64,000 nt of DNA from Reichenbachiella agariperforans (GTDB lineage: Bacteria; Bacteroidota; Bacteroidia; Cytophagales; Cyclobacteriaceae), in assembly GCF_900142205.1 (NCBI RefSeq), contig NZ_FRAA01000001.1, positions 1,448,796 through 1,512,795 of the forward strand. Direction: 5' to 3'. The notes beneath the pieces were generated by a model. That model ran no database searches and had not been told where the DNA came from. It saw nothing but the letters and a program-made list of their open reading frames with translations. The position numbers were made by a program, and so were the translations under genes. Positions 1-64,000 of the stretch are shown in pieces. Numbering within the stretch: the first letter of the stretch is position 1; the number at the start of each line of letters is the position of its first letter.

Positions 1-336
1 TCCTCTCACATATAATTCGATGACTCGAGCCTTAAAAATGCTCAAGAGTTCGGTATCCACTTCTATAGTTACTCCTGTCAAATCAAAAGTATTGTCACTA
101 CCACTAAAATCGATCATAGCATATCTGCCTACACCATCCGGTTTCGTTTTCTTCACCACTTTCTCGGTCAGGTAATCCTTCATTTGATACACGCCAGGCT
201 GCATACTGACGATATTTCCATCCTGAGCTGCATATTTGGCTAATTCAGTGATGGAATGGACCTTTATTTCTGCTGCCTGTATTGCGCTGTGGCTCAACAG
301 TAATCCAATGATCCAGTAACCTATTTTTCTTTTCAT
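1..336 (-). CDS. Right-handed beta-helix (pectate-lyase-like) exported protein, C-terminus cut by window edge
   Basis: An open frame begins at an ATG at 336 on the minus strand and runs off the window at base 1 (about 112 residues visible). Residues 1-21 form a signal peptide (MKRKIGYWIIGLLLS, then a hydrophobic stretch ending near QAA). The mature part (VHSITELAKYAAQDG, PGVYQM, FDLTGVTIEV) resembles the start of the large beta-helix protein at 13713-16727 (SLTELQPYLEQ, PGDYTV, YDFTGVTIYI), so the two are probably paralogues. This type of N-terminus opens parallel beta-helix polysaccharide lyases and hydrolases (PL6-like or GH28-like). It lies 8 bases downstream of the RbsD/FucU-like lipoprotein and is probably in the same operon. 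The substrate cannot be told from the fragment. Confidence 0.75.
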   Translation of the reverse strand, partial: MKRKIGYWIIGLLLSHSAIQAAEIKVHSITELAKYAAQDGNIVSMQPGVYQMKDYLTEKVVKKTKPDGVGRYAMIDFSGSDNTFDLTGVTIEVDTELLSIFKARVIELYVRG

Positions 337-344
337 ATCTTTCG

Positions 345-890
345 TTATTCTGCTTTGCCCATGACACTTCGCAATTGCTTTTCTTTGTCCTCACTCCAAT
401 AGTCACAATCCAGATTGATAAAAACGGAGGTATAGGGGATGGTCATATTGGTTTTGAGAATCAATACCTTATACATCTCCGACGCACGATCCAATTGCTC
501 AATAATCTGTTCGTGTGACATCTCAGCAACTTCACTGCTACCCAATATCCTATTTAAATCCTCTTTGTAGCTCCCTACTCCAGGTGCATCTTGGTCGGTC
601 ACAAAAGCCAGCTCTTGATCGAACATAATTTTTGGCCTTACATGAGGACTTAATTCAATTTGCTGCAATAGGTAGGTCAAAATTTCTGTTTGGCTTTCCC
701 CTGTTACCAGCGTGGTGATCCCTTTCGAATTTTGTGAAGGATAAGCCGAATCGGCAACCACAATCCAATTGCGATGGCCCAACTCAGCAAGCTGAGTATC
801 AAATGCTGATTTCCAATCGTTTTGACATCCACAAAAAGTGATGATTATCAAGGCCAGCATCAGACCAATTTTCTTTCTTTCTCTATTCAT
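345..890 (-). CDS. RbsD/FucU-like lipoprotein (putative secreted sugar mutarotase)
   Basis: 181 residues. The N-terminus has a basic start, a hydrophobic stretch and a cysteine near residue 22 (ITFCGC), which suggests a lipoprotein, although the lipobox is not ideal. The segment LGHRNWIVVADSAYP recalls the GHGDEIVIADANFP-type motif of the RbsD/FucU family (pyranase or fucose mutarotase), and the tail IPYTSVFINLDCDYW also fits a known group of exported RbsD/FucU-like proteins. Usual family members are cytoplasmic, so an exported copy within a PUL is notable. If the assignment holds, it would interconvert sugar anomers released outside the cytoplasmic membrane. It sits between the broken GH116 gene and the partial beta-helix gene. 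Fold assignment is from motif memory only; the catalytic role is inference. Confidence 0.55.
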   Translation of the reverse strand: MNRERKKIGLMLALIIITFCGCQNDWKSAFDTQLAELGHRNWIVVADSAYPSQNSKGITTLVTGESQTEILTYLLQQIELSPHVRPKIMFDQELAFVTDQDAPGVGSYKEDLNRILGSSEVAEMSHEQIIEQLDRASEMYKVLILKTNMTIPYTSVFINLDCDYWSEDKEKQLRSVMGKAE

Positions 891-916
891 CAGCTTTCTA
901 AAATCCGTTGTATTGT

Positions 917-3562
917 TTATCTGATATCTAAAACTGCCTTTTCGCCCGCCTGAATTTTTAGTGGCTTTTCGAATGTCAATTGGGTCGCATCAGTCAAAGA
1001 GAAAGAGCTCAATAACAACGATCCATGAGCCACTGACAGCTCTACTGTAGAATCGGACTGTGTACATACGCCCCACGCACTGCCATTGGACCAAAACATA
1101 CTTCCTTCGAAAGGGGCAAAAGCCATCGACTGATCCACAGCAGAATATTGAAACCCTGATAATGCGACCACTGCCCCCCAACTTGCCATGGCGCGGGCAT
1201 AATTATGTCCGCATTCTGCCTCATTGAATGGGTTTCGTTTCAGACCATCATAGCGATCCCTGATATTTTTGATATTCAAAAGTCCATCTTCGGTTTGCCC
1301 TTCGTATAGCATCCCTACAGCCGCAGTGTATTCAAATCCTGTCATGGCTTCTGTGAAATAGGGGAAGGGGTGTTTCGGTCGATCGCCCGGATAGCTGGCC
1401 ATCACGAGGGATTTTTCATCTCCTAGCACAAAGGAACGCATGCTGTTGAAATCCGAATTGCTATCGTCTCGATAGTTGTATTTCATGATGCTCTGCAAGG
1501 TGGTCTTTACGTTTTGCTCATCGGTAAGGTAGCCGAGTCCACATATGTGTGCGAGATATTGCCCTACCAGTTGATCCACCAGACATCCTTCGCCTAGCTG
1601 GTAATCCGGATTGCCAAGATCCTTGGATTCTAACCCCTTGAGGAGCGATGGTGCTATGTCATCTATACTTTCTGGTGCTTCTATCAAATGGATATAGTAT
1701 TCGCCATTGAACAAGTTCTCATCGATCCATTTGCTGCCTTTTTCAAATAGTTTACGACAGGTTTTGGCAAATTTGACATCTCCTGTGTATCTGGCCATTT
1801 CTTCCGATGCTCGCAGTGCCCCCAGATACCAAATGCCCATTTGCGGGTTCGGTCCAAAATACTGCACATCCATCGTATTGTGCTGGCAGCCGTCCATCAC
1901 GCCATCTTTGTCGGCATCCCAGCCTCCTTCTATCCAGCAGTATTCCATGGCCTTTTTCACATTGGGCCAGAGTTTGAGCAATAGTTCATCGTCTCCACTC
2001 AACTGCCAATCCCGGTACATACGCATGATGCTGCCCATTTGACCATCTGCTGCCGTGCGATCAAAGTAAGTGGCTCGCTCCAATGGCAATCCCACTCGGA
2101 AATTCAACATACCCAAATCATCGGTGGCGTGTCCATACTCGACTTCTCGCATTGAACGAGACAGTCCGCTAAACAAGAACGCTGTAGCCTGCTCGTAATT
2201 CCAAACATGGGTACAAGATCCATGACAAATCCCGCCTACATTACTCGTGCCTTCCCATCCAAAAAATTTGCCGTCTGCTGTTCTAAAACAGGTCTGGGTC
2301 CGAAGCGTACTGCTGTTGTACAGGGCGGCTTCTTTGACCACATCTGGCAAATCACTATTCACAAAGGAATTGACGAATTGCAAAGACTTCCCTTCAAGTT
2401 CGGGGATTTGAGGGATCACTTTTTCAGCCACGTCCCAGGCATCAGCATACTGGGTTGCATAATAATTCGTCAACCTATTGTCTATACCATCGTCTAGTGG
2501 AGACCAACTCATACGGTTAGGAAAGTGCCAGGTGAGGTAAAAAGTAACCTCTCTACTGCTATTGGCAGGCACGGTGACCTCCACTGCCAGCGAGCCCATA
2601 GGCCTATCATCCTCATTGGGTGAGCGGCCTTCGAGCTGTCCATCGGCACTAAAATCATCCCAGTAGTCCAGTCGAGCATTGCTCTACTCGTCTTTGCTCC
2701 AAGAGGTCCGATAGGTGATCTTTTCGTCTACTGAGGTAGTCAAGGCCATCGTTCCCCAGGCATCATCGCCTTGGTCCACGCCCTCTGAGCGCATGTATAT
2801 TCCCTGTACCCCGTTGTCCTTGCGGAAATCGTTTTTATTATCTTTTGCGCCAGTAGCAGTCCAAAAGCCTCTCCCTTTCATTTCCTGATCCGACCCGTCC
2901 ATACCTATAAAATTGGGTATGTTGCCTGAAACAGAAGCCTTCACGGCTTGATCCGAGGGATTATTCAACTCATAAGTGAGCACCGCTATGGGTATTCCGC
3001 TGGCATCAGCATCTCCAGGGATGTAGGGATTAAATGCCTTTATTCTCACATCCAGAGGCATATCGCTGTCCGAAAGCAACACCTGTCCAAAGGGATAGGC
3101 CGCCTTGAAAGTGCAAGAATCGAAACGAGGAAAACCATGGTTGGGTGTATTGCTCCCAAAAGGGCCTTCGTATAAAGACACGTCCAGGGGTCCTTCGAGC
3201 GCACGAGTGGCACGCTGGCCATCGGCTGTCTGGGTGAATAACGCAAAAAATGGCCCTATGTATCCACGGTGCTCACTGGTAGGTATATAACCATTGGCTC
3301 CAGTGTTCATAATCGCCCAATCTCTCAAATCTCCCCGACCTCCCAGCGATACCGTACCCGTCCCTATACCACCAATGGGCATCGCAATTCTGGCGATATG
3401 GTATTGATCGTAGCTAGTCAATACTGGCCAATCTTCGGCAGGCATTCGCACCACTTCTTGGATCACTTTGTGAGTCTTCCCTTCGGTGTCTTTCACAGCC
3501 TGTGCCTGTATCTGTACAACCGCCAGAAGACTCAAAATGTACACCCCCAATTTCCTTTGCAT
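917..3562 (-). pseudogene. GH116-family (DUF608, GBA2-like) glycoside hydrolase interrupted by one in-frame TAG
   Basis: The frame starts at 3562 with a signal peptide (QRKLGVYILSLLAVVQIQAQA) and the GH116 N-terminal beta-sandwich (IARIAMPIGGIGTGTVSLGG, residues about 55-75). It stops at a TAG at codon 293 (bases 2684-2686). The same frame continues without another stop to 917 and encodes the rest of the family: the segment YWDDFSADGQL immediately after the stop, then the (alpha/alpha)6 barrel with GCQHNTMDVQYFGPNPQMG and RNPFNEAECG. One base change (TGG to TAG) would explain the break, since a Trp fits there. GH116 enzymes are retaining beta-glucosidases, beta-xylosidases or N-acetylglucosaminidases. 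Without readthrough the product is a 292-residue fragment lacking the catalytic barrel; the ATG at 2599 would start a protein without a signal peptide. A sequencing error is possible. Confidence 0.8.
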
Positions 3563-3581
3563 GGTTTCTTTCCTTTATTAC

Positions 3582-5138
3582 CTATTCGAAATTCACATCT
3601 TTCACAAACTCATTGATCTTGACCTGATCAGCCGTCACCTTTTTTCCATCCAGCACCACATTGTCGAAAACCACCCCTTCGATGGTATGCTCTTCGTCAA
3701 AACCGATGAGCTGCATACTGGCATGGTCACGGATGATGTAGGGCTTCCAGTCCGTCCCGTCCTGAAATCCCGTGAGGGTCGTGTCTATCGGTGCGGAAGT
3801 CGCCACGATGTCTTTGAACAACACATTGCGCACATTGCCGCGCTCCTCGCTCTCCGTCCAGCGCGTCTTGCCGATCCAGCCTGAGATCAGCCTGCGGGCT
3901 TCCTCCACGCGGATGTTTTGAAAGGTAACATCGCTGATCAAAGCATCATCGCAATGGTAAATGCGCAAGGCAGTCTCGCGCCCTACATCATGGATCACGT
4001 CACAGTCTTCGAAGAGGATATTGCTTACATTTTCATGGATCTCCGCGCCTATGCTCAGGGCATGCGCCAGCTCGTTCCATACTACGATCTTTCGGGTATG
4101 TATGTCTCTGACCTCTCCCTTGCCGGGAAAAGACTTGACCACTACGGCATCATCCAAGGTGCGCATGAAGCAATTTTCGACCAGCGCGGTACGGCTGTTG
4201 GAGATATCCACCCCGTCGGAGTTGCCTCTCCAGCCGATGATCTTGACATTGTCGACATGCAGATTGTCCGATGCCTGTAGAGGGATCGTCCAGTGGCTAG
4301 GGTCGACGATGGTCACGCCCTCGATGCTCACCTGATCGGAGTGCTGCGCAAAAATGGTATAGCGTCGTTTCTTCTTAGGAATAGCCGACTGATCGATGAT
4401 CCCCCGCCCACGAATGGTCATATTCGTGCCCTCCAAAAAGAAAGTAGGTGGTGTCTGATTCTGACCGATTACCTTCTCCATTTTTGCTTCGTCAGGATCT
4501 ACCACGGCGCGCAAGTATGCCCCTCCAGCCAGATAGACGGTCTGGCCATCCTTTACCTCGACGTGGGTTACCTCATGTACGCCCGGGCCATAATAGATCA
4601 CATTGGGGTCGTCCGAACTTGGTACGTTTTGCTCCATAGGATTGGCAAAAATGTGCAGGGACTCATGCCAGTCACCATTGAACTCGATCGTCAAATGTTG
4701 AGGTTGAGCCACCTCAAAGCTGACCGTATTACCTGCTATAGTCGGTTCGATCCCAAAAGAGCTAGGCAATATTTTTACTGAATCAACAGGTTTGGGATAG
4801 GTAACTGTCACCTGTACTGCTTCAGCGCCCATGTCGAAAGAACCAAAGGAGGCAAACCCAAACCTGCTCCTTGAATGATTGAGACGTGGAACGGGGTCTT
4901 TGGTGGCGACTTTGGTTTTGAAAATCGCTAATTCCTGCCCCTCCACAGTCACCTGATAGGCTGCGGACAACTCGATACCCTCTGGAGCTGCGTAGACCTT
5001 AACTTTAGTCTCCTGCTGCTGACAAGCAGTGCCCCCTACTATCCACCCGACTAGCATCATCATGCTCAATGTTCTTTTCCTTCTACCAGCGAATAGTTTC
5101 ATGTTTGTTTTCATTAAAGATTCCTTCACAGTTGTCAT
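3582..5138 (-). CDS. GH28-like beta-helix lipoprotein
   Basis: 518 residues. The start at 5138 lies 3 bases after the upstream lyase; an in-frame ATG at 5114 preceded by AAGGAA is an equally good start. Residues about 20-40 form a lipoprotein signal (MMMLVGWIVGGTAC). An N-terminal beta-sandwich of about 160 residues is followed by a parallel beta-helix. GH28 signatures are NSDGVD (Asp at about 308) and LDDAVVVKS (Asp 329 and 330), corresponding to the catalytic aspartates of polygalacturonases. The usual GHG motif is replaced by ALSIGAEI and no RIK motif is seen, so the substrate is probably not plain polygalacturonan. GH28-like proteins are common in PULs for sulfated and uronic-acid polysaccharides. 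Likely located at the cell surface or in the periplasm. Confidence 0.8.
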   Translation of the reverse strand: MTTVKESLMKTNMKLFAGRRKRTLSMMMLVGWIVGGTACQQQETKVKVYAAPEGIELSAAYQVTVEGQELAIFKTKVATKDPVPRLNHSRSRFGFASFGSFDMGAEAVQVTVTYPKPVDSVKILPSSFGIEPTIAGNTVSFEVAQPQHLTIEFNGDWHESLHIFANPMEQNVPSSDDPNVIYYGPGVHEVTHVEVKDGQTVYLAGGAYLRAVVDPDEAKMEKVIGQNQTPPTFFLEGTNMTIRGRGIIDQSAIPKKKRRYTIFAQHSDQVSIEGVTIVDPSHWTIPLQASDNLHVDNVKIIGWRGNSDGVDISNSRTALVENCFMRTLDDAVVVKSFPGKGEVRDIHTRKIVVWNELAHALSIGAEIHENVSNILFEDCDVIHDVGRETALRIYHCDDALISDVTFQNIRVEEARRLISGWIGKTRWTESEERGNVRNVLFKDIVATSAPIDTTLTGFQDGTDWKPYIIRDHASMQLIGFDEEHTIEGVVFDNVVLDGKKVTADQVKINEFVKDVNFE

Positions 5139-5141
5139 TTT

Positions 5142-8100
5142 CTAATTCGTACTTTCTGCTCTGATCATTTTTCCATCCTTCCATTCTTCGACGCTTACTT
5201 TTATTTCTCCTTCTTCGGATTCCATATCAGAGATAAGCAATTTCTGCACGCGACCATCAGTCAGCGTCACAGTGAGTTCGTTTTCATTTTTGGCCTCTAC
5301 CGATTCGATCATCGATTCGCTTTCATACGGTTCTATAATCGTGAGGTATCTGGTTTGAGTGCCCATCGTTCTTACTGCCATGGATTTCAACCTTGCGCTT
5401 TCATCACCCAGAGGAAAGTCTCCTCCAATTTTTGCCTCAAATCGTTCAACTTCCATTCCACTCAAGTCCAAAGTGATGACCGCTGCTTCCTTGTTATTTT
5501 CAGCCTGTGCAGAAATGGAATTATCCATCGGCTCACCTGCTATTTTGATCGGTCCCCCATAGTAATCCTTACCCTCACTAGCTGGACGCAGTACATTTTC
5601 GTATTGTGCAGGTAGAGATGAAAGGAATACTTCAGTACCATCTCGCATTACCAGCTTGGCATCTCCCCAGAAAATGGTGTTGTTGCGGATCTGACCTGGT
5701 GTCTTGGTAGTCAGGATCAATTGTTTGCTTCCAGATACATCCAGCGATACCTCCTTGCTGCCCAGTATCCATGCTCCCGTGCTATCACTGAGTAGCTCCT
5801 GACCATCGGCACTGACTGTATACCACAGTTGTTTATTGACATAAAAACCTTCCGTAGACGTACCGATCATGATTTCTGCTTTGGGAGGCCAGGCCTTGAT
5901 CACGTCGATTTGGAGTGGGCCGTCTAGGCTATGTGGCAGGCGCACGCCTTCATTGTCACAACCTTCGCCCCAGCACATTTCGAACTTGGTACGGGAGACG
6001 CCCTCTACCTCGTACCAATTGCAGTCCGTGATGAATTGTCCACTACCTAATGGATCCGTATTCATCTGATTGGTATGCCTGACCAGCTCCACCTGATCTG
6101 CCTCGATAGCTCTAAAACCCTTGGCTTGAAACATCCAATCAAACTCGTGATCCTCTTCGCCTTTGAGATAATCGGCCAGTAGGATATAATCGTCCATTAC
6201 GACCATCGCTCTACGCTGCATAACTGGCTCAGTAAAACCAGTCACTTCAGAATAAGCTGGTGCATCATCTGGCACGGGGATCGACCTACCCTCCTCCCAT
6301 ACTTTCTCGGCAAAAGTCTGATCACTGTTGTAATGAATTCCTCCATAGGGTGCATAGCTCCATTTAGAATTCGTTTCTAAAGCGGTCGCCTGCATCATTT
6401 CTCCAGAGTGAAAGAGCAATCTTGCGTTCTTGACAGGCTGTTGCATTTTTTGATCCACAACCACCATGTTTTTGTTGAGTGATACCTGCTTCCAAAACTT
6501 GTAGAGGTAGCTACCATAGCCATACCAGTACATCAAAGTGCCATAAAAACTGCGACCGTAGCGACTCATATGCACCAGATTGGTCCGGTCGAAGTGGCCG
6601 TGATAGCCCCCATGCGAACCGTAGTGCAGTGCGGCCTGGATTTGCTCGGATTGCTCTCGGTCTTCGGTTTGGGAACGCAATTGCACAATCCCCATGTTGT
6701 CAGCATAGGCCGAAACGCTCATTTTCTCAGAACTCACATCTGGTAAATTGGGCAAGCCATAGAGCAGGTCTCTTTTATCCCCTCGGTTGATCACCGCTGC
6801 ATATTCAGGATCCCCATAGAGGTAGTAAGCCAACTCGTAAGACTTACCAGAGAGCTTGCCTTCTACCGCATCGTTGACTGCTAGTAGCACCCCGCGAAAA
6901 TCAGCAAAAGGAAGTGCAGCATCCCACATATCCTTGATCCCAACATGGTTTTTTTCGATCTTCCCCCACTTTTCGAACTCCATGCCCATGATGCCGCTTT
7001 CGCGTCGACTAGAGAGCAGGGAGAAGTGTTCGGTGGTACCAATCGGGAAGGTTCTATCTTTGAAATTGATACCCCAGGGCTCTAGTGCCAATGCTATTTC
7101 CGAAAACTCGGTCGCCACCCAGGTATTGTATCCAACGGCGCATTCGTACCACCAGCCGTCGCTCATGATGCCATGCTCCAAGTGCTTGTATATCCCTGTA
7201 GGGTTGGTCAGTAGCTGATCGATCAGATGCCAATCTTGTAGATTCAAAGCACAGTACATAGCTGCCGTGAGCTCGGCCACATTCCAGTTGCTAATAGCCC
7301 CTTTGGTGTTGCCTTTCAGGGTTTGAGTAGCGAAAAGTCTGAAAGTTTCTGCTGTAAGGCGCTTGTCTTCCTCTGTTACTTGAGGACTCGTCCTGATCAT
7401 GTCATACATTCGGGCTACCGACTGCCAAAATTTGCCTTCACCTACAAAAGAATTGCTTCCACCCACTAGAGTAGCAGGATATCCAGTTTGTGGATCGATC
7501 AAACGGCGCAAGAGTTTCAAGCATTTGGTCACGTAGGCTTCATTGCCAGTCAACTGATAAGCGATACCGCAATCGAGCGCACCATAGGCACTTGTGTTAA
7601 AAACGGAAACCCCAAGCGGTCTGTCATTTGTATCGGACAAATCAGCTCCAGTAGGTGCCTCCCATTTTTCGGCTTTACGTATGTACTCTTCTAAACCTTC
7701 TTTGGCCCAATCGTATTTTTCCGCTTTTTGCCTAACCTCTTCCCATCCTTGAGCTGTAAAGACAGCATTTGGGAATGGCACACTCACCGCGGTTTTGAAT
7801 GTCAAGGTAGCCTCTCCCTCTCCATTGGCAATAGCTTTGATGACTTGCGTTTCGCGGATGCCTTGTGGCAAATGATCTGGAACATCTACCGTAAGGATAC
7901 ATTTCTTCACTTCACCCGGCGCTAGCTGTAGTTCCGATGGCTCGATACTCGCCTGCATCGACTCCCACCCCATGGCCTCTATACGCATCTGGATACCCTG
8001 TGGACGATCGATAGTATTGCCTACTTCGAATTCGTACTGAACCTGAGCACCCGCATCGACAGACTTGCCCTGAATACCTGCCTCGAGGTAGGTGGTATAT

Positions 8101-8663
8101 CCCTTAGTGACTTGAACGTTTTTAATCTGATACTCCGAATTATCCCCAGCACCTACCGATAACAATACATGCTTGACCGCAAAAAGTGTGGCCCATCTTT
8201 GACCAGCATCTACATCGAACATATCCCAAGGGATGTACACTTTGTGCCAGCCTTGACCTACCAGTTCTACTTGAGCTGTACTTACGGGATTGAGGTCTCC
8301 ATAGTCGAGCGAATCTACTTTGAATATAGCTGTGACTTGTGCTCTGCTTTCCTTCTTGAGATAAAGATCGAATTCTAGCCCACTATAAGATGTCCAATCG
8401 GCAGCATCTCCCAGAAACGGTCTTTTGATTCCAGGAAAATAGATCCGGTTTTGATCAGAATAAGTGTAGGTGATAGTGTCTCCAGCAGCGAGCCACGCTG
8501 CCCCTTTTTTAACCTTCGATACTCCTGTCCAATCCGAAAAATCTCTGGCGCCTACCGGATCGGTTGGTTGCGCATGTATCTCTATACCCGACAAGAGTAA
8601 TAGAAAAAGCAGAACGCTCGTTTTCATCAATAAATGTGTTTTGTCTCCTAATTTTTGTATCAT
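5142..8663 (-). CDS. Heparinase II/III-like polysaccharide lyase, copy A of a tandem pair
   Basis: 1173 residues. The ATG at 8663 overlaps the stop of the preceding gene (ATGA), and a second possible start at 8627 (MKTSVLLFLLLLSG) gives a cleaner signal peptide. Domains in order: signal peptide; a galactose-binding-like sandwich (about 40-190; GWHKVYIPWDMFDV); a NEW3-like Ig domain (about 195-300; ELQLAPGEVKK); an (alpha/alpha) toroid (about 310-620; DGWWYECAVGYN); then a heparinase II/III-type beta-sandwich with GSHGGYHGHFDRTN and KNMVVVDQKMQ. His and Tyr residues in such motifs catalyse beta-elimination next to a uronic acid in this superfamily. It is clearly paralogous to the next gene upstream in transcription. 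The exact PL family and substrate are not determined by reading alone. Confidence 0.82.
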   Translation of the reverse strand: MIQKLGDKTHLLMKTSVLLFLLLLSGIEIHAQPTDPVGARDFSDWTGVSKVKKGAAWLAAGDTITYTYSDQNRIYFPGIKRPFLGDAADWTSYSGLEFDLYLKKESRAQVTAIFKVDSLDYGDLNPVSTAQVELVGQGWHKVYIPWDMFDVDAGQRWATLFAVKHVLLSVGAGDNSEYQIKNVQVTKGYTTYLEAGIQGKSVDAGAQVQYEFEVGNTIDRPQGIQMRIEAMGWESMQASIEPSELQLAPGEVKKCILTVDVPDHLPQGIRETQVIKAIANGEGEATLTFKTAVSVPFPNAVFTAQGWEEVRQKAEKYDWAKEGLEEYIRKAEKWEAPTGADLSDTNDRPLGVSVFNTSAYGALDCGIAYQLTGNEAYVTKCLKLLRRLIDPQTGYPATLVGGSNSFVGEGKFWQSVARMYDMIRTSPQVTEEDKRLTAETFRLFATQTLKGNTKGAISNWNVAELTAAMYCALNLQDWHLIDQLLTNPTGIYKHLEHGIMSDGWWYECAVGYNTWVATEFSEIALALEPWGINFKDRTFPIGTTEHFSLLSSRRESGIMGMEFEKWGKIEKNHVGIKDMWDAALPFADFRGVLLAVNDAVEGKLSGKSYELAYYLYGDPEYAAVINRGDKRDLLYGLPNLPDVSSEKMSVSAYADNMGIVQLRSQTEDREQSEQIQAALHYGSHGGYHGHFDRTNLVHMSRYGRSFYGTLMYWYGYGSYLYKFWKQVSLNKNMVVVDQKMQQPVKNARLLFHSGEMMQATALETNSKWSYAPYGGIHYNSDQTFAEKVWEEGRSIPVPDDAPAYSEVTGFTEPVMQRRAMVVMDDYILLADYLKGEEDHEFDWMFQAKGFRAIEADQVELVRHTNQMNTDPLGSGQFITDCNWYEVEGVSRTKFEMCWGEGCDNEGVRLPHSLDGPLQIDVIKAWPPKAEIMIGTSTEGFYVNKQLWYTVSADGQELLSDSTGAWILGSKEVSLDVSGSKQLILTTKTPGQIRNNTIFWGDAKLVMRDGTEVFLSSLPAQYENVLRPASEGKDYYGGPIKIAGEPMDNSISAQAENNKEAAVITLDLSGMEVERFEAKIGGDFPLGDESARLKSMAVRTMGTQTRYLTIIEPYESESMIESVEAKNENELTVTLTDGRVQKLLISDMESEEGEIKVSVEEWKDGKMIRAESTN

Positions 8664-11600
8664 TTCGAACTTTCTTCTCTTACCAATTCACCGTTAATAT
8701 ATTCCTGAGTCGACACTTTAATATCCGTACCCTCTCCTTCTAAGTTTTCGATAAGGATCCGCTGAACCCTACCATCTTTTAATACTACTTCTAATTCTTT
8801 TTCACTTTTGGCACGTACAGATTTTATCATAGACTCACTTTCGAAAGGCTCAATCACCGATAGATATCTTGCTTCTTTACCTTCGGATCTTACGGCCAAG
8901 GTTTTTCTTCTTGGTGTTTCGTCTCCGAGTGGAAAATCTCCACCTATTTTGGCTTTGAAAGCCACTACGTCCATTCCAGATAAACCGAGACTTATACTTG
9001 CATTTTCGTGGCTATTTTCAGGCATCCCTGGTATGGAGCTTTCCATCAATTCCCCCGATATTTTAATAGGACCGCCGTAATAATCTAAACCAGGAGAATC
9101 CGGCTGTAGGATGTTTTGATAATCTAGATCGAGCGATGATAGTAGCACTTCTGACCCATCGGCCTTCACCAACCGGGCATTTCCCCAAAAGACCGTATTG
9201 TTTTTAACTCGACCTTGTAATTGGGTACTGAGTACCAACCCCTTTTTTCCTTGCAGCTGGATGTCGATCTCTTTGCCTCCTAAAATCCACGCTCCTGTAC
9301 TATCGTTTAGCAGGGTTTCACCATCTGCTTCTACCGTGTACCACAGTTGCTTATTGACGCCATGCGATTCGGGAACGGTGGCTATGGCTACTTCATTTTC
9401 CAAAGGCCAAGCGTTGAACACATCGATTTTCAATGGGCCATCTTCGCTGTTTGGTGCTCGAGTACCTTTGTTGTCACACCCTTCGCCAAAACACATCTCA
9501 AAGCTGCTGCGCGCTGTTCCTTCAGTTTGGTACCAATTGACGTCTGTAAAAAACTGGGCTGCTCCCAATGGGTCTGTACTGAACTGATTGTCGTGGCGAA
9601 GGAATTCTTTTTTTGGTGCGCTGATCTCTTGAAAACCTTTCATCTGAAACAACCAATCAAAAGTGTGCGCTTGATCGGACGCTAGATAATCCGCTAGAAC
9701 CACATAATCGTCCATCATTACCATCACGCGACGTTGGGTAACGGGCTCCGTAAAATCATTGATCTTGCCGTATTCCGGAGCATTTTCTGGCACATCGATT
9801 GAGCGGCCTTCTTCCCATGTTTTTTCTGCAAAAGTCATCCCCTCTTTGTAGCTATACACAATACCTCCGTAGGGAGGATTGCTCCATCTGGCTCTGGTCT
9901 CCACGGCAGTGGCTTGCATCATATCGCCCGTGTGAAAGAGCGTTCTGAAGCTTTCTTTGGGTTCCTGCATTTTCTGATCTACTACCACCATGTTTTTGGT
10001 CATCGAGGTTTGCACCAAAAATTTATAGTTGTAGCTGCCGTACCCGTACCAAATCATTTCGGGATTGAAGAAACTGCGACCATAGCGCATCATGCTCAGG
10101 AAGCTAGTTCTATCAAAATGACCGTGATACCCGCCATGAGTGCCATAATGAAGTACCGCCTGAATCTGATCTCTCTGTGCGCGTCCATCAGCTTGTGAGC
10201 GCAATTGAACCACTCCCATGTTGTCGGCATAGGCAGATTGCGTATTTTTCACGGAAGTAACTTGAGGCAATTCAGGCACACCGTACAGCAGATTTCTCTT
10301 TTCGTTTTTATTAAGTACTGCGGCATATTCTGGATCTTTGTACAGATAATAAGCCAACTCGTAAGGCTCTCCCGTCACACGGCTTTCTTGCGCATCATTC
10401 ACGGCAAACATCACCCCGCGGTAATCAAGGAAAGGCACCAATGCATCCCACATGTCTTTGATCGAAACACTGTTTTGGTGCATAGTCCCCCATTTGTCGA
10501 AATTCATACCGTACAAACCTGGCTGCATTCTTTCTGGTAATAGCGAATAATAGGGTGTGGTACCGATGGGTACCTCTGCATCTATAAAATTGATGCCCCA
10601 AGGTCTCAGTGCGATACCTATTTCCGAAAACATAGTGGCGCACCATAGATTGTAACCCACCGCGCATTCGTACCACCAGCCATCGCTCATGATGCCTTGA
10701 GAGAACTGTCTCAAAATACCTGAAGGCGAGTGAAGTGTCCAATCTACCAAGGTCCAATCCTGAATAGCCAAGGCACAATAAAAAGCCCCTGCCAGCTCAC
10801 TCAGGTCCCAGTTGTTGACTCCTCCATCATCATTACCCAACTGTGCCGTTTCGATGTACAACCTGAAAGTGTTTTCGATCAGCTTATGATCTTGCTCGGT
10901 CAATAGACCTGATGTTCTAATCATGTCGTAGGTACGCGCGATATCTTGAAATATCCCGCCTTCCTTCACAAAATTGTTTTGGTTGACACGCAACGTAGTG
11001 GGGTATCCCGTTTCTGGGTCTATCAGTTTGCGGAGAAAGTCCACACATTTTTGGGCATATTCTTCTTTGCCCGTCAGTTGATAAGCAATCGCACAATCCA
11101 TCAATTTTCCTCCTTCATTGCTATGAAAAAGGTATTTGCCCTTTTGCGCATTCATTGAAGGTATTTTATCAGCGATATCGGGTACATCCCATTTACTGGC
11201 TTTCTCTTCATACATCTCAAGCTCAGCCTGGGCCCAGCTATAGTTTTCAATTTTATCGCGCACTTTCTGCCAATTGTCTGCGGTGTGAACCATGAAAGGC
11301 GACGGTACCGTGACTGCCGTGGTAAATTCCATTGTCGCTAAAGCACTGCCGTCACCATTGGCTATGGCCTCCAATCGTTGCTGCTCTCGCACGCCCGCTG
11401 GGAGAGTTGCTGGCAGCTGTACCGATACTTCGATTGTCTTTATCTCCATCGGATTCAGGCTTACCACCGATGGGTTCACACTAGCCTGCATCGCCTCCCA
11501 TCCTACTCTTGGGAAAGTCAGTTGGACCTTTTGCACCTCATTGGTAGTGTTGCCGATTTCTACAGCGTACTGTACAGCATCCCCTGCCTTCGCAGATTTA

Positions 11601-12154
11601 CCTCGAATGGATGCATCCAAATAAATACGCTCTCCTTTGGTCAATACTATATCCTTGATTTTCAAGCTTTGATTCTCGGTAGAAGTAAGTTTGATGGAAA
11701 AATCCTTCACGCCTTGCAGCGTACCTCTTTGGCCTTCTGCCAAGTCGAACAATTGCCACGGTACATAGACTTTTTGCCAACCCGAGCCATAGAGCTGAAT
11801 GACGGTACTGCTTTTGGCTTGTAATTTTCTGGTATTTTTCTCGTCTACCTCAAAGGTCAGCTCTATTTCCGCATTCGATTCTTTCTTCTGATATATATCG
11901 AACGATAGCCCCTGATAGATACTCCAATCCGCACCACTATAAAAATCTCTAAATCCTTGGTCCGTGTTTTCGCCATCTGGATAGCTAAAATCAATGCGTT
12001 TTCCGCTACTTACCATGGCTTCATTGCCTTTGACTTTTTCTATGCCTGACCAACCCGAAAAATCCGAAGACCCTATATGCGCGATAGGCTGTGCCCTTGC
12101 CCCTATAGAGATGAGAAAAACAAAAATTAGTAATGCAGTTTGATTTAGTTTCAT
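8660..12154 (-). CDS. Heparinase II/III-like polysaccharide lyase, copy B of a tandem pair
   Basis: 1164 residues, signal peptide MKLNQTALLIFVFLISIGARA. It has the same architecture as the following gene: an N-terminal galactose-binding-like sandwich (GWQKVYVPWQLFDL), a NEW3-like domain (VVSLNPMEIKTIEVSVQLP), a helical toroid (DGWWYECAVGYNLWCATMFS) and a C-terminal sandwich with GTHGGYHGHFDRTS, NMVVVDQKMQEP and MDDYVVLADYL. Long identical stretches (KQLWYTV, DSTGAWILGG, GGDFPLGDE) show a gene duplication. The two may cut different linkages or sulfation states of one uronic-acid polymer. Its stop overlaps the next start by four bases, implying translational coupling. It lies 12 bases after a sulfatase. 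Expected location is periplasm or surface. Confidence 0.82.
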   Translation of the reverse strand: MKLNQTALLIFVFLISIGARAQPIAHIGSSDFSGWSGIEKVKGNEAMVSSGKRIDFSYPDGENTDQGFRDFYSGADWSIYQGLSFDIYQKKESNAEIELTFEVDEKNTRKLQAKSSTVIQLYGSGWQKVYVPWQLFDLAEGQRGTLQGVKDFSIKLTSTENQSLKIKDIVLTKGERIYLDASIRGKSAKAGDAVQYAVEIGNTTNEVQKVQLTFPRVGWEAMQASVNPSVVSLNPMEIKTIEVSVQLPATLPAGVREQQRLEAIANGDGSALATMEFTTAVTVPSPFMVHTADNWQKVRDKIENYSWAQAELEMYEEKASKWDVPDIADKIPSMNAQKGKYLFHSNEGGKLMDCAIAYQLTGKEEYAQKCVDFLRKLIDPETGYPTTLRVNQNNFVKEGGIFQDIARTYDMIRTSGLLTEQDHKLIENTFRLYIETAQLGNDDGGVNNWDLSELAGAFYCALAIQDWTLVDWTLHSPSGILRQFSQGIMSDGWWYECAVGYNLWCATMFSEIGIALRPWGINFIDAEVPIGTTPYYSLLPERMQPGLYGMNFDKWGTMHQNSVSIKDMWDALVPFLDYRGVMFAVNDAQESRVTGEPYELAYYLYKDPEYAAVLNKNEKRNLLYGVPELPQVTSVKNTQSAYADNMGVVQLRSQADGRAQRDQIQAVLHYGTHGGYHGHFDRTSFLSMMRYGRSFFNPEMIWYGYGSYNYKFLVQTSMTKNMVVVDQKMQEPKESFRTLFHTGDMMQATAVETRARWSNPPYGGIVYSYKEGMTFAEKTWEEGRSIDVPENAPEYGKINDFTEPVTQRRVMVMMDDYVVLADYLASDQAHTFDWLFQMKGFQEISAPKKEFLRHDNQFSTDPLGAAQFFTDVNWYQTEGTARSSFEMCFGEGCDNKGTRAPNSEDGPLKIDVFNAWPLENEVAIATVPESHGVNKQLWYTVEADGETLLNDSTGAWILGGKEIDIQLQGKKGLVLSTQLQGRVKNNTVFWGNARLVKADGSEVLLSSLDLDYQNILQPDSPGLDYYGGPIKISGELMESSIPGMPENSHENASISLGLSGMDVVAFKAKIGGDFPLGDETPRRKTLAVRSEGKEARYLSVIEPFESESMIKSVRAKSEKELEVVLKDGRVQRILIENLEGEGTDIKVSTQEYINGELVREESSK

Positions 12155-12166
12155 AATTGTGATGCC

Positions 12167-13705
12167 TTAGATGGCTTGCTGATAAAGCTCTTCTGTTCGT
12201 TTTCTTAATTCCTTTAAAATCTCCTGATGCTCTGGGCTATCTGCCAGATTGTTTTGTTCTGATGGGTCTTGTGCTAAATCATATAGCTCTTCGATTTGAG
12301 GCCTGTGCTCATAAAAAACAATATACTTCCAGCGGTCCATTCGGATGCCTCTGCTACGGTAGGATTTGTTCTCATCGATCAACTTTTGGTTGATTTCATC
12401 TACATTTTCCTTGTAGCGTTCTTTGAACATGTCTACTAAAAAAAGATCCTCCATCAGCACTGCATCGCGCCACTGTGTCATGTCTTGTGATTGATCCAAA
12501 ATACCACTGATATCTCGGCCTTGCATACTAGCTGGTAGCTCCAGCCCTGCAAGTGACACAATAGTGGGTGCTACATCTACGGAAGAAATCAGTGCATTTT
12601 CTCTCCGCTGTTGTTGCGCTTTTGGTTTTCTACCGTCGTACACTATAAAGGGAGCTTTCACCGATTCTTCATACAAGAGGCACTTATCAAACAAGCCATG
12701 CGAACCTTGAAAGCGACCATTGTCACTAGTGTAAATGATTATCGTATTGTCCAGGATCCCCATTTCTTCTAGCTTCTGCATCAAAAGTCCTACCTGCTCA
12801 TCTACCGAATAGCCTTGGGCGGCAAATCGACGCACGAGCCGCTGATACATTTCGGGCGTAGACGAACGCTGGCGGTGCAGATATACCCCCCTGGCATTCT
12901 CCCTGACTACCTCGGGCAAAGCTTCATTGTCACCTTCTACCCAATTGTCAGGCACGGCAAACTCATGATCCTTGTATGGCTCAAAATGCGGCCAATACAC
13001 ATCGCGATCTCTGTCGTGCTTCACGGCATAAAAATTTACCGACAGACAAAATGGTTGATCAGCGGGCTGGGTATCTAAAAAACGAAGCATGGCTTCACCC
13101 GTGCGCAAAGTCCTTCCAGAGTTTTTGCGCCCTTCACTATATATCCCTGACAGCACTGAGTCTTCTTCCGGCCAGATGACTAGGCCCTTGTGATCGTAGG
13201 TCTCACTCCCAGCAAAATAATCAAACACCCCACCCATCTGCTCCCGATAGTGATGCTCCTTGGGCGTACTCGGGCGGGTTGCTTCGTTGGTTACAGTGAA
13301 GCCGACTTTGCCTACAAAGCCCGTGCGATAGCCTGCTGTTTTCAACAGTGCAGGATAGCTTTTGGTAAAATCCGCTTGTGATAACGTGTAATCGTTAGGA
13401 GCCACAAAGCCCACGTTGTGATTGGAGTTGTAGCGGCCTGTCAGCATCGTGACCCTGCTGGGCATGCATACTGCCACGGCATAATAGGCATTGTCAAAAG
13501 TCACTCCATCGGATGACAGCTTGTCGATATTGGGCGTGTTGAACTCTGGACGGCCGTAGCAACCCAGATTGTCCCAGCGCTGATCGTCCGTCATCAGAAA
13601 AATGATATTGGGCTGAGTGCTCGTCTCCTCTACCACAGTGGCAGGAGAAGTACAAGCACCCAGCAGCAACACCGTAAGTGCGAATATGTATGCCGGCTTT
13701 ATCAA
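12167..13705 (-). CDS. S1-family formylglycine sulfatase (lipoprotein)
   Basis: 512 residues. The N-terminus IFALTVLLLGACTSP is a lipoprotein signal with Cys about residue 18. The sulfatase fold starts at PNIIFLMTDDQRWDNLGCYG, whose Asp pair binds the metal. The modification motif CMPSR has its Cys at about residue 80, converted to formylglycine in active enzymes, and is followed by VTMLTGR. IIIYTSDNGRF gives the second metal-binding Asp/Asn, and DKCLLYEESVKAPFIVYDG is a usual S1 segment. Such enzymes remove sulfate esters from glycans; the subfamily and target position cannot be assigned by eye. It is placed between the lectin-bearing beta-helix enzyme and the tandem lyases, fitting a sulfated substrate. 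Confidence 0.9.
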   Translation of the reverse strand: MIKPAYIFALTVLLLGACTSPATVVEETSTQPNIIFLMTDDQRWDNLGCYGRPEFNTPNIDKLSSDGVTFDNAYYAVAVCMPSRVTMLTGRYNSNHNVGFVAPNDYTLSQADFTKSYPALLKTAGYRTGFVGKVGFTVTNEATRPSTPKEHHYREQMGGVFDYFAGSETYDHKGLVIWPEEDSVLSGIYSEGRKNSGRTLRTGEAMLRFLDTQPADQPFCLSVNFYAVKHDRDRDVYWPHFEPYKDHEFAVPDNWVEGDNEALPEVVRENARGVYLHRQRSSTPEMYQRLVRRFAAQGYSVDEQVGLLMQKLEEMGILDNTIIIYTSDNGRFQGSHGLFDKCLLYEESVKAPFIVYDGRKPKAQQQRRENALISSVDVAPTIVSLAGLELPASMQGRDISGILDQSQDMTQWRDAVLMEDLFLVDMFKERYKENVDEINQKLIDENKSYRSRGIRMDRWKYIVFYEHRPQIEELYDLAQDPSEQNNLADSPEHQEILKELRKRTEELYQQAI

Positions 13706-13712
13706 CAGTCTA

Positions 13713-16700
13713 TCACCTTATAATCTTGAAAGAATCCGAGGCATTAGGTCCTTTCAGCATAAGGATATACATCCCCTCATCCATCGCTCTAAAATCCACT
13801 GAAAGTTGCTGTGCTTGATCTGCAATCTGCCCCTGACGCACCACACGACCATTCAGATCATGGATCCAAAATTGTGAATAGACAGCAGCAGGAAACTGAA
13901 CATTGAGAACATCTACCACCTGATTGGGATAAATACTCACTTGTCGAGATGCAGAAGTGGAAAGAACTTCATCGTCTGTTTCAAGATTATCCACGTCTGC
14001 GGCTTCAAACTTCCATTGCTGCGCTTCGCTAGTATAGTCCAGCGCTTCAAGGTAGATATTGGCTCCATCAAATCTGCCACTCCCTCCATCGATCACCAGT
14101 TCTGTTCCTTTCAGTTGTAGACGATAGTGTCCCTCTCCTCCTCCGATTTTGAACCATTGTTGGGTTTCTGCACTTTCATCACATGTTGCCAGCACGAGAT
14201 CGTCCTGATCATTGCCAGCCAAGCACAATTCGCTTCCGTATTTTTGATAAGAATAGTATCCTTCTTGTCGGTCTAGCTCTGTCCAGGTCATATTCTCATG
14301 ATTGCTGAACTTAAGCATGGCCACAGAATGTCCCGCTTCGGTTTCTTGTGCGCCACCATCAATGGCATATAGGTCAGAATCTCTCTTGCGCAATTGAAAT
14401 TCACCACCGTGTGTAACCTCAGTACCTTCGTACACCTCCACTTCGGCTAGCGCTAAGATCCCCACCTCAGTTTTTTCTATCCTGATTATTCGACCCAGTA
14501 CACCTTCGGCATCTACTGTGACAGATGGCTCGGTGAGTGGCTCGATATACTGACAAAATAGAGTCTGCCCCTGCTCGTTCAACACGCTGATCGTAAAAGC
14601 ACCTAAGCGATCCGAACAGCAATCTGTACGATTGTAGACGTTTATTTCTCCGATAGGATAAGTGTCTCTCAGTTCGACTTGCCACCAAGCATTCGTTTCT
14701 TCGTAAGTGTGCGTCACCGAATTGGAAGCGAACGCCCCATCAGTATTGCCATCGACCGCCCTTATAGCCAACCCTCCATCTGAGGTAGAAGGTTGTGTTG
14801 CATTAGCCAGATAGGCCAGATTATCGATGGAAGCAAAATCATTACCAAATACATCCAAGGCCGTGGTCTTTGCTACATCGTCTGATTCGTAAGAAACGGA
14901 AAAGCTCTGATCACTATTTTTTTCGACTCGAACGACTTCTAATGAATGAAAGCCCTCAGCCAAACAGATCTCCCCAGATGACTCAAGTAGACCTGAAGCG
15001 CCATCGTAGCTCACTACTTCTTTGCCATCTACGATCAGGCTTGTTGGATCATCGGATGATACATAAAAAGTGTAACGACCATCAGCAGATACTTCGAGTG
15101 TACCGTCAAATGCCACCACAAATTGGCTTAAGGTATCCGTAGCGGAGATGTCCATATCTGCGACCATACCTGACTTAGCAGGAGTCATCGTTTCCAAATC
15201 TGGTATCGCATCGAAATCTCCCTCATATATCTCATAATTGATCCCTGAAGTGGCATAAGTAGGGAAGGCCACACCCTCTTCGTAGACACATGCCGTAGCA
15301 CAGTCGACATCCGACACATCGTTGTTTGTGCCGTCATCGGTAATGGCACCACAAGACTGACCTGTCACACGGGCACTATTAGGCCCCAAATACATCGGGT
15401 AATTAGTCAGGTTATTGAAATCGATATCAGTTGCTGTGAAATTAATGGGAGGAGCTGTACTACCAGACAAGAATCTGTGAGCCAACCTTTCGCCTCCAAC
15501 TACAACTTCTACATGGTCGTGCAAATAGGTCGTTTCGTCATATAGCACCACATTGTGTCCCGAACCCGCGTAATAAATGGCTGTAACCTCGCCATCCACA
15601 GGAGTCACATAATCATCCATCAGTGACAATTCGATATTGGAATTGCTACGGCTCACATCCTCAGAAAGTAAAGATCCAATAGAAGCATCTCCACGAGAAT
15701 TCACCACGTCGGTATTCGCTCCGACCCAGTACCCTATCTCACAAGCCAGGGTCGTACAGTTTTCAACATACTTGTATCCTGATGCCCACCCGATAGTAAC
15801 ACCAGACCTCATTTTCACTACAGTACTGTTGGTGACGGTGGCTCCAGTTACTCCTCTTTCGTACTCTATGCCATCTACGATGGTCTCTCCTGCATTGTAT
15901 GAGCGTATACCGTCTTCCTGTAGACTGAAGTAATAATTGCCCGTAATGTCTTTTAAATTAAACCCCCAGACTGTTTCAAAATCAACATTGTCTGCAGGTG
16001 AGCCTGTACCCTCTTCGGCGAGCACTTCGTCCGTAGAGCGCAACTCACCTTCTACATAACATCCATCTACCCTAGGATCAACAGCTCCCTGAAAAAAGAT
16101 TCCGTGACCATAAGATCGACAAATAAATGTACAGTCCTTAACCAGATTAGATTTTCCACGGACCAAGCATGCGCTGCGTTTGTTATGAGAGATGACAGGA
16201 CCTCCGCCCTTCCCAAAAATATCCCCATAACCATAAGGGTAAGAACCTTTCACCGTAAAGTGACAACCTACCAGCTTATTGTTTGCCCCATCCAAAACCA
16301 CACTAGTAGCTCTGCTAGTAGGTTTATCATCTACATCTCCATCATCCACCACGGTTACATTTTTTATCGTGTTGTTGCTTCCTAAGACACGAAATTCATA
16401 AAAATCAATACTTCCAACAGACTGCGCTGTTTCTGTCTTGATGTAAATCGTAACTCCGGTAAAGTCATAGGTACTATTGTTCCCTTCGAAAAGGAATACA
16501 TTGAAAGTACTCCCCAGATACTGGCTACCAGTCCAGCGTTTGCCAATCACACCATTGGCTACATCGGCCCCTGTCACCGTATAATCACCAGGTGCCAATT
16601 TCACATGAACATCGTCCTGCTCGAGATATGGTTGCAGTTCGGTCAATGAATTGACCGTCGTTTGCGCCATCAAACCCGTACTGCTCCAAAGCAACGCGGC

Positions 16701-16727
16701 TAGTAATAATAGTTGTAATCTTCTCAT
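13713..16727 (-). CDS. Secreted multidomain beta-helix enzyme with PA14, F-type (fucose) lectin, ricin-like and T9SS sorting domains
   Basis: 1004 residues. Signal peptide (about 1-21, LQLLLLAALLWSSTGLMAQ). Residues about 25-470 form a right-handed parallel beta-helix of the PL6/chondroitinase B-like type. About 497-615 is a PA14 domain (GRYTFYVSSDDPTSLIVDG). About 636-762 is a galactose-binding-like domain whose His673, Arg700, Asp702 and Arg707 fit the F-type lectin signature H-X26-R-X-D-X4-R/K, including the adjacent cysteines (NRTDCCSDRL). That motif binds L-fucose in known lectins (CBM47). About 775-907 is a ricin-type beta-trefoil (AQQWKFEAAD). The last 75 residues are a type IX secretion sorting domain (SIYPN start, MDEGMYILML near the end). 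It is therefore an exported, probably surface-bound enzyme that tethers to fucose-bearing glycan. Catalytic specificity is unknown. Confidence 0.85.
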   Translation of the reverse strand: MRRLQLLLLAALLWSSTGLMAQTTVNSLTELQPYLEQDDVHVKLAPGDYTVTGADVANGVIGKRWTGSQYLGSTFNVFLFEGNNSTYDFTGVTIYIKTETAQSVGSIDFYEFRVLGSNNTIKNVTVVDDGDVDDKPTSRATSVVLDGANNKLVGCHFTVKGSYPYGYGDIFGKGGGPVISHNKRSACLVRGKSNLVKDCTFICRSYGHGIFFQGAVDPRVDGCYVEGELRSTDEVLAEEGTGSPADNVDFETVWGFNLKDITGNYYFSLQEDGIRSYNAGETIVDGIEYERGVTGATVTNSTVVKMRSGVTIGWASGYKYVENCTTLACEIGYWVGANTDVVNSRGDASIGSLLSEDVSRSNSNIELSLMDDYVTPVDGEVTAIYYAGSGHNVVLYDETTYLHDHVEVVVGGERLAHRFLSGSTAPPINFTATDIDFNNLTNYPMYLGPNSARVTGQSCGAITDDGTNNDVSDVDCATACVYEEGVAFPTYATSGINYEIYEGDFDAIPDLETMTPAKSGMVADMDISATDTLSQFVVAFDGTLEVSADGRYTFYVSSDDPTSLIVDGKEVVSYDGASGLLESSGEICLAEGFHSLEVVRVEKNSDQSFSVSYESDDVAKTTALDVFGNDFASIDNLAYLANATQPSTSDGGLAIRAVDGNTDGAFASNSVTHTYEETNAWWQVELRDTYPIGEINVYNRTDCCSDRLGAFTISVLNEQGQTLFCQYIEPLTEPSVTVDAEGVLGRIIRIEKTEVGILALAEVEVYEGTEVTHGGEFQLRKRDSDLYAIDGGAQETEAGHSVAMLKFSNHENMTWTELDRQEGYYSYQKYGSELCLAGNDQDDLVLATCDESAETQQWFKIGGGEGHYRLQLKGTELVIDGGSGRFDGANIYLEALDYTSEAQQWKFEAADVDNLETDDEVLSTSASRQVSIYPNQVVDVLNVQFPAAVYSQFWIHDLNGRVVRQGQIADQAQQLSVDFRAMDEGMYILMLKGPNASDSFKIIR

Positions 16728-16739
16728 GCTGATTATCGT

Positions 16740-19385
16740 TTATAATTCTACTTTTCTTCCCTTGTATTGTATTTTTTTCAAGTCTCCGTCTCCGACCACT
16801 TCTACCATCATGTCCATTGGGTTTTGTTCAAAATCGATGTAGTCTCCGTTTCCATTTTCGATGGTCAGACTCTGATCGGCCTGGTCGTACGCAAACACAA
16901 GCTCTGAATACTCTCCCTGCTCATAGTCGTAGCTTTCATTGTCGTCTAGGTACAGCACATACTCGGCATCCTCACCTGGATAGATTTTGATCGTGAGCGG
17001 CTCATCTGTCTCTTGCGTGGCGTATTGTACTTTCGGGCCGAACGGTATGATCGATCCAGCTTTCACGAAAAGCGGTGTCTGATCCAGTGGCGCGTCTACA
17101 GTCACGGTTTGGTCTCCAGATAGTTTCTCTCCTGTCCAGTAGTTGTACCAATCACCGGCTGGTAAATAAATGTCTTTTTCACGCTGCTCGTACTCGGTCA
17201 CTAGCCCCACCATGATCGACTCGCCAAAGAAAAACTGGTCTTTAATCTCCCAAGTCTTTTTGTCCTCTGGATAGTGATAGGCCAATGGACTCATGAGCTC
17301 GCGACCTTCCTGCGTCACGCGCCATGCCTGCGAATAGATGTAGGGCATGAGTTGGTAGCGCAAATCGATGAACCTACGCGCTGTACTTTCGAAAGCTTCG
17401 TTGTAGCGCCAAATCTCCGTCTCTGACACATAGCCATGGATGCGAAAAATCGGGCTGAAGGCACCAAACTGAAACCAACGGGTGAGCAACTCGATAAACT
17501 CGGGATTGGTGTATTGATCGTCAAAATACGGATTGATGGATTTAGCATCGCGAAAGAAACCACCAATGTCATGCGTCCAGTACGGTACACCCGCCATCGT
17601 AAAATTGAGTCCAGCAGCAATCTGTTCTTCGAACTGCTCCCAGGAAGCCTCCGTATCGCCCGACCAGGAAGTTGCCCCATAGCGCTGCTGTCCAGCATAG
17701 GCCGAGCGAGTCAGGTTAAACACCCGTTCATTGGGAAATTCCTTCCTTCTGCCTTCATACATGGCTCGGGTTACTTCCAGTGAATACGTATTATGTACTT
17801 GCTCAAATGGCCCTACGGCTGTCATGGCCTTGCTGTCTTTGACGCCCTCTGGCTCAGTGCCATCCAACCAGATCGAATTGACTCCCAAATGAAACATCGA
17901 ATCACTTAGCATCCGATAAAAACGATCTGAAACGCCCTGATCATAGATATCTACATAATTGCTACTTGGGATTTTCGTCAGATCGTACTTTTCTTCCAAA
18001 GCCTCATTTTTCACCTCAGGCCATACAGAAACCATCAGTTTCATGTTCAAATCCTTGAGTTCATCTACCATGGCCTTGGCGTCAGGGTATTTGTTTCTAT
18101 CCCACTCTGGTCCTTTCGTACCTTTCGGCCAATAAAACCAGTCCTGCACGATGTAGTCTACCGGTATTTTTCTTTCACGCATCTCTCGGGCGTTTTCGAG
18201 GATTTCGGTCTGATCGTGATAGCGCTCTCGGCACTGCCAAAAGCCATAGGCACCTTTGGCAAACATCGGTGTACTACCTGTCAGTTTATGATTAAGTGCA
18301 ATGGCCTCTGCCGGATTATCTCCCGCTACGAAGTAGTAGTCGATGGCATCACCAGCCTGACTGCTAAAAACTGTTTTGTTGAAATCCGGCTTGTTGTAAA
18401 ACACACGTCCGGGCATCTTAGCTCCTGTGTTTTGGAATACCACTTCGTAGGTCCTGCCTGCTTCGAGGTACTTTTTGCCAGAATACCTCCTCGGCATCCA
18501 AATCGTAGAATAGTTGATCACCTCATCGCCATCGATGGTCACTTGGATTTCGCCACGCATACGACCGTTGTTGTCGCTCAGTGCTAAAAAGGTGTACTCT
18601 CCCGTTTGATCCGGAGTGAAAGTGGTACTTCTGATGTTCTTTTCTTCAGCCTCCGATGTAGCATAGGCTGCTACGTTTTCCTTTTCTCCGGTAGTTGGTT
18701 CTTCTTGTACCGGCTCGACGATTTGCGCTTTTTCTAGGCTAGTAAACTCAATTTCATTTTGCGGTTCGTTGAAATCCGTCAGGCTGTAGTTGTTCCAGTA
18801 GATGCCGTAGCCTTTGGTTGAGACCAAAAAAGGAATCGCAATCTCTTGGTTGTATTGCTGGAGTCGGATCGGTACATTTTTCCAGTTCATGATGCCGCTC
18901 TGAAACTGCCCCAACCCGTACAAAGCTTCCTCTCCTGCTACAAAAGCCTGCGACAGCACATTGCCTTCAGCTGTAGGATTGAGATAAGTCCTGTCATTGG
19001 TTTCGGACAGCAATGGCTTGCCGTTTTTGTCCCCATACTGGATCGTACCATCACTGTTGACCAACACTTTGATCTGATCGGTAGTGATCGTCAATTGGTC
19101 TTTGGTTTCTTCGATGGTCCATTTTATGTCCTGAGATTCCAGTACCGTCACATAATCCGGAACATTAGAAACAGCTGCTCCAGGCATTTGCTTCGTCACA
19201 TGGACAATCGCCTCGTCTACTATTTCGATCTTTAGTTCGAGACTATCATGTTTGATGGTAAGCCCCTTGTCTTCTTTGATCACTTCATGGATAAACTTTG
19301 AATCACAAGCATTTAAAGCCAGAATCAATAGCAGGCCCAAAAGCGTCTGGCCATGATAGTTCAGTTGAGTAATTTTAGTCTTCAT
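16740..19385 (-). CDS. GH31 family alpha-glycosidase with inserted PA14 domain (alpha-xylosidase-like)
   Basis: 881 residues. Lipoprotein signal (LLGLLLILALNAC, Cys about residue 27). The N-terminal GH31 sandwich is split by a PA14-like insert (about 248-330; TPDQTGEYTFLALSDNNGRM), an arrangement also known in the alpha-xylosidase Xyl31A of Cellvibrio. The catalytic barrel carries SIWLDGTEPEG, whose Asp (about 508) matches the GH31 nucleophile, and TSWSGDTEAS, whose Asp (about 577) matches the acid/base. PYWTHDIGGFF and the C-terminal DUF5110-like sandwich complete the family. GH31 members remove alpha-xylose, alpha-glucose, alpha-galactose or sulfoquinovose; the architecture favours xylose but does not prove it. 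It lies between the beta-helix enzyme and the DUF6250-like lipoprotein. Confidence 0.87.
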   Translation of the reverse strand: MKTKITQLNYHGQTLLGLLLILALNACDSKFIHEVIKEDKGLTIKHDSLELKIEIVDEAIVHVTKQMPGAAVSNVPDYVTVLESQDIKWTIEETKDQLTITTDQIKVLVNSDGTIQYGDKNGKPLLSETNDRTYLNPTAEGNVLSQAFVAGEEALYGLGQFQSGIMNWKNVPIRLQQYNQEIAIPFLVSTKGYGIYWNNYSLTDFNEPQNEIEFTSLEKAQIVEPVQEEPTTGEKENVAAYATSEAEEKNIRSTTFTPDQTGEYTFLALSDNNGRMRGEIQVTIDGDEVINYSTIWMPRRYSGKKYLEAGRTYEVVFQNTGAKMPGRVFYNKPDFNKTVFSSQAGDAIDYYFVAGDNPAEAIALNHKLTGSTPMFAKGAYGFWQCRERYHDQTEILENAREMRERKIPVDYIVQDWFYWPKGTKGPEWDRNKYPDAKAMVDELKDLNMKLMVSVWPEVKNEALEEKYDLTKIPSSNYVDIYDQGVSDRFYRMLSDSMFHLGVNSIWLDGTEPEGVKDSKAMTAVGPFEQVHNTYSLEVTRAMYEGRRKEFPNERVFNLTRSAYAGQQRYGATSWSGDTEASWEQFEEQIAAGLNFTMAGVPYWTHDIGGFFRDAKSINPYFDDQYTNPEFIELLTRWFQFGAFSPIFRIHGYVSETEIWRYNEAFESTARRFIDLRYQLMPYIYSQAWRVTQEGRELMSPLAYHYPEDKKTWEIKDQFFFGESIMVGLVTEYEQREKDIYLPAGDWYNYWTGEKLSGDQTVTVDAPLDQTPLFVKAGSIIPFGPKVQYATQETDEPLTIKIYPGEDAEYVLYLDDNESYDYEQGEYSELVFAYDQADQSLTIENGNGDYIDFEQNPMDMMVEVVGDGDLKKIQYKGRKVEL

Positions 19386-19406
19386 GTGATTTTTTACTAG
19401 CTATCG

Positions 19407-20174
19407 TCAATCTTCTATTTTGGTGAGCCGGTACACTTTGAAATTGTCCAAAGTCATGTGGTTGTGCACAGTACGCAAGCCAAAATGCCCTTCGGTATAA
19501 GGTCTCGGATCTCTATAGTCATATATCAAGGTATCATTTCGATAGTATTGGATCACATCATCGAATGCAACGAGACGGATCTTCTTCACCGTATTGGGCT
19601 TGATGAGGTAAACTGCATCCGACAAATCATGCGCTGGCAGCAGCGGTTTTTCTCCATTGCCGGTATATCTTCTAAACCGGGTTTTGGTATTGAAATGGCC
19701 ACCCATACCTACATAATACAGGCTAAGTGTATCGTAGTTGGGGAAGCGACCCGTACGAAAATCAGATTTAGCAAATAGGTCGTCAGGGTTTTCGCTATCG
19801 GTAGCCATCCAGAAACAGTTAAGATCCGAAGCTCTATCGAAAATACCGTCTTCTTCCTGACTCTTGGTGGTGTCTTGCAAGACCACCGCCTCATATTCGA
19901 TCATGATGGGGCCTTCTAGTTTTTCTTTGAACCATGCAGTGCAGCCTCTCCAGTCATTGATCTCTAGTTTTCCGTCTTTGTGATAGACACTGCCGTCTGG
20001 CATTTGCTCCACTTTCCAGTTGTCGATCCCATCTGTAAAATCATCACTATGTATCAGTTCGGCCTTTACTGTCAGGTCGTCGGTTAATTGCAATACTGAA
20101 TCACCAGTGGTTTGACAAGACCAAACAATTCCAATCAGGAAAAGAAAAATAGTATAGTTTATCAATCTGTTCAT
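19407..20174 (-). CDS. DUF6250-like PUL lipoprotein
   Basis: 255 residues. Lipoprotein signal (YTIFLFLIGIVWSCQ, Cys about 20). The body looks like a concanavalin-type jelly roll: HSDDFTDGIDNWKVEQ, DGKLEINDWRGCTAWFKEKL, YYVGMGGHFNTKTRFRRY, HFGLRTVHNHMTLDNFKVYR. These segments match my memory of DUF6250-type proteins found in many Bacteroidota PULs, sometimes as lyases or glycan-binding proteins of unclear activity. Tight spacing to the sulfatase upstream (12 bases) and GH31 downstream (21 bases) makes co-transcription very likely. The function here is unassigned; a glycan-binding or lyase role is inference. Confidence 0.7.
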   Translation of the reverse strand: MNRLINYTIFLFLIGIVWSCQTTGDSVLQLTDDLTVKAELIHSDDFTDGIDNWKVEQMPDGSVYHKDGKLEINDWRGCTAWFKEKLEGPIMIEYEAVVLQDTTKSQEEDGIFDRASDLNCFWMATDSENPDDLFAKSDFRTGRFPNYDTLSLYYVGMGGHFNTKTRFRRYTGNGEKPLLPAHDLSDAVYLIKPNTVKKIRLVAFDDVIQYYRNDTLIYDYRDPRPYTEGHFGLRTVHNHMTLDNFKVYRLTKIED

Positions 20175-20186
20175 CTCTCGTTTGTT

Positions 20187-21662
20187 TTAATTTTTATGTT
20201 CTGACCGTTCCCAAACATGACTTCCCTCCAACAATGCCTGATACTCCTTGTTGAGGATCACCTTCATGCTATCTAACTGCTCTGGTCGATCAGCAGAGAG
20301 GTCCTTCCACTCGTTTTCATCTTCTGTCAGATTGTAGAGTTCAAAATCTACCAGCTCGGCATTTTTGACAGAATCGACATTGCCTGGGTAGACATTTTTG
20401 ATTTTGGGCAAGTAGGCAGTATCGTATTGGAGACGAGCCATCAGCTTCCAATCGCCATCACGCATGGCCACCACCCGGTCGTTGAGCGCGTTGTAGAATG
20501 CCCATAGCAAGGGCTTTTCCCTTTCCACCTTACCCGTCTTCAGAAAATTGGTAAGCGACTGACCATCCAGTGTACGGTCTGGGAGCTCTGCTCCGGCCAG
20601 TTCGCAGAAGGTAGGCATCAGATCCAGTGCTGAGACTACCGCGTCCGACTCACCATTGTAGGTTTCCCCTCCCATCCAATACACGATACCGGGCACTTTG
20701 AAACCGCCATCGGTCGTCCAGAGTTTTCGACCTTTCAACCCATCCGTCGTGCCATAGGAATGTTTGGCTTGAGGATACCTAAGCAGTGTTTCCGGTCCAT
20801 TGTCCGAGGTAAAGACGATCAAGGTATTGTCATGGCCATTGTCTTCGAGATATTGAACCAGGCGCCCTACGGCGATATCCACGTTTTCCACGTTAGCGAA
20901 GTATTGGGCCTGGTTCTCATTTTGCGAATGCGCCAGATACTTCTGCACCAGTGCTGGCGGAGAGGCGATCGGCACGTGCGGCTCGTGAAAAGTGACCTGA
21001 AGATAGAAGGGCTGGTCCTCTTGCTGCTGACCCAGCCAGTCCATTGCCTCGTCTACCACGATCTGACAGCTGTAGCCTTCGATCTCTCCTACTTCCTGGC
21101 CATTGCGCACAAAGTTGCGCGGGTTTTCGTGGCTTGGCGCAGCATTGTTGTGCGTAGCAAACCAGTGATCAAATCCGAACTTGTCCGGCGTAGGTTGCTT
21201 GTCGGGCTCATTGAATAACGAGCTGCAATGCCACTTGCCAGACAGGCAGGTGGCATAGCCCACCGACTTCAACTTTTGGGGAATGGTCTCCTCATGCGCC
21301 TGCATGTGCACCAAGTCACGGTTGTTGGGGCGAGGGTTGTGGCCGCCGACTATGAAGTCATATATACCGGCACGGTTGGGGCTGCGTCCGGTCATCAACC
21401 CCACACGAGAGGGAGAGCAGACAGGTGCCGCTGAGTAAAAATTGGTCATGCGTATGCCTTTGGCCGCCAGCCCGTCCAGATTGGGCGTCTGAATCATCGG
21501 ATGGCCATAAGACGACAAGTCTCCATAACCCAAATCATCGCATAGAAACACCACGATATTGGGTTTCTCCTGCTGTGTGGATTGCTGCTCCTGCTTTTGC
21601 TTATCGCAAGAAAAAACGAACAGCGATACAGTCAATAAAATAGCTATTTGTATTCTTTTCAT
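20187..21662 (-). CDS. S1-family formylglycine sulfatase (arylsulfatase A-like)
   Basis: 491 residues. Lipoprotein signal AILLTVSLFVFSCD. The metal site begins at PNIVVFLCDDLGYGDLSSYG and the modification motif is CSPSR with Cys about residue 82, followed by VGLMTGRSPNRAGIYDF. LIVFTSDNGPE and TTDGLKGRKLWTTDGGFKVP are typical of arylsulfatase-A-like and galactose- or N-acetylgalactosamine-sulfatase relatives, but the sugar is not provable from this. The start overlaps the stop of the other sulfatase (ATGA type), so translation is probably coupled. Acts in the periplasm or at the surface to desulfate oligosaccharides. Confidence 0.9.
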   Translation of the reverse strand: MKRIQIAILLTVSLFVFSCDKQKQEQQSTQQEKPNIVVFLCDDLGYGDLSSYGHPMIQTPNLDGLAAKGIRMTNFYSAAPVCSPSRVGLMTGRSPNRAGIYDFIVGGHNPRPNNRDLVHMQAHEETIPQKLKSVGYATCLSGKWHCSSLFNEPDKQPTPDKFGFDHWFATHNNAAPSHENPRNFVRNGQEVGEIEGYSCQIVVDEAMDWLGQQQEDQPFYLQVTFHEPHVPIASPPALVQKYLAHSQNENQAQYFANVENVDIAVGRLVQYLEDNGHDNTLIVFTSDNGPETLLRYPQAKHSYGTTDGLKGRKLWTTDGGFKVPGIVYWMGGETYNGESDAVVSALDLMPTFCELAGAELPDRTLDGQSLTNFLKTGKVEREKPLLWAFYNALNDRVVAMRDGDWKLMARLQYDTAYLPKIKNVYPGNVDSVKNAELVDFELYNLTEDENEWKDLSADRPEQLDSMKVILNKEYQALLEGSHVWERSEHKN

Positions 21663-23137
21663 AGTGTTGAATTTTGATCCCAGAGTCTATAGGGGTCATC
21701 ATGTGCTATCATTTGCTTTAGCAGCAGTGCCTCCATCTCCTTTAGTTTGTCAGCATACTTTGGATTGTTGGCCAGATTGGTCTGCATCTCGGCCTCCTTG
21801 CCGTGCTCGGGCAGGTATTCGTTGGGGTTTTCGGCCAGATTGAAAAGCTGGGTTTCTCTCACCACACCCTCCATCACGTCGTATTTGATCAGCTTCCAAT
21901 CGCCCTGGCGTACGCTGCGCATACCGGGCTTGGTGCCTCCGCAGTACACACCATACTGTACCTCACGCACGGTCTCTTTTTGGCCCATCAGCACAGGCTT
22001 GAAACTCACTCCCTCCACGGTCTCTGGGATATCAATCCCCGCCAGATCGCACAGGGTAGGCAGTACATCTAGCAAGTAGATGTTACCCTCGGCACGCTGT
22101 CCGGGCTGGATCCCGGGTCCACTTACGATGAAAGGCACGCGCCAGGTATGCTCATACAGGTTCTGCTTGCCCTGCAGACCATGACGTCCGATAGCCATAC
22201 CATGATCGGAGGTGTAAATGATGTAAGTATTGTCCAGCTCTCCCATCTGCTCCAACCTGGCCAATACCTTTGCCATCTGGCTATCGATATTCTCCGAGCA
22301 GGCGTACTCGCGCCCCAGTTCGTTGCGGATGGTGTTTTCGTCCCTTCTCTTCCACACACCGCTCACACGCTCTTCGTCACGCAGTTCGGGATGTCCGTGA
22401 AAAAAAGGGTGGGCTGGCAGATAGTTGTCCTGCAGCGGTGGTTGCTTGGGATTGGCTGCCGGGATGGTTTCTTTGTCCTTGTGATTGGTCGCTCCGTATT
22501 TGGCCAGCAGCTCAGGGGTACCGTTGCGGGTATCATGCGGATGCGAAAAGCCAAAGTATATCATAAAAGGATCGTCCTCTCCGGCTGTCTCGCGCTCTCC
22601 CAGATAGTCGAGTACCTGCTGGGCATGCCAGGCACTGCCGGACTCTTCGGTCCCCCCGCGCTTGGTGGCATCTTTGACCACCGCAAACTGGCGATTGGCT
22701 CCTGGGTAGGAGTTGCCCTTCTTGCAAGTACGCATGGTCTTGTATCCGGCGCGATTGAAGATCGCCGGCAGGGTCATCGTATCGAGTGGATGCGGATCGG
22801 TTTGCTTCTGAAACTCCGCGCTCGGTGGCAAATGCCACAACGTGCGCCCCGTCATGATCATGTGCCGCGAAGGGGTGCACACCGCACCGTTCATCGAGCC
22901 CATGTGGCGCGCACTCTCAATCACCATGCCCCCTGCAGCCAATCGATCGATCGTGGGCGTCTCCAGGATCGAATTGGGATCGTATTGCTTAAGGTCAAAT
23001 GGTGACTGATCGTCTACCAATACAAAGAGAAAATTGGGACGCTCGCTCTCCTTTTGCTCCTTTTCTTTGCTACAGCCTGAAAACAAGATCAACAAGCTGC
23101 TTAATAGTCCTATATATTTCACTGTATTTTTCATCAT
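21659..23137 (-). CDS. S1-family formylglycine sulfatase, GC-rich gene
   Basis: 492 residues. Lipoprotein signal (LLSSLLILFSGCSK, Cys about 22). Sulfatase start PNFLFVLVDDQSPFDLKQYD; modification motif CTPSR with Cys about 87, followed by HMIMTGRTLWHLPPS. IYFGFSHPHDTRNGTPELL and IIYTSDHGMAIGRHGLQGKQNLYEHTW (split here across the His and Lys ligands) are characteristic of choline-sulfatase or iduronate-sulfatase-like S1 members. The gene is visibly richer in G and C than its neighbours: two 60-base lines (22801 and 22861) count 34 and 39 G/C, against 26 for lines in susC (30001) and rny (51001). That suggests a separate origin. Stop overlaps the next start. Confidence 0.9.
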   Translation of the reverse strand: MMKNTVKYIGLLSSLLILFSGCSKEKEQKESERPNFLFVLVDDQSPFDLKQYDPNSILETPTIDRLAAGGMVIESARHMGSMNGAVCTPSRHMIMTGRTLWHLPPSAEFQKQTDPHPLDTMTLPAIFNRAGYKTMRTCKKGNSYPGANRQFAVVKDATKRGGTEESGSAWHAQQVLDYLGERETAGEDDPFMIYFGFSHPHDTRNGTPELLAKYGATNHKDKETIPAANPKQPPLQDNYLPAHPFFHGHPELRDEERVSGVWKRRDENTIRNELGREYACSENIDSQMAKVLARLEQMGELDNTYIIYTSDHGMAIGRHGLQGKQNLYEHTWRVPFIVSGPGIQPGQRAEGNIYLLDVLPTLCDLAGIDIPETVEGVSFKPVLMGQKETVREVQYGVYCGGTKPGMRSVRQGDWKLIKYDVMEGVVRETQLFNLAENPNEYLPEHGKEAEMQTNLANNPKYADKLKEMEALLLKQMIAHDDPYRLWDQNSTL

Positions 23138-23144
23138 TTATCTT

Positions 23145-25835
23145 TTAGTCTATCAATAAATCATACCCAGCAGGGTACTCTTTGGTCTTTCCTTTTTTCA
23201 GTTTGATACGGACCGACTGATCGGCACTGTAGTACCATCGACCATCTTGCCAGCGCAGCTCTACAGTCGCCGGCTCACTCACTGCTTCGAGCGCATATTT
23301 GCCAAATTGCAACTGCTTGCCTTGCCCGAGAAACAAGTACTCCAGCTCTCCGTCCTTCTGTGATACTACACCCAATCTACCTTGAAATTGCTGTTTCTTA
23401 CCTCCTTCATGCACCTGGTCATCGGTAGCCTGATAGATGGTTTGCTCACTCGTCGCTGAGGTCACCTCTAGCTGAACGAAGGTCGCTGAAGCCGCTTTCG
23501 TCTCCACTTGCTTTACGCTACTTTGGTCTCCTGCATAGCTGTCGAATACGGCTACAAACGGATGTGCTGCGCCATTGCTGCCGTACTGCTGTACCAGCAG
23601 GGTTGGAGTATTTTGTGGTGCCTTGTTGACCTGGCCTGGCGTCACATCAGGGCGCAGCGTCGTAGGCGGGGCATCCATTTGGTACAGTGTACGTCCGGTC
23701 TCTCCCGTCATCCACATCGTGGTGCTGATAGATGGCGATACCTGATCTATCGTCCAGGTAGCCTGGAAGTCTCCCTCGTGAGCTACGGCCTTTACTTCCT
23801 CAAAAAACGAATAGGCCTTGTGCGGTGGATTGGCGATCTCCGCGTCGGTCAGTACCAGTGGCTCTCCTGACACGCTTTGTAGAGTCAGCTTATCTCCCAG
23901 ATTGTGATGGAGGTAGTCATTGTCCTCCAGATCCGAGCGAAATATATCTACATAATATCCTGATGTCGGTGATGTACGAATCATCGCAATGACTCGACGT
24001 TTTTCGTCCGCCGACACATCGGCAAACGAGCAGTATTTTGATATCACGTCATCGTTGTAAAACTGCCCTTCTGGCACCACCGGAGACATGGCATTGACTG
24101 TGATATCCCCTTTCTGATAACCTTGGATGATGGTATTGCTACCGACGATGTTGCGATGATAGCCGGCATCCTTCGACCAGTAGGACTCATAGGCCGAGGC
24201 GTCAGGCGCCATCGCCCAACCCTGGTGGTAAAACTGCCAAGCCAGACCATTGGGCGAGAGATGCCCCCCTTTCTTGCCTCCGTAGAGGGTAAACATCATG
24301 CCATTGTCCTCGTCATTGCCATTGCGCAGGATCATGTGACGATGAAAACGCGAGAAGGCAGCTCCGTGGTAGGGCAAAGTCGTCTGGTTGGATTGGATGG
24401 GCTGATTGAGTACGATGCTGCGCCACTCCCCATCGGCACGGTCGTACTGCCCCATCTCGATACCTTTGTTGATCACGGTCTCTACTTTGGACACATACTC
24501 GTCGCTCCCTACCCATGAGTAGTAGGTCAGCAGTCTCTCAAAAACATCGAATCCTAGCGGACCACCGCGCATATCACCAAATACCACGAGGTTGCCTCGC
24601 GGATCGAGCCAGCCGATGTTAGCCATGGCTGCCTTCTGAATGATCGGATTGTCTCCTACTGTATTGACACCCGCCTTATACAGCGGCATGGCCATCTGTA
24701 GTATCGCTCCGATCATGCCTGAGGCATAGCCGGGAGACTCAGGCCATAACCCCGTGTCAGGATCATAGTTTTGCAGGATCTTGGGTAGTGCCGCGTGATA
24801 CTCTGTGGATATCTCCGTATAGTAGGGGATATAATGTTCCTTTCCTTTGCCATCGGCATAGTAGTCGTCAGACTCTAGCACCAGCATACTCGGTATGATG
24901 TGGCGGTATCGGTTTACGTTCCAATTGCCCTTGTCGCCACCGCGTACGAGTCCGATCTCGATGAACCGCTTGAATACCACGCCAGCCAAATCCGTAATGG
25001 TCATATCCAGCGTTTGGAGATGCTCGTGCGGGTGTGCACTCATATAATCACGTACAAAATCATACGTAAAAGCTGCCGGTTCCTGGCGATCGTCGTGGAT
25101 CACCTCATAGTCGTAGTAGCCCAGAATACCGCCCGGTGCATATCCCCCTGGGCCATTGGAAGACTCCTCTGGATCCAAAGGCGGCTCCATGTAATAGGTA
25201 CCCAGCAGCCAGGCCCACAGAATGTCCGAAGAAAACTTGGCGTACTTTTCGTCCTGCGTGAGATAATACGCAAAAGCCGACTTCTCTGCCAGTTTGAGGA
25301 TCTCCATGTTGTTTTGGCGAATCATGTGTCCCGACTCCTTGTAGGGTACCAGTATACGGGTCGTATCTCCCGAGGATCGACTCACGCCCCACATATCACC
25401 AGTAGCATTGTAAGGTGTGCGCTCTTCTAGTGGTACATTGTAGTAGTCATTCCAGCGACGCATGCCGGGGAGGCGTACAGTCGGTACTGGAGCATTGCCT
25501 TCACCATAGTCCCAGTCTTGATTTTTGATATAGCATTGGGTGTATCGCTCACCATCTTGCCAGTACATGGCCAGGCGAGATACGATCCAGTCTGGATCTG
25601 TCTGGTGCCTATTGGCATAGGGTTCTACCTCCTGTAGCAGCTTGTCCCAGCTAGCCTTGGCCCAATCTTCGCTTTCGATTTTTTGTTGGATAACTCCCCG
25701 ATCTTCTGTACTGACGTACAAAGCGGGATGCTGGCTTGTACTGGTAGTCTGTGCCAGTATGGGGAGGTGAAATAGGAGTACCAAAGTCCAAAGCATAGGT
25801 TTGAACCATGATGACCATGTCATATTTTCTTTCAT
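23145..25835 (-). CDS. Heparinase II/III-like polysaccharide lyase, divergent third lyase
   Basis: About 896 residues from the chosen ATG at 25835, which places a signal peptide (SSWFKPMLWTLVLLFHLPILA) at the N-terminus; the frame is open up to an ATG at 25892 that would add 19 non-signal residues. The N-terminal half is a helical toroid (DKGNWNVNRYRHIIPSML, GLWPESPGYASGMIGAI). The C-terminal half is a beta-sandwich with FTLYGGKKGGHLSPNGLAW and AGYHRNIVGSNTI, where His and Tyr could be catalytic. It is related to, but clearly different from, the tandem lyases at 5142-12154. It is the first enzyme gene after the terminators that follow the surface-binding operon, so it probably has its own promoter within 25836-26047. 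Uronic-acid substrate expected; exact PL family not assigned. Confidence 0.75.
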   Translation of the reverse strand: MKENMTWSSWFKPMLWTLVLLFHLPILAQTTSTSQHPALYVSTEDRGVIQQKIESEDWAKASWDKLLQEVEPYANRHQTDPDWIVSRLAMYWQDGERYTQCYIKNQDWDYGEGNAPVPTVRLPGMRRWNDYYNVPLEERTPYNATGDMWGVSRSSGDTTRILVPYKESGHMIRQNNMEILKLAEKSAFAYYLTQDEKYAKFSSDILWAWLLGTYYMEPPLDPEESSNGPGGYAPGGILGYYDYEVIHDDRQEPAAFTYDFVRDYMSAHPHEHLQTLDMTITDLAGVVFKRFIEIGLVRGGDKGNWNVNRYRHIIPSMLVLESDDYYADGKGKEHYIPYYTEISTEYHAALPKILQNYDPDTGLWPESPGYASGMIGAILQMAMPLYKAGVNTVGDNPIIQKAAMANIGWLDPRGNLVVFGDMRGGPLGFDVFERLLTYYSWVGSDEYVSKVETVINKGIEMGQYDRADGEWRSIVLNQPIQSNQTTLPYHGAAFSRFHRHMILRNGNDEDNGMMFTLYGGKKGGHLSPNGLAWQFYHQGWAMAPDASAYESYWSKDAGYHRNIVGSNTIIQGYQKGDITVNAMSPVVPEGQFYNDDVISKYCSFADVSADEKRRVIAMIRTSPTSGYYVDIFRSDLEDNDYLHHNLGDKLTLQSVSGEPLVLTDAEIANPPHKAYSFFEEVKAVAHEGDFQATWTIDQVSPSISTTMWMTGETGRTLYQMDAPPTTLRPDVTPGQVNKAPQNTPTLLVQQYGSNGAAHPFVAVFDSYAGDQSSVKQVETKAASATFVQLEVTSATSEQTIYQATDDQVHEGGKKQQFQGRLGVVSQKDGELEYLFLGQGKQLQFGKYALEAVSEPATVELRWQDGRWYYSADQSVRIKLKKGKTKEYPAGYDLLID

Positions 25836-26047
25836 AATAAATACAGCTTTACAGCCCGTAATTTCAGTCAAAAGCAAGATTTTGGCTATCACTCATCGTT
25901 CGAGACCGATAAATTATGTGTCAAAATCTCCAAAATGAAGGCATTTCTCTGATTGAGCAAGACAAATGAATTAGTATACGAAGCAAGACTGACATGCCAA
26001 GCTCCAAACACTTGTCCGCTTAGATAATTTACGCTTAAACTGACTAC

Positions 26048-26079
26048 AAAAAAAAGGGCTTCCTCGTTAGAGAAAGCCC
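26048..26079 (-). terminator. Rho-independent terminator (distal of two)
   Basis: On the minus strand, GGGCTT pairs with AAGCCC around a 12-base loop and is followed by eight T. It lies about 110 bases beyond the end of the SusCD-lipoprotein operon and upstream of the lyase gene at 25835. The rest of 25836-26187 holds no gene that I can see. Confidence 0.8.
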
Positions 26080-26128
26080 AAGTTCATCTAATATGAACCA
26101 AAAAGGGTATCGTAATGTGATGGTTTAG

Positions 26129-26160
26129 AAAAAGAGCAAAGTAGCCACTTTGCTCTTTTG
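26129..26160 (-). terminator. Strong hairpin terminator directly after the surface lipoprotein gene
   Basis: AAAAGAGCAAAGT (130-142) and ACTTTGCTCTTTT (147-159) form a perfect 13-base-pair stem with a 4-base loop, ending in a T-rich arm on either strand. It begins 27 bases after the stop of the lipoprotein gene. With the second hairpin at 26048-26079 it makes a tandem block between binding proteins and enzymes. Confidence 0.8.
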
Positions 26161-26186
26161 TATTTGACTAAACTTTCACAAACCAA

Positions 26187-27887
26187 TTAATGATTTTCAG
26201 CGTATGCTTCAAGTTCTTCAACTGATTTGAAAGAAATCACCCAATCAACCCAGTAATTAGTCCCTTCAACAGCAGCAGCTCCACTATTATAATCAAAGCC
26301 CCACTGATCAAACCATACAGTACCGTTCACATTGTTGGTATCATAGTCAGCAGCTACCTCAACTGTTGTTGCCCCGTCTATGTACCATATTTGTCCCTCA
26401 CCAGTGTAGCCGACGAGTTGTTGAGTAGCACCTTCCAGATTGACACCTGGATTATTACCTTGTGAGTTGTGCCAGAAATAACCTGGAGTCGCTCCCCAAA
26501 ATTCTCCCTTTAAAGCAATGATTGGATATTCTGGATTATAAGCTATATCAGGTACAGCTACTGGTGTTGCAACACCCGCTGGGTATCCACCATTTACTAT
26601 CAATCTGGTACCATCCCATGCTCTCCAAAATCCAAGACGATTGGCTGTATGAGTAGCCCAAAATTTACCATCTTCCTGCCACATTGGATTATTTCTATGA
26701 TCTACAAATTCAAGGTTCAGGTAATCCTCTTCTGTCCAATCTGGAGCAGGTAGGGTTTCTGTATCAAACTCCCAGAAGAGTTTACCAGCAGGATAATTCT
26801 CAACTATGTCTGCTTTCATTAAAGCGATTGATTCGTAAGATTTGATCCAATCTACGCTGTACCCCATCTCAGACGAACGAGCGTCAATATGGAATCCAAA
26901 CTCTCTGAATACAGTTAATGCATCGAGCATGCTTTCACTGCCATCTTCAGCCACTAGAGGAATCGCACTTAAATCCCAATATACGACATCCGCTGCGCCT
27001 CCTACATAACTATGGGTGTTATAATCATTACCAAACACACCAATATCACTAATAATCTGCAGGTCTGCGTCTCCCAATCTAGACATTCTTACGGCCAGAA
27101 TCGGGAACGTTCCTACATCGATCACTGTATTACCATCGAACATCAGGTCAGCTTGACTTCCCCCTACGAATTCAACACTGAGCTCACCATCAGCTACTGA
27201 TTGAGTAGCGTTTTGCTGAGCAACCCAGCCTGCATTATCGCTATCAAACTGAGCATCTACCCCTACGAATGGGAAAGTGAAACGTTCTGTCTGAAGTTCC
27301 TGAGGATCTACCTGCACAGTAAGTGGTCCAGAAACTGCCAAAGGTACTTCTACCTCTATTTTAGTATCAGAAACTGACAATACTTTCGCTTGGACTGGTT
27401 CATCTATTCCAGAAAAGAAAACCTGCACATCAGATTCTACAGTACCGAAGTTCTTACCATATATAGTCACAATATCTCCCACAACACCTGACACTGGTGC
27501 TATTGAATCAATCACTCCTCCAGGCAATACGTTGAATACCTCTGAAAATGCCACATCATGTGTCCAAACAGTAACCATCAAGTCATTCTCTCCTGCCAAG
27601 ACCTGAGACGGTACTCTCACCTTGATTTCTTCATTGGCTACACTTTCTATTACCTCTGCCTCGAAATCACCAAAAGTAACTGTGACGGCATCTGCATAAT
27701 CACCAAAGTCTGTTCCTGTAATAGTTACCAATGCATTGGGCTTTCCAGCTTTAGGAGAAAAATCTCCTAAAGTTGGTTCTGGATATTCCTTGTATCCAAC
27801 CTCTTCTGGTTCGCAAGCACTGTAGATCGCCATGATCCCAAATACCAGTGCCAGCACTGCGATATTATTTTTTATAATCTTCTTCAT
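26187..27887 (-). CDS. Surface glycan-binding lipoprotein with two IPT/TIG domains (SusE/F-position)
   Basis: 566 residues. Lipoprotein signal VLALVFGIMAIYSACEPEE (Cys about 25). Two IPT/TIG immunoglobulin-like repeats follow (about 38-118, SPKAGKPNALVTITGTDFGD; about 122-205, PVSGVVGDIVTIYGKNFGT), then about 360 residues of beta-rich sequence likely to carry the glycan-binding site. IPT domains act as spacers in surface glycan-binding proteins encoded after susD. The gene is 36 bases after susD and is followed by two terminators. No catalytic motif is seen. It probably captures polysaccharide at the outer membrane together with SusD. Confidence 0.85.
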   Translation of the reverse strand: MKKIIKNNIAVLALVFGIMAIYSACEPEEVGYKEYPEPTLGDFSPKAGKPNALVTITGTDFGDYADAVTVTFGDFEAEVIESVANEEIKVRVPSQVLAGENDLMVTVWTHDVAFSEVFNVLPGGVIDSIAPVSGVVGDIVTIYGKNFGTVESDVQVFFSGIDEPVQAKVLSVSDTKIEVEVPLAVSGPLTVQVDPQELQTERFTFPFVGVDAQFDSDNAGWVAQQNATQSVADGELSVEFVGGSQADLMFDGNTVIDVGTFPILAVRMSRLGDADLQIISDIGVFGNDYNTHSYVGGAADVVYWDLSAIPLVAEDGSESMLDALTVFREFGFHIDARSSEMGYSVDWIKSYESIALMKADIVENYPAGKLFWEFDTETLPAPDWTEEDYLNLEFVDHRNNPMWQEDGKFWATHTANRLGFWRAWDGTRLIVNGGYPAGVATPVAVPDIAYNPEYPIIALKGEFWGATPGYFWHNSQGNNPGVNLEGATQQLVGYTGEGQIWYIDGATTVEVAADYDTNNVNGTVWFDQWGFDYNSGAAAVEGTNYWVDWVISFKSVEELEAYAENH

Positions 27888-27923
27888 TTTTCATGTTTTT
27901 TCGTTGAGCAAACTGCTACTACC

Positions 27924-29723
27924 TTACCACTCTGGATTCTGAGTCAACGCCTTGTTGAGGTTCAACTGTGCAGTCGGTAATGGGAACAAATAGTCCTTTC
28001 TATCGAAGCTACGGTTAGATGCTGGATCAATGACCGTAGCTCTAAGTAGTGAACCCGTACCGTTTTCTACTTCCTGCTCTCCATAGATGTATACCGAAGG
28101 GTCATAAAGACTAGCATCTGCCTCGTACAAGGTCCCTTCAACTATCGCTCCCAAGATTGGCGCATTCAACTCCTGTTCAGCGATTCCCCATCTTTTCAGA
28201 TCGTTGTATCGGCTGTTTTCCAAAAACAACTCTACTGCACGCTCTCTCCTTATTTCCTCAAGCATATCGAGGTTATAATTAGATACCAAAGCATTAGTCA
28301 AGTCTGCCACGCCCGCTCTTTCACGAATCTTATTGATCGACTCATCCAGCTGTGCATCGGTAATCGTACCGTTCAACTCGAACAATGACTCTGCATAGAT
28401 CAAATAAACCTCAGCTAATCTCAAAAGTGGAAAATTGAAAGATTCCTCATTTACATTTCTATACGTAGGGTAGTTCCATGATCTAAACTTCTGACCCAAT
28501 ATACCCGTAGGGTTACCCTCACTAGTAGGGGGTGACAGAGCAGGAGAACCTCCCTCTGGGACACCATAATAGTAGGCATTCATACGAAAATCTCTATTTT
28601 CGAACTCATCAGACACAGTGTAATATCCTTGAAACTCGGTTGACTTATCTACTGGCAAGCCATCCACACATAGGAACATATCCATGAATTTTCTACTTGG
28701 TGCAGTTCTACCGTCTACTACGTGACTTATATTGACTCCACCTCTTCTCAAGACAAAATCATAGATTCCTTGGATGATAAATTCATTATTGGTTGACTTG
28801 TCTAGTCCAGCAGGATTAGAATCACCATCTTCTAGGTTGAACAAATAGTAGCTACTCATGCTATCAAGCTCTGTATTATGATTCCATAATTCATAACCAC
28901 CATTGTCCATCACATCTTTAGACAAAGCAATGGCTTCAGTCAACATATCACCTGTAGAAGGGTAGTTATCAGGCATTGCACTTCCAGCGCCAGTGTTTAC
29001 ACCATCACCATCAGTGGTGGTACCCACATACTTTTCCCAAGTTGCTTCATATAAAAGCACTTCTGCTTTGAATGCTTCCGCGCCCCATCTACTTATTTTA
29101 CCCTTATCACCAGCATCTAACTGCTGTTCTGTAGGCAAGAGATCGATAGCCACATCCAAATCCGACAAGACTTGAGCGATTACTTCGTATCGGCTGTTTC
29201 TAGGACCAGAAAGCTCTGGAGAATCCAAATCCAATACAGAGGTCACGATCGGCACTCCACCAAATCGCTGTAGCAACAAAAAGTGATGCCATGCACGGAA
29301 GAAATACGCTGTACCTATCGGTTGCTCAATATCCTCCACATTACCGTCATATTCGTCTGCTTTTTTCAGGATCATGTTGACATCACGCAACCAGTAATAC
29401 CAATTCGACCAATATTTATCTTGCTCCGTCACAATCAAACTACCTCTTCCCTCTGGCTGGACAAAGGCGATCAAGTCCGTACCAAAATCCATAAAATCCG
29501 CATAGCCTACCTGATAGTCATTACTCAACCCTGAGCCTTTGACCTTTTGCAAACCAATCAACTGTGTATACAGGCTATTTGCCGCTGCATCGAAGTGCTC
29601 AGGAGTCTCGAAATAAACCGACTCAGTCACACTATCCAAAGGATCCAGTTCCAAAAACTTATCCTGACATCCATATATGATGGTCAAAACCACCACCATT
29701 GATATTTTTATATAATTCTTCAT
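27924..29723 (-). CDS. susD: SusD/RagB-family nutrient-binding outer-membrane lipoprotein
   Basis: 599 residues. Signal MVVVLTIIYGCQDKFLELDP has the lipobox Cys at about 19 and the DKFLELDPLDSVTE segment typical of SusD starts. TPR-like helices follow (AAANSLYTQL, AWHHFLLLQRFGGVPIV), and the C-terminal RagB motif KIRERAGVADL with LEEIRRERAVELFLE, then DYLFPLPTAQLNLNKALTQNPEW. SusD closes the SusC channel as a hinged lid and binds oligosaccharide. It sits 27 bases after susC. Ligand specificity cannot be read from sequence. Confidence 0.95.
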   Translation of the reverse strand: MKNYIKISMVVVLTIIYGCQDKFLELDPLDSVTESVYFETPEHFDAAANSLYTQLIGLQKVKGSGLSNDYQVGYADFMDFGTDLIAFVQPEGRGSLIVTEQDKYWSNWYYWLRDVNMILKKADEYDGNVEDIEQPIGTAYFFRAWHHFLLLQRFGGVPIVTSVLDLDSPELSGPRNSRYEVIAQVLSDLDVAIDLLPTEQQLDAGDKGKISRWGAEAFKAEVLLYEATWEKYVGTTTDGDGVNTGAGSAMPDNYPSTGDMLTEAIALSKDVMDNGGYELWNHNTELDSMSSYYLFNLEDGDSNPAGLDKSTNNEFIIQGIYDFVLRRGGVNISHVVDGRTAPSRKFMDMFLCVDGLPVDKSTEFQGYYTVSDEFENRDFRMNAYYYGVPEGGSPALSPPTSEGNPTGILGQKFRSWNYPTYRNVNEESFNFPLLRLAEVYLIYAESLFELNGTITDAQLDESINKIRERAGVADLTNALVSNYNLDMLEEIRRERAVELFLENSRYNDLKRWGIAEQELNAPILGAIVEGTLYEADASLYDPSVYIYGEQEVENGTGSLLRATVIDPASNRSFDRKDYLFPLPTAQLNLNKALTQNPEW

Positions 29724-29750
29724 GTTGTTTTCGCTTTTAAAGTTCCAAAA

Positions 29751-32700
29751 CTAGAATGTGATATCTAGACCCAAAGAATAGGTTCGGGTGAACGGATATA
29801 TATCGCTACCTGTCTCACCCATTTCCGGATCATAACCATCTTTGATAGAAGTAGCTTCCCACAAATCATTACCAGAGAAGTACACTCTTGCTTTTCTCAA
29901 CCTGATTTTTTCCAACACAGACGATGGGAGAGTATATCCCACTACCAGGGTTTTCAACCTGATGTATCTGTTGTTTTGCAATGCAAAATCATTGTTCAAC
30001 CAGTTGTACCCTGATCGAGTACCATTAGTAGTCAAACGTGGATAATCAGCTCCTGTATTGGTTTCTGTCCAAGTAAGTCCCTGATACGAGGTAGTACTCG
30101 TAGACCATATCGCTCTGAAAGGATATGACATGTGACCTGTTCTTTGGATGTTTTGGTTCAATACGCCTTGGAAATTAGCTGTAAAGTCAAACCCTTTCCA
30201 TCTCATGTTGGCATTGATACCATAGTTGTAGTGAGGTGCTGCATCTCCCATGTATCTTACATCACCGCCTTCGTCCGAAATGGCAGAAATATACCCATTG
30301 CCATCCGCATCTACTTTGATAATGTCTCCTGGTCTGAGAGCTTGGGCTGCATTGCCTTGTACTGGCAGCTCTCCCTGACTAGTAGCCGTATACTCCGCAT
30401 AATATGCGTCTACTGCTGCTTGATCAGCAAAAAGTCCATCGGTCTGGTACATGAAATAAGAATTGAGTGGATAACCTTCACGCTGAGCTACTTTGCCCGC
30501 ATTGTATGAGTCTGATCCCTCTAGCTTAACAAGCTCATTGGTACTATTACCCATGTTAACAGACACGCCATAGCTGAATTCGCCGATTTGGTCTTTATAA
30601 CCCAATACTGCTTCCCAACCTTTGGTCTCCAAGGTACCTATATTGGTCTTAGGTGCATTGCCCCCCAATATTGCTGACAAAACTGGTGTCGACAGCATCC
30701 CTTCGTTTTCTTTGATATAGTAATCAAATGAACCGTTCAGCTTATGATTGAGTAGGGTAAACTCAGTACCAAAGTTGGTCATTTTCACACGTTCCCAAGT
30801 TCTCACATTGGTAGTAATCCCGCTCACACGAGCAGTATTTTGTACAGCAGGAGTAGACCCAAAAGGTATCGAACCTGTACTGATGGTAGATACATAGTCA
30901 TTATTATCAATACCTACTTGGTTACCCATTTCACCATAACTAGCTTTCAATTTCCAAAAACTCAAAACAGGATTATCTCTAAGGAATGCTTCCTCTGTCA
31001 ATACCCATCCAGCAGATGCTCCTCCATAGTTAGCCCACTTATATCCTTCTGCAAATTTGGAAGAACCATCTCTTCTGCCGATGAATTCAACCAAGTACTT
31101 ACCTTTGAATTCGTAGTTGAATCTACCCACATAAGAGTAGAGTCCCCAGTGTCCAGCTCCCCCTTCATTTTGCATGAGGTCTTGAGCTGCCACATCCAGG
31201 TCATACACTCCTTGATCTTCGAGACCTGTACGCTTGCCCATCAAGTCCCTATTTTCGCTGAGATCAGCAGTCACACCGATCATAGCCGATACGTAGTGAT
31301 CTTCAGCGATTGTCTTCTCATAGTTCAAGAAACCACCATAGTTTTGGTAAGTAGCGTCATTATAAGTGTTTTTAATTGAAGAACTCGAATTGACCATTCC
31401 TATCTGATCTCCAGCCCACGTATAGAGAGGTACACTCAAATAAACTTCGTCTGTACGACCGATACGTCGGTTGACCGACCCCAACACTTTGAAATCTAAC
31501 CCTTCGATGATGTTGACATTCAATCCCAAATTAACTTTCGTCAAATCTTCTTTGACGTCTTTGGTACCACCGTCGACTACTTGACCTACGGAGTTTCTGC
31601 CTCCTACATTAAAGTTGGCATACCACTGGCCATAAGGGTTCTTGGCAGGAAACACTGGAGGATCATTGTACACACCTCCTTGTATACCTCCAGATGGACT
31701 AGAGCTATTGGTCTGCTGATAAGTCATCCCTGACTGAAAAGTAATTCGATCAGAAAGCTTATGCTCAAAATTGAAACGAATATTGTATTGCTTTTGTCCG
31801 TCGTATGCGATTTTTAGAGGCGCTCTGTTGTCTGCAAAACCACCCGAAATTCTATACTTTGTTTTGTCATCTCCACCAGATACACTCAAATTGTGCTGCT
31901 GCGAAAAGCTATTGCCATAGAAATCATTGAATCTATCTGAACTTTCCAAATAGAGATCTCCCCAAGCTGTCCCTGGGTAGATTCTAGCTTCGCCATTGGC
32001 CATACCTTCCATGTTTTCCAATGTGGACCATCCCCAGTAGTCGTTCGTACCATCTTGCTCTACAGCATCGATGAACATTGAAGCATACTCCTCCATACCT
32101 GGAGTCGGAGGACGAATACCTATCGTGTTGAGTCGGAAGTTGTTGCTATAGTCTACTGTCATGCCACCAGACCCTTTCTTGGTAGTCACCAAGATTACAC
32201 CGTTGGCTGCACGCGAACCGTAGATAGATGCAGAGGCATCTTTCAACAAACTCACAGACTCGATATCGTCAGGGTTCATGTTGTAGAATTCACGTAGTCC
32301 TACTACAGGTACTCCGTCAATAATACATAATGGATCACCACCGTTGATAGAAGTAGCTCCTCTGATCTGCATCGTGATGCCTTCATTACCTGGACGACTC
32401 GATCCTCGAGTCACCACTAGACCTGGAGTCTGTCCTTGTAGAGACAAAGCTGGGTTCGTAACAGCACGATCCTCAAAGGTAGCTGCAGTCACCTGCTCTA
32501 CCGCCCCAGTCAAGGTAGCTTTGGTTTTCTCACCGTATCCAACGACAACCACTTCTTCTAGGCTTTGTGCATCTACCTCCATGTTGACACTGAACTGGGT
32601 ACGACTACCCACAGTTATCGTCTGCGTACGGTAACCTATAAAAGAAATAGAAAGTTGAGAATCTTCTCCAACTAAGTTCATGTTGAATTCTCCATCCAAA

Positions 32701-32897
32701 TCAGTAGTAGTACCATTATTTGTACCTACTTCCATGACGGTAGCACCAGGCAACCCCATACCCGTTTCATCCAGTACTTGCCCAGATATCTGGGCACCTT
32801 GTGCGAATACTGAGGCTACTGACAGGCATGTCAGTAGCAACATGATTGCACCCGCTTTTAGGCGCAATCCAATGCTTTTAGTAATAGTTTTTTTCAT
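29751..32897 (-). CDS. susC: SusC/RagA-family TonB-dependent outer-membrane transporter
   Basis: 1048 residues. Signal peptide about 1-32 (AIMLLLTCLSVASVFAQG). A carboxypeptidase-regulatory-like domain (about 35-105, GQVLDETGMGLPGATV) is followed by the TonB-box-like EEVVVVGYGEKTKATLTGAV, the plug (LQGQTPGLVVTRGSS, SIYGSRAANGVILVTTKKG) and a 22-strand barrel ending in YSLGLDITF. It imports oligosaccharides across the outer membrane, energised by TonB-ExbBD. It is first in the susC-susD-lipoprotein operon; the regulator gene ends 380 bases upstream. Transcription is probably controlled by that hybrid regulator. Confidence 0.96.
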   Translation of the reverse strand: MKKTITKSIGLRLKAGAIMLLLTCLSVASVFAQGAQISGQVLDETGMGLPGATVMEVGTNNGTTTDLDGEFNMNLVGEDSQLSISFIGYRTQTITVGSRTQFSVNMEVDAQSLEEVVVVGYGEKTKATLTGAVEQVTAATFEDRAVTNPALSLQGQTPGLVVTRGSSRPGNEGITMQIRGATSINGGDPLCIIDGVPVVGLREFYNMNPDDIESVSLLKDASASIYGSRAANGVILVTTKKGSGGMTVDYSNNFRLNTIGIRPPTPGMEEYASMFIDAVEQDGTNDYWGWSTLENMEGMANGEARIYPGTAWGDLYLESSDRFNDFYGNSFSQQHNLSVSGGDDKTKYRISGGFADNRAPLKIAYDGQKQYNIRFNFEHKLSDRITFQSGMTYQQTNSSSPSGGIQGGVYNDPPVFPAKNPYGQWYANFNVGGRNSVGQVVDGGTKDVKEDLTKVNLGLNVNIIEGLDFKVLGSVNRRIGRTDEVYLSVPLYTWAGDQIGMVNSSSSIKNTYNDATYQNYGGFLNYEKTIAEDHYVSAMIGVTADLSENRDLMGKRTGLEDQGVYDLDVAAQDLMQNEGGAGHWGLYSYVGRFNYEFKGKYLVEFIGRRDGSSKFAEGYKWANYGGASAGWVLTEEAFLRDNPVLSFWKLKASYGEMGNQVGIDNNDYVSTISTGSIPFGSTPAVQNTARVSGITTNVRTWERVKMTNFGTEFTLLNHKLNGSFDYYIKENEGMLSTPVLSAILGGNAPKTNIGTLETKGWEAVLGYKDQIGEFSYGVSVNMGNSTNELVKLEGSDSYNAGKVAQREGYPLNSYFMYQTDGLFADQAAVDAYYAEYTATSQGELPVQGNAAQALRPGDIIKVDADGNGYISAISDEGGDVRYMGDAAPHYNYGINANMRWKGFDFTANFQGVLNQNIQRTGHMSYPFRAIWSTSTTSYQGLTWTETNTGADYPRLTTNGTRSGYNWLNNDFALQNNRYIRLKTLVVGYTLPSSVLEKIRLRKARVYFSGNDLWEATSIKDGYDPEMGETGSDIYPFTRTYSLGLDITF

Positions 32898-33277
32898 AAT
32901 TTAGTTTCTTAATATGCTTATTATATCTACGATGTAGACATTCTAATTGTATTGATTAGTCCACCCGAAAAGGGTTTCTCTCACAACTCCTTATCTCTAA
33001 GAGTCTCAACTTTCTCTTTACTTCATACGCTCTGCTTTTTAGTAATCAATTCATTTCAAGTCGCAATCCTACAGATTGACAACTCAATTCTAGCTGATTA
33101 ACTAATGACGCTATATAATTCATGATTCATAGCTTATAAAACATGATCCATCATGTGAAAAAGCAGCTATACGTGGTTTTTTCGCACATTATAATTCCAA
33201 ATGTGAATGAAAAAAAATCAGAGAACGAAAATTTATAGCAGTATGGACACTAAGTTAAAACCACAGCAACAATACAA
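32898..33277. other. Gene-free stretch upstream of susC
   Basis: 380 bases without a supportable gene. It should hold the susC promoter and leader. I found no convincing match to the Bacteroidota -33/-7 promoter (TTTG / TAnnTTTG). The one clear structure is the inverted repeat at 33141-33156. The stretch is AT-rich toward the regulator end. Confidence 0.6.
33141..33156. promoter_or_regulatory. Short inverted repeat upstream of susC, possible operator
   Basis: ACATGAT-CC-ATCATGT, a perfect 7-base dyad about 245 bases before the susC start and 120 bases after the regulator gene. A partial echo, CATGATTCAT, lies just before it at 33121-33130. It could be a binding site for the AraC-type output domain of the regulator or a weak hairpin. 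Purely a sequence observation. Confidence 0.3.
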
Positions 33278-36200
33278 TCACGCTGATGCGTCATCACTCT
33301 TGCTTGCAAATTCGTTGGGAGTCATCCCAAACAGCTCTCGAAAGGTTTTAGAAAAGTATGCGGTAGAATTGAAGCCTGACATAAAGGCGATTTCTTTGAT
33401 AGAGCCCGTTCTCTTCTTCAAGAGCTCAGCAGCATGCTTCAATCGAATGGTACGAATAAAGTTGCTGGGGTTTTGACCTGTTAGTGAATTGACTTTTCGG
33501 TAGAAATGTGAACGACTCACACCCATTTCGGTCAGTACATCTTCTAAACCAAAGTCAGAATCACTTACATGCTCTAGAATTACTTTGGTTACATCATCCA
33601 AAAACTTCTCATCCAAAGAGTTGGTAGTCAATTCGCTTGACGCCATTATTCCTGTCTGGGACACAAATTTTTCTCTCAGACGCTTTTTGGACTCCAACAG
33701 GTTTTTGATCCGAGCACGTAGTACGTTGACATTGAAAGGTTTGGGCAAGTAAGCATCGGCTCCTATTTCATAGCCTTCTATCCTGTCCTCTTCCAAACTA
33801 CGTGCAGTCAGGAGTATCACAGGAATGTGACAGGTATCGGTGTTGGTTTTGATATTGCGACACATTTCAAAACCATCCATCTCTGGCATCATCACGTCAC
33901 TGATCACGATATCTGGATAAAATTTCTTGGCCTTTTCAAGGCCTTCCTGACCATTGGCAGCCTCCTTGATTTTAAACTGGTGCCTTAGTTCATTCTTCAG
34001 GTGTACCCGCAACTCTTTGTTGTCCTCTACAATCAGGATGGTTTGATACCCAGATGTATCTGCCGTTTCATCCGAATCCAATACATTCATATCCGAAATC
34101 GAAATTTCATATTCCAAAGACTTGATGCTATTCATGTCAAAATCCTTGATCGTACGCCTGACTTCTTGGTTCCCCTTGAGCGCGTCTTGAAGTTGCTTGC
34201 TTTCCAACGGTAGATTCACTGTAAAGCAACTCCCTTGTCCATAATCACTCTCTACGGTGATCACGCCATCATGTTGCTCAACGAGACTTTTGGTAAAATT
34301 GAGTCCTATCCCAGTACCAGAGTTGGTATTGTCGATGTGAAAAAAGCGATCGAAGACAGCACTAAGTTGCTCTTTCTTCAGGCCTATCCCTGAATCCTTT
34401 ACTTTTATTTCTACGGATTCTCCCAGTTTGCGTGTCCCAAACAAAGTCCCCCCAACATCTTGTTTGTGATCGACTATCACTTCTACTTTTCCTCCCTTCG
34501 GAGTGAATTTGAGTGCATTCGACAGCAGGTTGGATAGCACTTTCTCTATCTTGTCCGGGTCGAACCAAATAAACATGCCATCAATAGTCGACGAAAACGT
34601 CATTTCAATCTCCTTTTCTCTAGCCAGATCTTCAAACAACTTCGTGATGTCCTTGATGAAAGGCACAATATCCCCTTTTATAGGGTCTAGAGGAGCCTTA
34701 CCCAAATCCATTTTCCTAAAATCAAGCAGTTGATTGACCAAATTGAGCAGTTTACGTGCACTTCTTTGGATGACAAACGCAGAATTCTTGACGATCTCTG
34801 GATCATTGAATGAAGAAATGATCTTATCTACTGGGTTCAATATAAGCGTCAGAGGTGTTCTAAATTCATGAGACACGTTCATAAAGAACTGCAGCTTCAT
34901 GTGATCCAACTCACGCTCACGCTCCTCATTCACCATCTTGGTGTAATATTTGAAAAGCATCCATGTAGCCAATGAGATCAAAAGAATATAGATCGTATAG
35001 GCCCACCAGGTTTTCCATGGCGGTGGAAGTACTTCGAGCCATAGAACGGTAGAAGCCGCGGTACTCCAGTCCCCATTCAAAGAGGCCTTCACCTCAAAAC
35101 GATAACTCCCCGGCTGCAATCCAGAGTAATTCGCCATGCGGGTCGGTCCCGCCTGTACAAAGCTCTGATCTGCTCCATGTAATTTGTAAGCATATTTGAC
35201 ACGGTCGGGATTATGCATGTGCAAAGCGACAAAAGAAAGGGTGATGTACCCTTCGTTGTGCTTCAAGACTATTTCTTTGGACTGATCCAATGCGTGCTCT
35301 AAAATGACCCGTCCATTCAATTCCTCTCCAGCATGTATGGAGTGATTCAAGATTTTAAAATCTATCAATATGGGCAATACTTGTAGCGTATCCTGGGCAA
35401 TGTTGCGAGGATCAAAAAGGTTGAATCCGTTGATTCCTCCTGCCAATATTCGACCGTCCTTGAGTCGGGCAATCGACTTACTTTGGTATTCCATCCCCTG
35501 CAATCCATCACTGACGTTGTAATTTTTGAAACTTTCTGTTTCAAAATCGAAACAACTCATTCCACTTTTGGTGATGAGCCAAAGCTGCTTTTGCTCATCC
35601 TCCTCCACTCCTATCACTAGATTGTTGGGGATTCCATCTTCGGTAGAGTAGGTCTTTTTCAAATTGAGAGCAGCACTCAATCTGTGCAGGCCCAAATCAG
35701 ATCCTACCCAAATATCCCCCAAATGATCTTCTACGATATCATTGATCAATATGCCTGTAACATTGGGTTCATCGACTTTATTAAAAACCAACCCTTCGCT
35801 CAAATCGCCAGAGATATCAGCCCAACACATACCTCTAGACGTGCCTACCAAAAGTCTCTCATGTGAGTCTATGTATAATGAAAACACATAATCCCCTAAA
35901 ATACTGGTCGAGTCATAGGGTGTGTGTTCAAATTGCACAAAGCTACCCGTCCGAGGGTCCAATACATTGAGACCTTCCTCTTGCGTCCCTGCCCATAATC
36001 GGTGCTTTTGATCTTCTACTGCACACCACACTGAATTTTGGGCAATGCTAGTAGAATCAGATTGGTCATGTTTGTAATGGACATAGCGCTTGGTCTCTGG
36101 ATCAAACTTATTTAACCCCCCATCCAAAGTACATACCCAAATATCCCCATCATAGCATTTTTCCAAATACAGGACCTTATCAGAACTCAGTGAGTTGGGA

Positions 36201-37444
36201 TTTTTGGGATCATGTCTAAACTGCTCAAACTCCCCTGACATTTCATCAAAATAATTGATACCTGCACCATCCGTACCTATCCACAATCGCCCCTTTAGGT
36301 CTTGCATGACAGCCTGTGCTATTCTAATATCAGAATCTTTACTCTTTTTGTAGAAGTTGTGCCCGAAAGCTCCTTTGGACAAATCCAACTTAACCATCCC
36401 TTCGTTGTATGTCGCAATCCAGAATATACCATCCTGATCTTGCAGCAACTTGGACGCTTGATTGTTGGGTATAGAGAAGGGATCACTAGAATCATGCTGC
36501 ATATGATGCAACAGTTTCCCTTGAGTATCCACTACATAGACTCCATGGTCGGAGGTAGCAATCCAGACGTTGTGATCTTGCCCTTGATAGATGTCATATA
36601 TCGCTATGCTTTCCTCTGCAATGACAGGGTTTTCAAAAACTTGATTTTGGTCCATCACAGCCAACTGCGACAGGTTATTGCCTACCCATACTTTGCCTCC
36701 CTTATCCACCATCAACGCCTTAGGCAAGTGATCTAAAGATTCTCCTCCATTGTTGGGGATGGTGATTCGTTGAAAATTGTCCTGATCAGGCCTGTATCTA
36801 TGCAAATGGCTTCCACCGGTCACCAACCAAACATTACCTTGTTCGTCAATATCTATACGAGAGACATCATTGTCATCCAAGGAGGTCTTGTCCGAAGGAT
36901 GGTTGAGATAGTGAGAAAAATGAAGTGCTTGTTCATCGCCTGAGTCAAAGCGATTCAATTCGGCCTTGCTCACTCCATTTTTAGTAGCCACCCAAATTTC
37001 ATTGTTTAACGGGTTGTAATCAATGTCATTGATGACGTCACGCGTATTGATGTGAAAAAGACTTTTGTCATATAAGTGTATCCGTCGAAAAGCCCCCTTT
37101 TCGTGTCGATATATGTTCAACCCATTCTTGGTTCCTACCCACAGGTTACCATATTTATCTTCTTCGAGAGCATAAACTCTGTTGTTGCTAATGGATGTGG
37201 AGTCGCCAATGATCGGACGAAAAACCTCAAAACCATACCCGTCATAGCGGTTGAGCCCGTCGATCGTCCCAAACCACAAAAAACCACGGCTATCCTGAAA
37301 CACTTCCAAACATGTACTACTCGACAATCCCTGCGGTGTAGAGTAATTCTCAAATTTGAGATTGGAAAATTGGGGTTGTGCCCATGCCAAACTACAACTC
37401 AACAGCAACCCTACGACCAAATGACACTTTCTATTTGCTTTCAT
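33278..37444 (-). CDS. Hybrid two-component system sensor/regulator (one-protein HTCS)
   Basis: 1388 residues. Signal peptide (VVGLLLSCSLAWAQ). Residues about 25-720 form two seven-bladed Reg_prop beta-propellers with repeated DRxGxxWxGT-like units (DSRGFLWFGTIDGLNRYDG, KYGNLWVGTKNGLNIY). A Y_Y_Y domain follows (about 735-800), a membrane segment (about 810-832, YTIYILLISLATWMLF), HisKA with SHEFRTP (phospho-acceptor His about 859), HATPase (GTGIGLNFTKSLVEQH), a receiver domain with SDVMMPEMDGF (Asp about 1183) and an AraC-type HTH at the end (MGVSRSHFYRKVNSLTG). Such proteins sense a periplasmic oligosaccharide and activate the adjacent PUL. It lies between the PUL and the fucose operon on the same strand, so it may control both. 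Confidence 0.95.
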   Translation of the reverse strand: MKANRKCHLVVGLLLSCSLAWAQPQFSNLKFENYSTPQGLSSSTCLEVFQDSRGFLWFGTIDGLNRYDGYGFEVFRPIIGDSTSISNNRVYALEEDKYGNLWVGTKNGLNIYRHEKGAFRRIHLYDKSLFHINTRDVINDIDYNPLNNEIWVATKNGVSKAELNRFDSGDEQALHFSHYLNHPSDKTSLDDNDVSRIDIDEQGNVWLVTGGSHLHRYRPDQDNFQRITIPNNGGESLDHLPKALMVDKGGKVWVGNNLSQLAVMDQNQVFENPVIAEESIAIYDIYQGQDHNVWIATSDHGVYVVDTQGKLLHHMQHDSSDPFSIPNNQASKLLQDQDGIFWIATYNEGMVKLDLSKGAFGHNFYKKSKDSDIRIAQAVMQDLKGRLWIGTDGAGINYFDEMSGEFEQFRHDPKNPNSLSSDKVLYLEKCYDGDIWVCTLDGGLNKFDPETKRYVHYKHDQSDSTSIAQNSVWCAVEDQKHRLWAGTQEEGLNVLDPRTGSFVQFEHTPYDSTSILGDYVFSLYIDSHERLLVGTSRGMCWADISGDLSEGLVFNKVDEPNVTGILINDIVEDHLGDIWVGSDLGLHRLSAALNLKKTYSTEDGIPNNLVIGVEEDEQKQLWLITKSGMSCFDFETESFKNYNVSDGLQGMEYQSKSIARLKDGRILAGGINGFNLFDPRNIAQDTLQVLPILIDFKILNHSIHAGEELNGRVILEHALDQSKEIVLKHNEGYITLSFVALHMHNPDRVKYAYKLHGADQSFVQAGPTRMANYSGLQPGSYRFEVKASLNGDWSTAASTVLWLEVLPPPWKTWWAYTIYILLISLATWMLFKYYTKMVNEERERELDHMKLQFFMNVSHEFRTPLTLILNPVDKIISSFNDPEIVKNSAFVIQRSARKLLNLVNQLLDFRKMDLGKAPLDPIKGDIVPFIKDITKLFEDLAREKEIEMTFSSTIDGMFIWFDPDKIEKVLSNLLSNALKFTPKGGKVEVIVDHKQDVGGTLFGTRKLGESVEIKVKDSGIGLKKEQLSAVFDRFFHIDNTNSGTGIGLNFTKSLVEQHDGVITVESDYGQGSCFTVNLPLESKQLQDALKGNQEVRRTIKDFDMNSIKSLEYEISISDMNVLDSDETADTSGYQTILIVEDNKELRVHLKNELRHQFKIKEAANGQEGLEKAKKFYPDIVISDVMMPEMDGFEMCRNIKTNTDTCHIPVILLTARSLEEDRIEGYEIGADAYLPKPFNVNVLRARIKNLLESKKRLREKFVSQTGIMASSELTTNSLDEKFLDDVTKVILEHVSDSDFGLEDVLTEMGVSRSHFYRKVNSLTGQNPSNFIRTIRLKHAAELLKKRTGSIKEIAFMSGFNSTAYFSKTFRELFGMTPNEFASKSDDASA

Positions 37445-37545
37445 AATCCCTCCAAATCAATGCTGCAAGCAAAGTAGTCTTTACCGATTGCGATTGTGTC
37501 CAATCTAATCTTTTTTCAATAATAATAAATCTCTCTGCTGCTAAT

Positions 37546-37580
37546 GATGAAGTCATCCTGAAACACAGCATGACTTCATC
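37546..37580 (-). terminator. Hairpin after lldD, probable end of the fucose operon
   Basis: GATGAAGTCAT (37546-37556) pairs perfectly over 11 bases with ATGACTTCATC (37570-37580) around a 13-base loop. The arm overlaps the last codons of the lactate dehydrogenase gene. Downstream on the minus strand comes a T-rich tract (ATTTATTATTATT) rather than a pure T run. It could end or attenuate transcription before the regulator gene. Confidence 0.5.
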
Positions 37581-38727
37581 TCACCTTAAAATTAGGAAAA
37601 TCCTCGACTCGTTCACAACAAATTTGCTCCATTACTTGCAGCAACTGTGTTTTGAGCATTCCTATGATATGGTCTCCTCCTTGGCTACCCAGCGCAGCTA
37701 CGCTATACATAAAGCTCCTGCCCATGAAAGTAAACTCCGCTCCACTGGCCAATGTCCTTGCTACGTCTGGACCTGATCGAAGACCACTATCCATCATGAC
37801 CTTGATCTGACCTTTGTATTTCTCTGCGATACGAGTCATCGGCACGATACTCGACTGCCCTGCGTCCAACTGTCTACCTCCGTGATTGGAGACGATGATC
37901 CCATCCAATCCCAACTTGATAGCCTTCTCAGTATCTTCTTCGCTGGCAACTCCTTTCAATACGATCTTTCCTTTCCACTTGTCACGTATGGCTGCTATTT
38001 TATCCTCGTTTAGCCTACCCGAAAACGTTTGATCCATGAATTTACCGAGTTGCTTCATGTTTAGATTCTTGGGCATATAGGGACGAAGTGTCTCAAAATT
38101 TGGCTGACCGTTGATCAAAGTTCTCAATGCCCACTCTGGCCTCCCCATGATCTGTAGCATGTTGTTCACAGTCATACTTGGCGGCATGGCCAGCCCGTTG
38201 CGAATGTCTCTGGGACGAAAACCAAAAGTAGGTACATCGGACAGCAATACTAATACTGGACAACCGGCTGCATCTGCACGTTTGAGAATATCGTCTCTCA
38301 CCTCATCCTTGGCTGGATGATAGAGCTGAAACCACGCCCGCCCCTCGGTCAGTTCGCTGGCCTTTTCGATACTCATGGTAGTGACAGTACTGAGAATAAA
38401 CGGCACATTGTGCCGAAAAGCCGCCTTGGCTAAGATCTCAGGAGCCTTGGGCCACATCAAGCCCTGCAAGCCCACTGGAGCGATCCCAAACGGCGCATCG
38501 TAGGTATGCCCAAATAGTTCGGTAGACATATCCGAATGCGTGTGCTTGGTCAAGTACTGGGGGATCAATTCCACATCTCGAATCTCCTTGGTATTCCTCA
38601 CCAAATTCACATCCTCGTTGCATCCTCCATCGAGGTATTCAAAAGCAAATCGAGGCACTTTTTTCTTCGCTCTTTTGATCAAATCGTCTATCGACGGGTA
38701 ACTGGAGTTATATGCCCACTTGCTCAT
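37576..38727 (-). CDS. lldD: FMN-dependent L-lactate dehydrogenase (alpha-hydroxy-acid oxidase family)
   Basis: 383 residues, a full-length member of the family. It begins with YPSIDDLIKRAKKKVPRFAFEYLDGG, has FGIAPVGLQGLMWPKAPE for flavin binding and VSNHGGRQLDAGQ, whose His is the catalytic base. MMDSGLRSGPDVARTLASGA and FMGRSFMYSVAALG complete the FMN site. It oxidises L-lactate to pyruvate. In this operon L-lactate is the expected product of 2,4-diketo-3-deoxy-L-fuconate cleavage, so it completes fucose breakdown to two pyruvates. Its start overlaps the stop of the mutarotase gene by four bases. Other 2-hydroxy acids remain possible substrates. Confidence 0.88.
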   Translation of the reverse strand: MSKWAYNSSYPSIDDLIKRAKKKVPRFAFEYLDGGCNEDVNLVRNTKEIRDVELIPQYLTKHTHSDMSTELFGHTYDAPFGIAPVGLQGLMWPKAPEILAKAAFRHNVPFILSTVTTMSIEKASELTEGRAWFQLYHPAKDEVRDDILKRADAAGCPVLVLLSDVPTFGFRPRDIRNGLAMPPSMTVNNMLQIMGRPEWALRTLINGQPNFETLRPYMPKNLNMKQLGKFMDQTFSGRLNEDKIAAIRDKWKGKIVLKGVASEEDTEKAIKLGLDGIIVSNHGGRQLDAGQSSIVPMTRIAEKYKGQIKVMMDSGLRSGPDVARTLASGAEFTFMGRSFMYSVAALGSQGGDHIIGMLKTQLLQVMEQICCERVEDFPNFKVR

Positions 38728-39053
38728 AGTTCAAATATTTTGTTCATTACTACCCATTTTTCTCCCTTAGCGGCAAAGGGCAATCGCTTTTGGTATTGAT
38801 CCATCAGTTCTTCCCATTCTTGCACTTTTGGATTGTTCTGATCCAAGGCATTCTTCTTTTCGAACGAAAAATCATCCCTTGCCTCCACAGTCATGACCAG
38901 TCGATCTCCCACATGATAAATTTCCATCCGCTCGACACCGGAATCTATGATGCTTTTCTGCACCTCTGGCCACACAGCCTGATGATGCTCTTTGTAAGCC
39001 TGGATCAATGAAGGATCATCCTTCACATCTAAAGTGAGTATATATTTTTTCAT
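38724..39053 (-). CDS. L-rhamnose/L-fucose mutarotase family protein (RhaM-like)
   Basis: 109 residues, the usual family length. KKYILTLDVKDDPSLIQAYKEHHQAVWPEV carries the HH pair (about 23-24) that corresponds to the catalytic His region of RhaM, and GVERMEIYHVGDRLVMTVEA matches the dimeric alpha-beta barrel fold (split motif read over two parts). It would speed interconversion of sugar anomers; in this operon the sugar is most likely L-fucose. Stop and start overlap with the lactate dehydrogenase gene. It is distinct from the exported RbsD/FucU-like protein at 345-890. Confidence 0.88.
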   Translation of the reverse strand: MKKYILTLDVKDDPSLIQAYKEHHQAVWPEVQKSIIDSGVERMEIYHVGDRLVMTVEARDDFSFEKKNALDQNNPKVQEWEELMDQYQKRLPFAAKGEKWVVMNKIFEL

Positions 39054-39136
39054 TTAATAAAAGCTTATTGGTCTTTAGGTCAACGCTCGGTTTAGAAAAC
39101 TAGGCTACTTCATAGGTACCTATTTGCAACACGTAA

Positions 39137-40435
39137 TCAAATTTTCCCTTTCATCACACGCATGCCATAGCTGGCGATAAACAGGAAGCACAACAAGGGC
39201 AGTACGAAAGAAAAATTGACTTCTGGAACACCGAGAATCTCTATATCCGAATACCCTGCTCCTCCCAAATCCAATATCATCCCTTGTAGGGTAGGCATCA
39301 AGGCCCCTCCCACTATCGCCATCACCAAACCTGCTGCGCCAATCTTGGATTCGTCCTCACTCAAGCCTTCCAAGGCAATACCGTATATCGTCGGAAACAT
39401 CAGAGACATACAAAACGAAACCATCACCAAACAATACAGCCCAATCATACCTTGGATAAAAATGGTCCCCAAGACAAATACAATAGCAAGAGCCGAAAGC
39501 AATGTGAGCAATTTGCCCGAATTGATATACCTCAACAGAAAGGTACAAATAAAACGTCCCGAGAAGAACAGCACGAAAGCCGCAAACTGATAACTGCCTG
39601 CCGTGACACCATCCACTCCGATCGATTCGGCATACTGGTAGATGTAGGTCCAACACATGATCTGTACACCTACATAAAAAGCCTGAGCCAACACACCCTG
39701 TGCGTAGTGTGCCCTTTGGACCAATGTCTTGATGATCTGCCAAGTACTCAGGCTATCTTCTTCATCTTTGCTCTCTGGCATTTTGCTAATGACAATCAGT
39801 ACAAATACAGCTATCACCACCAAACCTAGCGCCACGTATGGATCACGTATGACCATCAAGTCAGACTGTCGGATCGTCGCTTTGGCACTCTCTGACAGCC
39901 CACCAAAGTTGACGTCATCGGACTGAAGTTTGGCTAGCACGAAATTTTGCGCCACTAACAATCCACCAATCAAGCCCACTGGATTGAAAGCCTGAGCCAG
40001 GTTCAACCGACGTGTGGCGGTCTCCTTGCTTCCCATAGATAGGATGTAGGGATTGGCGGTGGTTTCCAAAAAAGCCAGTCCAAAAGTCAATACATAGAGT
40101 CCCATCAAAAAGAAACCAAACTGCTGGGTAACGGCAGCCGGATAAAACAACAAGGCTCCCGACGCATACAACCCCAGACCGATCAATACGCCTGTTTTGT
40201 AGGAGTACTTGCGGATGAACATAGATGCAGGCAAAGCCATGGTAAAATAACCACCGTAAAAAGCCAACTGTACCAGCGAGGCTTGAAAATTATTCAATTC
40301 CAATACCTTTTTAAAGGCCGACACCATCGGGTCGGTCACCGCATTGGCAAAACCCCAAAGGGCAAATAGTGAGGTGATTAAAACGAAAGGTAACAATACC
40401 TTACGTGACACCACTTTTTCATTCGTCTTCATCAT
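39137..40435 (-). CDS. fucP: L-fucose:H+ symporter, FucP-type MFS permease
   Basis: 432 residues with about 12 predicted membrane segments. FALWGFANAVTDPMVSAFKK and LVQLAFYGGYFTMALPASM are the FucP-family start; LAFLETTANPYILSMGSKE and RRLNLAQAFNPVGLIGG are the signature middle; CMSLMFPTIYGIALEGL near the end is also family-typical. It brings free sugar across the inner membrane. The gene is 57 bases after the fucose dehydrogenase gene. Some FucP-type proteins carry other hexoses, but the gene context strongly favours L-fucose. Confidence 0.9.
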   Translation of the reverse strand: MMKTNEKVVSRKVLLPFVLITSLFALWGFANAVTDPMVSAFKKVLELNNFQASLVQLAFYGGYFTMALPASMFIRKYSYKTGVLIGLGLYASGALLFYPAAVTQQFGFFLMGLYVLTFGLAFLETTANPYILSMGSKETATRRLNLAQAFNPVGLIGGLLVAQNFVLAKLQSDDVNFGGLSESAKATIRQSDLMVIRDPYVALGLVVIAVFVLIVISKMPESKDEEDSLSTWQIIKTLVQRAHYAQGVLAQAFYVGVQIMCWTYIYQYAESIGVDGVTAGSYQFAAFVLFFSGRFICTFLLRYINSGKLLTLLSALAIVFVLGTIFIQGMIGLYCLVMVSFCMSLMFPTIYGIALEGLSEDESKIGAAGLVMAIVGGALMPTLQGMILDLGGAGYSDIEILGVPEVNFSFVLPLLCFLFIASYGMRVMKGKI

Positions 40436-40492
40436 GCTTTTTTGCTTTATAAAAAAATGCTAATCTCTGCATTTTCAACTTTATCTTTTGAC

Positions 40493-41275
40493 TCAGGTAA
40501 CTGATCGGTCAAAATGTACATAACCACCATCTACAAACAGCCACTGACCCGTAGTATGAGCACTTCGCTCTGAGAGTAAAAATACCGTCATTGCAGCTAT
40601 TTCTTCTGCTTCGGTCATCCTTTTTCCTAATGGTATGTTGCTTACAATGTTCTTCAATTTCTCCTCTCGGTTTTCGAATGTGTTTAACCAAGTCTCATAG
40701 AGTGGGGTCATTACCTCTGCAGGAATCACAGCGTTGACCCTCACATCGTAGGGAGCCAGTTCTACCGCCCACTCTCTAGTCAGTGCGAGTTGAGCACCTT
40801 TGCTGGCGGCATATCCAGATGTACCTCCTTGACCTGTTACAGCCGTTTTGGAACTTACATTCACTACCGACCCTTTGTGTTCTTTGAGCTGTGGCAGTGC
40901 GTAGTGCACCATATCATAATAGTGCATCAAATTGGTCATGACCGATTGACGAAACCGTGCCGGGTCACCCTCTTCTAAGCCAGCACCATCATTGACTCCT
41001 GCATTGTTGACCACACCATCGATGCGACCGAGTGTAGCGACGGTTTCCTCCACTACACGCTGGCAGACCTCTGCTTCGCCCAATTCTGCAATGATATTGA
41101 GGCATTGACCTCCCGCAGCTTTTATCTTCTTTTCTATCGCTTCGCCTGCAGCGACGGATCGCCCGACTACCACAGGTATAGCGCCTTCGGCTGCCAGCTC
41201 TAGCGTAATCGCCTCGCCGATCCCTTTGGCTCCACCCGTCACGATGAAAACTTTATTTTTTAGTTTTAAATCCAT
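40493..41275 (-). CDS. SDR-family L-fucose dehydrogenase
   Basis: 260 residues. NAD(P)-binding TGGAKGIGEAITLELA near the N-terminus, NNAGVND, the catalytic Ser in NVSSKT and Tyr/Lys in GYAASKGAQLALTREWA, and the C-terminal TGQWLFVDGGYVHFD. It resembles bacterial and mammalian L-fucose dehydrogenases (HSD17B14-like). The reaction would be L-fucose to L-fucono-lactone. It lies between the lactonase and permease genes. Related enzymes also oxidise L-galactose and D-arabinose. Function is inferred from operon logic plus family. Confidence 0.82.
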   Translation of the reverse strand: MDLKLKNKVFIVTGGAKGIGEAITLELAAEGAIPVVVGRSVAAGEAIEKKIKAAGGQCLNIIAELGEAEVCQRVVEETVATLGRIDGVVNNAGVNDGAGLEEGDPARFRQSVMTNLMHYYDMVHYALPQLKEHKGSVVNVSSKTAVTGQGGTSGYAASKGAQLALTREWAVELAPYDVRVNAVIPAEVMTPLYETWLNTFENREEKLKNIVSNIPLGKRMTEAEEIAAMTVFLLSERSAHTTGQWLFVDGGYVHFDRSVT

Positions 41276-41302
41276 GTTTTTCTTGTATTGAGTACTGCGT
41301 AA

Positions 41303-42136
41303 TTAGTATTGAGATAGGCTGTAGAATTTAGCAGCCGTGCCTCCCATAATATGCCCCTGTTCTGTATCTGAGAGTTGGGAGATATGGGACTGGAGTAAGT
41401 CGTATATGCCCGAATAGCTCCCTGCCAGCAGACATACAGGCCAATCCGAACCGTACATCAAACGCTCTGGCCCAAAATGCTCCAGACAAAAATCGATGTA
41501 AGGAGTAAAGTCCTCCCTTTTCCAATTTTTCCAATCAGCTTCAGTCACCAGACCTGATAGTTTGACTGTCACATGCTTTCTTTCAGCGATGGCCTTCATG
41601 TATTTGGCCCAGTGATCAAAAGATGCCTCTTTGATCTGAGGCTTGGCGATATGATCGACCACCAGCGGCATCTCTGGCAGTTGATCGATGAATTGCAGCG
41701 TCTCTTCCAGCTGTCCCTGATGCACCAACACATCGTAAGTCAAGCCAAAATCCGCCAGCTTCTTCACTCCCGCCATGAAGGCCAGATCCGTCATAAAATC
41801 ATCCGGTTCAGCTTGCAAAATATGTCTTACGCCTTTGAAAACCACTTGTTCGGTATAACGCTCCAAGTCTGCAGACAATTGATCCGATCTCAAATCAACC
41901 CAACCCACTACACCTCGAATAAAGTCATGCTTATTGGCTAGAGACAAAAGGAAATCTGTCTCCGCCAATGATTGATCTGCTTGTACGGCTACACATCCAT
42001 CTATCCCCTTGTCCTCCAGAAGAGGCTGCAAATCCTCGGGCAAAAAATCCCGCTGAATCACAGCCATTTCTTCGGTGATCCAGGCATCCCTCAGCGGATC
42101 AAACTGCCAAAAGTGCTGGTGTGCATCGAGTCTCAT
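41303..42136 (-). CDS. Amidohydrolase-family L-fucono-lactonase
   Basis: 277 residues. Amidohydrolase_2 family: the start RLDAHQHFW supplies the HxH metal motif (His5, His7); HILQAEPDDFM, PLVVDHIAKP and MYGSDWPVCLL carry the remaining His and Asp ligands. The family includes the lactonases of fucose and rhamnose oxidation pathways. It would hydrolyse L-fucono-1,5-lactone to L-fuconate. The start codon overlaps the stop of the FAH gene (ATGA). Confidence 0.85.
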   Translation of the reverse strand: MRLDAHQHFWQFDPLRDAWITEEMAVIQRDFLPEDLQPLLEDKGIDGCVAVQADQSLAETDFLLSLANKHDFIRGVVGWVDLRSDQLSADLERYTEQVVFKGVRHILQAEPDDFMTDLAFMAGVKKLADFGLTYDVLVHQGQLEETLQFIDQLPEMPLVVDHIAKPQIKEASFDHWAKYMKAIAERKHVTVKLSGLVTEADWKNWKREDFTPYIDFCLEHFGPERLMYGSDWPVCLLAGSYSGIYDLLQSHISQLSDTEQGHIMGGTAAKFYSLSQY

Positions 42137-42984
42137 GCGTCTGGGTGTGCTACAGCTGTTTGCTTGGATGTACCCAGACCATCGATACCCAATTCCATCA
42201 CATCTCCCGGTTTCAAATAGACTGGAGGATCAAATCCCAACCCTACGCCTGCAGGTGTACCCGTGGAGATCACATCCCCTGGTTCCAAAGTCATAAACTC
42301 TGACAAGTAGCTGATCACAGTCGGAATATCAAATACAAAATCTGACGTATATCCATCCTGAATCTTCTCGCCGTTGAGCTTGAGCCATAGGTTGAGGTTG
42401 TGTGGATCAGCGACCTCATCAGTACTCACAATATAGGGTCCGAGTGGCGCGAATGTATCGCAACTCTTGCCTTTCACCCATTGACCACCACGCTCGAGCT
42501 GGTAAGCTCTTTCGCTCACGTCATTGTGTAGGGCATAGCCGCCAACATAATCCATAGCCTCTTCTTTGCTCACATAACTAGCGGTCTTGCCGATCACCAC
42601 AGCCAATTCGACTTCCCAATCGCTCTTTTCGCTTCCTTTTGGGATCACCACATTGTCATTAGGACCACATAGACTGGATGTTGCCTTGAAGAAAATCACA
42701 GGCTCTTTCGGTACTTCCATACCACTTTCTTCTGCATGTTTCCTGTAGTTCAATCCGATGCATATGATCTTGCCTGGGCGATAGATCGGTGCATCAAACT
42801 CAGGGGTCTCTATCACTTCCAGCTGACCTTTTTCGATCAACTCCTCTACCTTGCTAAAAGCATCCGATGACTCGAAAAAATCCCTGTCGATATCTTGGAC
42901 GTGCCCTGCCAAACTATAGTGTGTATCACCAGCACTTACACCAGGCCATACTTTCCCATCTTTTCTATATCTAAATAATTTCAT
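42133..42984 (-). CDS. FAH-family 2,4-diketo-3-deoxy-L-fuconate hydrolase
   Basis: 283 residues, the usual length for cytosolic FAH-family hydrolases. IICIGLNYRKHAEESGMEVP and PVIFFKATSSLCGPND form the substrate pocket; DWEVELAVVIGKTA carries the acidic metal ligands; GYALHNDVSERAYQLERGGQW and GDVISTGTPAGVG are family hallmarks. In the Xanthomonas-type pathway this family splits 2,4-diketo-3-deoxy-L-fuconate to pyruvate and L-lactate, which matches the neighbouring dehydrogenase and lactate dehydrogenase. An alternative ureidoglycolate-lyase label would not fit the context. Confidence 0.85.
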   Translation of the reverse strand: MKLFRYRKDGKVWPGVSAGDTHYSLAGHVQDIDRDFFESSDAFSKVEELIEKGQLEVIETPEFDAPIYRPGKIICIGLNYRKHAEESGMEVPKEPVIFFKATSSLCGPNDNVVIPKGSEKSDWEVELAVVIGKTASYVSKEEAMDYVGGYALHNDVSERAYQLERGGQWVKGKSCDTFAPLGPYIVSTDEVADPHNLNLWLKLNGEKIQDGYTSDFVFDIPTVISYLSEFMTLEPGDVISTGTPAGVGLGFDPPVYLKPGDVMELGIDGLGTSKQTAVAHPDA

Positions 42985-43096
42985 GATTCTTCGTATTTTT
43001 TGATTGTAAAAATTCTCTTATCTCATCAACAGTCGCTCGCTGTTTCTCAAAACATCTCTTTGCATGTGACTAGTCAAACTAAAAAGGCCGCTCGGA

Positions 43097-43873
43097 TCAA
43101 TTGCCATTGAGCGTCACAAAACCTCCATCTATCGGAAAATCTGACCCTGTAATAAAAGACGCCTCGTCTGAGCATAGATACAGTACCAAGTCACCGATTT
43201 CTTGTGGTTTACCCATTCGACCAATAGGCTGTGTTTGTGATAATTTTTCGAACATTTCCTCTTCCTTTCCTGGGTAATTTTTGGATATAAACCCATCCAC
43301 AAATGGCGTATGGACCCGTGCAGGTGATATACTATTGCATCGAACCTGTTGTCCTAGGTAATCTTTGGCAATCGACAAGGTCATGGTATGCACAGCCCCT
43401 TTGCTCATCGAATAAGCAAAGCGATCATTGAGGCCTACATGTGCACCAATCGAAGACAGGTTGACGATAGCTCCCCCATCTCTCATCTTTGCAACACCCG
43501 TTTGCAAGCAGTGGTACACGCCTTTGACATTGACAGAGTAGACCCTATCCAAATCTTCCGCAGTTGTATTCTCTACATTGCCTACATGCGCGATACCCGC
43601 ATTGTTGACCAGTATATCAAGGTTTTCTTCGCCTACCGCTCGATCAAATGCCTGCTGCACACTCTCCAACTTGGACACATCACATGCAATGGTTTTAGCG
43701 TCTCCACCAGCTGCATTGATCTCATCGACGACCAACTGACCTCCCTCTTCGTTGAGCTCGAGGATGGATACCTTCGCGCCATTTCCGGCCAACGATAGTG
43801 AAATCGCTCTACCGATACCGCTACCACCACCCGTGACAATGGCACGTTTCCCTGTTAAATCAAATTTTTTCAT
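43097..43873 (-). CDS. SDR-family 2-keto-3-deoxy-L-fuconate dehydrogenase
   Basis: 258 residues from the ATG at 43873, chosen because it overlaps the UxaA stop as ATGA and begins with MKKFDLTGKRAIVTGG; an in-frame ATG at 43894 inside the upstream gene is less likely. GGGSGIGRAISLSLA binds NAD, LVNNAGIAHVG and NLSSIGAHVG surround the catalytic Ser, and AYSMSKGAVHTMTLSIA gives Tyr and Lys. C-terminus ITGSDFPIDGGFVTLNGN. It would oxidise the C4 hydroxyl of 2-keto-3-deoxy-L-fuconate. A 112-base gap with no gene separates it from the hydrolase. Confidence 0.85.
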   Translation of the reverse strand: MKKFDLTGKRAIVTGGGSGIGRAISLSLAGNGAKVSILELNEEGGQLVVDEINAAGGDAKTIACDVSKLESVQQAFDRAVGEENLDILVNNAGIAHVGNVENTTAEDLDRVYSVNVKGVYHCLQTGVAKMRDGGAIVNLSSIGAHVGLNDRFAYSMSKGAVHTMTLSIAKDYLGQQVRCNSISPARVHTPFVDGFISKNYPGKEEEMFEKLSQTQPIGRMGKPQEIGDLVLYLCSDEASFITGSDFPIDGGFVTLNGN

Positions 43874-45477
43874 AGTGACACTCCTCTTTTCCAAAGTATA
43901 AAATCGTTTTGTTCTAAGTCCATCGCTTTGGTTTTCTCACCACTAGCAACGGCTATTATTTTTTCTAGAATCTCTTCTCCTACTTGTTCTATGTTTTTTT
44001 CACCACGAGTAATTGGCCCTGCATCCAAATCTATGATATCACTCATGCGCTCGCTAAGGCTCGTATTGCTAGATATCTTGATTACTGAAGCCAATGGGTT
44101 GCCTGTCGGTGTACCCAAACCGGTAGTGAAGAGGATAATACTCGCACCCGATCCTGCCAGTCCTGTGGTAGATTCCACATCGTTGCCTGGTGTACATAGT
44201 AGATTGAGTCCTGGACGGGTGACTGGCTCTGTATAATCCAACACATCGCTCACGGGTGCTCGTCCTCCTTTTTTCGCCGCACCGGCAGATTTGATCGCGT
44301 CAGTAATCAAACCATCTTTGATATTGCCAGGCGAAGGGTTCATGTCAAAACCTGAACCAGCCGCTCTGGCTTGTGCTTCGTAGGCCCGCTGAATATCCAC
44401 GAACTTCTCTGCCACACGATCCGCTGTACATCGATCAATGATGTCTTGCTCTACGCCGTTCAACTCTGGAAATTCACTCAATACCGTAGAAGCCCCCAGC
44501 GCCACTAACAAGTCTGATGCATAGCCTACCGCAGGATTGGCAGAAATACCCGAAAACCCATCCGAACCGCCACATTCCAGTCCTACGACCAGTTTGCTCA
44601 GTGGCGCTGGCTTGCGCTCGATCTGATTGGCTTCTTTGAGTTGCTCGATCGTATCAGCAATGGCCTTTTTGATCAACTTCTCTTCCGATTGGATGACCTG
44701 CTGCTCCAAATAGATCACTGGCTTGCTTGCCTGCGGATATAGCTCCTCTTGAATCTCTTGAAACCACTGCACCTGCGCATGTTGGCAACCCAGACTCAGG
44801 ACTGTAGCTCCCGCGACATTCGGGTGCTGTAGATAACCTGCTAGCAAACGCAAGAGCGTCTCTGCGTCACCACGTGTACCTCCACACCCTCCGTCATGAT
44901 AGAGAAATTTGATGCCGTCTACATTTTCAAACACTCGATTTCGCAATGGCATCTCTTGTTCCATCACCCCACCGATTAATTCATGAGCATACTGCAAATA
45001 CTCGTTGGGCTTTTTGTAGCCCAACGAGGACTTCAAGGTCTCCTCAATGGCTTTAAGGTTGCGGTTTTCGCAGAAGACCAAAGGGATGAAAAGCCAGTAG
45101 TTGGCCGTCCCCACCTTCCCATCTGGTCGATGGTAGCCCTGAAATGTCCTCTCCTCCCATGCCGAGACATCGGGAGCTTGCCATTCGTATTTTTTTCTAT
45201 TGTCGAGTGAGATGGGATCAGCAAAGTGCGTCACATTCTCTATCGTAATCATCGTACCGATGGGCAGGTCTTCGTTCGCGCTACCTACAGGCACCCCATA
45301 CATGTATATCTTATCGCCCTTGCTCAAGCACTCGGTCAAAAATTTGTGCTTCTGTGGCACTGGCTGAGGCACATCAATAGCCACACCATCCGCCTCTACC
45401 ACTCCTGGTTTCAAATCCTGTAGTGCGACCAGCACATTGTCTCTGCCATCAATTCTCAGAAATCTCTCGTTCGTCAT
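43870..45477 (-). CDS. UxaA/altronate-dehydratase-family L-fuconate dehydratase
   Basis: 535 residues. An N-terminal SAF domain (about 1-95, GDKIYMYGVPVGSANEDLPIG) is followed by the UxaA catalytic region (about 105-530): RPDGKVGTANYWLFIPLVFC, YHDGGCGGTRGDAE, VVGLECGGSDGFSGISANPA and GNDVESTTGLAGSGAS. Cys and His residues in these motifs bind the active-site metal. The family dehydrates aldonates such as altronate and galactarate; here L-fuconate to 2-keto-3-deoxy-L-fuconate is the expected step, as in the Campylobacter fucose cluster, whereas Xanthomonas uses an enolase-superfamily enzyme. It is first in the operon. Confidence 0.83.
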   Translation of the reverse strand: MTNERFLRIDGRDNVLVALQDLKPGVVEADGVAIDVPQPVPQKHKFLTECLSKGDKIYMYGVPVGSANEDLPIGTMITIENVTHFADPISLDNRKKYEWQAPDVSAWEERTFQGYHRPDGKVGTANYWLFIPLVFCENRNLKAIEETLKSSLGYKKPNEYLQYAHELIGGVMEQEMPLRNRVFENVDGIKFLYHDGGCGGTRGDAETLLRLLAGYLQHPNVAGATVLSLGCQHAQVQWFQEIQEELYPQASKPVIYLEQQVIQSEEKLIKKAIADTIEQLKEANQIERKPAPLSKLVVGLECGGSDGFSGISANPAVGYASDLLVALGASTVLSEFPELNGVEQDIIDRCTADRVAEKFVDIQRAYEAQARAAGSGFDMNPSPGNIKDGLITDAIKSAGAAKKGGRAPVSDVLDYTEPVTRPGLNLLCTPGNDVESTTGLAGSGASIILFTTGLGTPTGNPLASVIKISSNTSLSERMSDIIDLDAGPITRGEKNIEQVGEEILEKIIAVASGEKTKAMDLEQNDFILWKRGVSL

Positions 45478-45542
45478 GCTCCATTTTTATTTCTACTACT
45501 ACATAATTAGTAAAGCCAATTAACTGTGGCAATGAGAAAGAC

Positions 45543-45580
45543 ATTAAAGAGCTGCGCACACATGTGCACGGCTCTTTAAT
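45543..45580. promoter_or_regulatory. Long dyad upstream of the fucose operon
   Basis: ATTAAAGAGC (45543-45552) pairs perfectly with GCTCTTTAAT (45571-45580), and inside it GCACA (45555-45559) pairs with TGTGC (45562-45566). The dyad lies 65 bases before the start codon of the first pathway gene. No T run follows on the minus strand, so an operator or leader hairpin is more likely than a terminator. Confidence 0.5.
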
Positions 45581-45737
45581 AGACCATAGTACGAAGATTA
45601 GAAGTGATAGTATAGCTTCATTATTAAGTCAAAAGGAAAATACTGTCCCCGATGGAGCACGTTTGCAACGCGTTCCTTATTCGATGATTTCAACCCCGAT
45701 GGGGCAGATTTGGCACCAACGAGATTACTTTAACACT

Positions 45738-45760
45738 AAGTGTAGATTTCATCTACACTT
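45738..45760. repeat. Perfect 10-bp hairpin
   Basis: AAGTGTAGAT, loop TTC, ATCTACACTT. It shares a GTAGA core with the neighbouring hairpin at 45842-45861. Confidence 0.6.
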
Positions 45761-45841
45761 CATTATCTATACCACCAATCAATTCCACTTCACAAACCCG
45801 CATTTGAAAAATGCTAAACTCTGCTCCTTACAAAATACAAA

Positions 45842-45861
45842 GGCGTAGAAAATTCTACGCC
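45842..45861. repeat. Perfect 9-bp hairpin
   Basis: GGCGTAGAA, loop AA, TTCTACGCC. No T run on either side, so a terminator role is doubtful. Confidence 0.6.
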
Positions 45862-45924
45862 CAGTCGAGGTATTTTCTACCCATGTGTACAAGATAGTCA
45901 CATCCTGTAAAACATCAACATTGG

Positions 45925-45983
45925 GCGGACGCCCTTCTACATTTTGGGTCGCAACGGACGCTAAGACTAGAGGGGGCGTCCGC
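45925..45983. repeat. Inverted repeat with 10-base arms
   Basis: GCGGACGCCC at 45925-45934 and its exact complement GGGCGTCCGC at 45974-45983, 39 bases apart. The left arm is itself part of the short palindrome GGGCGGACGCCC. Confidence 0.55.
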
Positions 45984-46083
45984 TTAATTAGTCACATTGC
46001 AAAGGCTAAACCATGCCATCCTCGTTACAAACGAGGACGAGTTGGGTTCACACCCCATTCATCATCAATAAGGAACGGAAAAG

Positions 46084-46155
46084 TAGCCCTGCCAGGGATC
46101 GAACCTGGATCAATCGTTTAGGAAACGACTATTCTATCCGTTGAACTACAGGGCC
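46084..46155 (-). tRNA. tRNA-Arg (anticodon CCT)
   Basis: The complement of 46084-46155 folds as a cloverleaf of 72 bases: acceptor GGCCCTG with CAGGGCT (a G-U pair at position 1-72), a D arm, anticodon stem GTCGT / ACGAT with loop TTCCTAA (anticodon CCT, reads AGG), a TGAT variable loop and T arm CCAGG / CCTGG with loop TTCGATC. The discriminator base is A and CCA is not encoded. It lies beside the palindrome cluster, a usual place for insertion of mobile DNA. Confidence 0.95.
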
Positions 46156-46233
46156 AGAGAGGGACAAATCTAAAAATCCATTTCTAAATAAGCAGACTTT
46201 ACCTCGTATTTTCAATGCAGGTCTAGTGAACCG

Positions 46234-46530
46234 CTAAGCGTGCGACTCGATCAGTGCCTTGAGCTGTCCCTTGTCCGCTGTGCCGGAGTGGCGCCAGAGG
46301 ATTTTGCCTTTCTTGAACAAGATCAGCGTCGGGATGCTTTGAATCTTGTACACCTGCGAGGCTTTTTGATTCTTGTCCACATCTACCTTGATGACTTTCC
46401 CCTTGTCGCCGAGCTCTGTAGACAACTCGGCCAACACAGGGGCCATCATTTGGCAAGGCCCACACCAGTCTGCATAAAAATCCACCAACACCGGTTGGTC
46501 ACTATTGATCATATCTGAAAATGTCGCCAT
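46234..46530 (-). CDS. trxA: Thioredoxin
   Basis: 98 residues, a complete small thioredoxin without a signal peptide. The redox motif WCGPCQM has Cys23 and Cys26; the cis-Pro loop is QSIPTLILFKKGK. It reduces disulfides in the cytoplasm. The C-terminus is slightly short but the fold is complete. It is transcribed toward the tRNA-Arg gene, 78 bases away. The upstream hairpin at 46600-46638 separates it from lemA. Confidence 0.95.
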   Translation of the reverse strand: MATFSDMINSDQPVLVDFYADWCGPCQMMAPVLAELSTELGDKGKVIKVDVDKNQKASQVYKIQSIPTLILFKKGKILWRHSGTADKGQLKALIESHA

Positions 46531-46599
46531 GTATTTCTTTATTTTATTGTTCTACCAGATTAAAGCAACGACGTGCTACTCCATCACTAGACTGCAAAC

Positions 46600-46638
46600 A
46601 AAAAAGCGCCAGCAAGAGTTTCTCTTACCGACGCTTTT
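46600..46638 (-). terminator. Rho-independent terminator after lemA
   Basis: On the minus strand AAAAGCG and CGCTTTT close the base and AAGAG/CTCTT the top of an imperfect hairpin, followed by six T. It starts 18 bases beyond the lemA stop. Confidence 0.8.
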
Positions 46639-46656
46639 CCGCTACATTTTAATTCT

Positions 46657-47250
46657 TTAAAACTCCACTTTGGGTGCTTTCTCTGTGCCTGCATCAGACT
46701 GGAAGTAGCCCTTCTCTTTGAAGCCAAAGATGCCTGCATAAATCCTACCTGGAAAGTCCGTGACCAATATATTGTAGGCATTGACCGCATCGTTGAATCG
46801 ATTGCGCTCTACAGCTATTCTATTTTCTGTCCCTTCGAGCTGCGCCTGTAGTTCGGAGAAGTTCTTGTTGGCCTTCAAATCAGGGTAGCGCTCCACCGAC
46901 ACTAGCAGTCTCGACAGTGACGAGGACAACTCACTCTGTGCCGCCTGAAACTTCTGAATCGAAGCAGCATCCAAGTTGGATGGGTCGATCGTCGTACTTG
47001 TCGCTTTGGCTCTGGCATTGATGACCGCCTCTAGCGTGCTCTTCTCATGATCCGCATAGCCTTTGACCACACTCACCAAGTTGGGGATCAAGTCCGACCG
47101 TCGTTGATACTGCGACTCTACCTTGGCCCACTGGCTTTTGACCCCCTGCTCGCCACGGTTCATACTATTGAACGTTCCTTTGATACTGCTGTAAATCAAG
47201 AATATGCCTACAACAATGACTCCTATTATGATATACGACTTTTTACTCAT
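46657..47250 (-). CDS. lemA: LemA family protein
   Basis: 197 residues. An N-terminal membrane anchor (SYIIIGVIVVGIFLIYSSIKG) is followed by a long helical domain: RGEQGVKSQWAKVESQYQRRSDLIPNLV is the LemA signature, then YPDLKANKNFSELQAQLEGTENRIAVER. The C-terminus carries VTDFPGRIYAGIFGF. LemA proteins are of uncertain function and often sit beside TPM-domain proteins, as here: two such genes start divergently 42 bases away. No catalytic motif. Confidence 0.93.
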   Translation of the reverse strand: MSKKSYIIIGVIVVGIFLIYSSIKGTFNSMNRGEQGVKSQWAKVESQYQRRSDLIPNLVSVVKGYADHEKSTLEAVINARAKATSTTIDPSNLDAASIQKFQAAQSELSSSLSRLLVSVERYPDLKANKNFSELQAQLEGTENRIAVERNRFNDAVNAYNILVTDFPGRIYAGIFGFKEKGYFQSDAGTEKAPKVEF

Positions 47251-47292
47251 GTTATTATTGGTTAAGCAACAAATCTAGCTAATTTAGCTGCA

Positions 47293-48162
47293 ATGAAAAT
47301 CAAGAATATTAAAACTCTTTTTGTCCTGACGGGTTTCATTTTTACCCACTTTTTTGTGCTCGCACAGGACAATGTAGCCATCCCCGAACTCACCCGACAG
47401 GTCATCGACCAAACTGCCACTCTTACTCCGGCGGAGATCGGTTACATAGAGGACAAACTCGGCCAGTTCAGGACATCCACAGGCAGTGAGATCGCTGTAC
47501 TTATCGTCCCAACTACTAGTCCCGAGACCATCGAGCAGTATAGCATCCGTGTCGTAGAGGCATGGGCACTGGGTAGAGAAGGGATCGACGATGGCGTATT
47601 GTTGCTCGTCGCAAAAAATGACAGAAAAGTACGTATCGAAGTGGGCTATGGGCTCGAAGGAGCCATCCCCGACATCTATGCCAAACGTATCGTAGACAAC
47701 ATCATCGTACCCGAGTTTCGCAATGGCAAATTCACCACAGGCATAGACGAAGGGGTAGACGCCATCATCCAGCTCGCCGAAGGCGAAGACCTCCCAGCCG
47801 TCACCCAAGCCCAGCAGAGTGGCAAAAGAAACTCCAACTCCTTTGGAGGCGTACTGATCGCCGCATTCATCGTCAGTGTGATCAGTGGCATGATCAAAAA
47901 CAAATTTGTCAAGACAGCCATCTCCATCGTACTTGCCCTCGTAGTGGGCTATATCTTTAGCAGTATCGTATTTGCAGTGATCGCATTTGTGATTTCCTTG
48001 ATATTCGGAATCGGCAGCAGAGGCGGTGGAGGCAGCAGTGGTGGGGGCACCTACTACGGTGGTGGCGGATTCTATGGCAGCAGCGGCGGTTTCGGAGGGG
48101 GCGGTGGCTTCTCTGGTGGAGGCGGCAGCTTCGGAGGCGGTGGCGCATCCGGCGGCTGGTAG
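47293..48162 (+). CDS. TPM-domain (YgcG-like) membrane protein with glycine-rich tail
   Basis: 289 residues. Signal peptide (TLFVLTGFIFTHFFVLAQD). The TPM domain covers about 35-160 (ALGREGIDDGVLLLVAKNDRKVRIEVGYGLEG). Two close hydrophobic stretches follow (about 188-205 and 210-240), then a low-complexity tail of about 45 residues made of Gly, Ser, Phe and Tyr. This is the usual partner of LemA, and the pair may take part in membrane or envelope quality control. The gene starts a two-gene plus-strand operon with the next TPM protein, 28 bases downstream. Confidence 0.9.
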   Translation: MKIKNIKTLFVLTGFIFTHFFVLAQDNVAIPELTRQVIDQTATLTPAEIGYIEDKLGQFRTSTGSEIAVLIVPTTSPETIEQYSIRVVEAWALGREGIDDGVLLLVAKNDRKVRIEVGYGLEGAIPDIYAKRIVDNIIVPEFRNGKFTTGIDEGVDAIIQLAEGEDLPAVTQAQQSGKRNSNSFGGVLIAAFIVSVISGMIKNKFVKTAISIVLALVVGYIFSSIVFAVIAFVISLIFGIGSRGGGGSSGGGTYYGGGGFYGSSGGFGGGGGFSGGGGSFGGGGASGGW

Positions 48163-48190
48163 TATTATTCCCAATCATAGACATCCTATC

Positions 48191-48844
48191 ATGAAAAAGA
48201 AATTTACATTCTCAGAAGACGACAAACAGATCGTCAAAGAAGCTATACAAAGTCTCGAAAATGAATCTTCGGGAGAGATCGTCATCTATTTTGCACGAAA
48301 CAGCGACGAGTACAACGAAGCGGCTTGGAAACTCTCCGCCATCCTCGGCGTAGCAGGATTAGTGATCCTCGGGACCATGTCATGGCTATGGCTCCTGCCC
48401 GAAAACTTCACTATACTCTACACCAGCATCTATCTATTCGCTTTGATGGCGCTCGGATTTATTCTATTGACTTTCGTGCCTTCTCTACGTCTCGGCTTCA
48501 TCCCAGATGGCGTCATCGCACACCGTGTATTGACCAAGGCTCGTGACATGTTCTTGCAAGAAGAGGTCTTCACGACCATAGACAGGACGGGCATACTCAT
48601 CTATGTGAGCGAACTGGAGCATCAAGTCCAAGTCCTCGGAGACAAAGGCATCAACGCCAAAATCCAAGAAAACGACTGGAACGAAGTAGTCGGACTGGTA
48701 GTAGAAGGAATCAAAAGCAACCAAACAGCCAAAGGGTTGGCAAATGCCGTGCTCAAGTGCAAAGATTTGCTGCTAGCCAATGGTTTCATCGTACGAGAGG
48801 ACGACACCAACGAACTCTCTGACGAGATCAGAATCGAAGATTAG
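48191..48844 (+). CDS. TPM-domain membrane protein, second of the pair
   Basis: 217 residues from the ATG at 48191. The same frame is open further upstream (to 48026) but that part reads through the glycine-rich coding tail of the previous gene in another frame, so the later start is chosen. SLENESSGEIVIYFARNSDEYNEAAW starts the TPM-type domain; two membrane segments (about 49-70 and 77-97) interrupt it; RTGILIYVSELEHQVQVLGDKGI is the second half. It likely works with LemA and the preceding protein. Convergent with the GyrI-like gene, 17 bases between stops. Confidence 0.88.
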   Translation: MKKKFTFSEDDKQIVKEAIQSLENESSGEIVIYFARNSDEYNEAAWKLSAILGVAGLVILGTMSWLWLLPENFTILYTSIYLFALMALGFILLTFVPSLRLGFIPDGVIAHRVLTKARDMFLQEEVFTTIDRTGILIYVSELEHQVQVLGDKGINAKIQENDWNEVVGLVVEGIKSNQTAKGLANAVLKCKDLLLANGFIVREDDTNELSDEIRIED

Positions 48845-48861
48845 TTGAGCGGCAAGATTTT

Positions 48862-49338
48862 TTAGACAGGCTTGATGGGAATCCAAATCTCTTCTTCCGA
48901 GTCTGGATCGTTGTTCTTATACTTCGCTCCCAAGACTTCAAAATGCGGCCTATCGTCCAATTCGTAGCGCGAATTGGGCAACCATCTCCCGAAAATGTAC
49001 TCAAAAACACTGTGGTCTGCGCTGGACCCCTTGTAGTCGAATACCGCATACGCTCCTCCTGGCAAAACGAAAGACTCCATCCCTTCGGGGATCATCCCAA
49101 AATCAGAAACCTCAGTAGTCGCCCACTTCTCAAACTCACGCTGGGGATTAAAATTCAAGAAGTGGGTAGCATCGTATATCTGCATGGACACCACGTCCTT
49201 AGTCAAGCTGTTTTTGATTTCACTCCTCCTAGGCATGAATGAACCCCAAAGTTGCCCCGTACGGTTGTTGGCCATACTCATCTTGAGTCGCACGCCTACG
49301 AGCTTCTTTTCTTCCAATTGTTCTATTCTTGGCTGCAT
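48862..49338 (-). CDS. GyrI-like small-molecule-binding protein
   Basis: 158 residues, no DNA-binding domain and no signal. KKLVGVRLKMSMANNRTGQLWGSFMPRR begins a GyrI/AraC effector-binding fold, followed by FEKWATTEVSDFGMIPEGM, GGAYAVFDYKGSSAD, YIFGRWLPNSRYELDDRPHFEVLG and EEEIWIPIKPV, the classical C-terminal strand. Stand-alone members bind or hydrolyse small compounds or inhibit gyrase in enterobacteria; the ligand here is unknown. Monocistronic by position. Confidence 0.85.
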   Translation of the reverse strand: MQPRIEQLEEKKLVGVRLKMSMANNRTGQLWGSFMPRRSEIKNSLTKDVVSMQIYDATHFLNFNPQREFEKWATTEVSDFGMIPEGMESFVLPGGAYAVFDYKGSSADHSVFEYIFGRWLPNSRYELDDRPHFEVLGAKYKNNDPDSEEEIWIPIKPV

Positions 49339-49396
49339 ATCATTTTCACTCTTTTGGGATTAAAAACTTAAATATACCCACCCATCATCCTTCCAC

Positions 49397-49431
49397 AAAA
49401 AAGTCCACAAGGCAAATAGCCTGTGGACTTT
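49397..49431 (-). terminator. Rho-independent terminator after the YeeE/YedE pair
   Basis: AAAGTCCACA (49400-49409) pairs with TGTGGACTTT (49422-49431), with GGC/GCC extending the stem past a bulged A, and six T follow on the minus strand. It lies 28 bases after the downstream YeeE gene. Confidence 0.85.
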
Positions 49432-49459
49432 GATATGTTTAATTCACTACCGTCTACTA

Positions 49460-49873
49460 TCAATGTGGCAAGTACTTCTTCACTGCTCCATAGAGGAATG
49501 CTCCAATCGTAGCGCTCAGAATTACCACCAAAAACACAGGAGCACCATGTCCCACGATGATAAACATCGGACCCGGGCACGCACCCGTCATCGCCCAACC
49601 TAATCCAAAGATCGTCCCTCCAAATAGCAACGCCTTGAACCCATTTTCCTTGGGTTTAAGACTCATGAACTGACCATTCATCCCTTTGAGCTGAAGCTTC
49701 TTGATCAATAAAATAGAGATAGCCCCCACGACTACTGCCGATCCAATCACGCCATACATATGAAAGGACTCGAACCGAAACATCTCATAGATGCGGTACC
49801 ATGAGATCACTTCCGACTTACTCAGTACGATTCCAAAAAATATACCTGTCAATAAATATTTGATAAATTTCAT
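49460..49873 (-). CDS. YeeE/YedE-family half transporter (sulfur compound transport), second subunit
   Basis: 137 residues with about four membrane segments. The conserved GWAMTGACPGPMFIIVGHG holds the Cys that carries sulfur in YeeE/TsuA-type thiosulfate or persulfide transporters. Full-length YeeE proteins have two such halves; here they are separate genes, as in the PmpA/PmpB type. It lies 13 bases after the first half gene. With the rhodanese upstream it suggests movement of thiosulfate or sulfane sulfur across the inner membrane. Confidence 0.88.
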   Translation of the reverse strand: MKFIKYLLTGIFFGIVLSKSEVISWYRIYEMFRFESFHMYGVIGSAVVVGAISILLIKKLQLKGMNGQFMSLKPKENGFKALLFGGTIFGLGWAMTGACPGPMFIIVGHGAPVFLVVILSATIGAFLYGAVKKYLPH

Positions 49874-49886
49874 CTTGTGTCGTGTT

Positions 49887-50453
49887 TTAGAGTGCCAATA
49901 AATGAGGTAAGACCAAATGCGTCATGATCAATCCACCTATAAAAAAACCAATGACAGCCACCAGTGATGGTAACTCAAGGTTACTGAGCCCCGTGATCGC
50001 ATGCCCCGATGTACACCCACCTGCGTAGCGCGTCCCAAAACCTACGAATACACCACCCAACACCATCAACAGACCACCCTTGAGCGTGAACAATGACTCC
50101 CAAGAGAAGAGTTCCTTGGGCAAATAATCTGCCCCAGCATCGATAATCTGAAACTGCTTCAAGCTATCGACCGTAGACTGGGAGATCGCGACGGCAGTAT
50201 CTGGTGTCAAATACTCATGTGCGATATAGCCTCCAATCAACGTCCCTAGTACGAATACCAAATTCCAAACTTTATCCTTCCAGTCCACTTTAAAATAATC
50301 CACGAATCTCCCTGCTCCTGCTATGGAACACATCGTCTCTAGATTGCTCGATATCCCAAATCGCTTCCCAAAATACATCAAGACCACCAACACCACGGCG
50401 ATCAAAGGTCCAGCCACATACCAGGGCCAAGGCTGACTTATCCATTCTATCAT
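49887..50453 (-). CDS. YeeE/YedE-family half transporter, first subunit
   Basis: 188 residues with about five membrane segments. GTRYAGGCTSGHAITGLSNL is the family motif, with its Cys for sulfur relay. The C-terminal IGFFIGGLIMTHLVLP is a membrane helix. It is encoded between the rhodanese gene (66 bases upstream) and the other half transporter. The substrate is probably thiosulfate or a persulfide; no persulfide dioxygenase or BigR-like regulator is present in the window. Confidence 0.88.
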   Translation of the reverse strand: MIEWISQPWPWYVAGPLIAVVLVVLMYFGKRFGISSNLETMCSIAGAGRFVDYFKVDWKDKVWNLVFVLGTLIGGYIAHEYLTPDTAVAISQSTVDSLKQFQIIDAGADYLPKELFSWESLFTLKGGLLMVLGGVFVGFGTRYAGGCTSGHAITGLSNLELPSLVAVIGFFIGGLIMTHLVLPHLLAL

Positions 50454-50519
50454 TTTTTTCTCGTTTGCTTACTGTGAATACACCTTTCGGCTAAAATTAG
50501 TTTCCTCCCCAAGGTCGAA

Positions 50520-50852
50520 TCAGTGAGATTCCTTCAATTCTTGTACTATACCATTGAGTGACATCCATCCGCCCCCATTGTAGGCAGTGATCCCTGCGGA
50601 CTTGGCCTGAGAGGTAGCCCTCCCGCTTCGCATACCACTCGCACAGCAGAATACCACTGGCTTCCCTGCAGCTTTAAGCCCCTCCAACTGACTACCTATT
50701 CTATCCAAAGGATAATTGTGCGCTCCAGCGACATGTCCTCCCTGAAACTCTGCAGGAGACCGTACATCGACGATCACTGCACCATCTTTCAATGCTTCCA
50801 CCATGACTTCCTTACTCTTTTTTCCGAACCCTAATAAATCCAATAATCCCAT
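50520..50852 (-). CDS. Single-domain rhodanese (sulfurtransferase)
   Basis: 110 residues. VIVDVRSPAEFQGGHVAGAHNYPL and the active loop FCCASGMRSGRA with Cys70 as the expected persulfide carrier. No export signal, so cytoplasmic. It heads the rhodanese-YeeE-YeeE set, consistent with receiving sulfur imported by the transporter pair. Confidence 0.93.
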   Translation of the reverse strand: MGLLDLLGFGKKSKEVMVEALKDGAVIVDVRSPAEFQGGHVAGAHNYPLDRIGSQLEGLKAAGKPVVFCCASGMRSGRATSQAKSAGITAYNGGGWMSLNGIVQELKESH

Positions 50853-50940
50853 TCTGATTGATTTAAATATCTATACAACAAAACTAGCGCCTCGCAGCAT
50901 CTCATGTTGTAACATATGTTACGCTAGGGCAGACCCAAAC

Positions 50941-50979
50941 AAAAAAAAGCCTATCGCATTGCTGCAATAGGCTTTTTTT
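50941..50979 (-). terminator. Strong (bidirectional) terminator after rny
   Basis: AAGCCTAT (50947-50954) pairs with ATAGGCTT (50967-50974), extended by A and T tracts on both sides (eight A at the left, seven T at the right). It begins 18 bases beyond the rny stop and would also stop plus-strand transcription. Confidence 0.9.
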
Positions 50980-50996
50980 CGTTTCTTAAAGCAGAA

Positions 50997-52559
50997 CTAC
51001 TTCGCGTAACTGATTGATCTCATCTCACGGATCACAGTCACTTTAATCTGTCCTGGATACTGCATATCGTTCTCTATTTTAGAAGAAATACCAAAAGACA
51101 AATCCCCTGCCTGCTTATCTGACACATTCTCTGCATCGACCAACACGCGCAACTCACGCCCCGCCTGGATCGCATAGCACTTGTGCACCCCTTCAAACCC
51201 TAGTGCTAGCGCTTCTAAGTCTTTTAGACGCTTGATGTACGACTCCATCACTTCTCTGCGAGCGCCAGGTCTAGAGCCAGAAATCGCATCACAGGTCTGG
51301 ACGATTGGCGAGATCAATGAGGTCATTTCTATCTCGTCATGGTGTGCGCCGATAGCATTACAGACTTCTTTGTTCTCCTTGTATTTTTGCGCCAACTCCA
51401 TCCCTAAGATCGCATGTGGCTGCTCTGGTTCCTCTGGCCATACTTTTCCAATATCGTGTAGCAAACCTGCTCTCTTCGCCAGTTTCGCATTCAATCCTAG
51501 TTCTGAAGCTAAAGTCGCACAAAGCTTAGCTACCTCTCTAGAATGCTGTAATAAATTCTGTCCGTAAGATGATCTGAAACGCATACGTCCCACCATCTTG
51601 ATTAGCTCAGGGTGAAGACCATGTATTCCTAGATCAATCACCGTACGCTCTCCGATCTCTACAATTTCTTCCTCTATATTTTTAGTGGTCTTCGCTACGA
51701 TCTCTTCGATTCGCGCTGGATGGATACGTCCATCCGTCACCAATCTATGCAGCGACAGTCTCGCTACCTCTCTACGTACAGGGTCAAAACCTGAGATAAT
51801 AATCGCCTCTGGTGTATCATCTACGATAATTTCCACACCTGTAGCGGCTTCTAGCGCACGAATATTCCGTCCCTCTCTACCGATAATTTTACCCTTAATG
51901 TCGTCACTCTCGATATTAAAGATAGAAACACAGTTTTCTATCGCATGCTCAGTAGCGGTACGTTGAATCGTTTGAATCACGATTTTCTTCGCTTCCTTCG
52001 TGGCGGTCAGTTTCGCCTCTTCTATGATATCCTTGATGTGGGATGATGCCTTGGTTCGTGCTTCATCCTTGAGCGTTTCTTTTAGTTGATCTATTGCTTC
52101 ACTTGCGGACAGATGTGAGATTTTCTCCAAGGCTAGTGTTTGTTCTTCCTTGCGTTTGTCTATCTCTTCTTTTCGCCGTTTGACGATCTCCATTTGCGCC
52201 TCTAGATTTTCCTTTTGGCTTTCTAGTTCTGCTTCGGTTCGTTTGTTCTGCTCGATCTGCTTAGATAGGTTACTCTCTCTCTGCTTGACCTTGTTTTCGT
52301 TAGCAATGATTTGATTTTTCTTGCGATTACTCTCCTCTTCGAATTCGGATTTAAGTTTGAGAAAACGCTCCTTTGCTTCTATTTCCTTCTCTTTCTTTAT
52401 ATTCTCCGCATCAATTGTCGCTTCCTTCAGGATGATCTCTGCTTTACTTTTTGCTTCATTTATTTTTTTACCCTCAGCTCTTTTAGCTAAGATTTTGCTG
52501 ATAGAGAAACCAATAATGATTCCTACCAGCGCTACAACAATATAAATTGTACTTTCCAT
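50997..52559 (-). CDS. rny: Ribonuclease Y
   Basis: 520 residues, full length. N-terminal membrane anchor ([19 protein letters not shown]), a long charged coiled coil (about 30-200), a KH domain ([19 protein letters not shown]) and an HD domain ([29 protein letters not shown]) with metal-binding His-Asp. It is a membrane-bound endoribonuclease that starts mRNA decay. It lies 63 bases downstream of zapA, in the pheT-zapB-like-zapA-rny order seen in related genomes. Confidence 0.96.
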
Positions 52560-52622
52560 GATGTATATATATAATTAATCATGGTATAGGTTTACGACAA
52601 CACGACTTGAAAGTGAATATAT

Positions 52623-52907
52623 TTAGAGTGCTTCAGAGATTAAATGGTTGAGTTTGCTTATTTGTTCCATGGCTGTTTCGTCAGTCTCCTGTCGGTTTTC
52701 TGAGGTCTGTAGCAACTGCACATAGCAATCTATCGCTACCATAGCCAATAAATCCTGCTTGTCATCTATCTGAAACTGATCCTGATAGAATCTCAGCCTT
52801 TCATTTATTTTTTTACCCGCAGCACGTATTCTAGCCTCTTCTTCGGCCGATACCTTCATCGGGTACTCTCTGTTTCCAATCTTTATTTTTATTGATAATT
52901 CTGTCAT
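52623..52907 (-). CDS. zapA: Cell division protein ZapA
   Basis: 94 residues. SIKIKIGNREYPMKVSAEEEARIRAAGKKI (read as two parts) is the ZapA head, followed by a coiled-coil tail (QISKLNHLISEAL). ZapA bundles FtsZ filaments. It is 9 bases after the coiled-coil gene at 52917, which may encode its partner. Confidence 0.88.
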   Translation of the reverse strand: MTELSIKIKIGNREYPMKVSAEEEARIRAAGKKINERLRFYQDQFQIDDKQDLLAMVAIDCYVQLLQTSENRQETDETAMEQISKLNHLISEAL

Positions 52908-52916
52908 TGAGGCTAT

Positions 52917-53213
52917 TTATTCGCTCAAGTGAGCAATACACTTATCAACTTCATTTATATATTCACTCAGCAAGTTGCTTAAAGCTTCAGTGTCATTCTC
53001 ATCCACTACCATGCTATTCACAATTTTACTAATTTTATCTTGATTTTGAAAGCTCGCCATTTTTTCGTCTTTCTCTTCCAAGTGTAGTTTAAGTTTTTGG
53101 TTTTCAAGCTTGAGCATCTCTATCTCAGCATCCTTCTTTTTGAAGTCACTTAGCAATAAAACCAACTTCCTTTCCAGTTGATTCAGTTCAGATCTGAGAC
53201 GACTTTCAGCCAT
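52917..53213 (-). CDS. ZapB-like coiled-coil protein
   Basis: 98 residues, almost entirely heptad-rich: LNQLERKLVLLLSDFKKKDAEIE and LKLENQKLKLHLEEKDEK. No catalytic motif or membrane segment. Its size and position directly between pheT and zapA suggest a division-related ZapB-like role, which is inference. Confidence 0.7.
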   Translation of the reverse strand: MAESRLRSELNQLERKLVLLLSDFKKKDAEIEMLKLENQKLKLHLEEKDEKMASFQNQDKISKIVNSMVVDENDTEALSNLLSEYINEVDKCIAHLSE

Positions 53214-53214
53214 G

Positions 53215-55629
53215 TTATTTTCTTATTATTGCGTTCAAATTCTTTTCAAAACTATCGATCAAGGCATTCATCGTCTTGTCGATCACTTTATCATTCAAGG
53301 TCTTATTTTCATCCTGGAGGATAAAACTCAAAGCGTAAGACTTCTTGTCTTCTCCGATATTCTCTCCCTCATAGACACTAAACACATTGATCCTCTTGAT
53401 CAGTTTTCTTCCTATCGTCTGCGCGATCTCCATGATCTCACTAAACTCGGTTTTCTTGTCTATCACGAGTGACAAATCTCTTCTCACCTCTGGGAATTTT
53501 GACACCGCTTTATACAACGTTGTCTTCCCGTACTTCTTGAGCATTTTAGACCAGTTAAACTCAGCATAAAACACGCTCTGGTTCACACCTATAATCTTAG
53601 TCAATTTCGCTTTTAACTTCCCAAAAGACACCAAGACCACATTGTTCAGTATGATATCCAAACCATACTCAAACCCTTGACTCTGTGTAGGTACTGATTG
53701 AAAATCCGCTACGCTGAATTTATCTAATAATTTATGTACGATCGATGACAATTCATGAAAATCAGACGTCTTTTTATCCACATTCCAACTTTCCTCTGAC
53801 TGATCCCCAGTCAAAAACAATCCAAGCTGCTGTTCCTCTTTATACTGATCGGCTTGTTTCTGATACACTCTACCAAATTCATAGAATTTCAGATTCGGTT
53901 GCTTCCGATTGATATTGTGCTTGAGCGCTTCCAAACCTGAGAATATCAGGGTGCGTCGCATGATTCCGAGTTCTTCACTTAGTTTGTTGAGTACTTCGAC
54001 ATTCTCATCAGCTTCCCAGTATCCTGCCTTCGCTAGATACTCAGGATTGGTGAGAGAGTTGCTCATGATCTCATTCATGCCAAGTGCAGAAAGATACAGC
54101 CCTGTCTTTTCCTGAATTTTCTCTCTATCTGGAGTGGGGAAATTGGCCAAGTAGCCGGCTGTGGAATAATCCCCTAACTCAATATTGTTATAGCCATAGA
54201 TGCGCAAAATCTCTTCGATCACATCCGCTTCACGCGTCACATCGAATCGATATGGCGGCACATCTACTTGAAACCCCGTATCGGATTCATGACTGACTTC
54301 TATATCTAGGTGCTCCAAGATGGATTTGATTCTCTCCTTGGGTAGCTCGACACCTATCAGCCTATTGATATTGCGATACGACATTTGGATAGTAAAATCT
54401 TGAACCGTCTCTGGGTATATATCTATGATATCAGAGTTCACTTCTCCACCTGCCACTTCTTTGATCAAAATAGCTGCCCACTTCAAGGCATCTACCGTAA
54501 TCCTCGGATCAGTACCTCGCTCATATCTAAATGACGCATCGGTTTTCAAACTGTGTCTCGTCGCAGTATTCCTCACATAGTCAGAAGAGAAATAAGCAGA
54601 CTCTAGAAAAATATCTGTAGTGGTTGACTTGACCCCAGATTTAACTCCTCCAAACACCCCTGCGATACACATCTCTTCGGAGGCATTACAGATCATAAGA
54701 TCTTTGGCGGACAATTTTCTTTCTTTCTCGTCCAATGCTACGAAAGGCGTACCCTCCTTTACTGTCTTGACGATTACTTTATTTCCTTCGATTTCACTGA
54801 GGTCAAAAGCATGAAGCGGCTGCCCCAACGAATGTAAAACATAGTTGGTCACATCTACGATGTTATTGACAGGAGTCAAGCCTATGCTGTTTAATCTAGC
54901 CTTGAGCCACTTAGGAGAATCTGCCACCGTGACGTTAGCGATGGTCAGTCCCGAATACCGAGGGCATGCTTCTGCATTTTCTACTTCGACTGTTATTGGT
55001 TTGCTTTGACTATCTACCTTGAAAGAAGACAGATCTGGAAACTTCGTGGGACGCTCAAAAGCAGCTTTGAGATCACGTGCCACACCGTAGTGAGATGCTG
55101 CGTCTGCACGATTAGGTGTTAGTCCTATCTCGATGACCGTATCTGTGGTAGGTTTAAACAGTTCGGCTGCAGGAGTACCATTGGGCAAATCAGTGTCTAA
55201 AACCATGATTCCATCATGAGAACTCCCTAGACCTAGTTCATCCTCAGCGCAGATCATCCCGAGAGAAACCTCTCCTCTAATCTTTGCCTTCTTGATTTTG
55301 AATGGGTCGCCTTCACTAGGATATAGCATAGCACCAACAGTCGCTACTACTACTTTCTGTCCCGCCGCTACATTAGGTGCTCCGCAAACTATGGGCGACA
55401 ATTCATCTTGTCCAATATCTACAGTAGTCAGACTCAGCTTATCCGCATCAGGATGCTTGGCGCACGTTTTGACCTCACCGATCACCATCCCAGCCAAACT
55501 GCCTTTGATTTCTTCTACTTCTTCTAACCCTTCTACTTCTAATCCTGTATTGGTCAAGGTCTCTGAAATGACGCCTATTTCCTCTCCTAGATCAATATAT
55601 TCCTTTAACCAATTAAGTGAAATCTTCAT
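53215..55629 (-). CDS. pheT: Phenylalanine-tRNA ligase beta subunit
   Basis: 804 residues. KISLNWLKEYIDLGEE is the usual start. Order: tRNA-binding OB-fold (about 40-150, KHPDADKLSLTTVDIG, IVCGAPNVAAGQKV), B3/4 editing domain, B5 domain (NRLIGVELPKERIKSILEHL), catalytic-like core (LSEELGIMRRTLIFSGLEAL) and the C-terminal anticodon-binding FDX-ACB domain (KFPEVRRDLSLVIDKKTEF). It pairs with PheS, which is not in this window. It ends two bases before the coiled-coil gene. Confidence 0.97.
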   Translation of the reverse strand: MKISLNWLKEYIDLGEEIGVISETLTNTGLEVEGLEEVEEIKGSLAGMVIGEVKTCAKHPDADKLSLTTVDIGQDELSPIVCGAPNVAAGQKVVVATVGAMLYPSEGDPFKIKKAKIRGEVSLGMICAEDELGLGSSHDGIMVLDTDLPNGTPAAELFKPTTDTVIEIGLTPNRADAASHYGVARDLKAAFERPTKFPDLSSFKVDSQSKPITVEVENAEACPRYSGLTIANVTVADSPKWLKARLNSIGLTPVNNIVDVTNYVLHSLGQPLHAFDLSEIEGNKVIVKTVKEGTPFVALDEKERKLSAKDLMICNASEEMCIAGVFGGVKSGVKSTTTDIFLESAYFSSDYVRNTATRHSLKTDASFRYERGTDPRITVDALKWAAILIKEVAGGEVNSDIIDIYPETVQDFTIQMSYRNINRLIGVELPKERIKSILEHLDIEVSHESDTGFQVDVPPYRFDVTREADVIEEILRIYGYNNIELGDYSTAGYLANFPTPDREKIQEKTGLYLSALGMNEIMSNSLTNPEYLAKAGYWEADENVEVLNKLSEELGIMRRTLIFSGLEALKHNINRKQPNLKFYEFGRVYQKQADQYKEEQQLGLFLTGDQSEESWNVDKKTSDFHELSSIVHKLLDKFSVADFQSVPTQSQGFEYGLDIILNNVVLVSFGKLKAKLTKIIGVNQSVFYAEFNWSKMLKKYGKTTLYKAVSKFPEVRRDLSLVIDKKTEFSEIMEIAQTIGRKLIKRINVFSVYEGENIGEDKKSYALSFILQDENKTLNDKVIDKTMNALIDSFEKNLNAIIRK

Positions 55630-55705
55630 TTATATAAATAAGCTTTTTAGCTGCGGATAAAACAAGCCGTAAAATTAAGAAAATAAGGGAGTCTGAGCGG
55701 TAGAA

Positions 55706-55870
55706 TTAGCTTCTTCTTTTTCGGATAAGTGTAGAGGCAAGCACAATCGCCATTCCGAACACCATCACCAGATACATCCACTTCGGATCACCCAGTCTGT
55801 AGGATCGCAAAAACTCAGAAGTAGCCAAGAAAATCAATAGAAACCCACCGAGGATTCCTAGGCGCTGCAT
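55706..55870 (-). CDS. Small membrane protein (54 residues)
   Basis: A 54-codon frame with two hydrophobic segments (LGILGGFLLIFLATSEFL and WMYLVMVFGMAIVLASTLI) and a basic tail (RKRRS). It starts 4 bases after the stop of the DUF1232 gene and so is probably co-translated with it. No family recognised. The arrangement and composition make a real gene likely. Confidence 0.65.
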   Translation of the reverse strand: MQRLGILGGFLLIFLATSEFLRSYRLGDPKWMYLVMVFGMAIVLASTLIRKRRS

Positions 55871-55874
55871 AGTC

Positions 55875-56288
55875 TTAGGCTTCATTCTCTAGTTCTATAG
55901 TATTTTCCCAAAGTCTAAATTGTTCAATATCTTCTTTGATGCTATTATACACCCAAAAGATAATGGCCAAATCATCCGTCAATCCCAAAGCTGGGATAAA
56001 ATCAGGAATCATATCTAATGGCGTGATAAAATAAAGCAATGCACCAACTGCCAATAACATCGTACGCCATGGCAATTCACTGTAGTGCCCTCTGACCTGC
56101 GCCTTGATCATTCTCAAAAAGACACCCACCTTATCTACTAGGTTAGCGATCTTGTCACTATTCCCGATTAGATCCGTCAGTCTATGCGTAGTGGTACTCA
56201 GTAGGTTATTGATTCTATCATTATCCTTCAACAAGCCTTCAGCTTTATCCTTATACTTTTTAAATACTTTTTCCTTGTTCATACTCAT
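55875..56288 (-). CDS. DUF1232 (YkvA-family) membrane protein
   Basis: 137 residues. The DUF1232 core PWRTMLLAVGALLYFITPLDMIPDFIP followed by LGLTDDLAIIFWVYNSIKEDIEQF is diagnostic. One or two membrane segments. Function unknown. It lies 6 bases after the neighbouring membrane-protein gene. Confidence 0.9.
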   Translation of the reverse strand: MSMNKEKVFKKYKDKAEGLLKDNDRINNLLSTTTHRLTDLIGNSDKIANLVDKVGVFLRMIKAQVRGHYSELPWRTMLLAVGALLYFITPLDMIPDFIPALGLTDDLAIIFWVYNSIKEDIEQFRLWENTIELENEA

Positions 56289-56294
56289 TCGAAT

Positions 56295-56816
56295 TTAAAA
56301 ATTCTGTTGTATTTCCTCTTTGATAAACACCAGTGCATAATCAACCTGAAGATGCTCTCGCTCCATCACTCTCTCAAAAACCTTTCTAGCCAAATCTATG
56401 CTCTTGGCATCCTCTCCTAAAGAACTCGCACATTCATTGACTATCATCACGATTTCTTCCATGGCACTACTGACCACTTCCCAGGCCTGCACACTCATGT
56501 ACACCTGCTGAGAAACATTGTGAGAAAACTCTTCACGAACTTCGTGCAACAACACTTGATGAAACTCTAACGCACTCATTTCGCCAACGTTTAGTCTTAC
56601 GATTAAATTCTTGGGCATGATACGCTCCAAAAACAGGCAAATCCGTTCATAAGCAGCCAGTCTGATGGGCAATACGACTTCAGTATTTTTTAATTTGATC
56701 TCGATCAACTTACTATCATACTCCTTTCGGATAAAAAGCCTCGTCATCAAAAACATAGCGTAAAGTACTGCGCCTGCTGGCAAGATAATTTTTCCGAATT
56801 CTATAAGTGCTTCCAA
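56295..56816 (-). CDS. Conserved Bacteroidota membrane-anchored protein of unknown function (DUF7935-like)
   Basis: 173 residues. One N-terminal membrane helix (IILPAGAVLYAMFLMTRLF), then a helical cytoplasmic part: PIRLAAYERICLFLERIMPKNLI, ALEFHQVLLHEVREEFSHNVSQQVY and VMEREHLQVDYALVFIKEEI. I recognise the type as widespread in Bacteroidota but know no function. It is divergent from the IscA-like gene and heads the DUF1232 operon. Confidence 0.75.
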   Translation of the reverse strand: MEALIEFGKIILPAGAVLYAMFLMTRLFIRKEYDSKLIEIKLKNTEVVLPIRLAAYERICLFLERIMPKNLIVRLNVGEMSALEFHQVLLHEVREEFSHNVSQQVYMSVQAWEVVSSAMEEIVMIVNECASSLGEDAKSIDLARKVFERVMEREHLQVDYALVFIKEEIQQNF

Positions 56817-56882
56817 TTAAATTTCGTTTATGTCTAAGTCAAAAATAAGTAATTTTGTCTTAGCAAAGCTACAAATCAATTC

Positions 56883-57185
56883 ATGGATATAGAACCCGTC
56901 AACATCACCGCCAAAGCCGTCATAGAAGTCAAAAATATCATGGACAACAAAGGCATCCCCAAAGACTATGCACTGCGCATAGGTATCAAGGGAGGTGGAT
57001 GTGGTGCGATGGGGTATGTGATAGGTTTTGACAAGGCCAATGATGCTGATATCAGCTATTCGCAGGAAAACATCCCGATTGTCATTGACAAAAAACACGT
57101 CATGTACTTAATAGGCCTAGAGGTAGACTTCATAGAGGAATCTGACGCGAGAGGCTTCAGCTTTAACAAGCCTGGCAACAACTAA
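56883..57185 (+). CDS. IscA/HesB-like A-type protein lacking the C-terminal Cys pair
   Basis: 100 residues. ITAKAVIEVKNIMDNKG and IGIKGGGCGAMGYVIGFD are the A-type Fe-S carrier fold with Cys40. The family usually ends in a CGC motif that supplies two more ligands; here the matching region reads SDARGFSFNKPGNN, with no cysteine. The protein therefore cannot bind a cluster in the normal three-Cys way and may act as a scaffold or have another role. It is convergent with folB, three bases apart. Confidence 0.85.
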   Translation: MDIEPVNITAKAVIEVKNIMDNKGIPKDYALRIGIKGGGCGAMGYVIGFDKANDADISYSQENIPIVIDKKHVMYLIGLEVDFIEESDARGFSFNKPGNN

Positions 57186-57188
57186 TTA

Positions 57189-57545
57189 CTAAAGGTTCTC
57201 TAATCTGAGTGTGACAGAAGCTTTGTGACACACTCCTTTGATCGGAGGGTTGTGTTTACTCACGGTAGACTTCACTGATAGTATTAGAGGGAATTTTTCG
57301 AGGATTTGATGATTAATGGACATGGATAGCGTCTCTAATAATTTGGTAGGGACTTTCATAATCCCCTCTACGAGGCTGTAGATGATCTCATAATTGACTG
57401 TAGCGTCCAAATCCCCATCTTCAAAAGATTTTGGATCGGCAAGCTCAACTTCTACATCCACAGTATATTTATTTCCTATTTCTCTTTCTTGCGCATAAAA
57501 TCCATGATGCGAAAAAAAGTCAAGCCCTTCCAGCTTTACTAGCAT
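57189..57545 (-). CDS. folB: Dihydroneopterin aldolase
   Basis: 118 residues, the usual size. LEGLDFFSHHGFYAQEREIGNKY carries the catalytic-region motif, and DATVNYEIIYSLVEGIM and KFPLILSVKSTVSKHNPPI complete the tunnel fold. It makes 6-hydroxymethyl-dihydropterin for folate. It lies 4 bases after the DivIVA-domain gene. Confidence 0.93.
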   Translation of the reverse strand: MLVKLEGLDFFSHHGFYAQEREIGNKYTVDVEVELADPKSFEDGDLDATVNYEIIYSLVEGIMKVPTKLLETLSMSINHQILEKFPLILSVKSTVSKHNPPIKGVCHKASVTLRLENL

Positions 57546-57549
57546 GTAA

Positions 57550-58410
57550 TTAGTCTTCTAATTGATCGAAAAATGACAAATCCTTATTGGATACTTTCTT
57601 TTCTACCACCTTAGCAGCTGCTTTGGCTGCAGGCTTGACAGGCGTCCCCGCTTGATCACGAGAGATTGGGTTTTGATCCGAGATATAATTCTTCTTCACC
57701 TGTAGCTCATCATCTTCGGAATATTCAAAGCTCGAAGATTGATCCATATCCAGTTTAGCCTTAGGGATGGCTTTAGGAGTTGGTCTATTATACTCCTCTG
57801 CATCAAAATTAATTTCTTCCGCTTTGCTTTCCACTCTCTCGCTAGTCTCTCGAAGCATCTGTTTCACTTTTTTGAGATGCACTTCGATACCAGACTCCTG
57901 ATACTTAGACTTCTCCACCTTACTCATCAGTTCACTAGACATGATTTTGAGTTGGGAGATCGCTCCATCTCGCATATTTTCTATGACACGGTAGTTCTCC
58001 TCGATCTCTTTCACCTCTTGACTCATCTCTTCGATGATCTCCTTCGCTTGATCTTCTGCCTTATCGATAAGTGCACGCGCTCTATTCTTGGCTTCACTGA
58101 CCATCGCCTCAGCATTGATCTGCGTCTCCTTCATGTGTAGCTCAGCGGTCTTATTGGCTTGATCAATTACATTGGCTCCTGTATCTTCTGCTGTCTTTAG
58201 CGTCCTGAAGAGGGTAGTTTCTACTTCTCTCAACTTCTGCACTTCCTTTTCCAGCTTGGAAACATCCCCTTTGAGATCTTTGTTTTCATCCAACATTCTC
58301 TCCCACTCATGGGATAAAGAAATCAGAAATGCTGTGACTTCTTCCTTGTTGATACCACGGAAAGCCTTTTCAAAAGATTTTTGTCTAATTTCTAGAGGAG
58401 TAATTTTCAT
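57550..58410 (-). CDS. DivIVA-domain coiled-coil protein
   Basis: 286 residues. KITPLEIRQKSFEKAFRGINKEEVTAFL is the DivIVA N-terminal membrane-targeting motif (read in two halves). Residues about 35-200 are coiled coil; the tail is low-complexity and charged, ending in NKDLSFFDQLED. Such proteins mark curved membranes or poles and organise division or growth in other bacteria; its role in Bacteroidota is unclear. It is in tandem with folB. Confidence 0.88.
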   Translation of the reverse strand: MKITPLEIRQKSFEKAFRGINKEEVTAFLISLSHEWERMLDENKDLKGDVSKLEKEVQKLREVETTLFRTLKTAEDTGANVIDQANKTAELHMKETQINAEAMVSEAKNRARALIDKAEDQAKEIIEEMSQEVKEIEENYRVIENMRDGAISQLKIMSSELMSKVEKSKYQESGIEVHLKKVKQMLRETSERVESKAEEINFDAEEYNRPTPKAIPKAKLDMDQSSSFEYSEDDELQVKKNYISDQNPISRDQAGTPVKPAAKAAAKVVEKKVSNKDLSFFDQLED

Positions 58411-58576
58411 AACTTAAACTTTAAACCCTTTCCACAGGAATCCCTGTAGAATCGCTTAATTAATGAAAACCATTAAAATATGAGCTCGGTCCCCACTAAT
58501 TAAAATTACATAATTAGTACGTAAATACTGGTGGCTTATTTATCTATAAGGGCGGCTTACTGTGCAATAATACGCA

Positions 58577-59497
58577 TTATTTTGCAATATTAATATCCCA
58601 GACGGATATAGAGCGGTCGTCACTACATGAAATCAAGAATTGTTTAAACCCCGACCAAATCAGCTTGTTAACAGAGGTCAAGTGCCCTCCATGTCGTGCT
58701 TTGTCTATGACTTTAATCAGACGACGCTGTTCATAGTCCCATATCTTGATCGTCTTGTCCATACTAGCTGTAGCAAAATACTGATAGTCTGGCCTAAACA
58801 CCACATCATTGATCGCGTACATGTGCGCATTGATACTTTCCAGTTCGTTCTCCTGCTGAGACACATCCCAGTATTTGAGTCGTGCATCTCTACTAGCAGT
58901 CAATAGCACTTGATCCTTTACGTGATGAGCCAATCCGAACACCGACTTCTCGTGTACCATCGTTTGATTTTCGATCTCAAAAGACTTCAAATCAACTCGA
59001 ATAATCTGCCCATCACTTGCTCCTACGAAACATCTATCGTCTATAACTAATATCTCTCGAAGGTTCTTTTCAGACATGACTGAACGCTTAAGTACTTTTA
59101 GCGACTTCATGTCAATAATGAAGAACTCTCCTTCTGCACATGCTACCAAAATAAGCCCCTGAGTGTATTGAATATCATAGATTGCCAATTTGCCTAACTG
59201 CAACGACCCTGCTTCTGATCGATCTGACAACCTGATCAAATGAATCCCCTCATAGTTCTGACCAACAATTAGAATATCATGCTCTGGAACATAGCAAAGC
59301 GCATATACCGAAGAATCCACTTTTGCAATCAATCTACCGTTCTCGTAGTTATGTAGATCCCATTCGATCACATGCCCATCTCCCCCAGAGGAATAAAACA
59401 GATGATCTTCACCCCCTGGCTCTATGGTATATACAGCATCTTTGTGCCCCGTATAGGTATGAATTTTGGTTATTTCTACTTTGGGTAGTGTAGACAT
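58577..59497 (-). CDS. WD40 repeat protein
   Basis: 306 residues from the ATG at 59497, chosen because the more upstream in-frame start (59566) would overlap the HIT gene. About seven WD40 blades are visible: IHTYTGHKDAVYTIEP, GGDGHVIEWDLHNY, TASRDARLKYWDVSQ, TASMDKTIKIWDYEQ, SCSDDRSISVWDINI. A single propeller for protein contacts; no catalytic motif or signal. It begins 5 bases after the HIT gene. 166 bases without a gene separate it from the DivIVA gene and contain a short hairpin around ACAGG/CCTGT near 58432-58445. Confidence 0.92.
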   Translation of the reverse strand: MSTLPKVEITKIHTYTGHKDAVYTIEPGGEDHLFYSSGGDGHVIEWDLHNYENGRLIAKVDSSVYALCYVPEHDILIVGQNYEGIHLIRLSDRSEAGSLQLGKLAIYDIQYTQGLILVACAEGEFFIIDMKSLKVLKRSVMSEKNLREILVIDDRCFVGASDGQIIRVDLKSFEIENQTMVHEKSVFGLAHHVKDQVLLTASRDARLKYWDVSQQENELESINAHMYAINDVVFRPDYQYFATASMDKTIKIWDYEQRRLIKVIDKARHGGHLTSVNKLIWSGFKQFLISCSDDRSISVWDINIAK

Positions 59498-59502
59498 AAA
59501 TC

Positions 59503-59901
59503 TTACAACGAAATAGCTTCTTTGATTTTTATCGCAGTTTGAGCCAGTTCCTCTGAACCAGGACATAGTTTAGGTCGAGCAAAATTCATGTCATCCATTA
59601 CCTGGATAGGAATCAAATGCACATGTGCATGTGGCACTTCCAAACCGATCACGGTCACACCAATGCGCTGACATGGGATCACTTGTTCTATCCCTGCCGC
59701 TACTTTTTTAGCAAAACGATGTAGTCCCAACATAGTGTCATCAGGAAGATCAAAAATATAATCAATCTCCACTTTAGGCACTGCCAAGCAGTGCCCTTCT
59801 ACCAACGGATTGATATCTAAGAAAGCAATAAAGTCATCTGTCTCTGCTATTATATGTGCAGGAATCTCACGGTTGATTATTCTGGTAAAGATGCTCGCCA
59901 T
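59503..59901 (-). CDS. HIT-family nucleotide hydrolase
   Basis: 132 residues. FTRIINREIPAHIIAETD start, FLDINPLVEGHCLAVPKVE in the middle, and the histidine triad HAHVHLIPI at about 90-98, whose central His is the nucleophile. Acts on purine nucleoside phosphoramidates or dinucleotides. It starts 5 bases after greA, so the two are co-transcribed, a frequent pairing in Bacteroidota. Confidence 0.94.
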   Translation of the reverse strand: MASIFTRIINREIPAHIIAETDDFIAFLDINPLVEGHCLAVPKVEIDYIFDLPDDTMLGLHRFAKKVAAGIEQVIPCQRIGVTVIGLEVPHAHVHLIPIQVMDDMNFARPKLCPGSEELAQTAIKIKEAISL

Positions 59902-59906
59902 GATAA

Positions 59907-60377
59907 TTACAATCCGATTTCGAGTATCTCAAATTCAATATCACCTGCAGGTGCCTTGACGATAGCTTTCTCACCGATTTTCTTTCCCAACAGTCCTTTA
60001 CCTAATGGAGACTCTACTGAAATTTTACCAGATTTGAGATCAGCCTCTGACTCAGCGACTAACGTATATTTCATTTCCATGCCACTCTTCACATTCTTGA
60101 TCTTGACTGTACACAGTACAGATACCTTCGTCAAGTCGATCTGTGACGAATCCATCACTCTAGCGTCTCCTACAACTACCTCGAGTTTAGCAATCTTGAG
60201 TTCTAGCAAACCTTGAGCATCCTTTGCTGCATCGTACTCTGCGTTTTCACTAAGATCCCCCTTGTCACGAGCTTCAGCGATCTGCTTAGCGATATCTGTT
60301 CTTCCTTTTGTTCTTAATTCGTTGAGCTCATCCTTGAGCTTCTTCAATCCTTCTGCGGTATAATATGATACTGCCAT
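59907..60377 (-). CDS. greA: Transcription elongation factor GreA
   Basis: 156 residues. Coiled-coil arm LKKLKDELNELRTKGRTDIAKQ with the acidic tip DLSENAEYDAAKDAQ that enters the RNA polymerase secondary channel; the C-terminal FKBP-like domain includes ESPLGKGLLGKKIGEKAIVK. It stimulates transcript cleavage in backtracked polymerase. First gene of the greA-HIT-WD40 set. Confidence 0.96.
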   Translation of the reverse strand: MAVSYYTAEGLKKLKDELNELRTKGRTDIAKQIAEARDKGDLSENAEYDAAKDAQGLLELKIAKLEVVVGDARVMDSSQIDLTKVSVLCTVKIKNVKSGMEMKYTLVAESEADLKSGKISVESPLGKGLLGKKIGEKAIVKAPAGDIEFEILEIGL

Positions 60378-60399
60378 TTTTTTTCTTATTGATATATAT

Positions 60400-60430
60400 A
60401 AAAAAGAACGGCCTCATTTCTGAAACCGTT
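60400..60430 (-). terminator. Probable terminator after aconitase
   Basis: AACGG (60407-60411) pairs with CCGTT (60426-60430), followed by C and six T on the minus strand. The stem is short. It is 69 bases beyond the aconitase stop and just before greA. Confidence 0.6.
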
Positions 60431-60498
60431 TCTTCATTTTTTCTACAAGCTTGAATGCAAAACTACGCAAAAACCAACAATAATCAATGATTACTGAC

Positions 60499-62766
60499 TT
60501 ACGCGTTGTTTTGCTTTTTGATCAAGTTCAATGCAGAACCTGCTTTGAACCATTCAATCTGACCAGCATTATACGTATGGTTTGCAAGGATGTTGTCCTC
60601 CGATCCATCGGCGTGCTTCGCTACAATCGTCAATGGCTTGCCTGGTGCGAATTCTTTTAAATCCACAAAGTCAAAAACATCATCCTCCTGAATTTTGTCA
60701 TAATCTGCTTCGCTAGCGAATGTCAACCCTAACATCCCCTGCTTCTTCAAATTGGTTTCGTGGATTCTGGCGAAAGACTTCACCAATACTGCGATCACAC
60801 CCAAGTGTCTTGGTTGCATCGCGGCATGCTCTCTAGACGAACCCTCACCATAATTATGATCACCCACGACAATCGTCGGGATTCCTGCTGCTTTGTAAGC
60901 TCTCTGCACATCTGGCACAGCACCATGCGACCCATCCAACTGGTTCTTTACACTGTCTGTTTCTCCGTTAAACGCATTCACAGCACCTGTGAGGGTGTTA
61001 TTAGAGATATTATCCAAGTGACCTCTGAATCTCAGCCATGGCCCTGCCATAGAGATATGATCCGTCGTACACTTCCCTTTTGCTTTGATTAACAGTTTAG
61101 CTCCCGTGATATTTTCACCATCCCATGCGGCAAATGGAGACAACAATTGTAGGCGCTTGGAGTCGGGACTGACTGCTATCTCAACACCTGAGCCGTCAGC
61201 CGCTGGTTCCTTGTAGCCTGCATCCTCTACATCAAATCCTTTTGATGGCAGCTCTTCTCCTTTTGGAGGGTCAAGCTTCACTTGCTCCCCTTTGTCATTG
61301 GTCAAAGTATCCGTGATAGGATTAAATCCCAGATCACCAGATATCGCAATAGCCGCTACCATTTCGGGAGAGGTTACAAATGCGTGCGTATTTGGGTTAC
61401 CATCTGCTCGCTTGGCAAAATTCCTATTGAACGAATGGACAATGGTGTTCTTTTCCTTTTTGTCAGCTCCAGCACGATCCCACTGCCCAATACACGGCCC
61501 ACAGGCATTGGTAAATATCCTTGTTCCTAGCTTTTCGAAAACATCAAGAATACCATCTCTTTCAATAGTGTATCGCACTTGTTCTGAGCCAGGGTTAATC
61601 CCAAAATCTGCCTTGGGCTTGAGACCTTTGGCTACAGCTTGCTCAGCAATTGATGCAGCTCTGGACATATCCTCGTACGAAGAGTTGGTACACGACCCAA
61701 TCAACCCCCACTCTACTTTAGTAGGCCAATCGTTGGCTTTGGCTTTCTCTGCCATCTCTGCAATAGGTGTAGCCAAATCTGGTGTAAATGGGCCATTCAC
61801 GTGAGGGGAAAGGGTGTCAAGGTCAATTTCTATTACTTGATCAAAGTATTTTTCTGGATTAGCATATACCTCGTCATCACCCGTCAAGTGCTCTCTCATT
61901 CCGTTAGCTAAATCAGCCACTTCTGCACGGTCGGTAGCTCTCAAGTATCGCTCCATTGAATCATCATAGCCGAAGGTAGAGGTCGTCGCTCCGATCTCTG
62001 CCCCCATGTTACAGATGGTTCCTTTCCCTGTACAAGATAGGTTTTTAGCTCCTTCGCCAAAGTATTCGACGATCGCTCCAGTACCGCCTTTTACAGTGAG
62101 TATCCCCGCTACTTTCAAGATCACGTCTTTCGATGAAGTCCAGCCGTTCATTTTACCCGTTAGCTTGACACCAATCAGTTTTGGGAATTTCAACTCCCAA
62201 GCCATGCCTGCCATTACATCTACGGCATCCGCTCCACCGACACCTACAGCGACCATTCCTAGTCCTCCAGCATTCACGGTGTGTGAATCCGTACCGATCA
62301 TCAGTCCACCCGGGAAGGCATAATTTTCTAATACCACTTGGTGAATGATCCCTGCTCCTGGCTTCCAAAACCCAATTCCATACTTGCTAGAGACAGAATC
62401 CAGAAAATTGAATACTTCATTGGAAGTATTGAGCGCATTTTGCAAATCTGCTGCTGCTCCGATTTTCGCCTGAATCAGGTGATCACAGTGAACTGTCGTA
62501 GGTACTGCGACTTTGGGTTTGCCCGCTTGCATAAACTGCAAGAGTGCCATCTGGGCCGTTGCATCTTGGCAGGCAATTCTATCTGGCGCAAAATTCACAT
62601 AAGACTCCCCTCGTTTGTATTCCTCGTTTGGCACACCATCGTAGAGATGCGAGTAGAGAATTTTCTCAGACAGGGTCAACGGTTTACCTGTCAATTCCTT
62701 TGCCTTGTTGATTCTATCCCCCATTTGGGAATAAACCTTTTTTATCATATCGAGATCAAATGCCAT
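60499..62766 (-). CDS. Aconitate hydratase (mitochondrial-type)
   Basis: 755 residues. [13 protein letters not shown] and [16 protein letters not shown] belong to the active site; [11 protein letters not shown] and [14 protein letters not shown] supply the three Cys ligands of the 4Fe-4S cluster. The C-terminal swivel domain has [21 protein letters not shown] with the catalytic Ser and Arg. It converts citrate to isocitrate in the TCA cycle, through which pyruvate from fucose would flow. Single-gene unit. Confidence 0.97.
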
Positions 62767-63157
62767 AGAAAGTATTTTTTGCTTTATGAATTGTATTCCA
62801 ATTTAACAATAAACGAGATATAATAAAGGGAGTTGTGGGATTGATCGCAAAGAAAGGCTGTTCTGCTAGGACTAGGGATTGCCTGATCTACGTGTTCGTG
62901 CCTCTGCGTCAGGCAATGGCGATGTGTTGTAAGTAAAGGTCAGGGTTGGTAAAGGTTTAGCGGAACGCTTTTCCACCATCCATTGCATGGTGGAAATAGG
63001 GTGGGCTTTCACCTTCTGTCCCTCACTTCATACATACCAGTACCTACCGCCTAATCACAAAAAGTGCTTTTAAACGGCGCTAATCCCCCTGTTTTAAGTG
63101 TTCCGATAAGGGCACTTGAAACATAATAATAAAATTCAAGTCTTCAGACTTGACCTT
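62767..63157. other. Gene-free region between aconitase and the REP transposase, with hairpins
   Basis: 391 bases with no supportable gene. Two clear inverted repeats: ATTGCCTGA (62878-62886) with TCAGGCAAT (62909-62917), and TTCCACCAT (62971-62979) with ATGGTGGAA (62987-62995). A weaker one, AAGTG/CACTT, lies near 63098-63119. The REP palindrome at 63137-63152 is described separately. No T runs mark these as terminators. Confidence 0.6.
63137..63152. repeat. REP-like palindrome, left copy
   Basis: CAAGTCTTCAGACTTG: 6-base arms CAAGTC/GACTTG with a TTCA loop. It lies 6 bases from the stop of the transposase gene. The right copy at 63755-63770 is its exact reverse complement. Confidence 0.8.
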
Positions 63158-63706
63158 CTATAGAAAACATACCTCAACCAAGCCTTTTCCACCACTGTAG
63201 TCTATAGCACTTGAATACCGATAGTGCTCCGCTTCATTCACGACACCGGCCTCTACTGGATTCATATGTATGTAATTCAACTTTTCGTCTTTGAACTTAT
63301 TAGTCTCTAACTCTTTGGGTTGGTTGCTTTGTCTCCAAAACTGATAAATTTTGTTATTCGAGTTTTTTGCACCTGCTGATTTAAAAATCCATAGCATCCA
63401 AGCCCTTCGACTCTCTTGGACATTGTTTTCTATGGATTTAAGAATTTTTGAGGCAGTAAATTTCTTGAAATCCCGAAGTACATCAGACAACTCGCCCTTA
63501 CTCGAAGATATGATTAGATGAAGATGATTTGACATCAGGCACCATGCATCTATTTCTAAACCTTTTTCTTTTTGGCAATAGTTGAGACTATCGACCACTA
63601 CATCGGCATACTGCCGCCTTGTGAAAACATCAATCCACTCCACTACGGCAAATGTGATGAAATATATCCCCTGTTGATTTCTGATTTTATATCCAGAGGA
63701 GTGCAT
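63158..63706 (-). CDS. REP-associated tyrosine transposase (TnpA_REP, Y1 HUH type)
   Basis: 182 residues. YKIRNQQGIYFITFAVVEWIDVF is the family start; the HUH metal motif is in SNHLHLIIS; DVLRDFKKFTASKIL, YQFWRQSNQPKE and LNYIHMNPVEAGVV are standard segments of this family. VVDSLNYCQKEKGL contains a possible catalytic Tyr. These single-strand nucleases act on REP palindromes and spread them. The gene has palindromes on both sides. Length and motifs suggest it is intact. Confidence 0.92.
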   Translation of the reverse strand: MHSSGYKIRNQQGIYFITFAVVEWIDVFTRRQYADVVVDSLNYCQKEKGLEIDAWCLMSNHLHLIISSSKGELSDVLRDFKKFTASKILKSIENNVQESRRAWMLWIFKSAGAKNSNNKIYQFWRQSNQPKELETNKFKDEKLNYIHMNPVEAGVVNEAEHYRYSSAIDYSGGKGLVEVCFL

Positions 63707-63754
63707 TCAATAACTTGAAAATGGCATCATTGAAGATAAATAATTATTATCAAA

Positions 63755-63770
63755 CAAGTCTGAAGACTTG
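63755..63770. repeat. REP-like palindrome, right copy (inverted)
   Basis: CAAGTCTGAAGACTTG, the exact reverse complement of the left copy, 48 bases upstream of the transposase start. The bases next to the two copies do not match, so the repeat unit seems to be only the palindrome. Confidence 0.8.
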
Positions 63771-63788
63771 CCTCTGATTCATACTTTC

Positions 63789-63810
63789 AAGTCTCGCTTT
63801 GCTAAGACTT
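63789..63810. repeat. Hairpin related to the REP palindrome
   Basis: AAGTCT (63789-63794) and AGACTT (63805-63810) with a 10-base loop. The arms share the AAGTCT core with the REP copies and may be a degenerate member. Confidence 0.5.
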
Positions 63811-63960
63811 AAAAGAGCGGGAGACACGGATAAACAGACCTAAAAGAACCTCTCTATTGTGACCGTCAATATGGCAGTTTCACTGCAAAAACACCCGCAA
63901 AAGTCCCGTTTTATCCTTCCCAAAAGTGGGGATGAAAGAACCTCAAGTGATTCTCAAAAG

Positions 63961-63996
63961 AAACACGTGTGTTTGACCGCCGAAACACACGTGTTT
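63961..63996. repeat. Perfect 14-bp inverted repeat at the window end
   Basis: AAACACGTGTGTTT (63961-63974), 8-base loop, AAACACACGTGTTT (63983-63996), complementary over all 14 bases. Its neighbour gene lies outside the window, so whether it is a terminator, operator or repeat is undecided. The other bases from 63811 to 63960 hold nothing I can name. Confidence 0.7.
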
Positions 63997-64000
63997 GGAG

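Follow-up and report, generated by a model that had tools for sequence, protein, structure and literature searches.

Gene content of the locus

The window is a stretch of 64,000 nucleotides from Reichenbachiella agariperforans. All genes listed for its positions 1–45477 lie on the minus strand (Table 1), and the 24 ORF-to-ORF distances range from −25 to 380 bp. This part forms the front half of a ca 94 kb locus (genome C8:1400526–1494272), which runs past the window edge for another ca 48 kb. A SusC and SusD pair, a regulator and CAZymes stand in a single run, as in a PUL, and SusC and SusD each occur once among the 48 locus ORFs scanned. Outside the window, the same locus encodes GH95, GH39, GH43-CBM35, GH29 and GH30 proteins, a weakly matched GH141, and a 1235-aa protein with an alginate-lyase Pfam match. 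The outermost part (GH29, GH141-like, GH30, GH97) is set off by a ca 4 kb stretch that carries two small plus-strand genes. The promoter and terminator scan was at chance level, with 19 promoters against 23.5 expected and 15 terminators against 11.0 expected.

Table 1. Genes at positions 1–45477 of the window.
Feature	Position	Strand	Evidence or remark
C-terminal part of u462, 462-aa FdlA-like beta-helix protein	1..336	−	cut by window edge; whole gene C8:1447743–1449131
RbsD/FucU-like protein	345..890	−	PF05025, 28.4 vs cut-off 25
GH116 glycosidase, two ORFs in one frame	917..3562	−	in-frame TAG at 2684–2686
GH28, polygalacturonase-type beta-helix	3582..5138	−	PF00295 9e-15; NCBIfam models below cut-off
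LyB, unclassified (alpha/alpha)-toroid lyase-like protein	5142..8663	−	55% identical to LyA
LyA, unclassified (alpha/alpha)-toroid lyase-like protein	8660..12154	−	profile and structure model
S1 sulfatase S1a	12167..13705	−	CMPSR motif
FdlA1, fucoidan (fucoglucuronomannan) lyase homologue	13713..16727	−	homology to FdlA
GH31, alpha-xylosidase-like, with PA14 match	16740..19385	−	Pfam and solved-structure matches
DUF6250 protein	19407..20174	−	PF19763 6.6e-61
S1 sulfatase S1b	20187..21662	−	CSPSR motif
S1 sulfatase S1c	21659..23137	−	CTPSR motif
PL40-like lyase	23145..25892	−	Ser at position of second metal-site His
TIG-domain protein, probable surface glycan-binding protein (SGBP)	26187..27887	−	Pfam/NCBIfam
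SusD	27924..29723	−	Pfam/NCBIfam
SusC, TonB-dependent transporter	29751..32897	−	Pfam/NCBIfam
Hybrid two-component regulator (HTCS)	33278..37444	−	Pfam/NCBIfam
FMN-dependent (L-lactate) dehydrogenase	37576..38727	−	match below specific NCBIfam cut-off
RhaM-type methylpentose mutarotase	38724..39053	−	Pfam/NCBIfam
L-fucose:H+ symporter FucP	39137..40435	−	TIGR00885, 537 vs 280 bits
L-fucose dehydrogenase	40493..41275	−	NF052481, 416 vs 300 bits
L-fuconolactonase candidate	41303..42136	−	283 vs 400 bits, below cut-off
FAH-fold 2,4-diketo-3-deoxyfuconate hydrolase candidate	42133..42984	−	340 vs 500 bits, below cut-off
Second SDR, candidate 2-keto-3-deoxyfuconate dehydrogenase	43097..43894	−	broad SDR subfamily model
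UxaA/GarD-type dehydratase, candidate fuconate dehydratase	43870..45477	−	271 vs 731 bits, below cut-off

The sequence-only reading had described a PUL and an adjoining fucose oxidation operon, all on one strand, and the ORF listing and the Pfam/NCBIfam matches bear this out. Its three sulfatases, three heparinase-like toroid proteins, two beta-helix proteins, GH28 and GH31 are all there. The GH116 gene is also present, but it is broken by an in-frame stop codon, while it is uninterrupted in the sibling genome G376, Marinoscillum and Carboxylicivirga. The RbsD/FucU-like protein has, as judged by eye, an export-signal-like stretch at its N-terminus.

The fucose operon is contiguous and adjoins the SusC/SusD/HTCS block (27924–37444). 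For the non-phosphorylating L-fucose pathway it holds one candidate each for the dehydrogenase, lactonase, dehydratase, second dehydrogenase and diketo-hydrolase. The earlier claim that every step from fucose to pyruvate is encoded holds to the extent that a candidate gene can be named for each; specific curated NCBIfam cut-offs, however, are passed only by the fucose permease and the L-fucose dehydrogenase. The matches of the lactonase, diketo-hydrolase, dehydratase and lactate dehydrogenase fall short of theirs. Among the 25 models shown, the only one that the second SDR passes is a broad SDR subfamily model. The best NCBIfam match of the FAH protein, likewise below cut-off, is 2,4-didehydro-3-deoxy-L-rhamnonate hydrolase. 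The HTCS, placed between the enzyme half and the operon, probably senses polysaccharide fragments.

Lyases, sulfatases and glycosidases

A genome search found seven FdlA-like proteins, every one inside the locus. Residues 20–477 of FdlA1 align to residues 17–461 of the solved FdlA chain (2e-122), the homology covering the beta-helix domain (FdlA-NTD) over its full length, and the second copy, FdlA2, matches the solved fucoidan lyase at 5e-177. The six other paralogues are 29–57% identical to FdlA1. The available text on FdlA gives K141, R240, Y242 and H176 as its catalytic residues and H279 and Y322 as its alkaline pocket (PMC9410043). H176, F179, E236, R240, Y242 and R272 are conserved in all seven paralogues in the alignment, K141 in six and D137 in five. 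The catalytic K141, R240, Y242 and H176 are found together in six of seven, K141 being absent from bhelix463; equivalents of all four are present in u462 (31% to FdlA1). Both pocket residues are retained in FdlA2, while FdlA1 has a Trp at H279 and aligns no Tyr to Y322, and with this altered pocket its specificity may differ from that of FdlA. FdlA1 also carries PA14, F5/8C fucolectin-like and ricin-B domains and a T9SS tail. Fucolectin-like and ricin domains occur in three FdlA-like proteins of the locus, and an F-type lectin-like motif is present in all three locus proteins with an F5/8C domain.

We now turn our attention to the toroid-type proteins, of which the locus has five. The readings of LyA and LyB as ordinary heparinases and as a curated Pfam/NCBIfam family were both rejected: their Pfam matches are weak and partial, NCBIfam gives no hit, phmmer against the PDB returned nothing for either protein at E ≤ 0.1, and PL17 was reached by a profile search only. 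These PL17 matches, the sole convincing profile matches of LyA, are themselves weak (2.8e-9, 38 bits); PF05426 was matched in 25 of 27 cases at E ≤ 0.1, with 3e-7 as the best value. The AF model of LyA (pLDDT 84) has a toroid plus beta-sheet fold, that of LyB being assigned by homology only. Foldseek on the LyA model gives PL17 and PL39 as best matches (E 2e-16 to 5e-15), and N448, W449, E496, Y501, D587, H677 and H679 make up a candidate catalytic set. The two proteins look like an unclassified family of polysaccharide lyases. NCBIfam on ten lyase-like and beta-helix proteins returned T9SS-tail models and, for the GH28 protein, models below cut-off. Of 245 same-family genomes, seven carry LyA, and FdlA is found in all seven of these against 1 of the 238 others. 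This association was judged on the same-family sample, the class-wide one being too sparse (LyA and FdlA each in 1 of 295, their own genome only).

There are two PL40-like proteins in the locus, one in the window and one, u910, outside it. The former matches PL40 at 2e-29, and its match to the ulvan lyase Uly1040 comes in two stretches (204–486 and 495–869). Relative to the key PL40 residues N245-W246, Y305, D358, H485 and H487 (PMC12915356), it retains equivalents of all except H487, which is Ser, while u910, by motif, retains them all, including the second His. To date, the characterised members of PL40 are ulvan lyases.

All six sulfatases of the locus have the C-x-P-S/T-R motif. For S1a the nearest solved chain is 6hr5 (5e-56), named ‘Alpha-L-rhamnosidase/sulfatase (GH78)’, which we take to originate from an ulvan system. 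Its solved-structure matches are mixed, with rhamnosidase/sulfatase, GlcNAc-6-sulfatase and galactose-6-sulfatase among the best. GH31 has seven solved-structure matches, the best four of them to alpha-xylosidases. In the available text of PMC6298971, FCSP PULs are marked by GH29 and/or GH95 together with sulfatases and beta-xylosidase families; the locus has GH95, GH29, six sulfatases and GH39/GH43, these GH genes lying outside the window. The Pfam matches of the 48 locus ORFs include no alpha-mannosidase family, although none would be needed if lyase cutting were complete. Nor does the locus contain a confident GH88/GH105; a single nearby match, on the opposite strand, is weak (C8:1397417–1398649).

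The earlier inferences of sulfate, uronic acid, fucose and alpha-xylose in the substrate agree with these results: the sulfatase motifs for the first, the FdlA-like and PL40-like proteins for the second, the fucose dehydrogenase, permease, fucolectin-type domain and the GH95 and GH29 lying a little beyond the window for the third, and the GH31 matches for the last.

Conservation in relatives

The gene order at the junction of operon, regulator and SusCD is retained in three of the six relatives examined. In Marinoscillum furvescens, 16 of the 17 window genes follow the order GH31-DUF6250-S1b-S1c-PL40-SGBP-SusD-SusC-HTCS-operon, without FucP and with GH28 and an FdlA inserted. The locus is colinear in G376 bar a few insertions, and G430 retains the stretch operon-HTCS-SusC-SusD-SGBP-PL40-S1c. 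In the stretches examined, Polaribacter Hel1_85, Carboxylicivirga and G358 have a large part of the enzyme set but no fucose operon, and G430 and G358 show a rearranged gene order. GH39 and GH43-CBM35 share 71–87% identity with their counterparts in Marinoscillum, Polaribacter and Formosa, compared with 51–57% for PheT in the named relatives' genomes tested. We make no claim of horizontal transfer, because aconitase, the sole second yardstick, is 77% identical to the Polaribacter and Carboxylicivirga proteins, and the search of the remaining two genomes gave none.

Target polysaccharide

The locus is, in our judgement, fairly likely to be a Bacteroidota PUL for a sulfated, xylose-bearing fucoglucuronomannan of the ascophyllan/SFGM type, with a backbone of glucuronate and mannose. 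It is the FdlA homology that points to this fucose-branched backbone, which sharpens the earlier list of candidate targets to one close to ‘ascophyllan’. The available text reports that FdlA cuts the Man-GlcA bond of a brown-algal fucoglucuronomannan to unsaturated trisaccharides, and that polysaccharides without sulfated fucose are not cut by it (PMC9410043).

From the gene content, homology, kept catalytic residues and conserved order, the substrate, localisation, regulation and every reaction can be predicted as follows. Surface FdlA-like and toroid lyases would cut the backbone beside glucuronate by beta-elimination, and the fragments would be imported via SusC/SusD. Sulfate would be removed by the sulfatases, fucose released by GH95/GH29, and xylose by GH31/GH39/GH43. 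FucP would import fucose, and the adjoining operon would oxidise it via fuconolactone, fuconate, 2-keto-3-deoxyfuconate and 2,4-diketo-3-deoxyfuconate to pyruvate and L-lactate, the latter going to pyruvate.

Several observations count against fucoglucuronomannan: the pocket loss in FdlA1, the ulvan-lyase nature of the characterised PL40 enzymes, the nearest chain of S1a, the broken GH116, the lack of an alpha-mannosidase among the Pfam matches and of a confident GH88/GH105, and the relatives that, in the stretches examined, keep many of the enzymes without the fucose operon. It is conceivable, albeit unlikely, that FdlA-like enzymes with shifted specificity act on a target such as the sequence-only reading proposed, a mannose-free fucoglucuronan or xylose-rich ascophyllan proper, the latter described in the available text as bearing side chains of fucose and xylose on a glucuronate backbone (PMC9604890). 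The divergence of the seven paralogues with a varying pocket residue fits this, as does the presence of xylosidase-type GH31, GH39 and GH43, and the alginate-lyase-Pfam protein together with the five toroid-type proteins suggests more than one uronate linkage. However, the characterised relative works on a Man-GlcA backbone. That two adjacent PULs for two fucoidans (16740–37444 and the rest) share SusCD and the fucose operon appears improbable: although the first module and the LyB/GH116/GH39/GH95 module lie on separate Marinoscillum contigs, the latter with its own SusC/SusD pair further along, and although the order is rearranged in two relatives, both modules are colinear in the sibling and the 48 locus ORFs scanned include a single SusC and SusD.

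We give little credence to a diatom rather than brown-algal fucose-containing sulfated polysaccharide. Possible diatom sources are discussed for the FCSP PULs of North Sea isolates in the available text of PMC6298971, and Polaribacter Hel1_85 has a near relative of the locus, but the known FdlA substrate is brown-algal. The least probable reading, an ulvan PUL with an operon for oxidising L-rhamnose, would account for the PL40 match, the nearest chain of S1a, and the operon's likeness to a rhamnose pathway (RhaM mutarotase and the below-cut-off rhamnonate hydrolase model). We rejected ulvan as the target on the basis of the fucose dehydrogenase and FucP above cut-offs, the fucosidase families and fucolectin-like domains, and the lack, in the Pfam matches of the 48 locus ORFs scanned, of the rhamnosidase families expected of an ulvan PUL.

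Returning to fucoglucuronomannan, we propose more tentatively that the locus could be a native, complete system for uronate-backbone fucoidan, with seven FdlA paralogues, the LyA/LyB family as regular FdlA partner in marine lineages (both common to Bacteroidota and the PVC group, Verrucomicrobiota and Kiritimatiellota), and fucose oxidation tied into this locus.

Comparison with known systems

Fucoidans are described in the available text as slowly degraded and adding to marine carbon storage (PMC12786026). For uronate-backbone fucoidans, the literature searched contained one structurally studied lyase and no description of a native PUL. No ascophyllan lyase was found, judged by titles and abstract starts, and searches for Marinoscillum with fucoidan or GH95/GH39/GH116 gave no such PUL. 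The locus provides a genomic setting for FdlA-type enzymes and names regular partners, and LyA, LyB, FdlA1, FdlA2 and u642 form a short list of candidate enzymes for making defined fucoglucuronomannan oligosaccharides.

To call the system undescribed, as the sequence-only reading did, is nevertheless too strong, since FCSP PULs with this combination of GH families (PMC6298971) have already been published, as has a PUL with PL40 and fucosidases next to fucose genes (PMC8072126). The FCSP PULs of North Sea Flavobacteriia also have GH95/GH29, GH43, GH39, GH31, GH97, sulfatases and SusCD, with xylofucoglucuronans named as possible substrates; unlike for this locus, the available text mentions neither FdlA-type lyases nor a fucose oxidation operon, and the terms PL40 and GH116 do not occur in it (PMC6298971). 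The ‘Ulvan and fucoidan’ PUL of Maribacter dokdonensis 62-1, compared by description, shares two PL40, sulfatases, GH28, GH29, GH95, GH97 and GH141 and, as here, has a fucose importer, fuconolactonase and fuconate dehydratase downstream; it differs in having PL33_2 and GH117, and FdlA-like and LyA-type lyases go unmentioned in the available description (PMC8072126). The glucuronomannan cluster of marine flavobacteria is likewise aimed at a glucuronate/mannose polymer, but it is described as GH92-rich (PMC9723552, PMC6298971, available text), whereas no GH92 is among the Pfam hits of this locus.

At the enzyme level, the PL17/PL39 alginate lyases (8bdd, 9irq, 6jp4) have the closest folds to the LyA model, but identity is only ca 12% over the structural alignment, the gene company is different, and LyA has an extra N-terminal part of ca 290 residues. 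The window PL40-like protein shares N-W, E...Y, D and the base H with the ulvan lyase Uly1040 (PMC12915356, PDB 9vtk), of which it is a far relative with Ser replacing the second His. What is new here is the FdlA paralogues in a native locus, plus LyA/LyB. Compared with FdlA/FdlB of Flavobacterium sp. SA-0082, as covered by the available text (PMC9410043), the catalytic domain of FdlA1 and the six paralogues is alike and the presumed acid/base residues are conserved in both full-length copies; the differences are seven copies in one locus against two described there, the PA14, fucolectin-like, ricin and T9SS domains added in the long copies, and the changed pocket residues of FdlA1.

Extent and gene content of the locus

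The sequence-only reading had proposed a one-strand PUL joined to a fucose operon, and this is confirmed: a regulator, SusC/SusD, carbohydrate-active enzymes and the fucose catabolic operon lie in one minus-strand run, with 24 computed ORF-to-ORF distances of −25 to 380 bp. Joining of sequence stretches and a Pfam scan show that the run extends below the first base of the window, and from GH97 to the end of the operon it measures 93,747 bp of a 5.03 Mb genome in 21 contigs, in which the window occupies C8:1448796-1512795. Of the 21 sulfatases above cut-off in the genome, six lie in the locus, each with the C-x-P-S/T-R motif. No confident unsaturated-glucuronidase was found in the locus in the Pfam scan. 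A second sulfated-polysaccharide region, of 132 kb, holds 13 of the 21 sulfatases. Beside the far end of the locus, a group encoding a ROK kinase, a weakly GH88-like protein and a sugar transporter could possibly handle unsaturated uronide or mannose.

The GH116 gene is split by an in-frame TAG, at the position of which the sibling genome G376, Marinoscillum and Carboxylicivirga have a tryptophan and an uninterrupted frame; the TAG is either a recent nonsense mutation or a sequencing error. The RbsD/FucU-like protein, of which G376 has a 96% identical copy, begins with what by eye is an export-signal-like stretch ending in Cys, and it was not flagged in a lipobox pattern search. Known mutarotases of this type are typically cytosolic, and an exported fucose mutarotase, if real, would be unusual.

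Positions of features in the locus and of related features elsewhere (window coordinates unless a contig or stretch is named; outer genes in outward order)
Feature	Position	Strand	Remark
PUL and fucose operon within window	1-45477	−
RbsD/FucU-like protein	345-890	−
GH116, in-frame TAG	2684-2686	−
LyB	5142-8663	−	toroid, lyase-like
LyA	8660-12154	−	toroid, lyase-like
Sulfatase S1a	12167-13705	−
FdlA1	13713-16727	−	beta-helix
Sulfatase S1b	20187-21662	−
Sulfatase S1c	21659-23137	−
PL40-like protein	23145-25892	−	915 aa
FdlA-like beta-helix protein, GH43-CBM35, GH39, GH95, sulfatase	outside, 1		Pfam
Protein with sub-cut-off GH43 match, two further beta-helix proteins	outside, 2		Pfam; beyond first sulfatase
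Beta-helix/fucolectin/ricin protein	outside, 3		Pfam
Ricin-domain protein, PF14099 'Polysacc_lyase' match	outside, 4		just below cut-off, 29.0 vs 29.9 bits
1235-aa protein with alginate-lyase match, then sulfatase	outside, 5		Pfam
FdlA2 (second full FdlA), another beta-helix protein, alpha/beta hydrolase	outside, 6
u642 and u910 (642 and 910 aa), then sulfatase, SASA esterase	outside, 7		u642, u910: no Pfam hit
Two small genes in ~4 kb	outside, 8	+
GH29, beta-helix protein, GH30, GH97	outside, 9		past the ~4-kb stretch; beta-helix protein: sub-cut-off GH141 match (26.1 vs 27)
bhelix463 (FdlA paralogue)	L003:8943-10334
ROK kinase, weak GH88-like protein, transporter	C8:1396441-1400107	+	opposite strand to locus
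Second sulfated-polysaccharide region	C14:111775-243718
FdlA-like match in a relative, one in-frame stop	G548:C1:5844991-5846343
PL40-like match in a relative, one in-frame stop	G358:C6:178000-180687

Putative lyases of the locus

The beta-helix protein FdlA1 is the key to the locus. Over its N-terminal 460 residues it is similar to FdlA, a fucoidan lyase of known crystal structure (2e-122), and FdlA2 matches that enzyme at 5e-177. BLASTP within the locus and alignment give seven FdlA paralogues, and a genome search found no FdlA-like protein elsewhere. All seven retain H176, F179, E236, R240, Y242 and R272; less constant are K141 (6/7), D137 (5/7) and N243 (4/7), and the pocket position H279 is W, H, W, H, T, L and K. 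The paralogue bhelix463 has counterparts of 69-80% identity in four relatives. It is without Asp137 and Lys141, the latter being the presumed base, and retains the other site residues; judged by these residues, its activity may differ from that of the others. An F5/8C domain is present in three of the seven, and in both copies searched it matches fucolectins. All three contain H-X(26 or 27)-R-X-D/N-X4-R, which we take to be the F-type lectin fucose motif, a loose pattern that also matched the PF14099 protein in one unrelated place. According to published work, FdlA cleaves the mannose-glucuronate bond of sulfated fucoglucuronomannan and releases sulfated, unsaturated trisaccharides of GlcA, Fuc and Man; it does not act on polysaccharides without sulfated fucose, and as of 2022 it had no CAZy family (PMC9410043).

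Three heparinase-like lyases had been counted in the window. One of these is PL40-like and matches Uly1040 at 2e-29; the other two are the LyB/LyA pair (55% identity), with weak Pfam matches, no NCBIfam hit and no phmmer hit in PDB. The catalytic set of Uly1040 is described as N245/W246, Y305, D358, H485 and H487 (PMC12915356). In the window copy N-W, WPESPGY, FGD and the base His are all present, and H487 is replaced by Ser; u910 retains the whole set by motif. In a 27-sequence alignment no variation occurs at N448, E496, Y501, D587, H677 and H679 of LyA, and almost none at W449. In type and order these residues agree with the PL40 set, a match by motif and order only; in a four-sequence alignment the two H-x-H motifs are a few columns apart. 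A profile matches PL17 weakly, and the AlphaFold model of LyA (pLDDT 84, pTM 0.82) has PL17 and PL39 lyases as its closest folds, at ~12% identity. For u642 the same set, as N240-W241, E289, Y293, D349 and H440-x-H442, occurs in 4/4 aligned sequences, with a faint heparinase match in three of them (best E 0.005). The PL40-like proteins, LyA/LyB and u642 are here taken as putative lyases from their conserved residues and, for LyA, also from the predicted fold.

Distribution of the putative lyases

Among 245 genomes sampled from the family, the host's included, LyA occurs in seven, represented in G473 by no more than a partial match at 32%, and an FdlA-like protein in eight. FdlA is present in 7/7 LyA genomes and in one of the remaining 238. 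The Fisher p for this association is 8e-13 by genome and 3e-6 by genus (4/84 and 5/84), values that ignore relatedness, shared habitat and the origin of the queries from one sampled genome. The same seven have a PL40 relative of at least 53%, the one in G358 carrying an in-frame stop, and 15 others have remote ones. An FdlA-like match in G548 likewise contains one in-frame stop (see table).

A single scan of genome contigs gave LyA relatives at 19 loci. Among the genera with such records are Formosa, Polaribacter, Marinoscillum, Flammeovirga and Carboxylicivirga; the PVC group is represented by Pontiellaceae, Puniceicoccaceae and Pelagicoccus. Of 17 LyA genomes searched individually (own included), 12 carry FdlA; it was not found in one Bacteroidota MAG, Flavobacterium soyae and three Chitinophaga, and LyA is thus not bound to FdlA everywhere. 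The relatives in Chitinophaga and F. soyae (stretches L020-L023) have 50-52% identity, and in the three Chitinophaga the gene directly follows an HTCS-SusC-SusD set, ahead of GH97. This gene company, and the lack of FdlA in all four genomes, indicate that the LyA family has another substrate context.

The fucose operon and its junction with the PUL

Every step from L-fucose to pyruvate has a candidate gene, but only FucP and the fucose dehydrogenase (40493-41275) score above a specific cut-off. The lactonase, the hydrolase, the dehydratase (43870-45477) and the FMN dehydrogenase fall short of theirs; of the models shown, a broad one is all that the second SDR passes. The predicted enzymes fit the known non-phosphorylating fucose route.

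Of the 17 window genes that run from GH31 up to and including the dehydratase, Marinoscillum furvescens DSM 4134 has 16 in identical order, a count that leaves out FdlA1 and everything below it; GH28 and one FdlA are inserted within this order, and FucP is absent from the 60 kb examined. G376 is colinear over the locus, mostly at 90-100% identity, deviating in the binding protein (71%), LyB (75%), a match to SASA that is only short, one additional sulfatase-like gene and a few gaps. Another relative, G430, retains the stretch operon-HTCS-SusC-SusD-SGBP-PL40-S1c. The examined stretches of Carboxylicivirga and G358 gave no match to the operon, and those of Polaribacter Hel1_85 only a single 30% SDR match. 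The junction is kept in three of the six relatives examined.

Proposed mechanism

The best explanation, which we consider probable, is a PUL for a sulfated, fucose-branched polysaccharide with a GlcA/Man backbone, of the fucoglucuronomannan type with xylose. Surface lyases, several of which have T9SS tails by Pfam, would cut the chain, and SusCD would admit the fragments. Sulfatases, fucosidases and xylosidase-type GHs would trim these; GH31 has seven solved matches, the best four being alpha-xylosidases. FucP would bring fucose into the cytoplasm, where oxidation would yield pyruvate and lactate, the latter then being converted to pyruvate. An ulvan PUL with an L-rhamnose oxidation operon could be suggested by sulfatase S1a, whose closest solved chain is a rhamnosidase/sulfatase; with FucP and a fucose dehydrogenase above their cut-offs in the same run, we regard this as very improbable.

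More tentatively, at somewhat below even chance, the fucoglucuronomannan-type locus may be a native complete system for uronate-backbone fucoidans, with seven FdlA paralogues, a previously unclassified LyA/LyB family that is a regular FdlA partner in marine lineages, both common to Bacteroidota and PVC, and fucose oxidation in the same locus.

Comparison with known systems

The locus is a real, well-supported FCSP PUL. It had been put forward as a candidate undescribed system, which is too strong, as FCSP PULs with the same glycosidase mix are already published, with xylofucoglucuronans as suggested target (PMC6298971). Ascophyllan has been described as having a backbone of glucuronate with side chains of fucose and xylose (PMC9604890), and fucoidan from Saccharina latissima as containing fucoglucuronomannan and fucoglucuronan among its partial structures (PMC7344474). 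A GH92-type gene cluster for diatom glucuronomannan is also on record (PMC9723552). No PUL for fucoglucuronomannan was found in titles and abstract starts in a search of mainly open-access papers. Maribacter dokdonensis 62-1 combines two PL40 and sulfatases with GH28/29/95/97/141, and fucose genes follow downstream (PMC8072126). What is new in the present locus is its lyase set.
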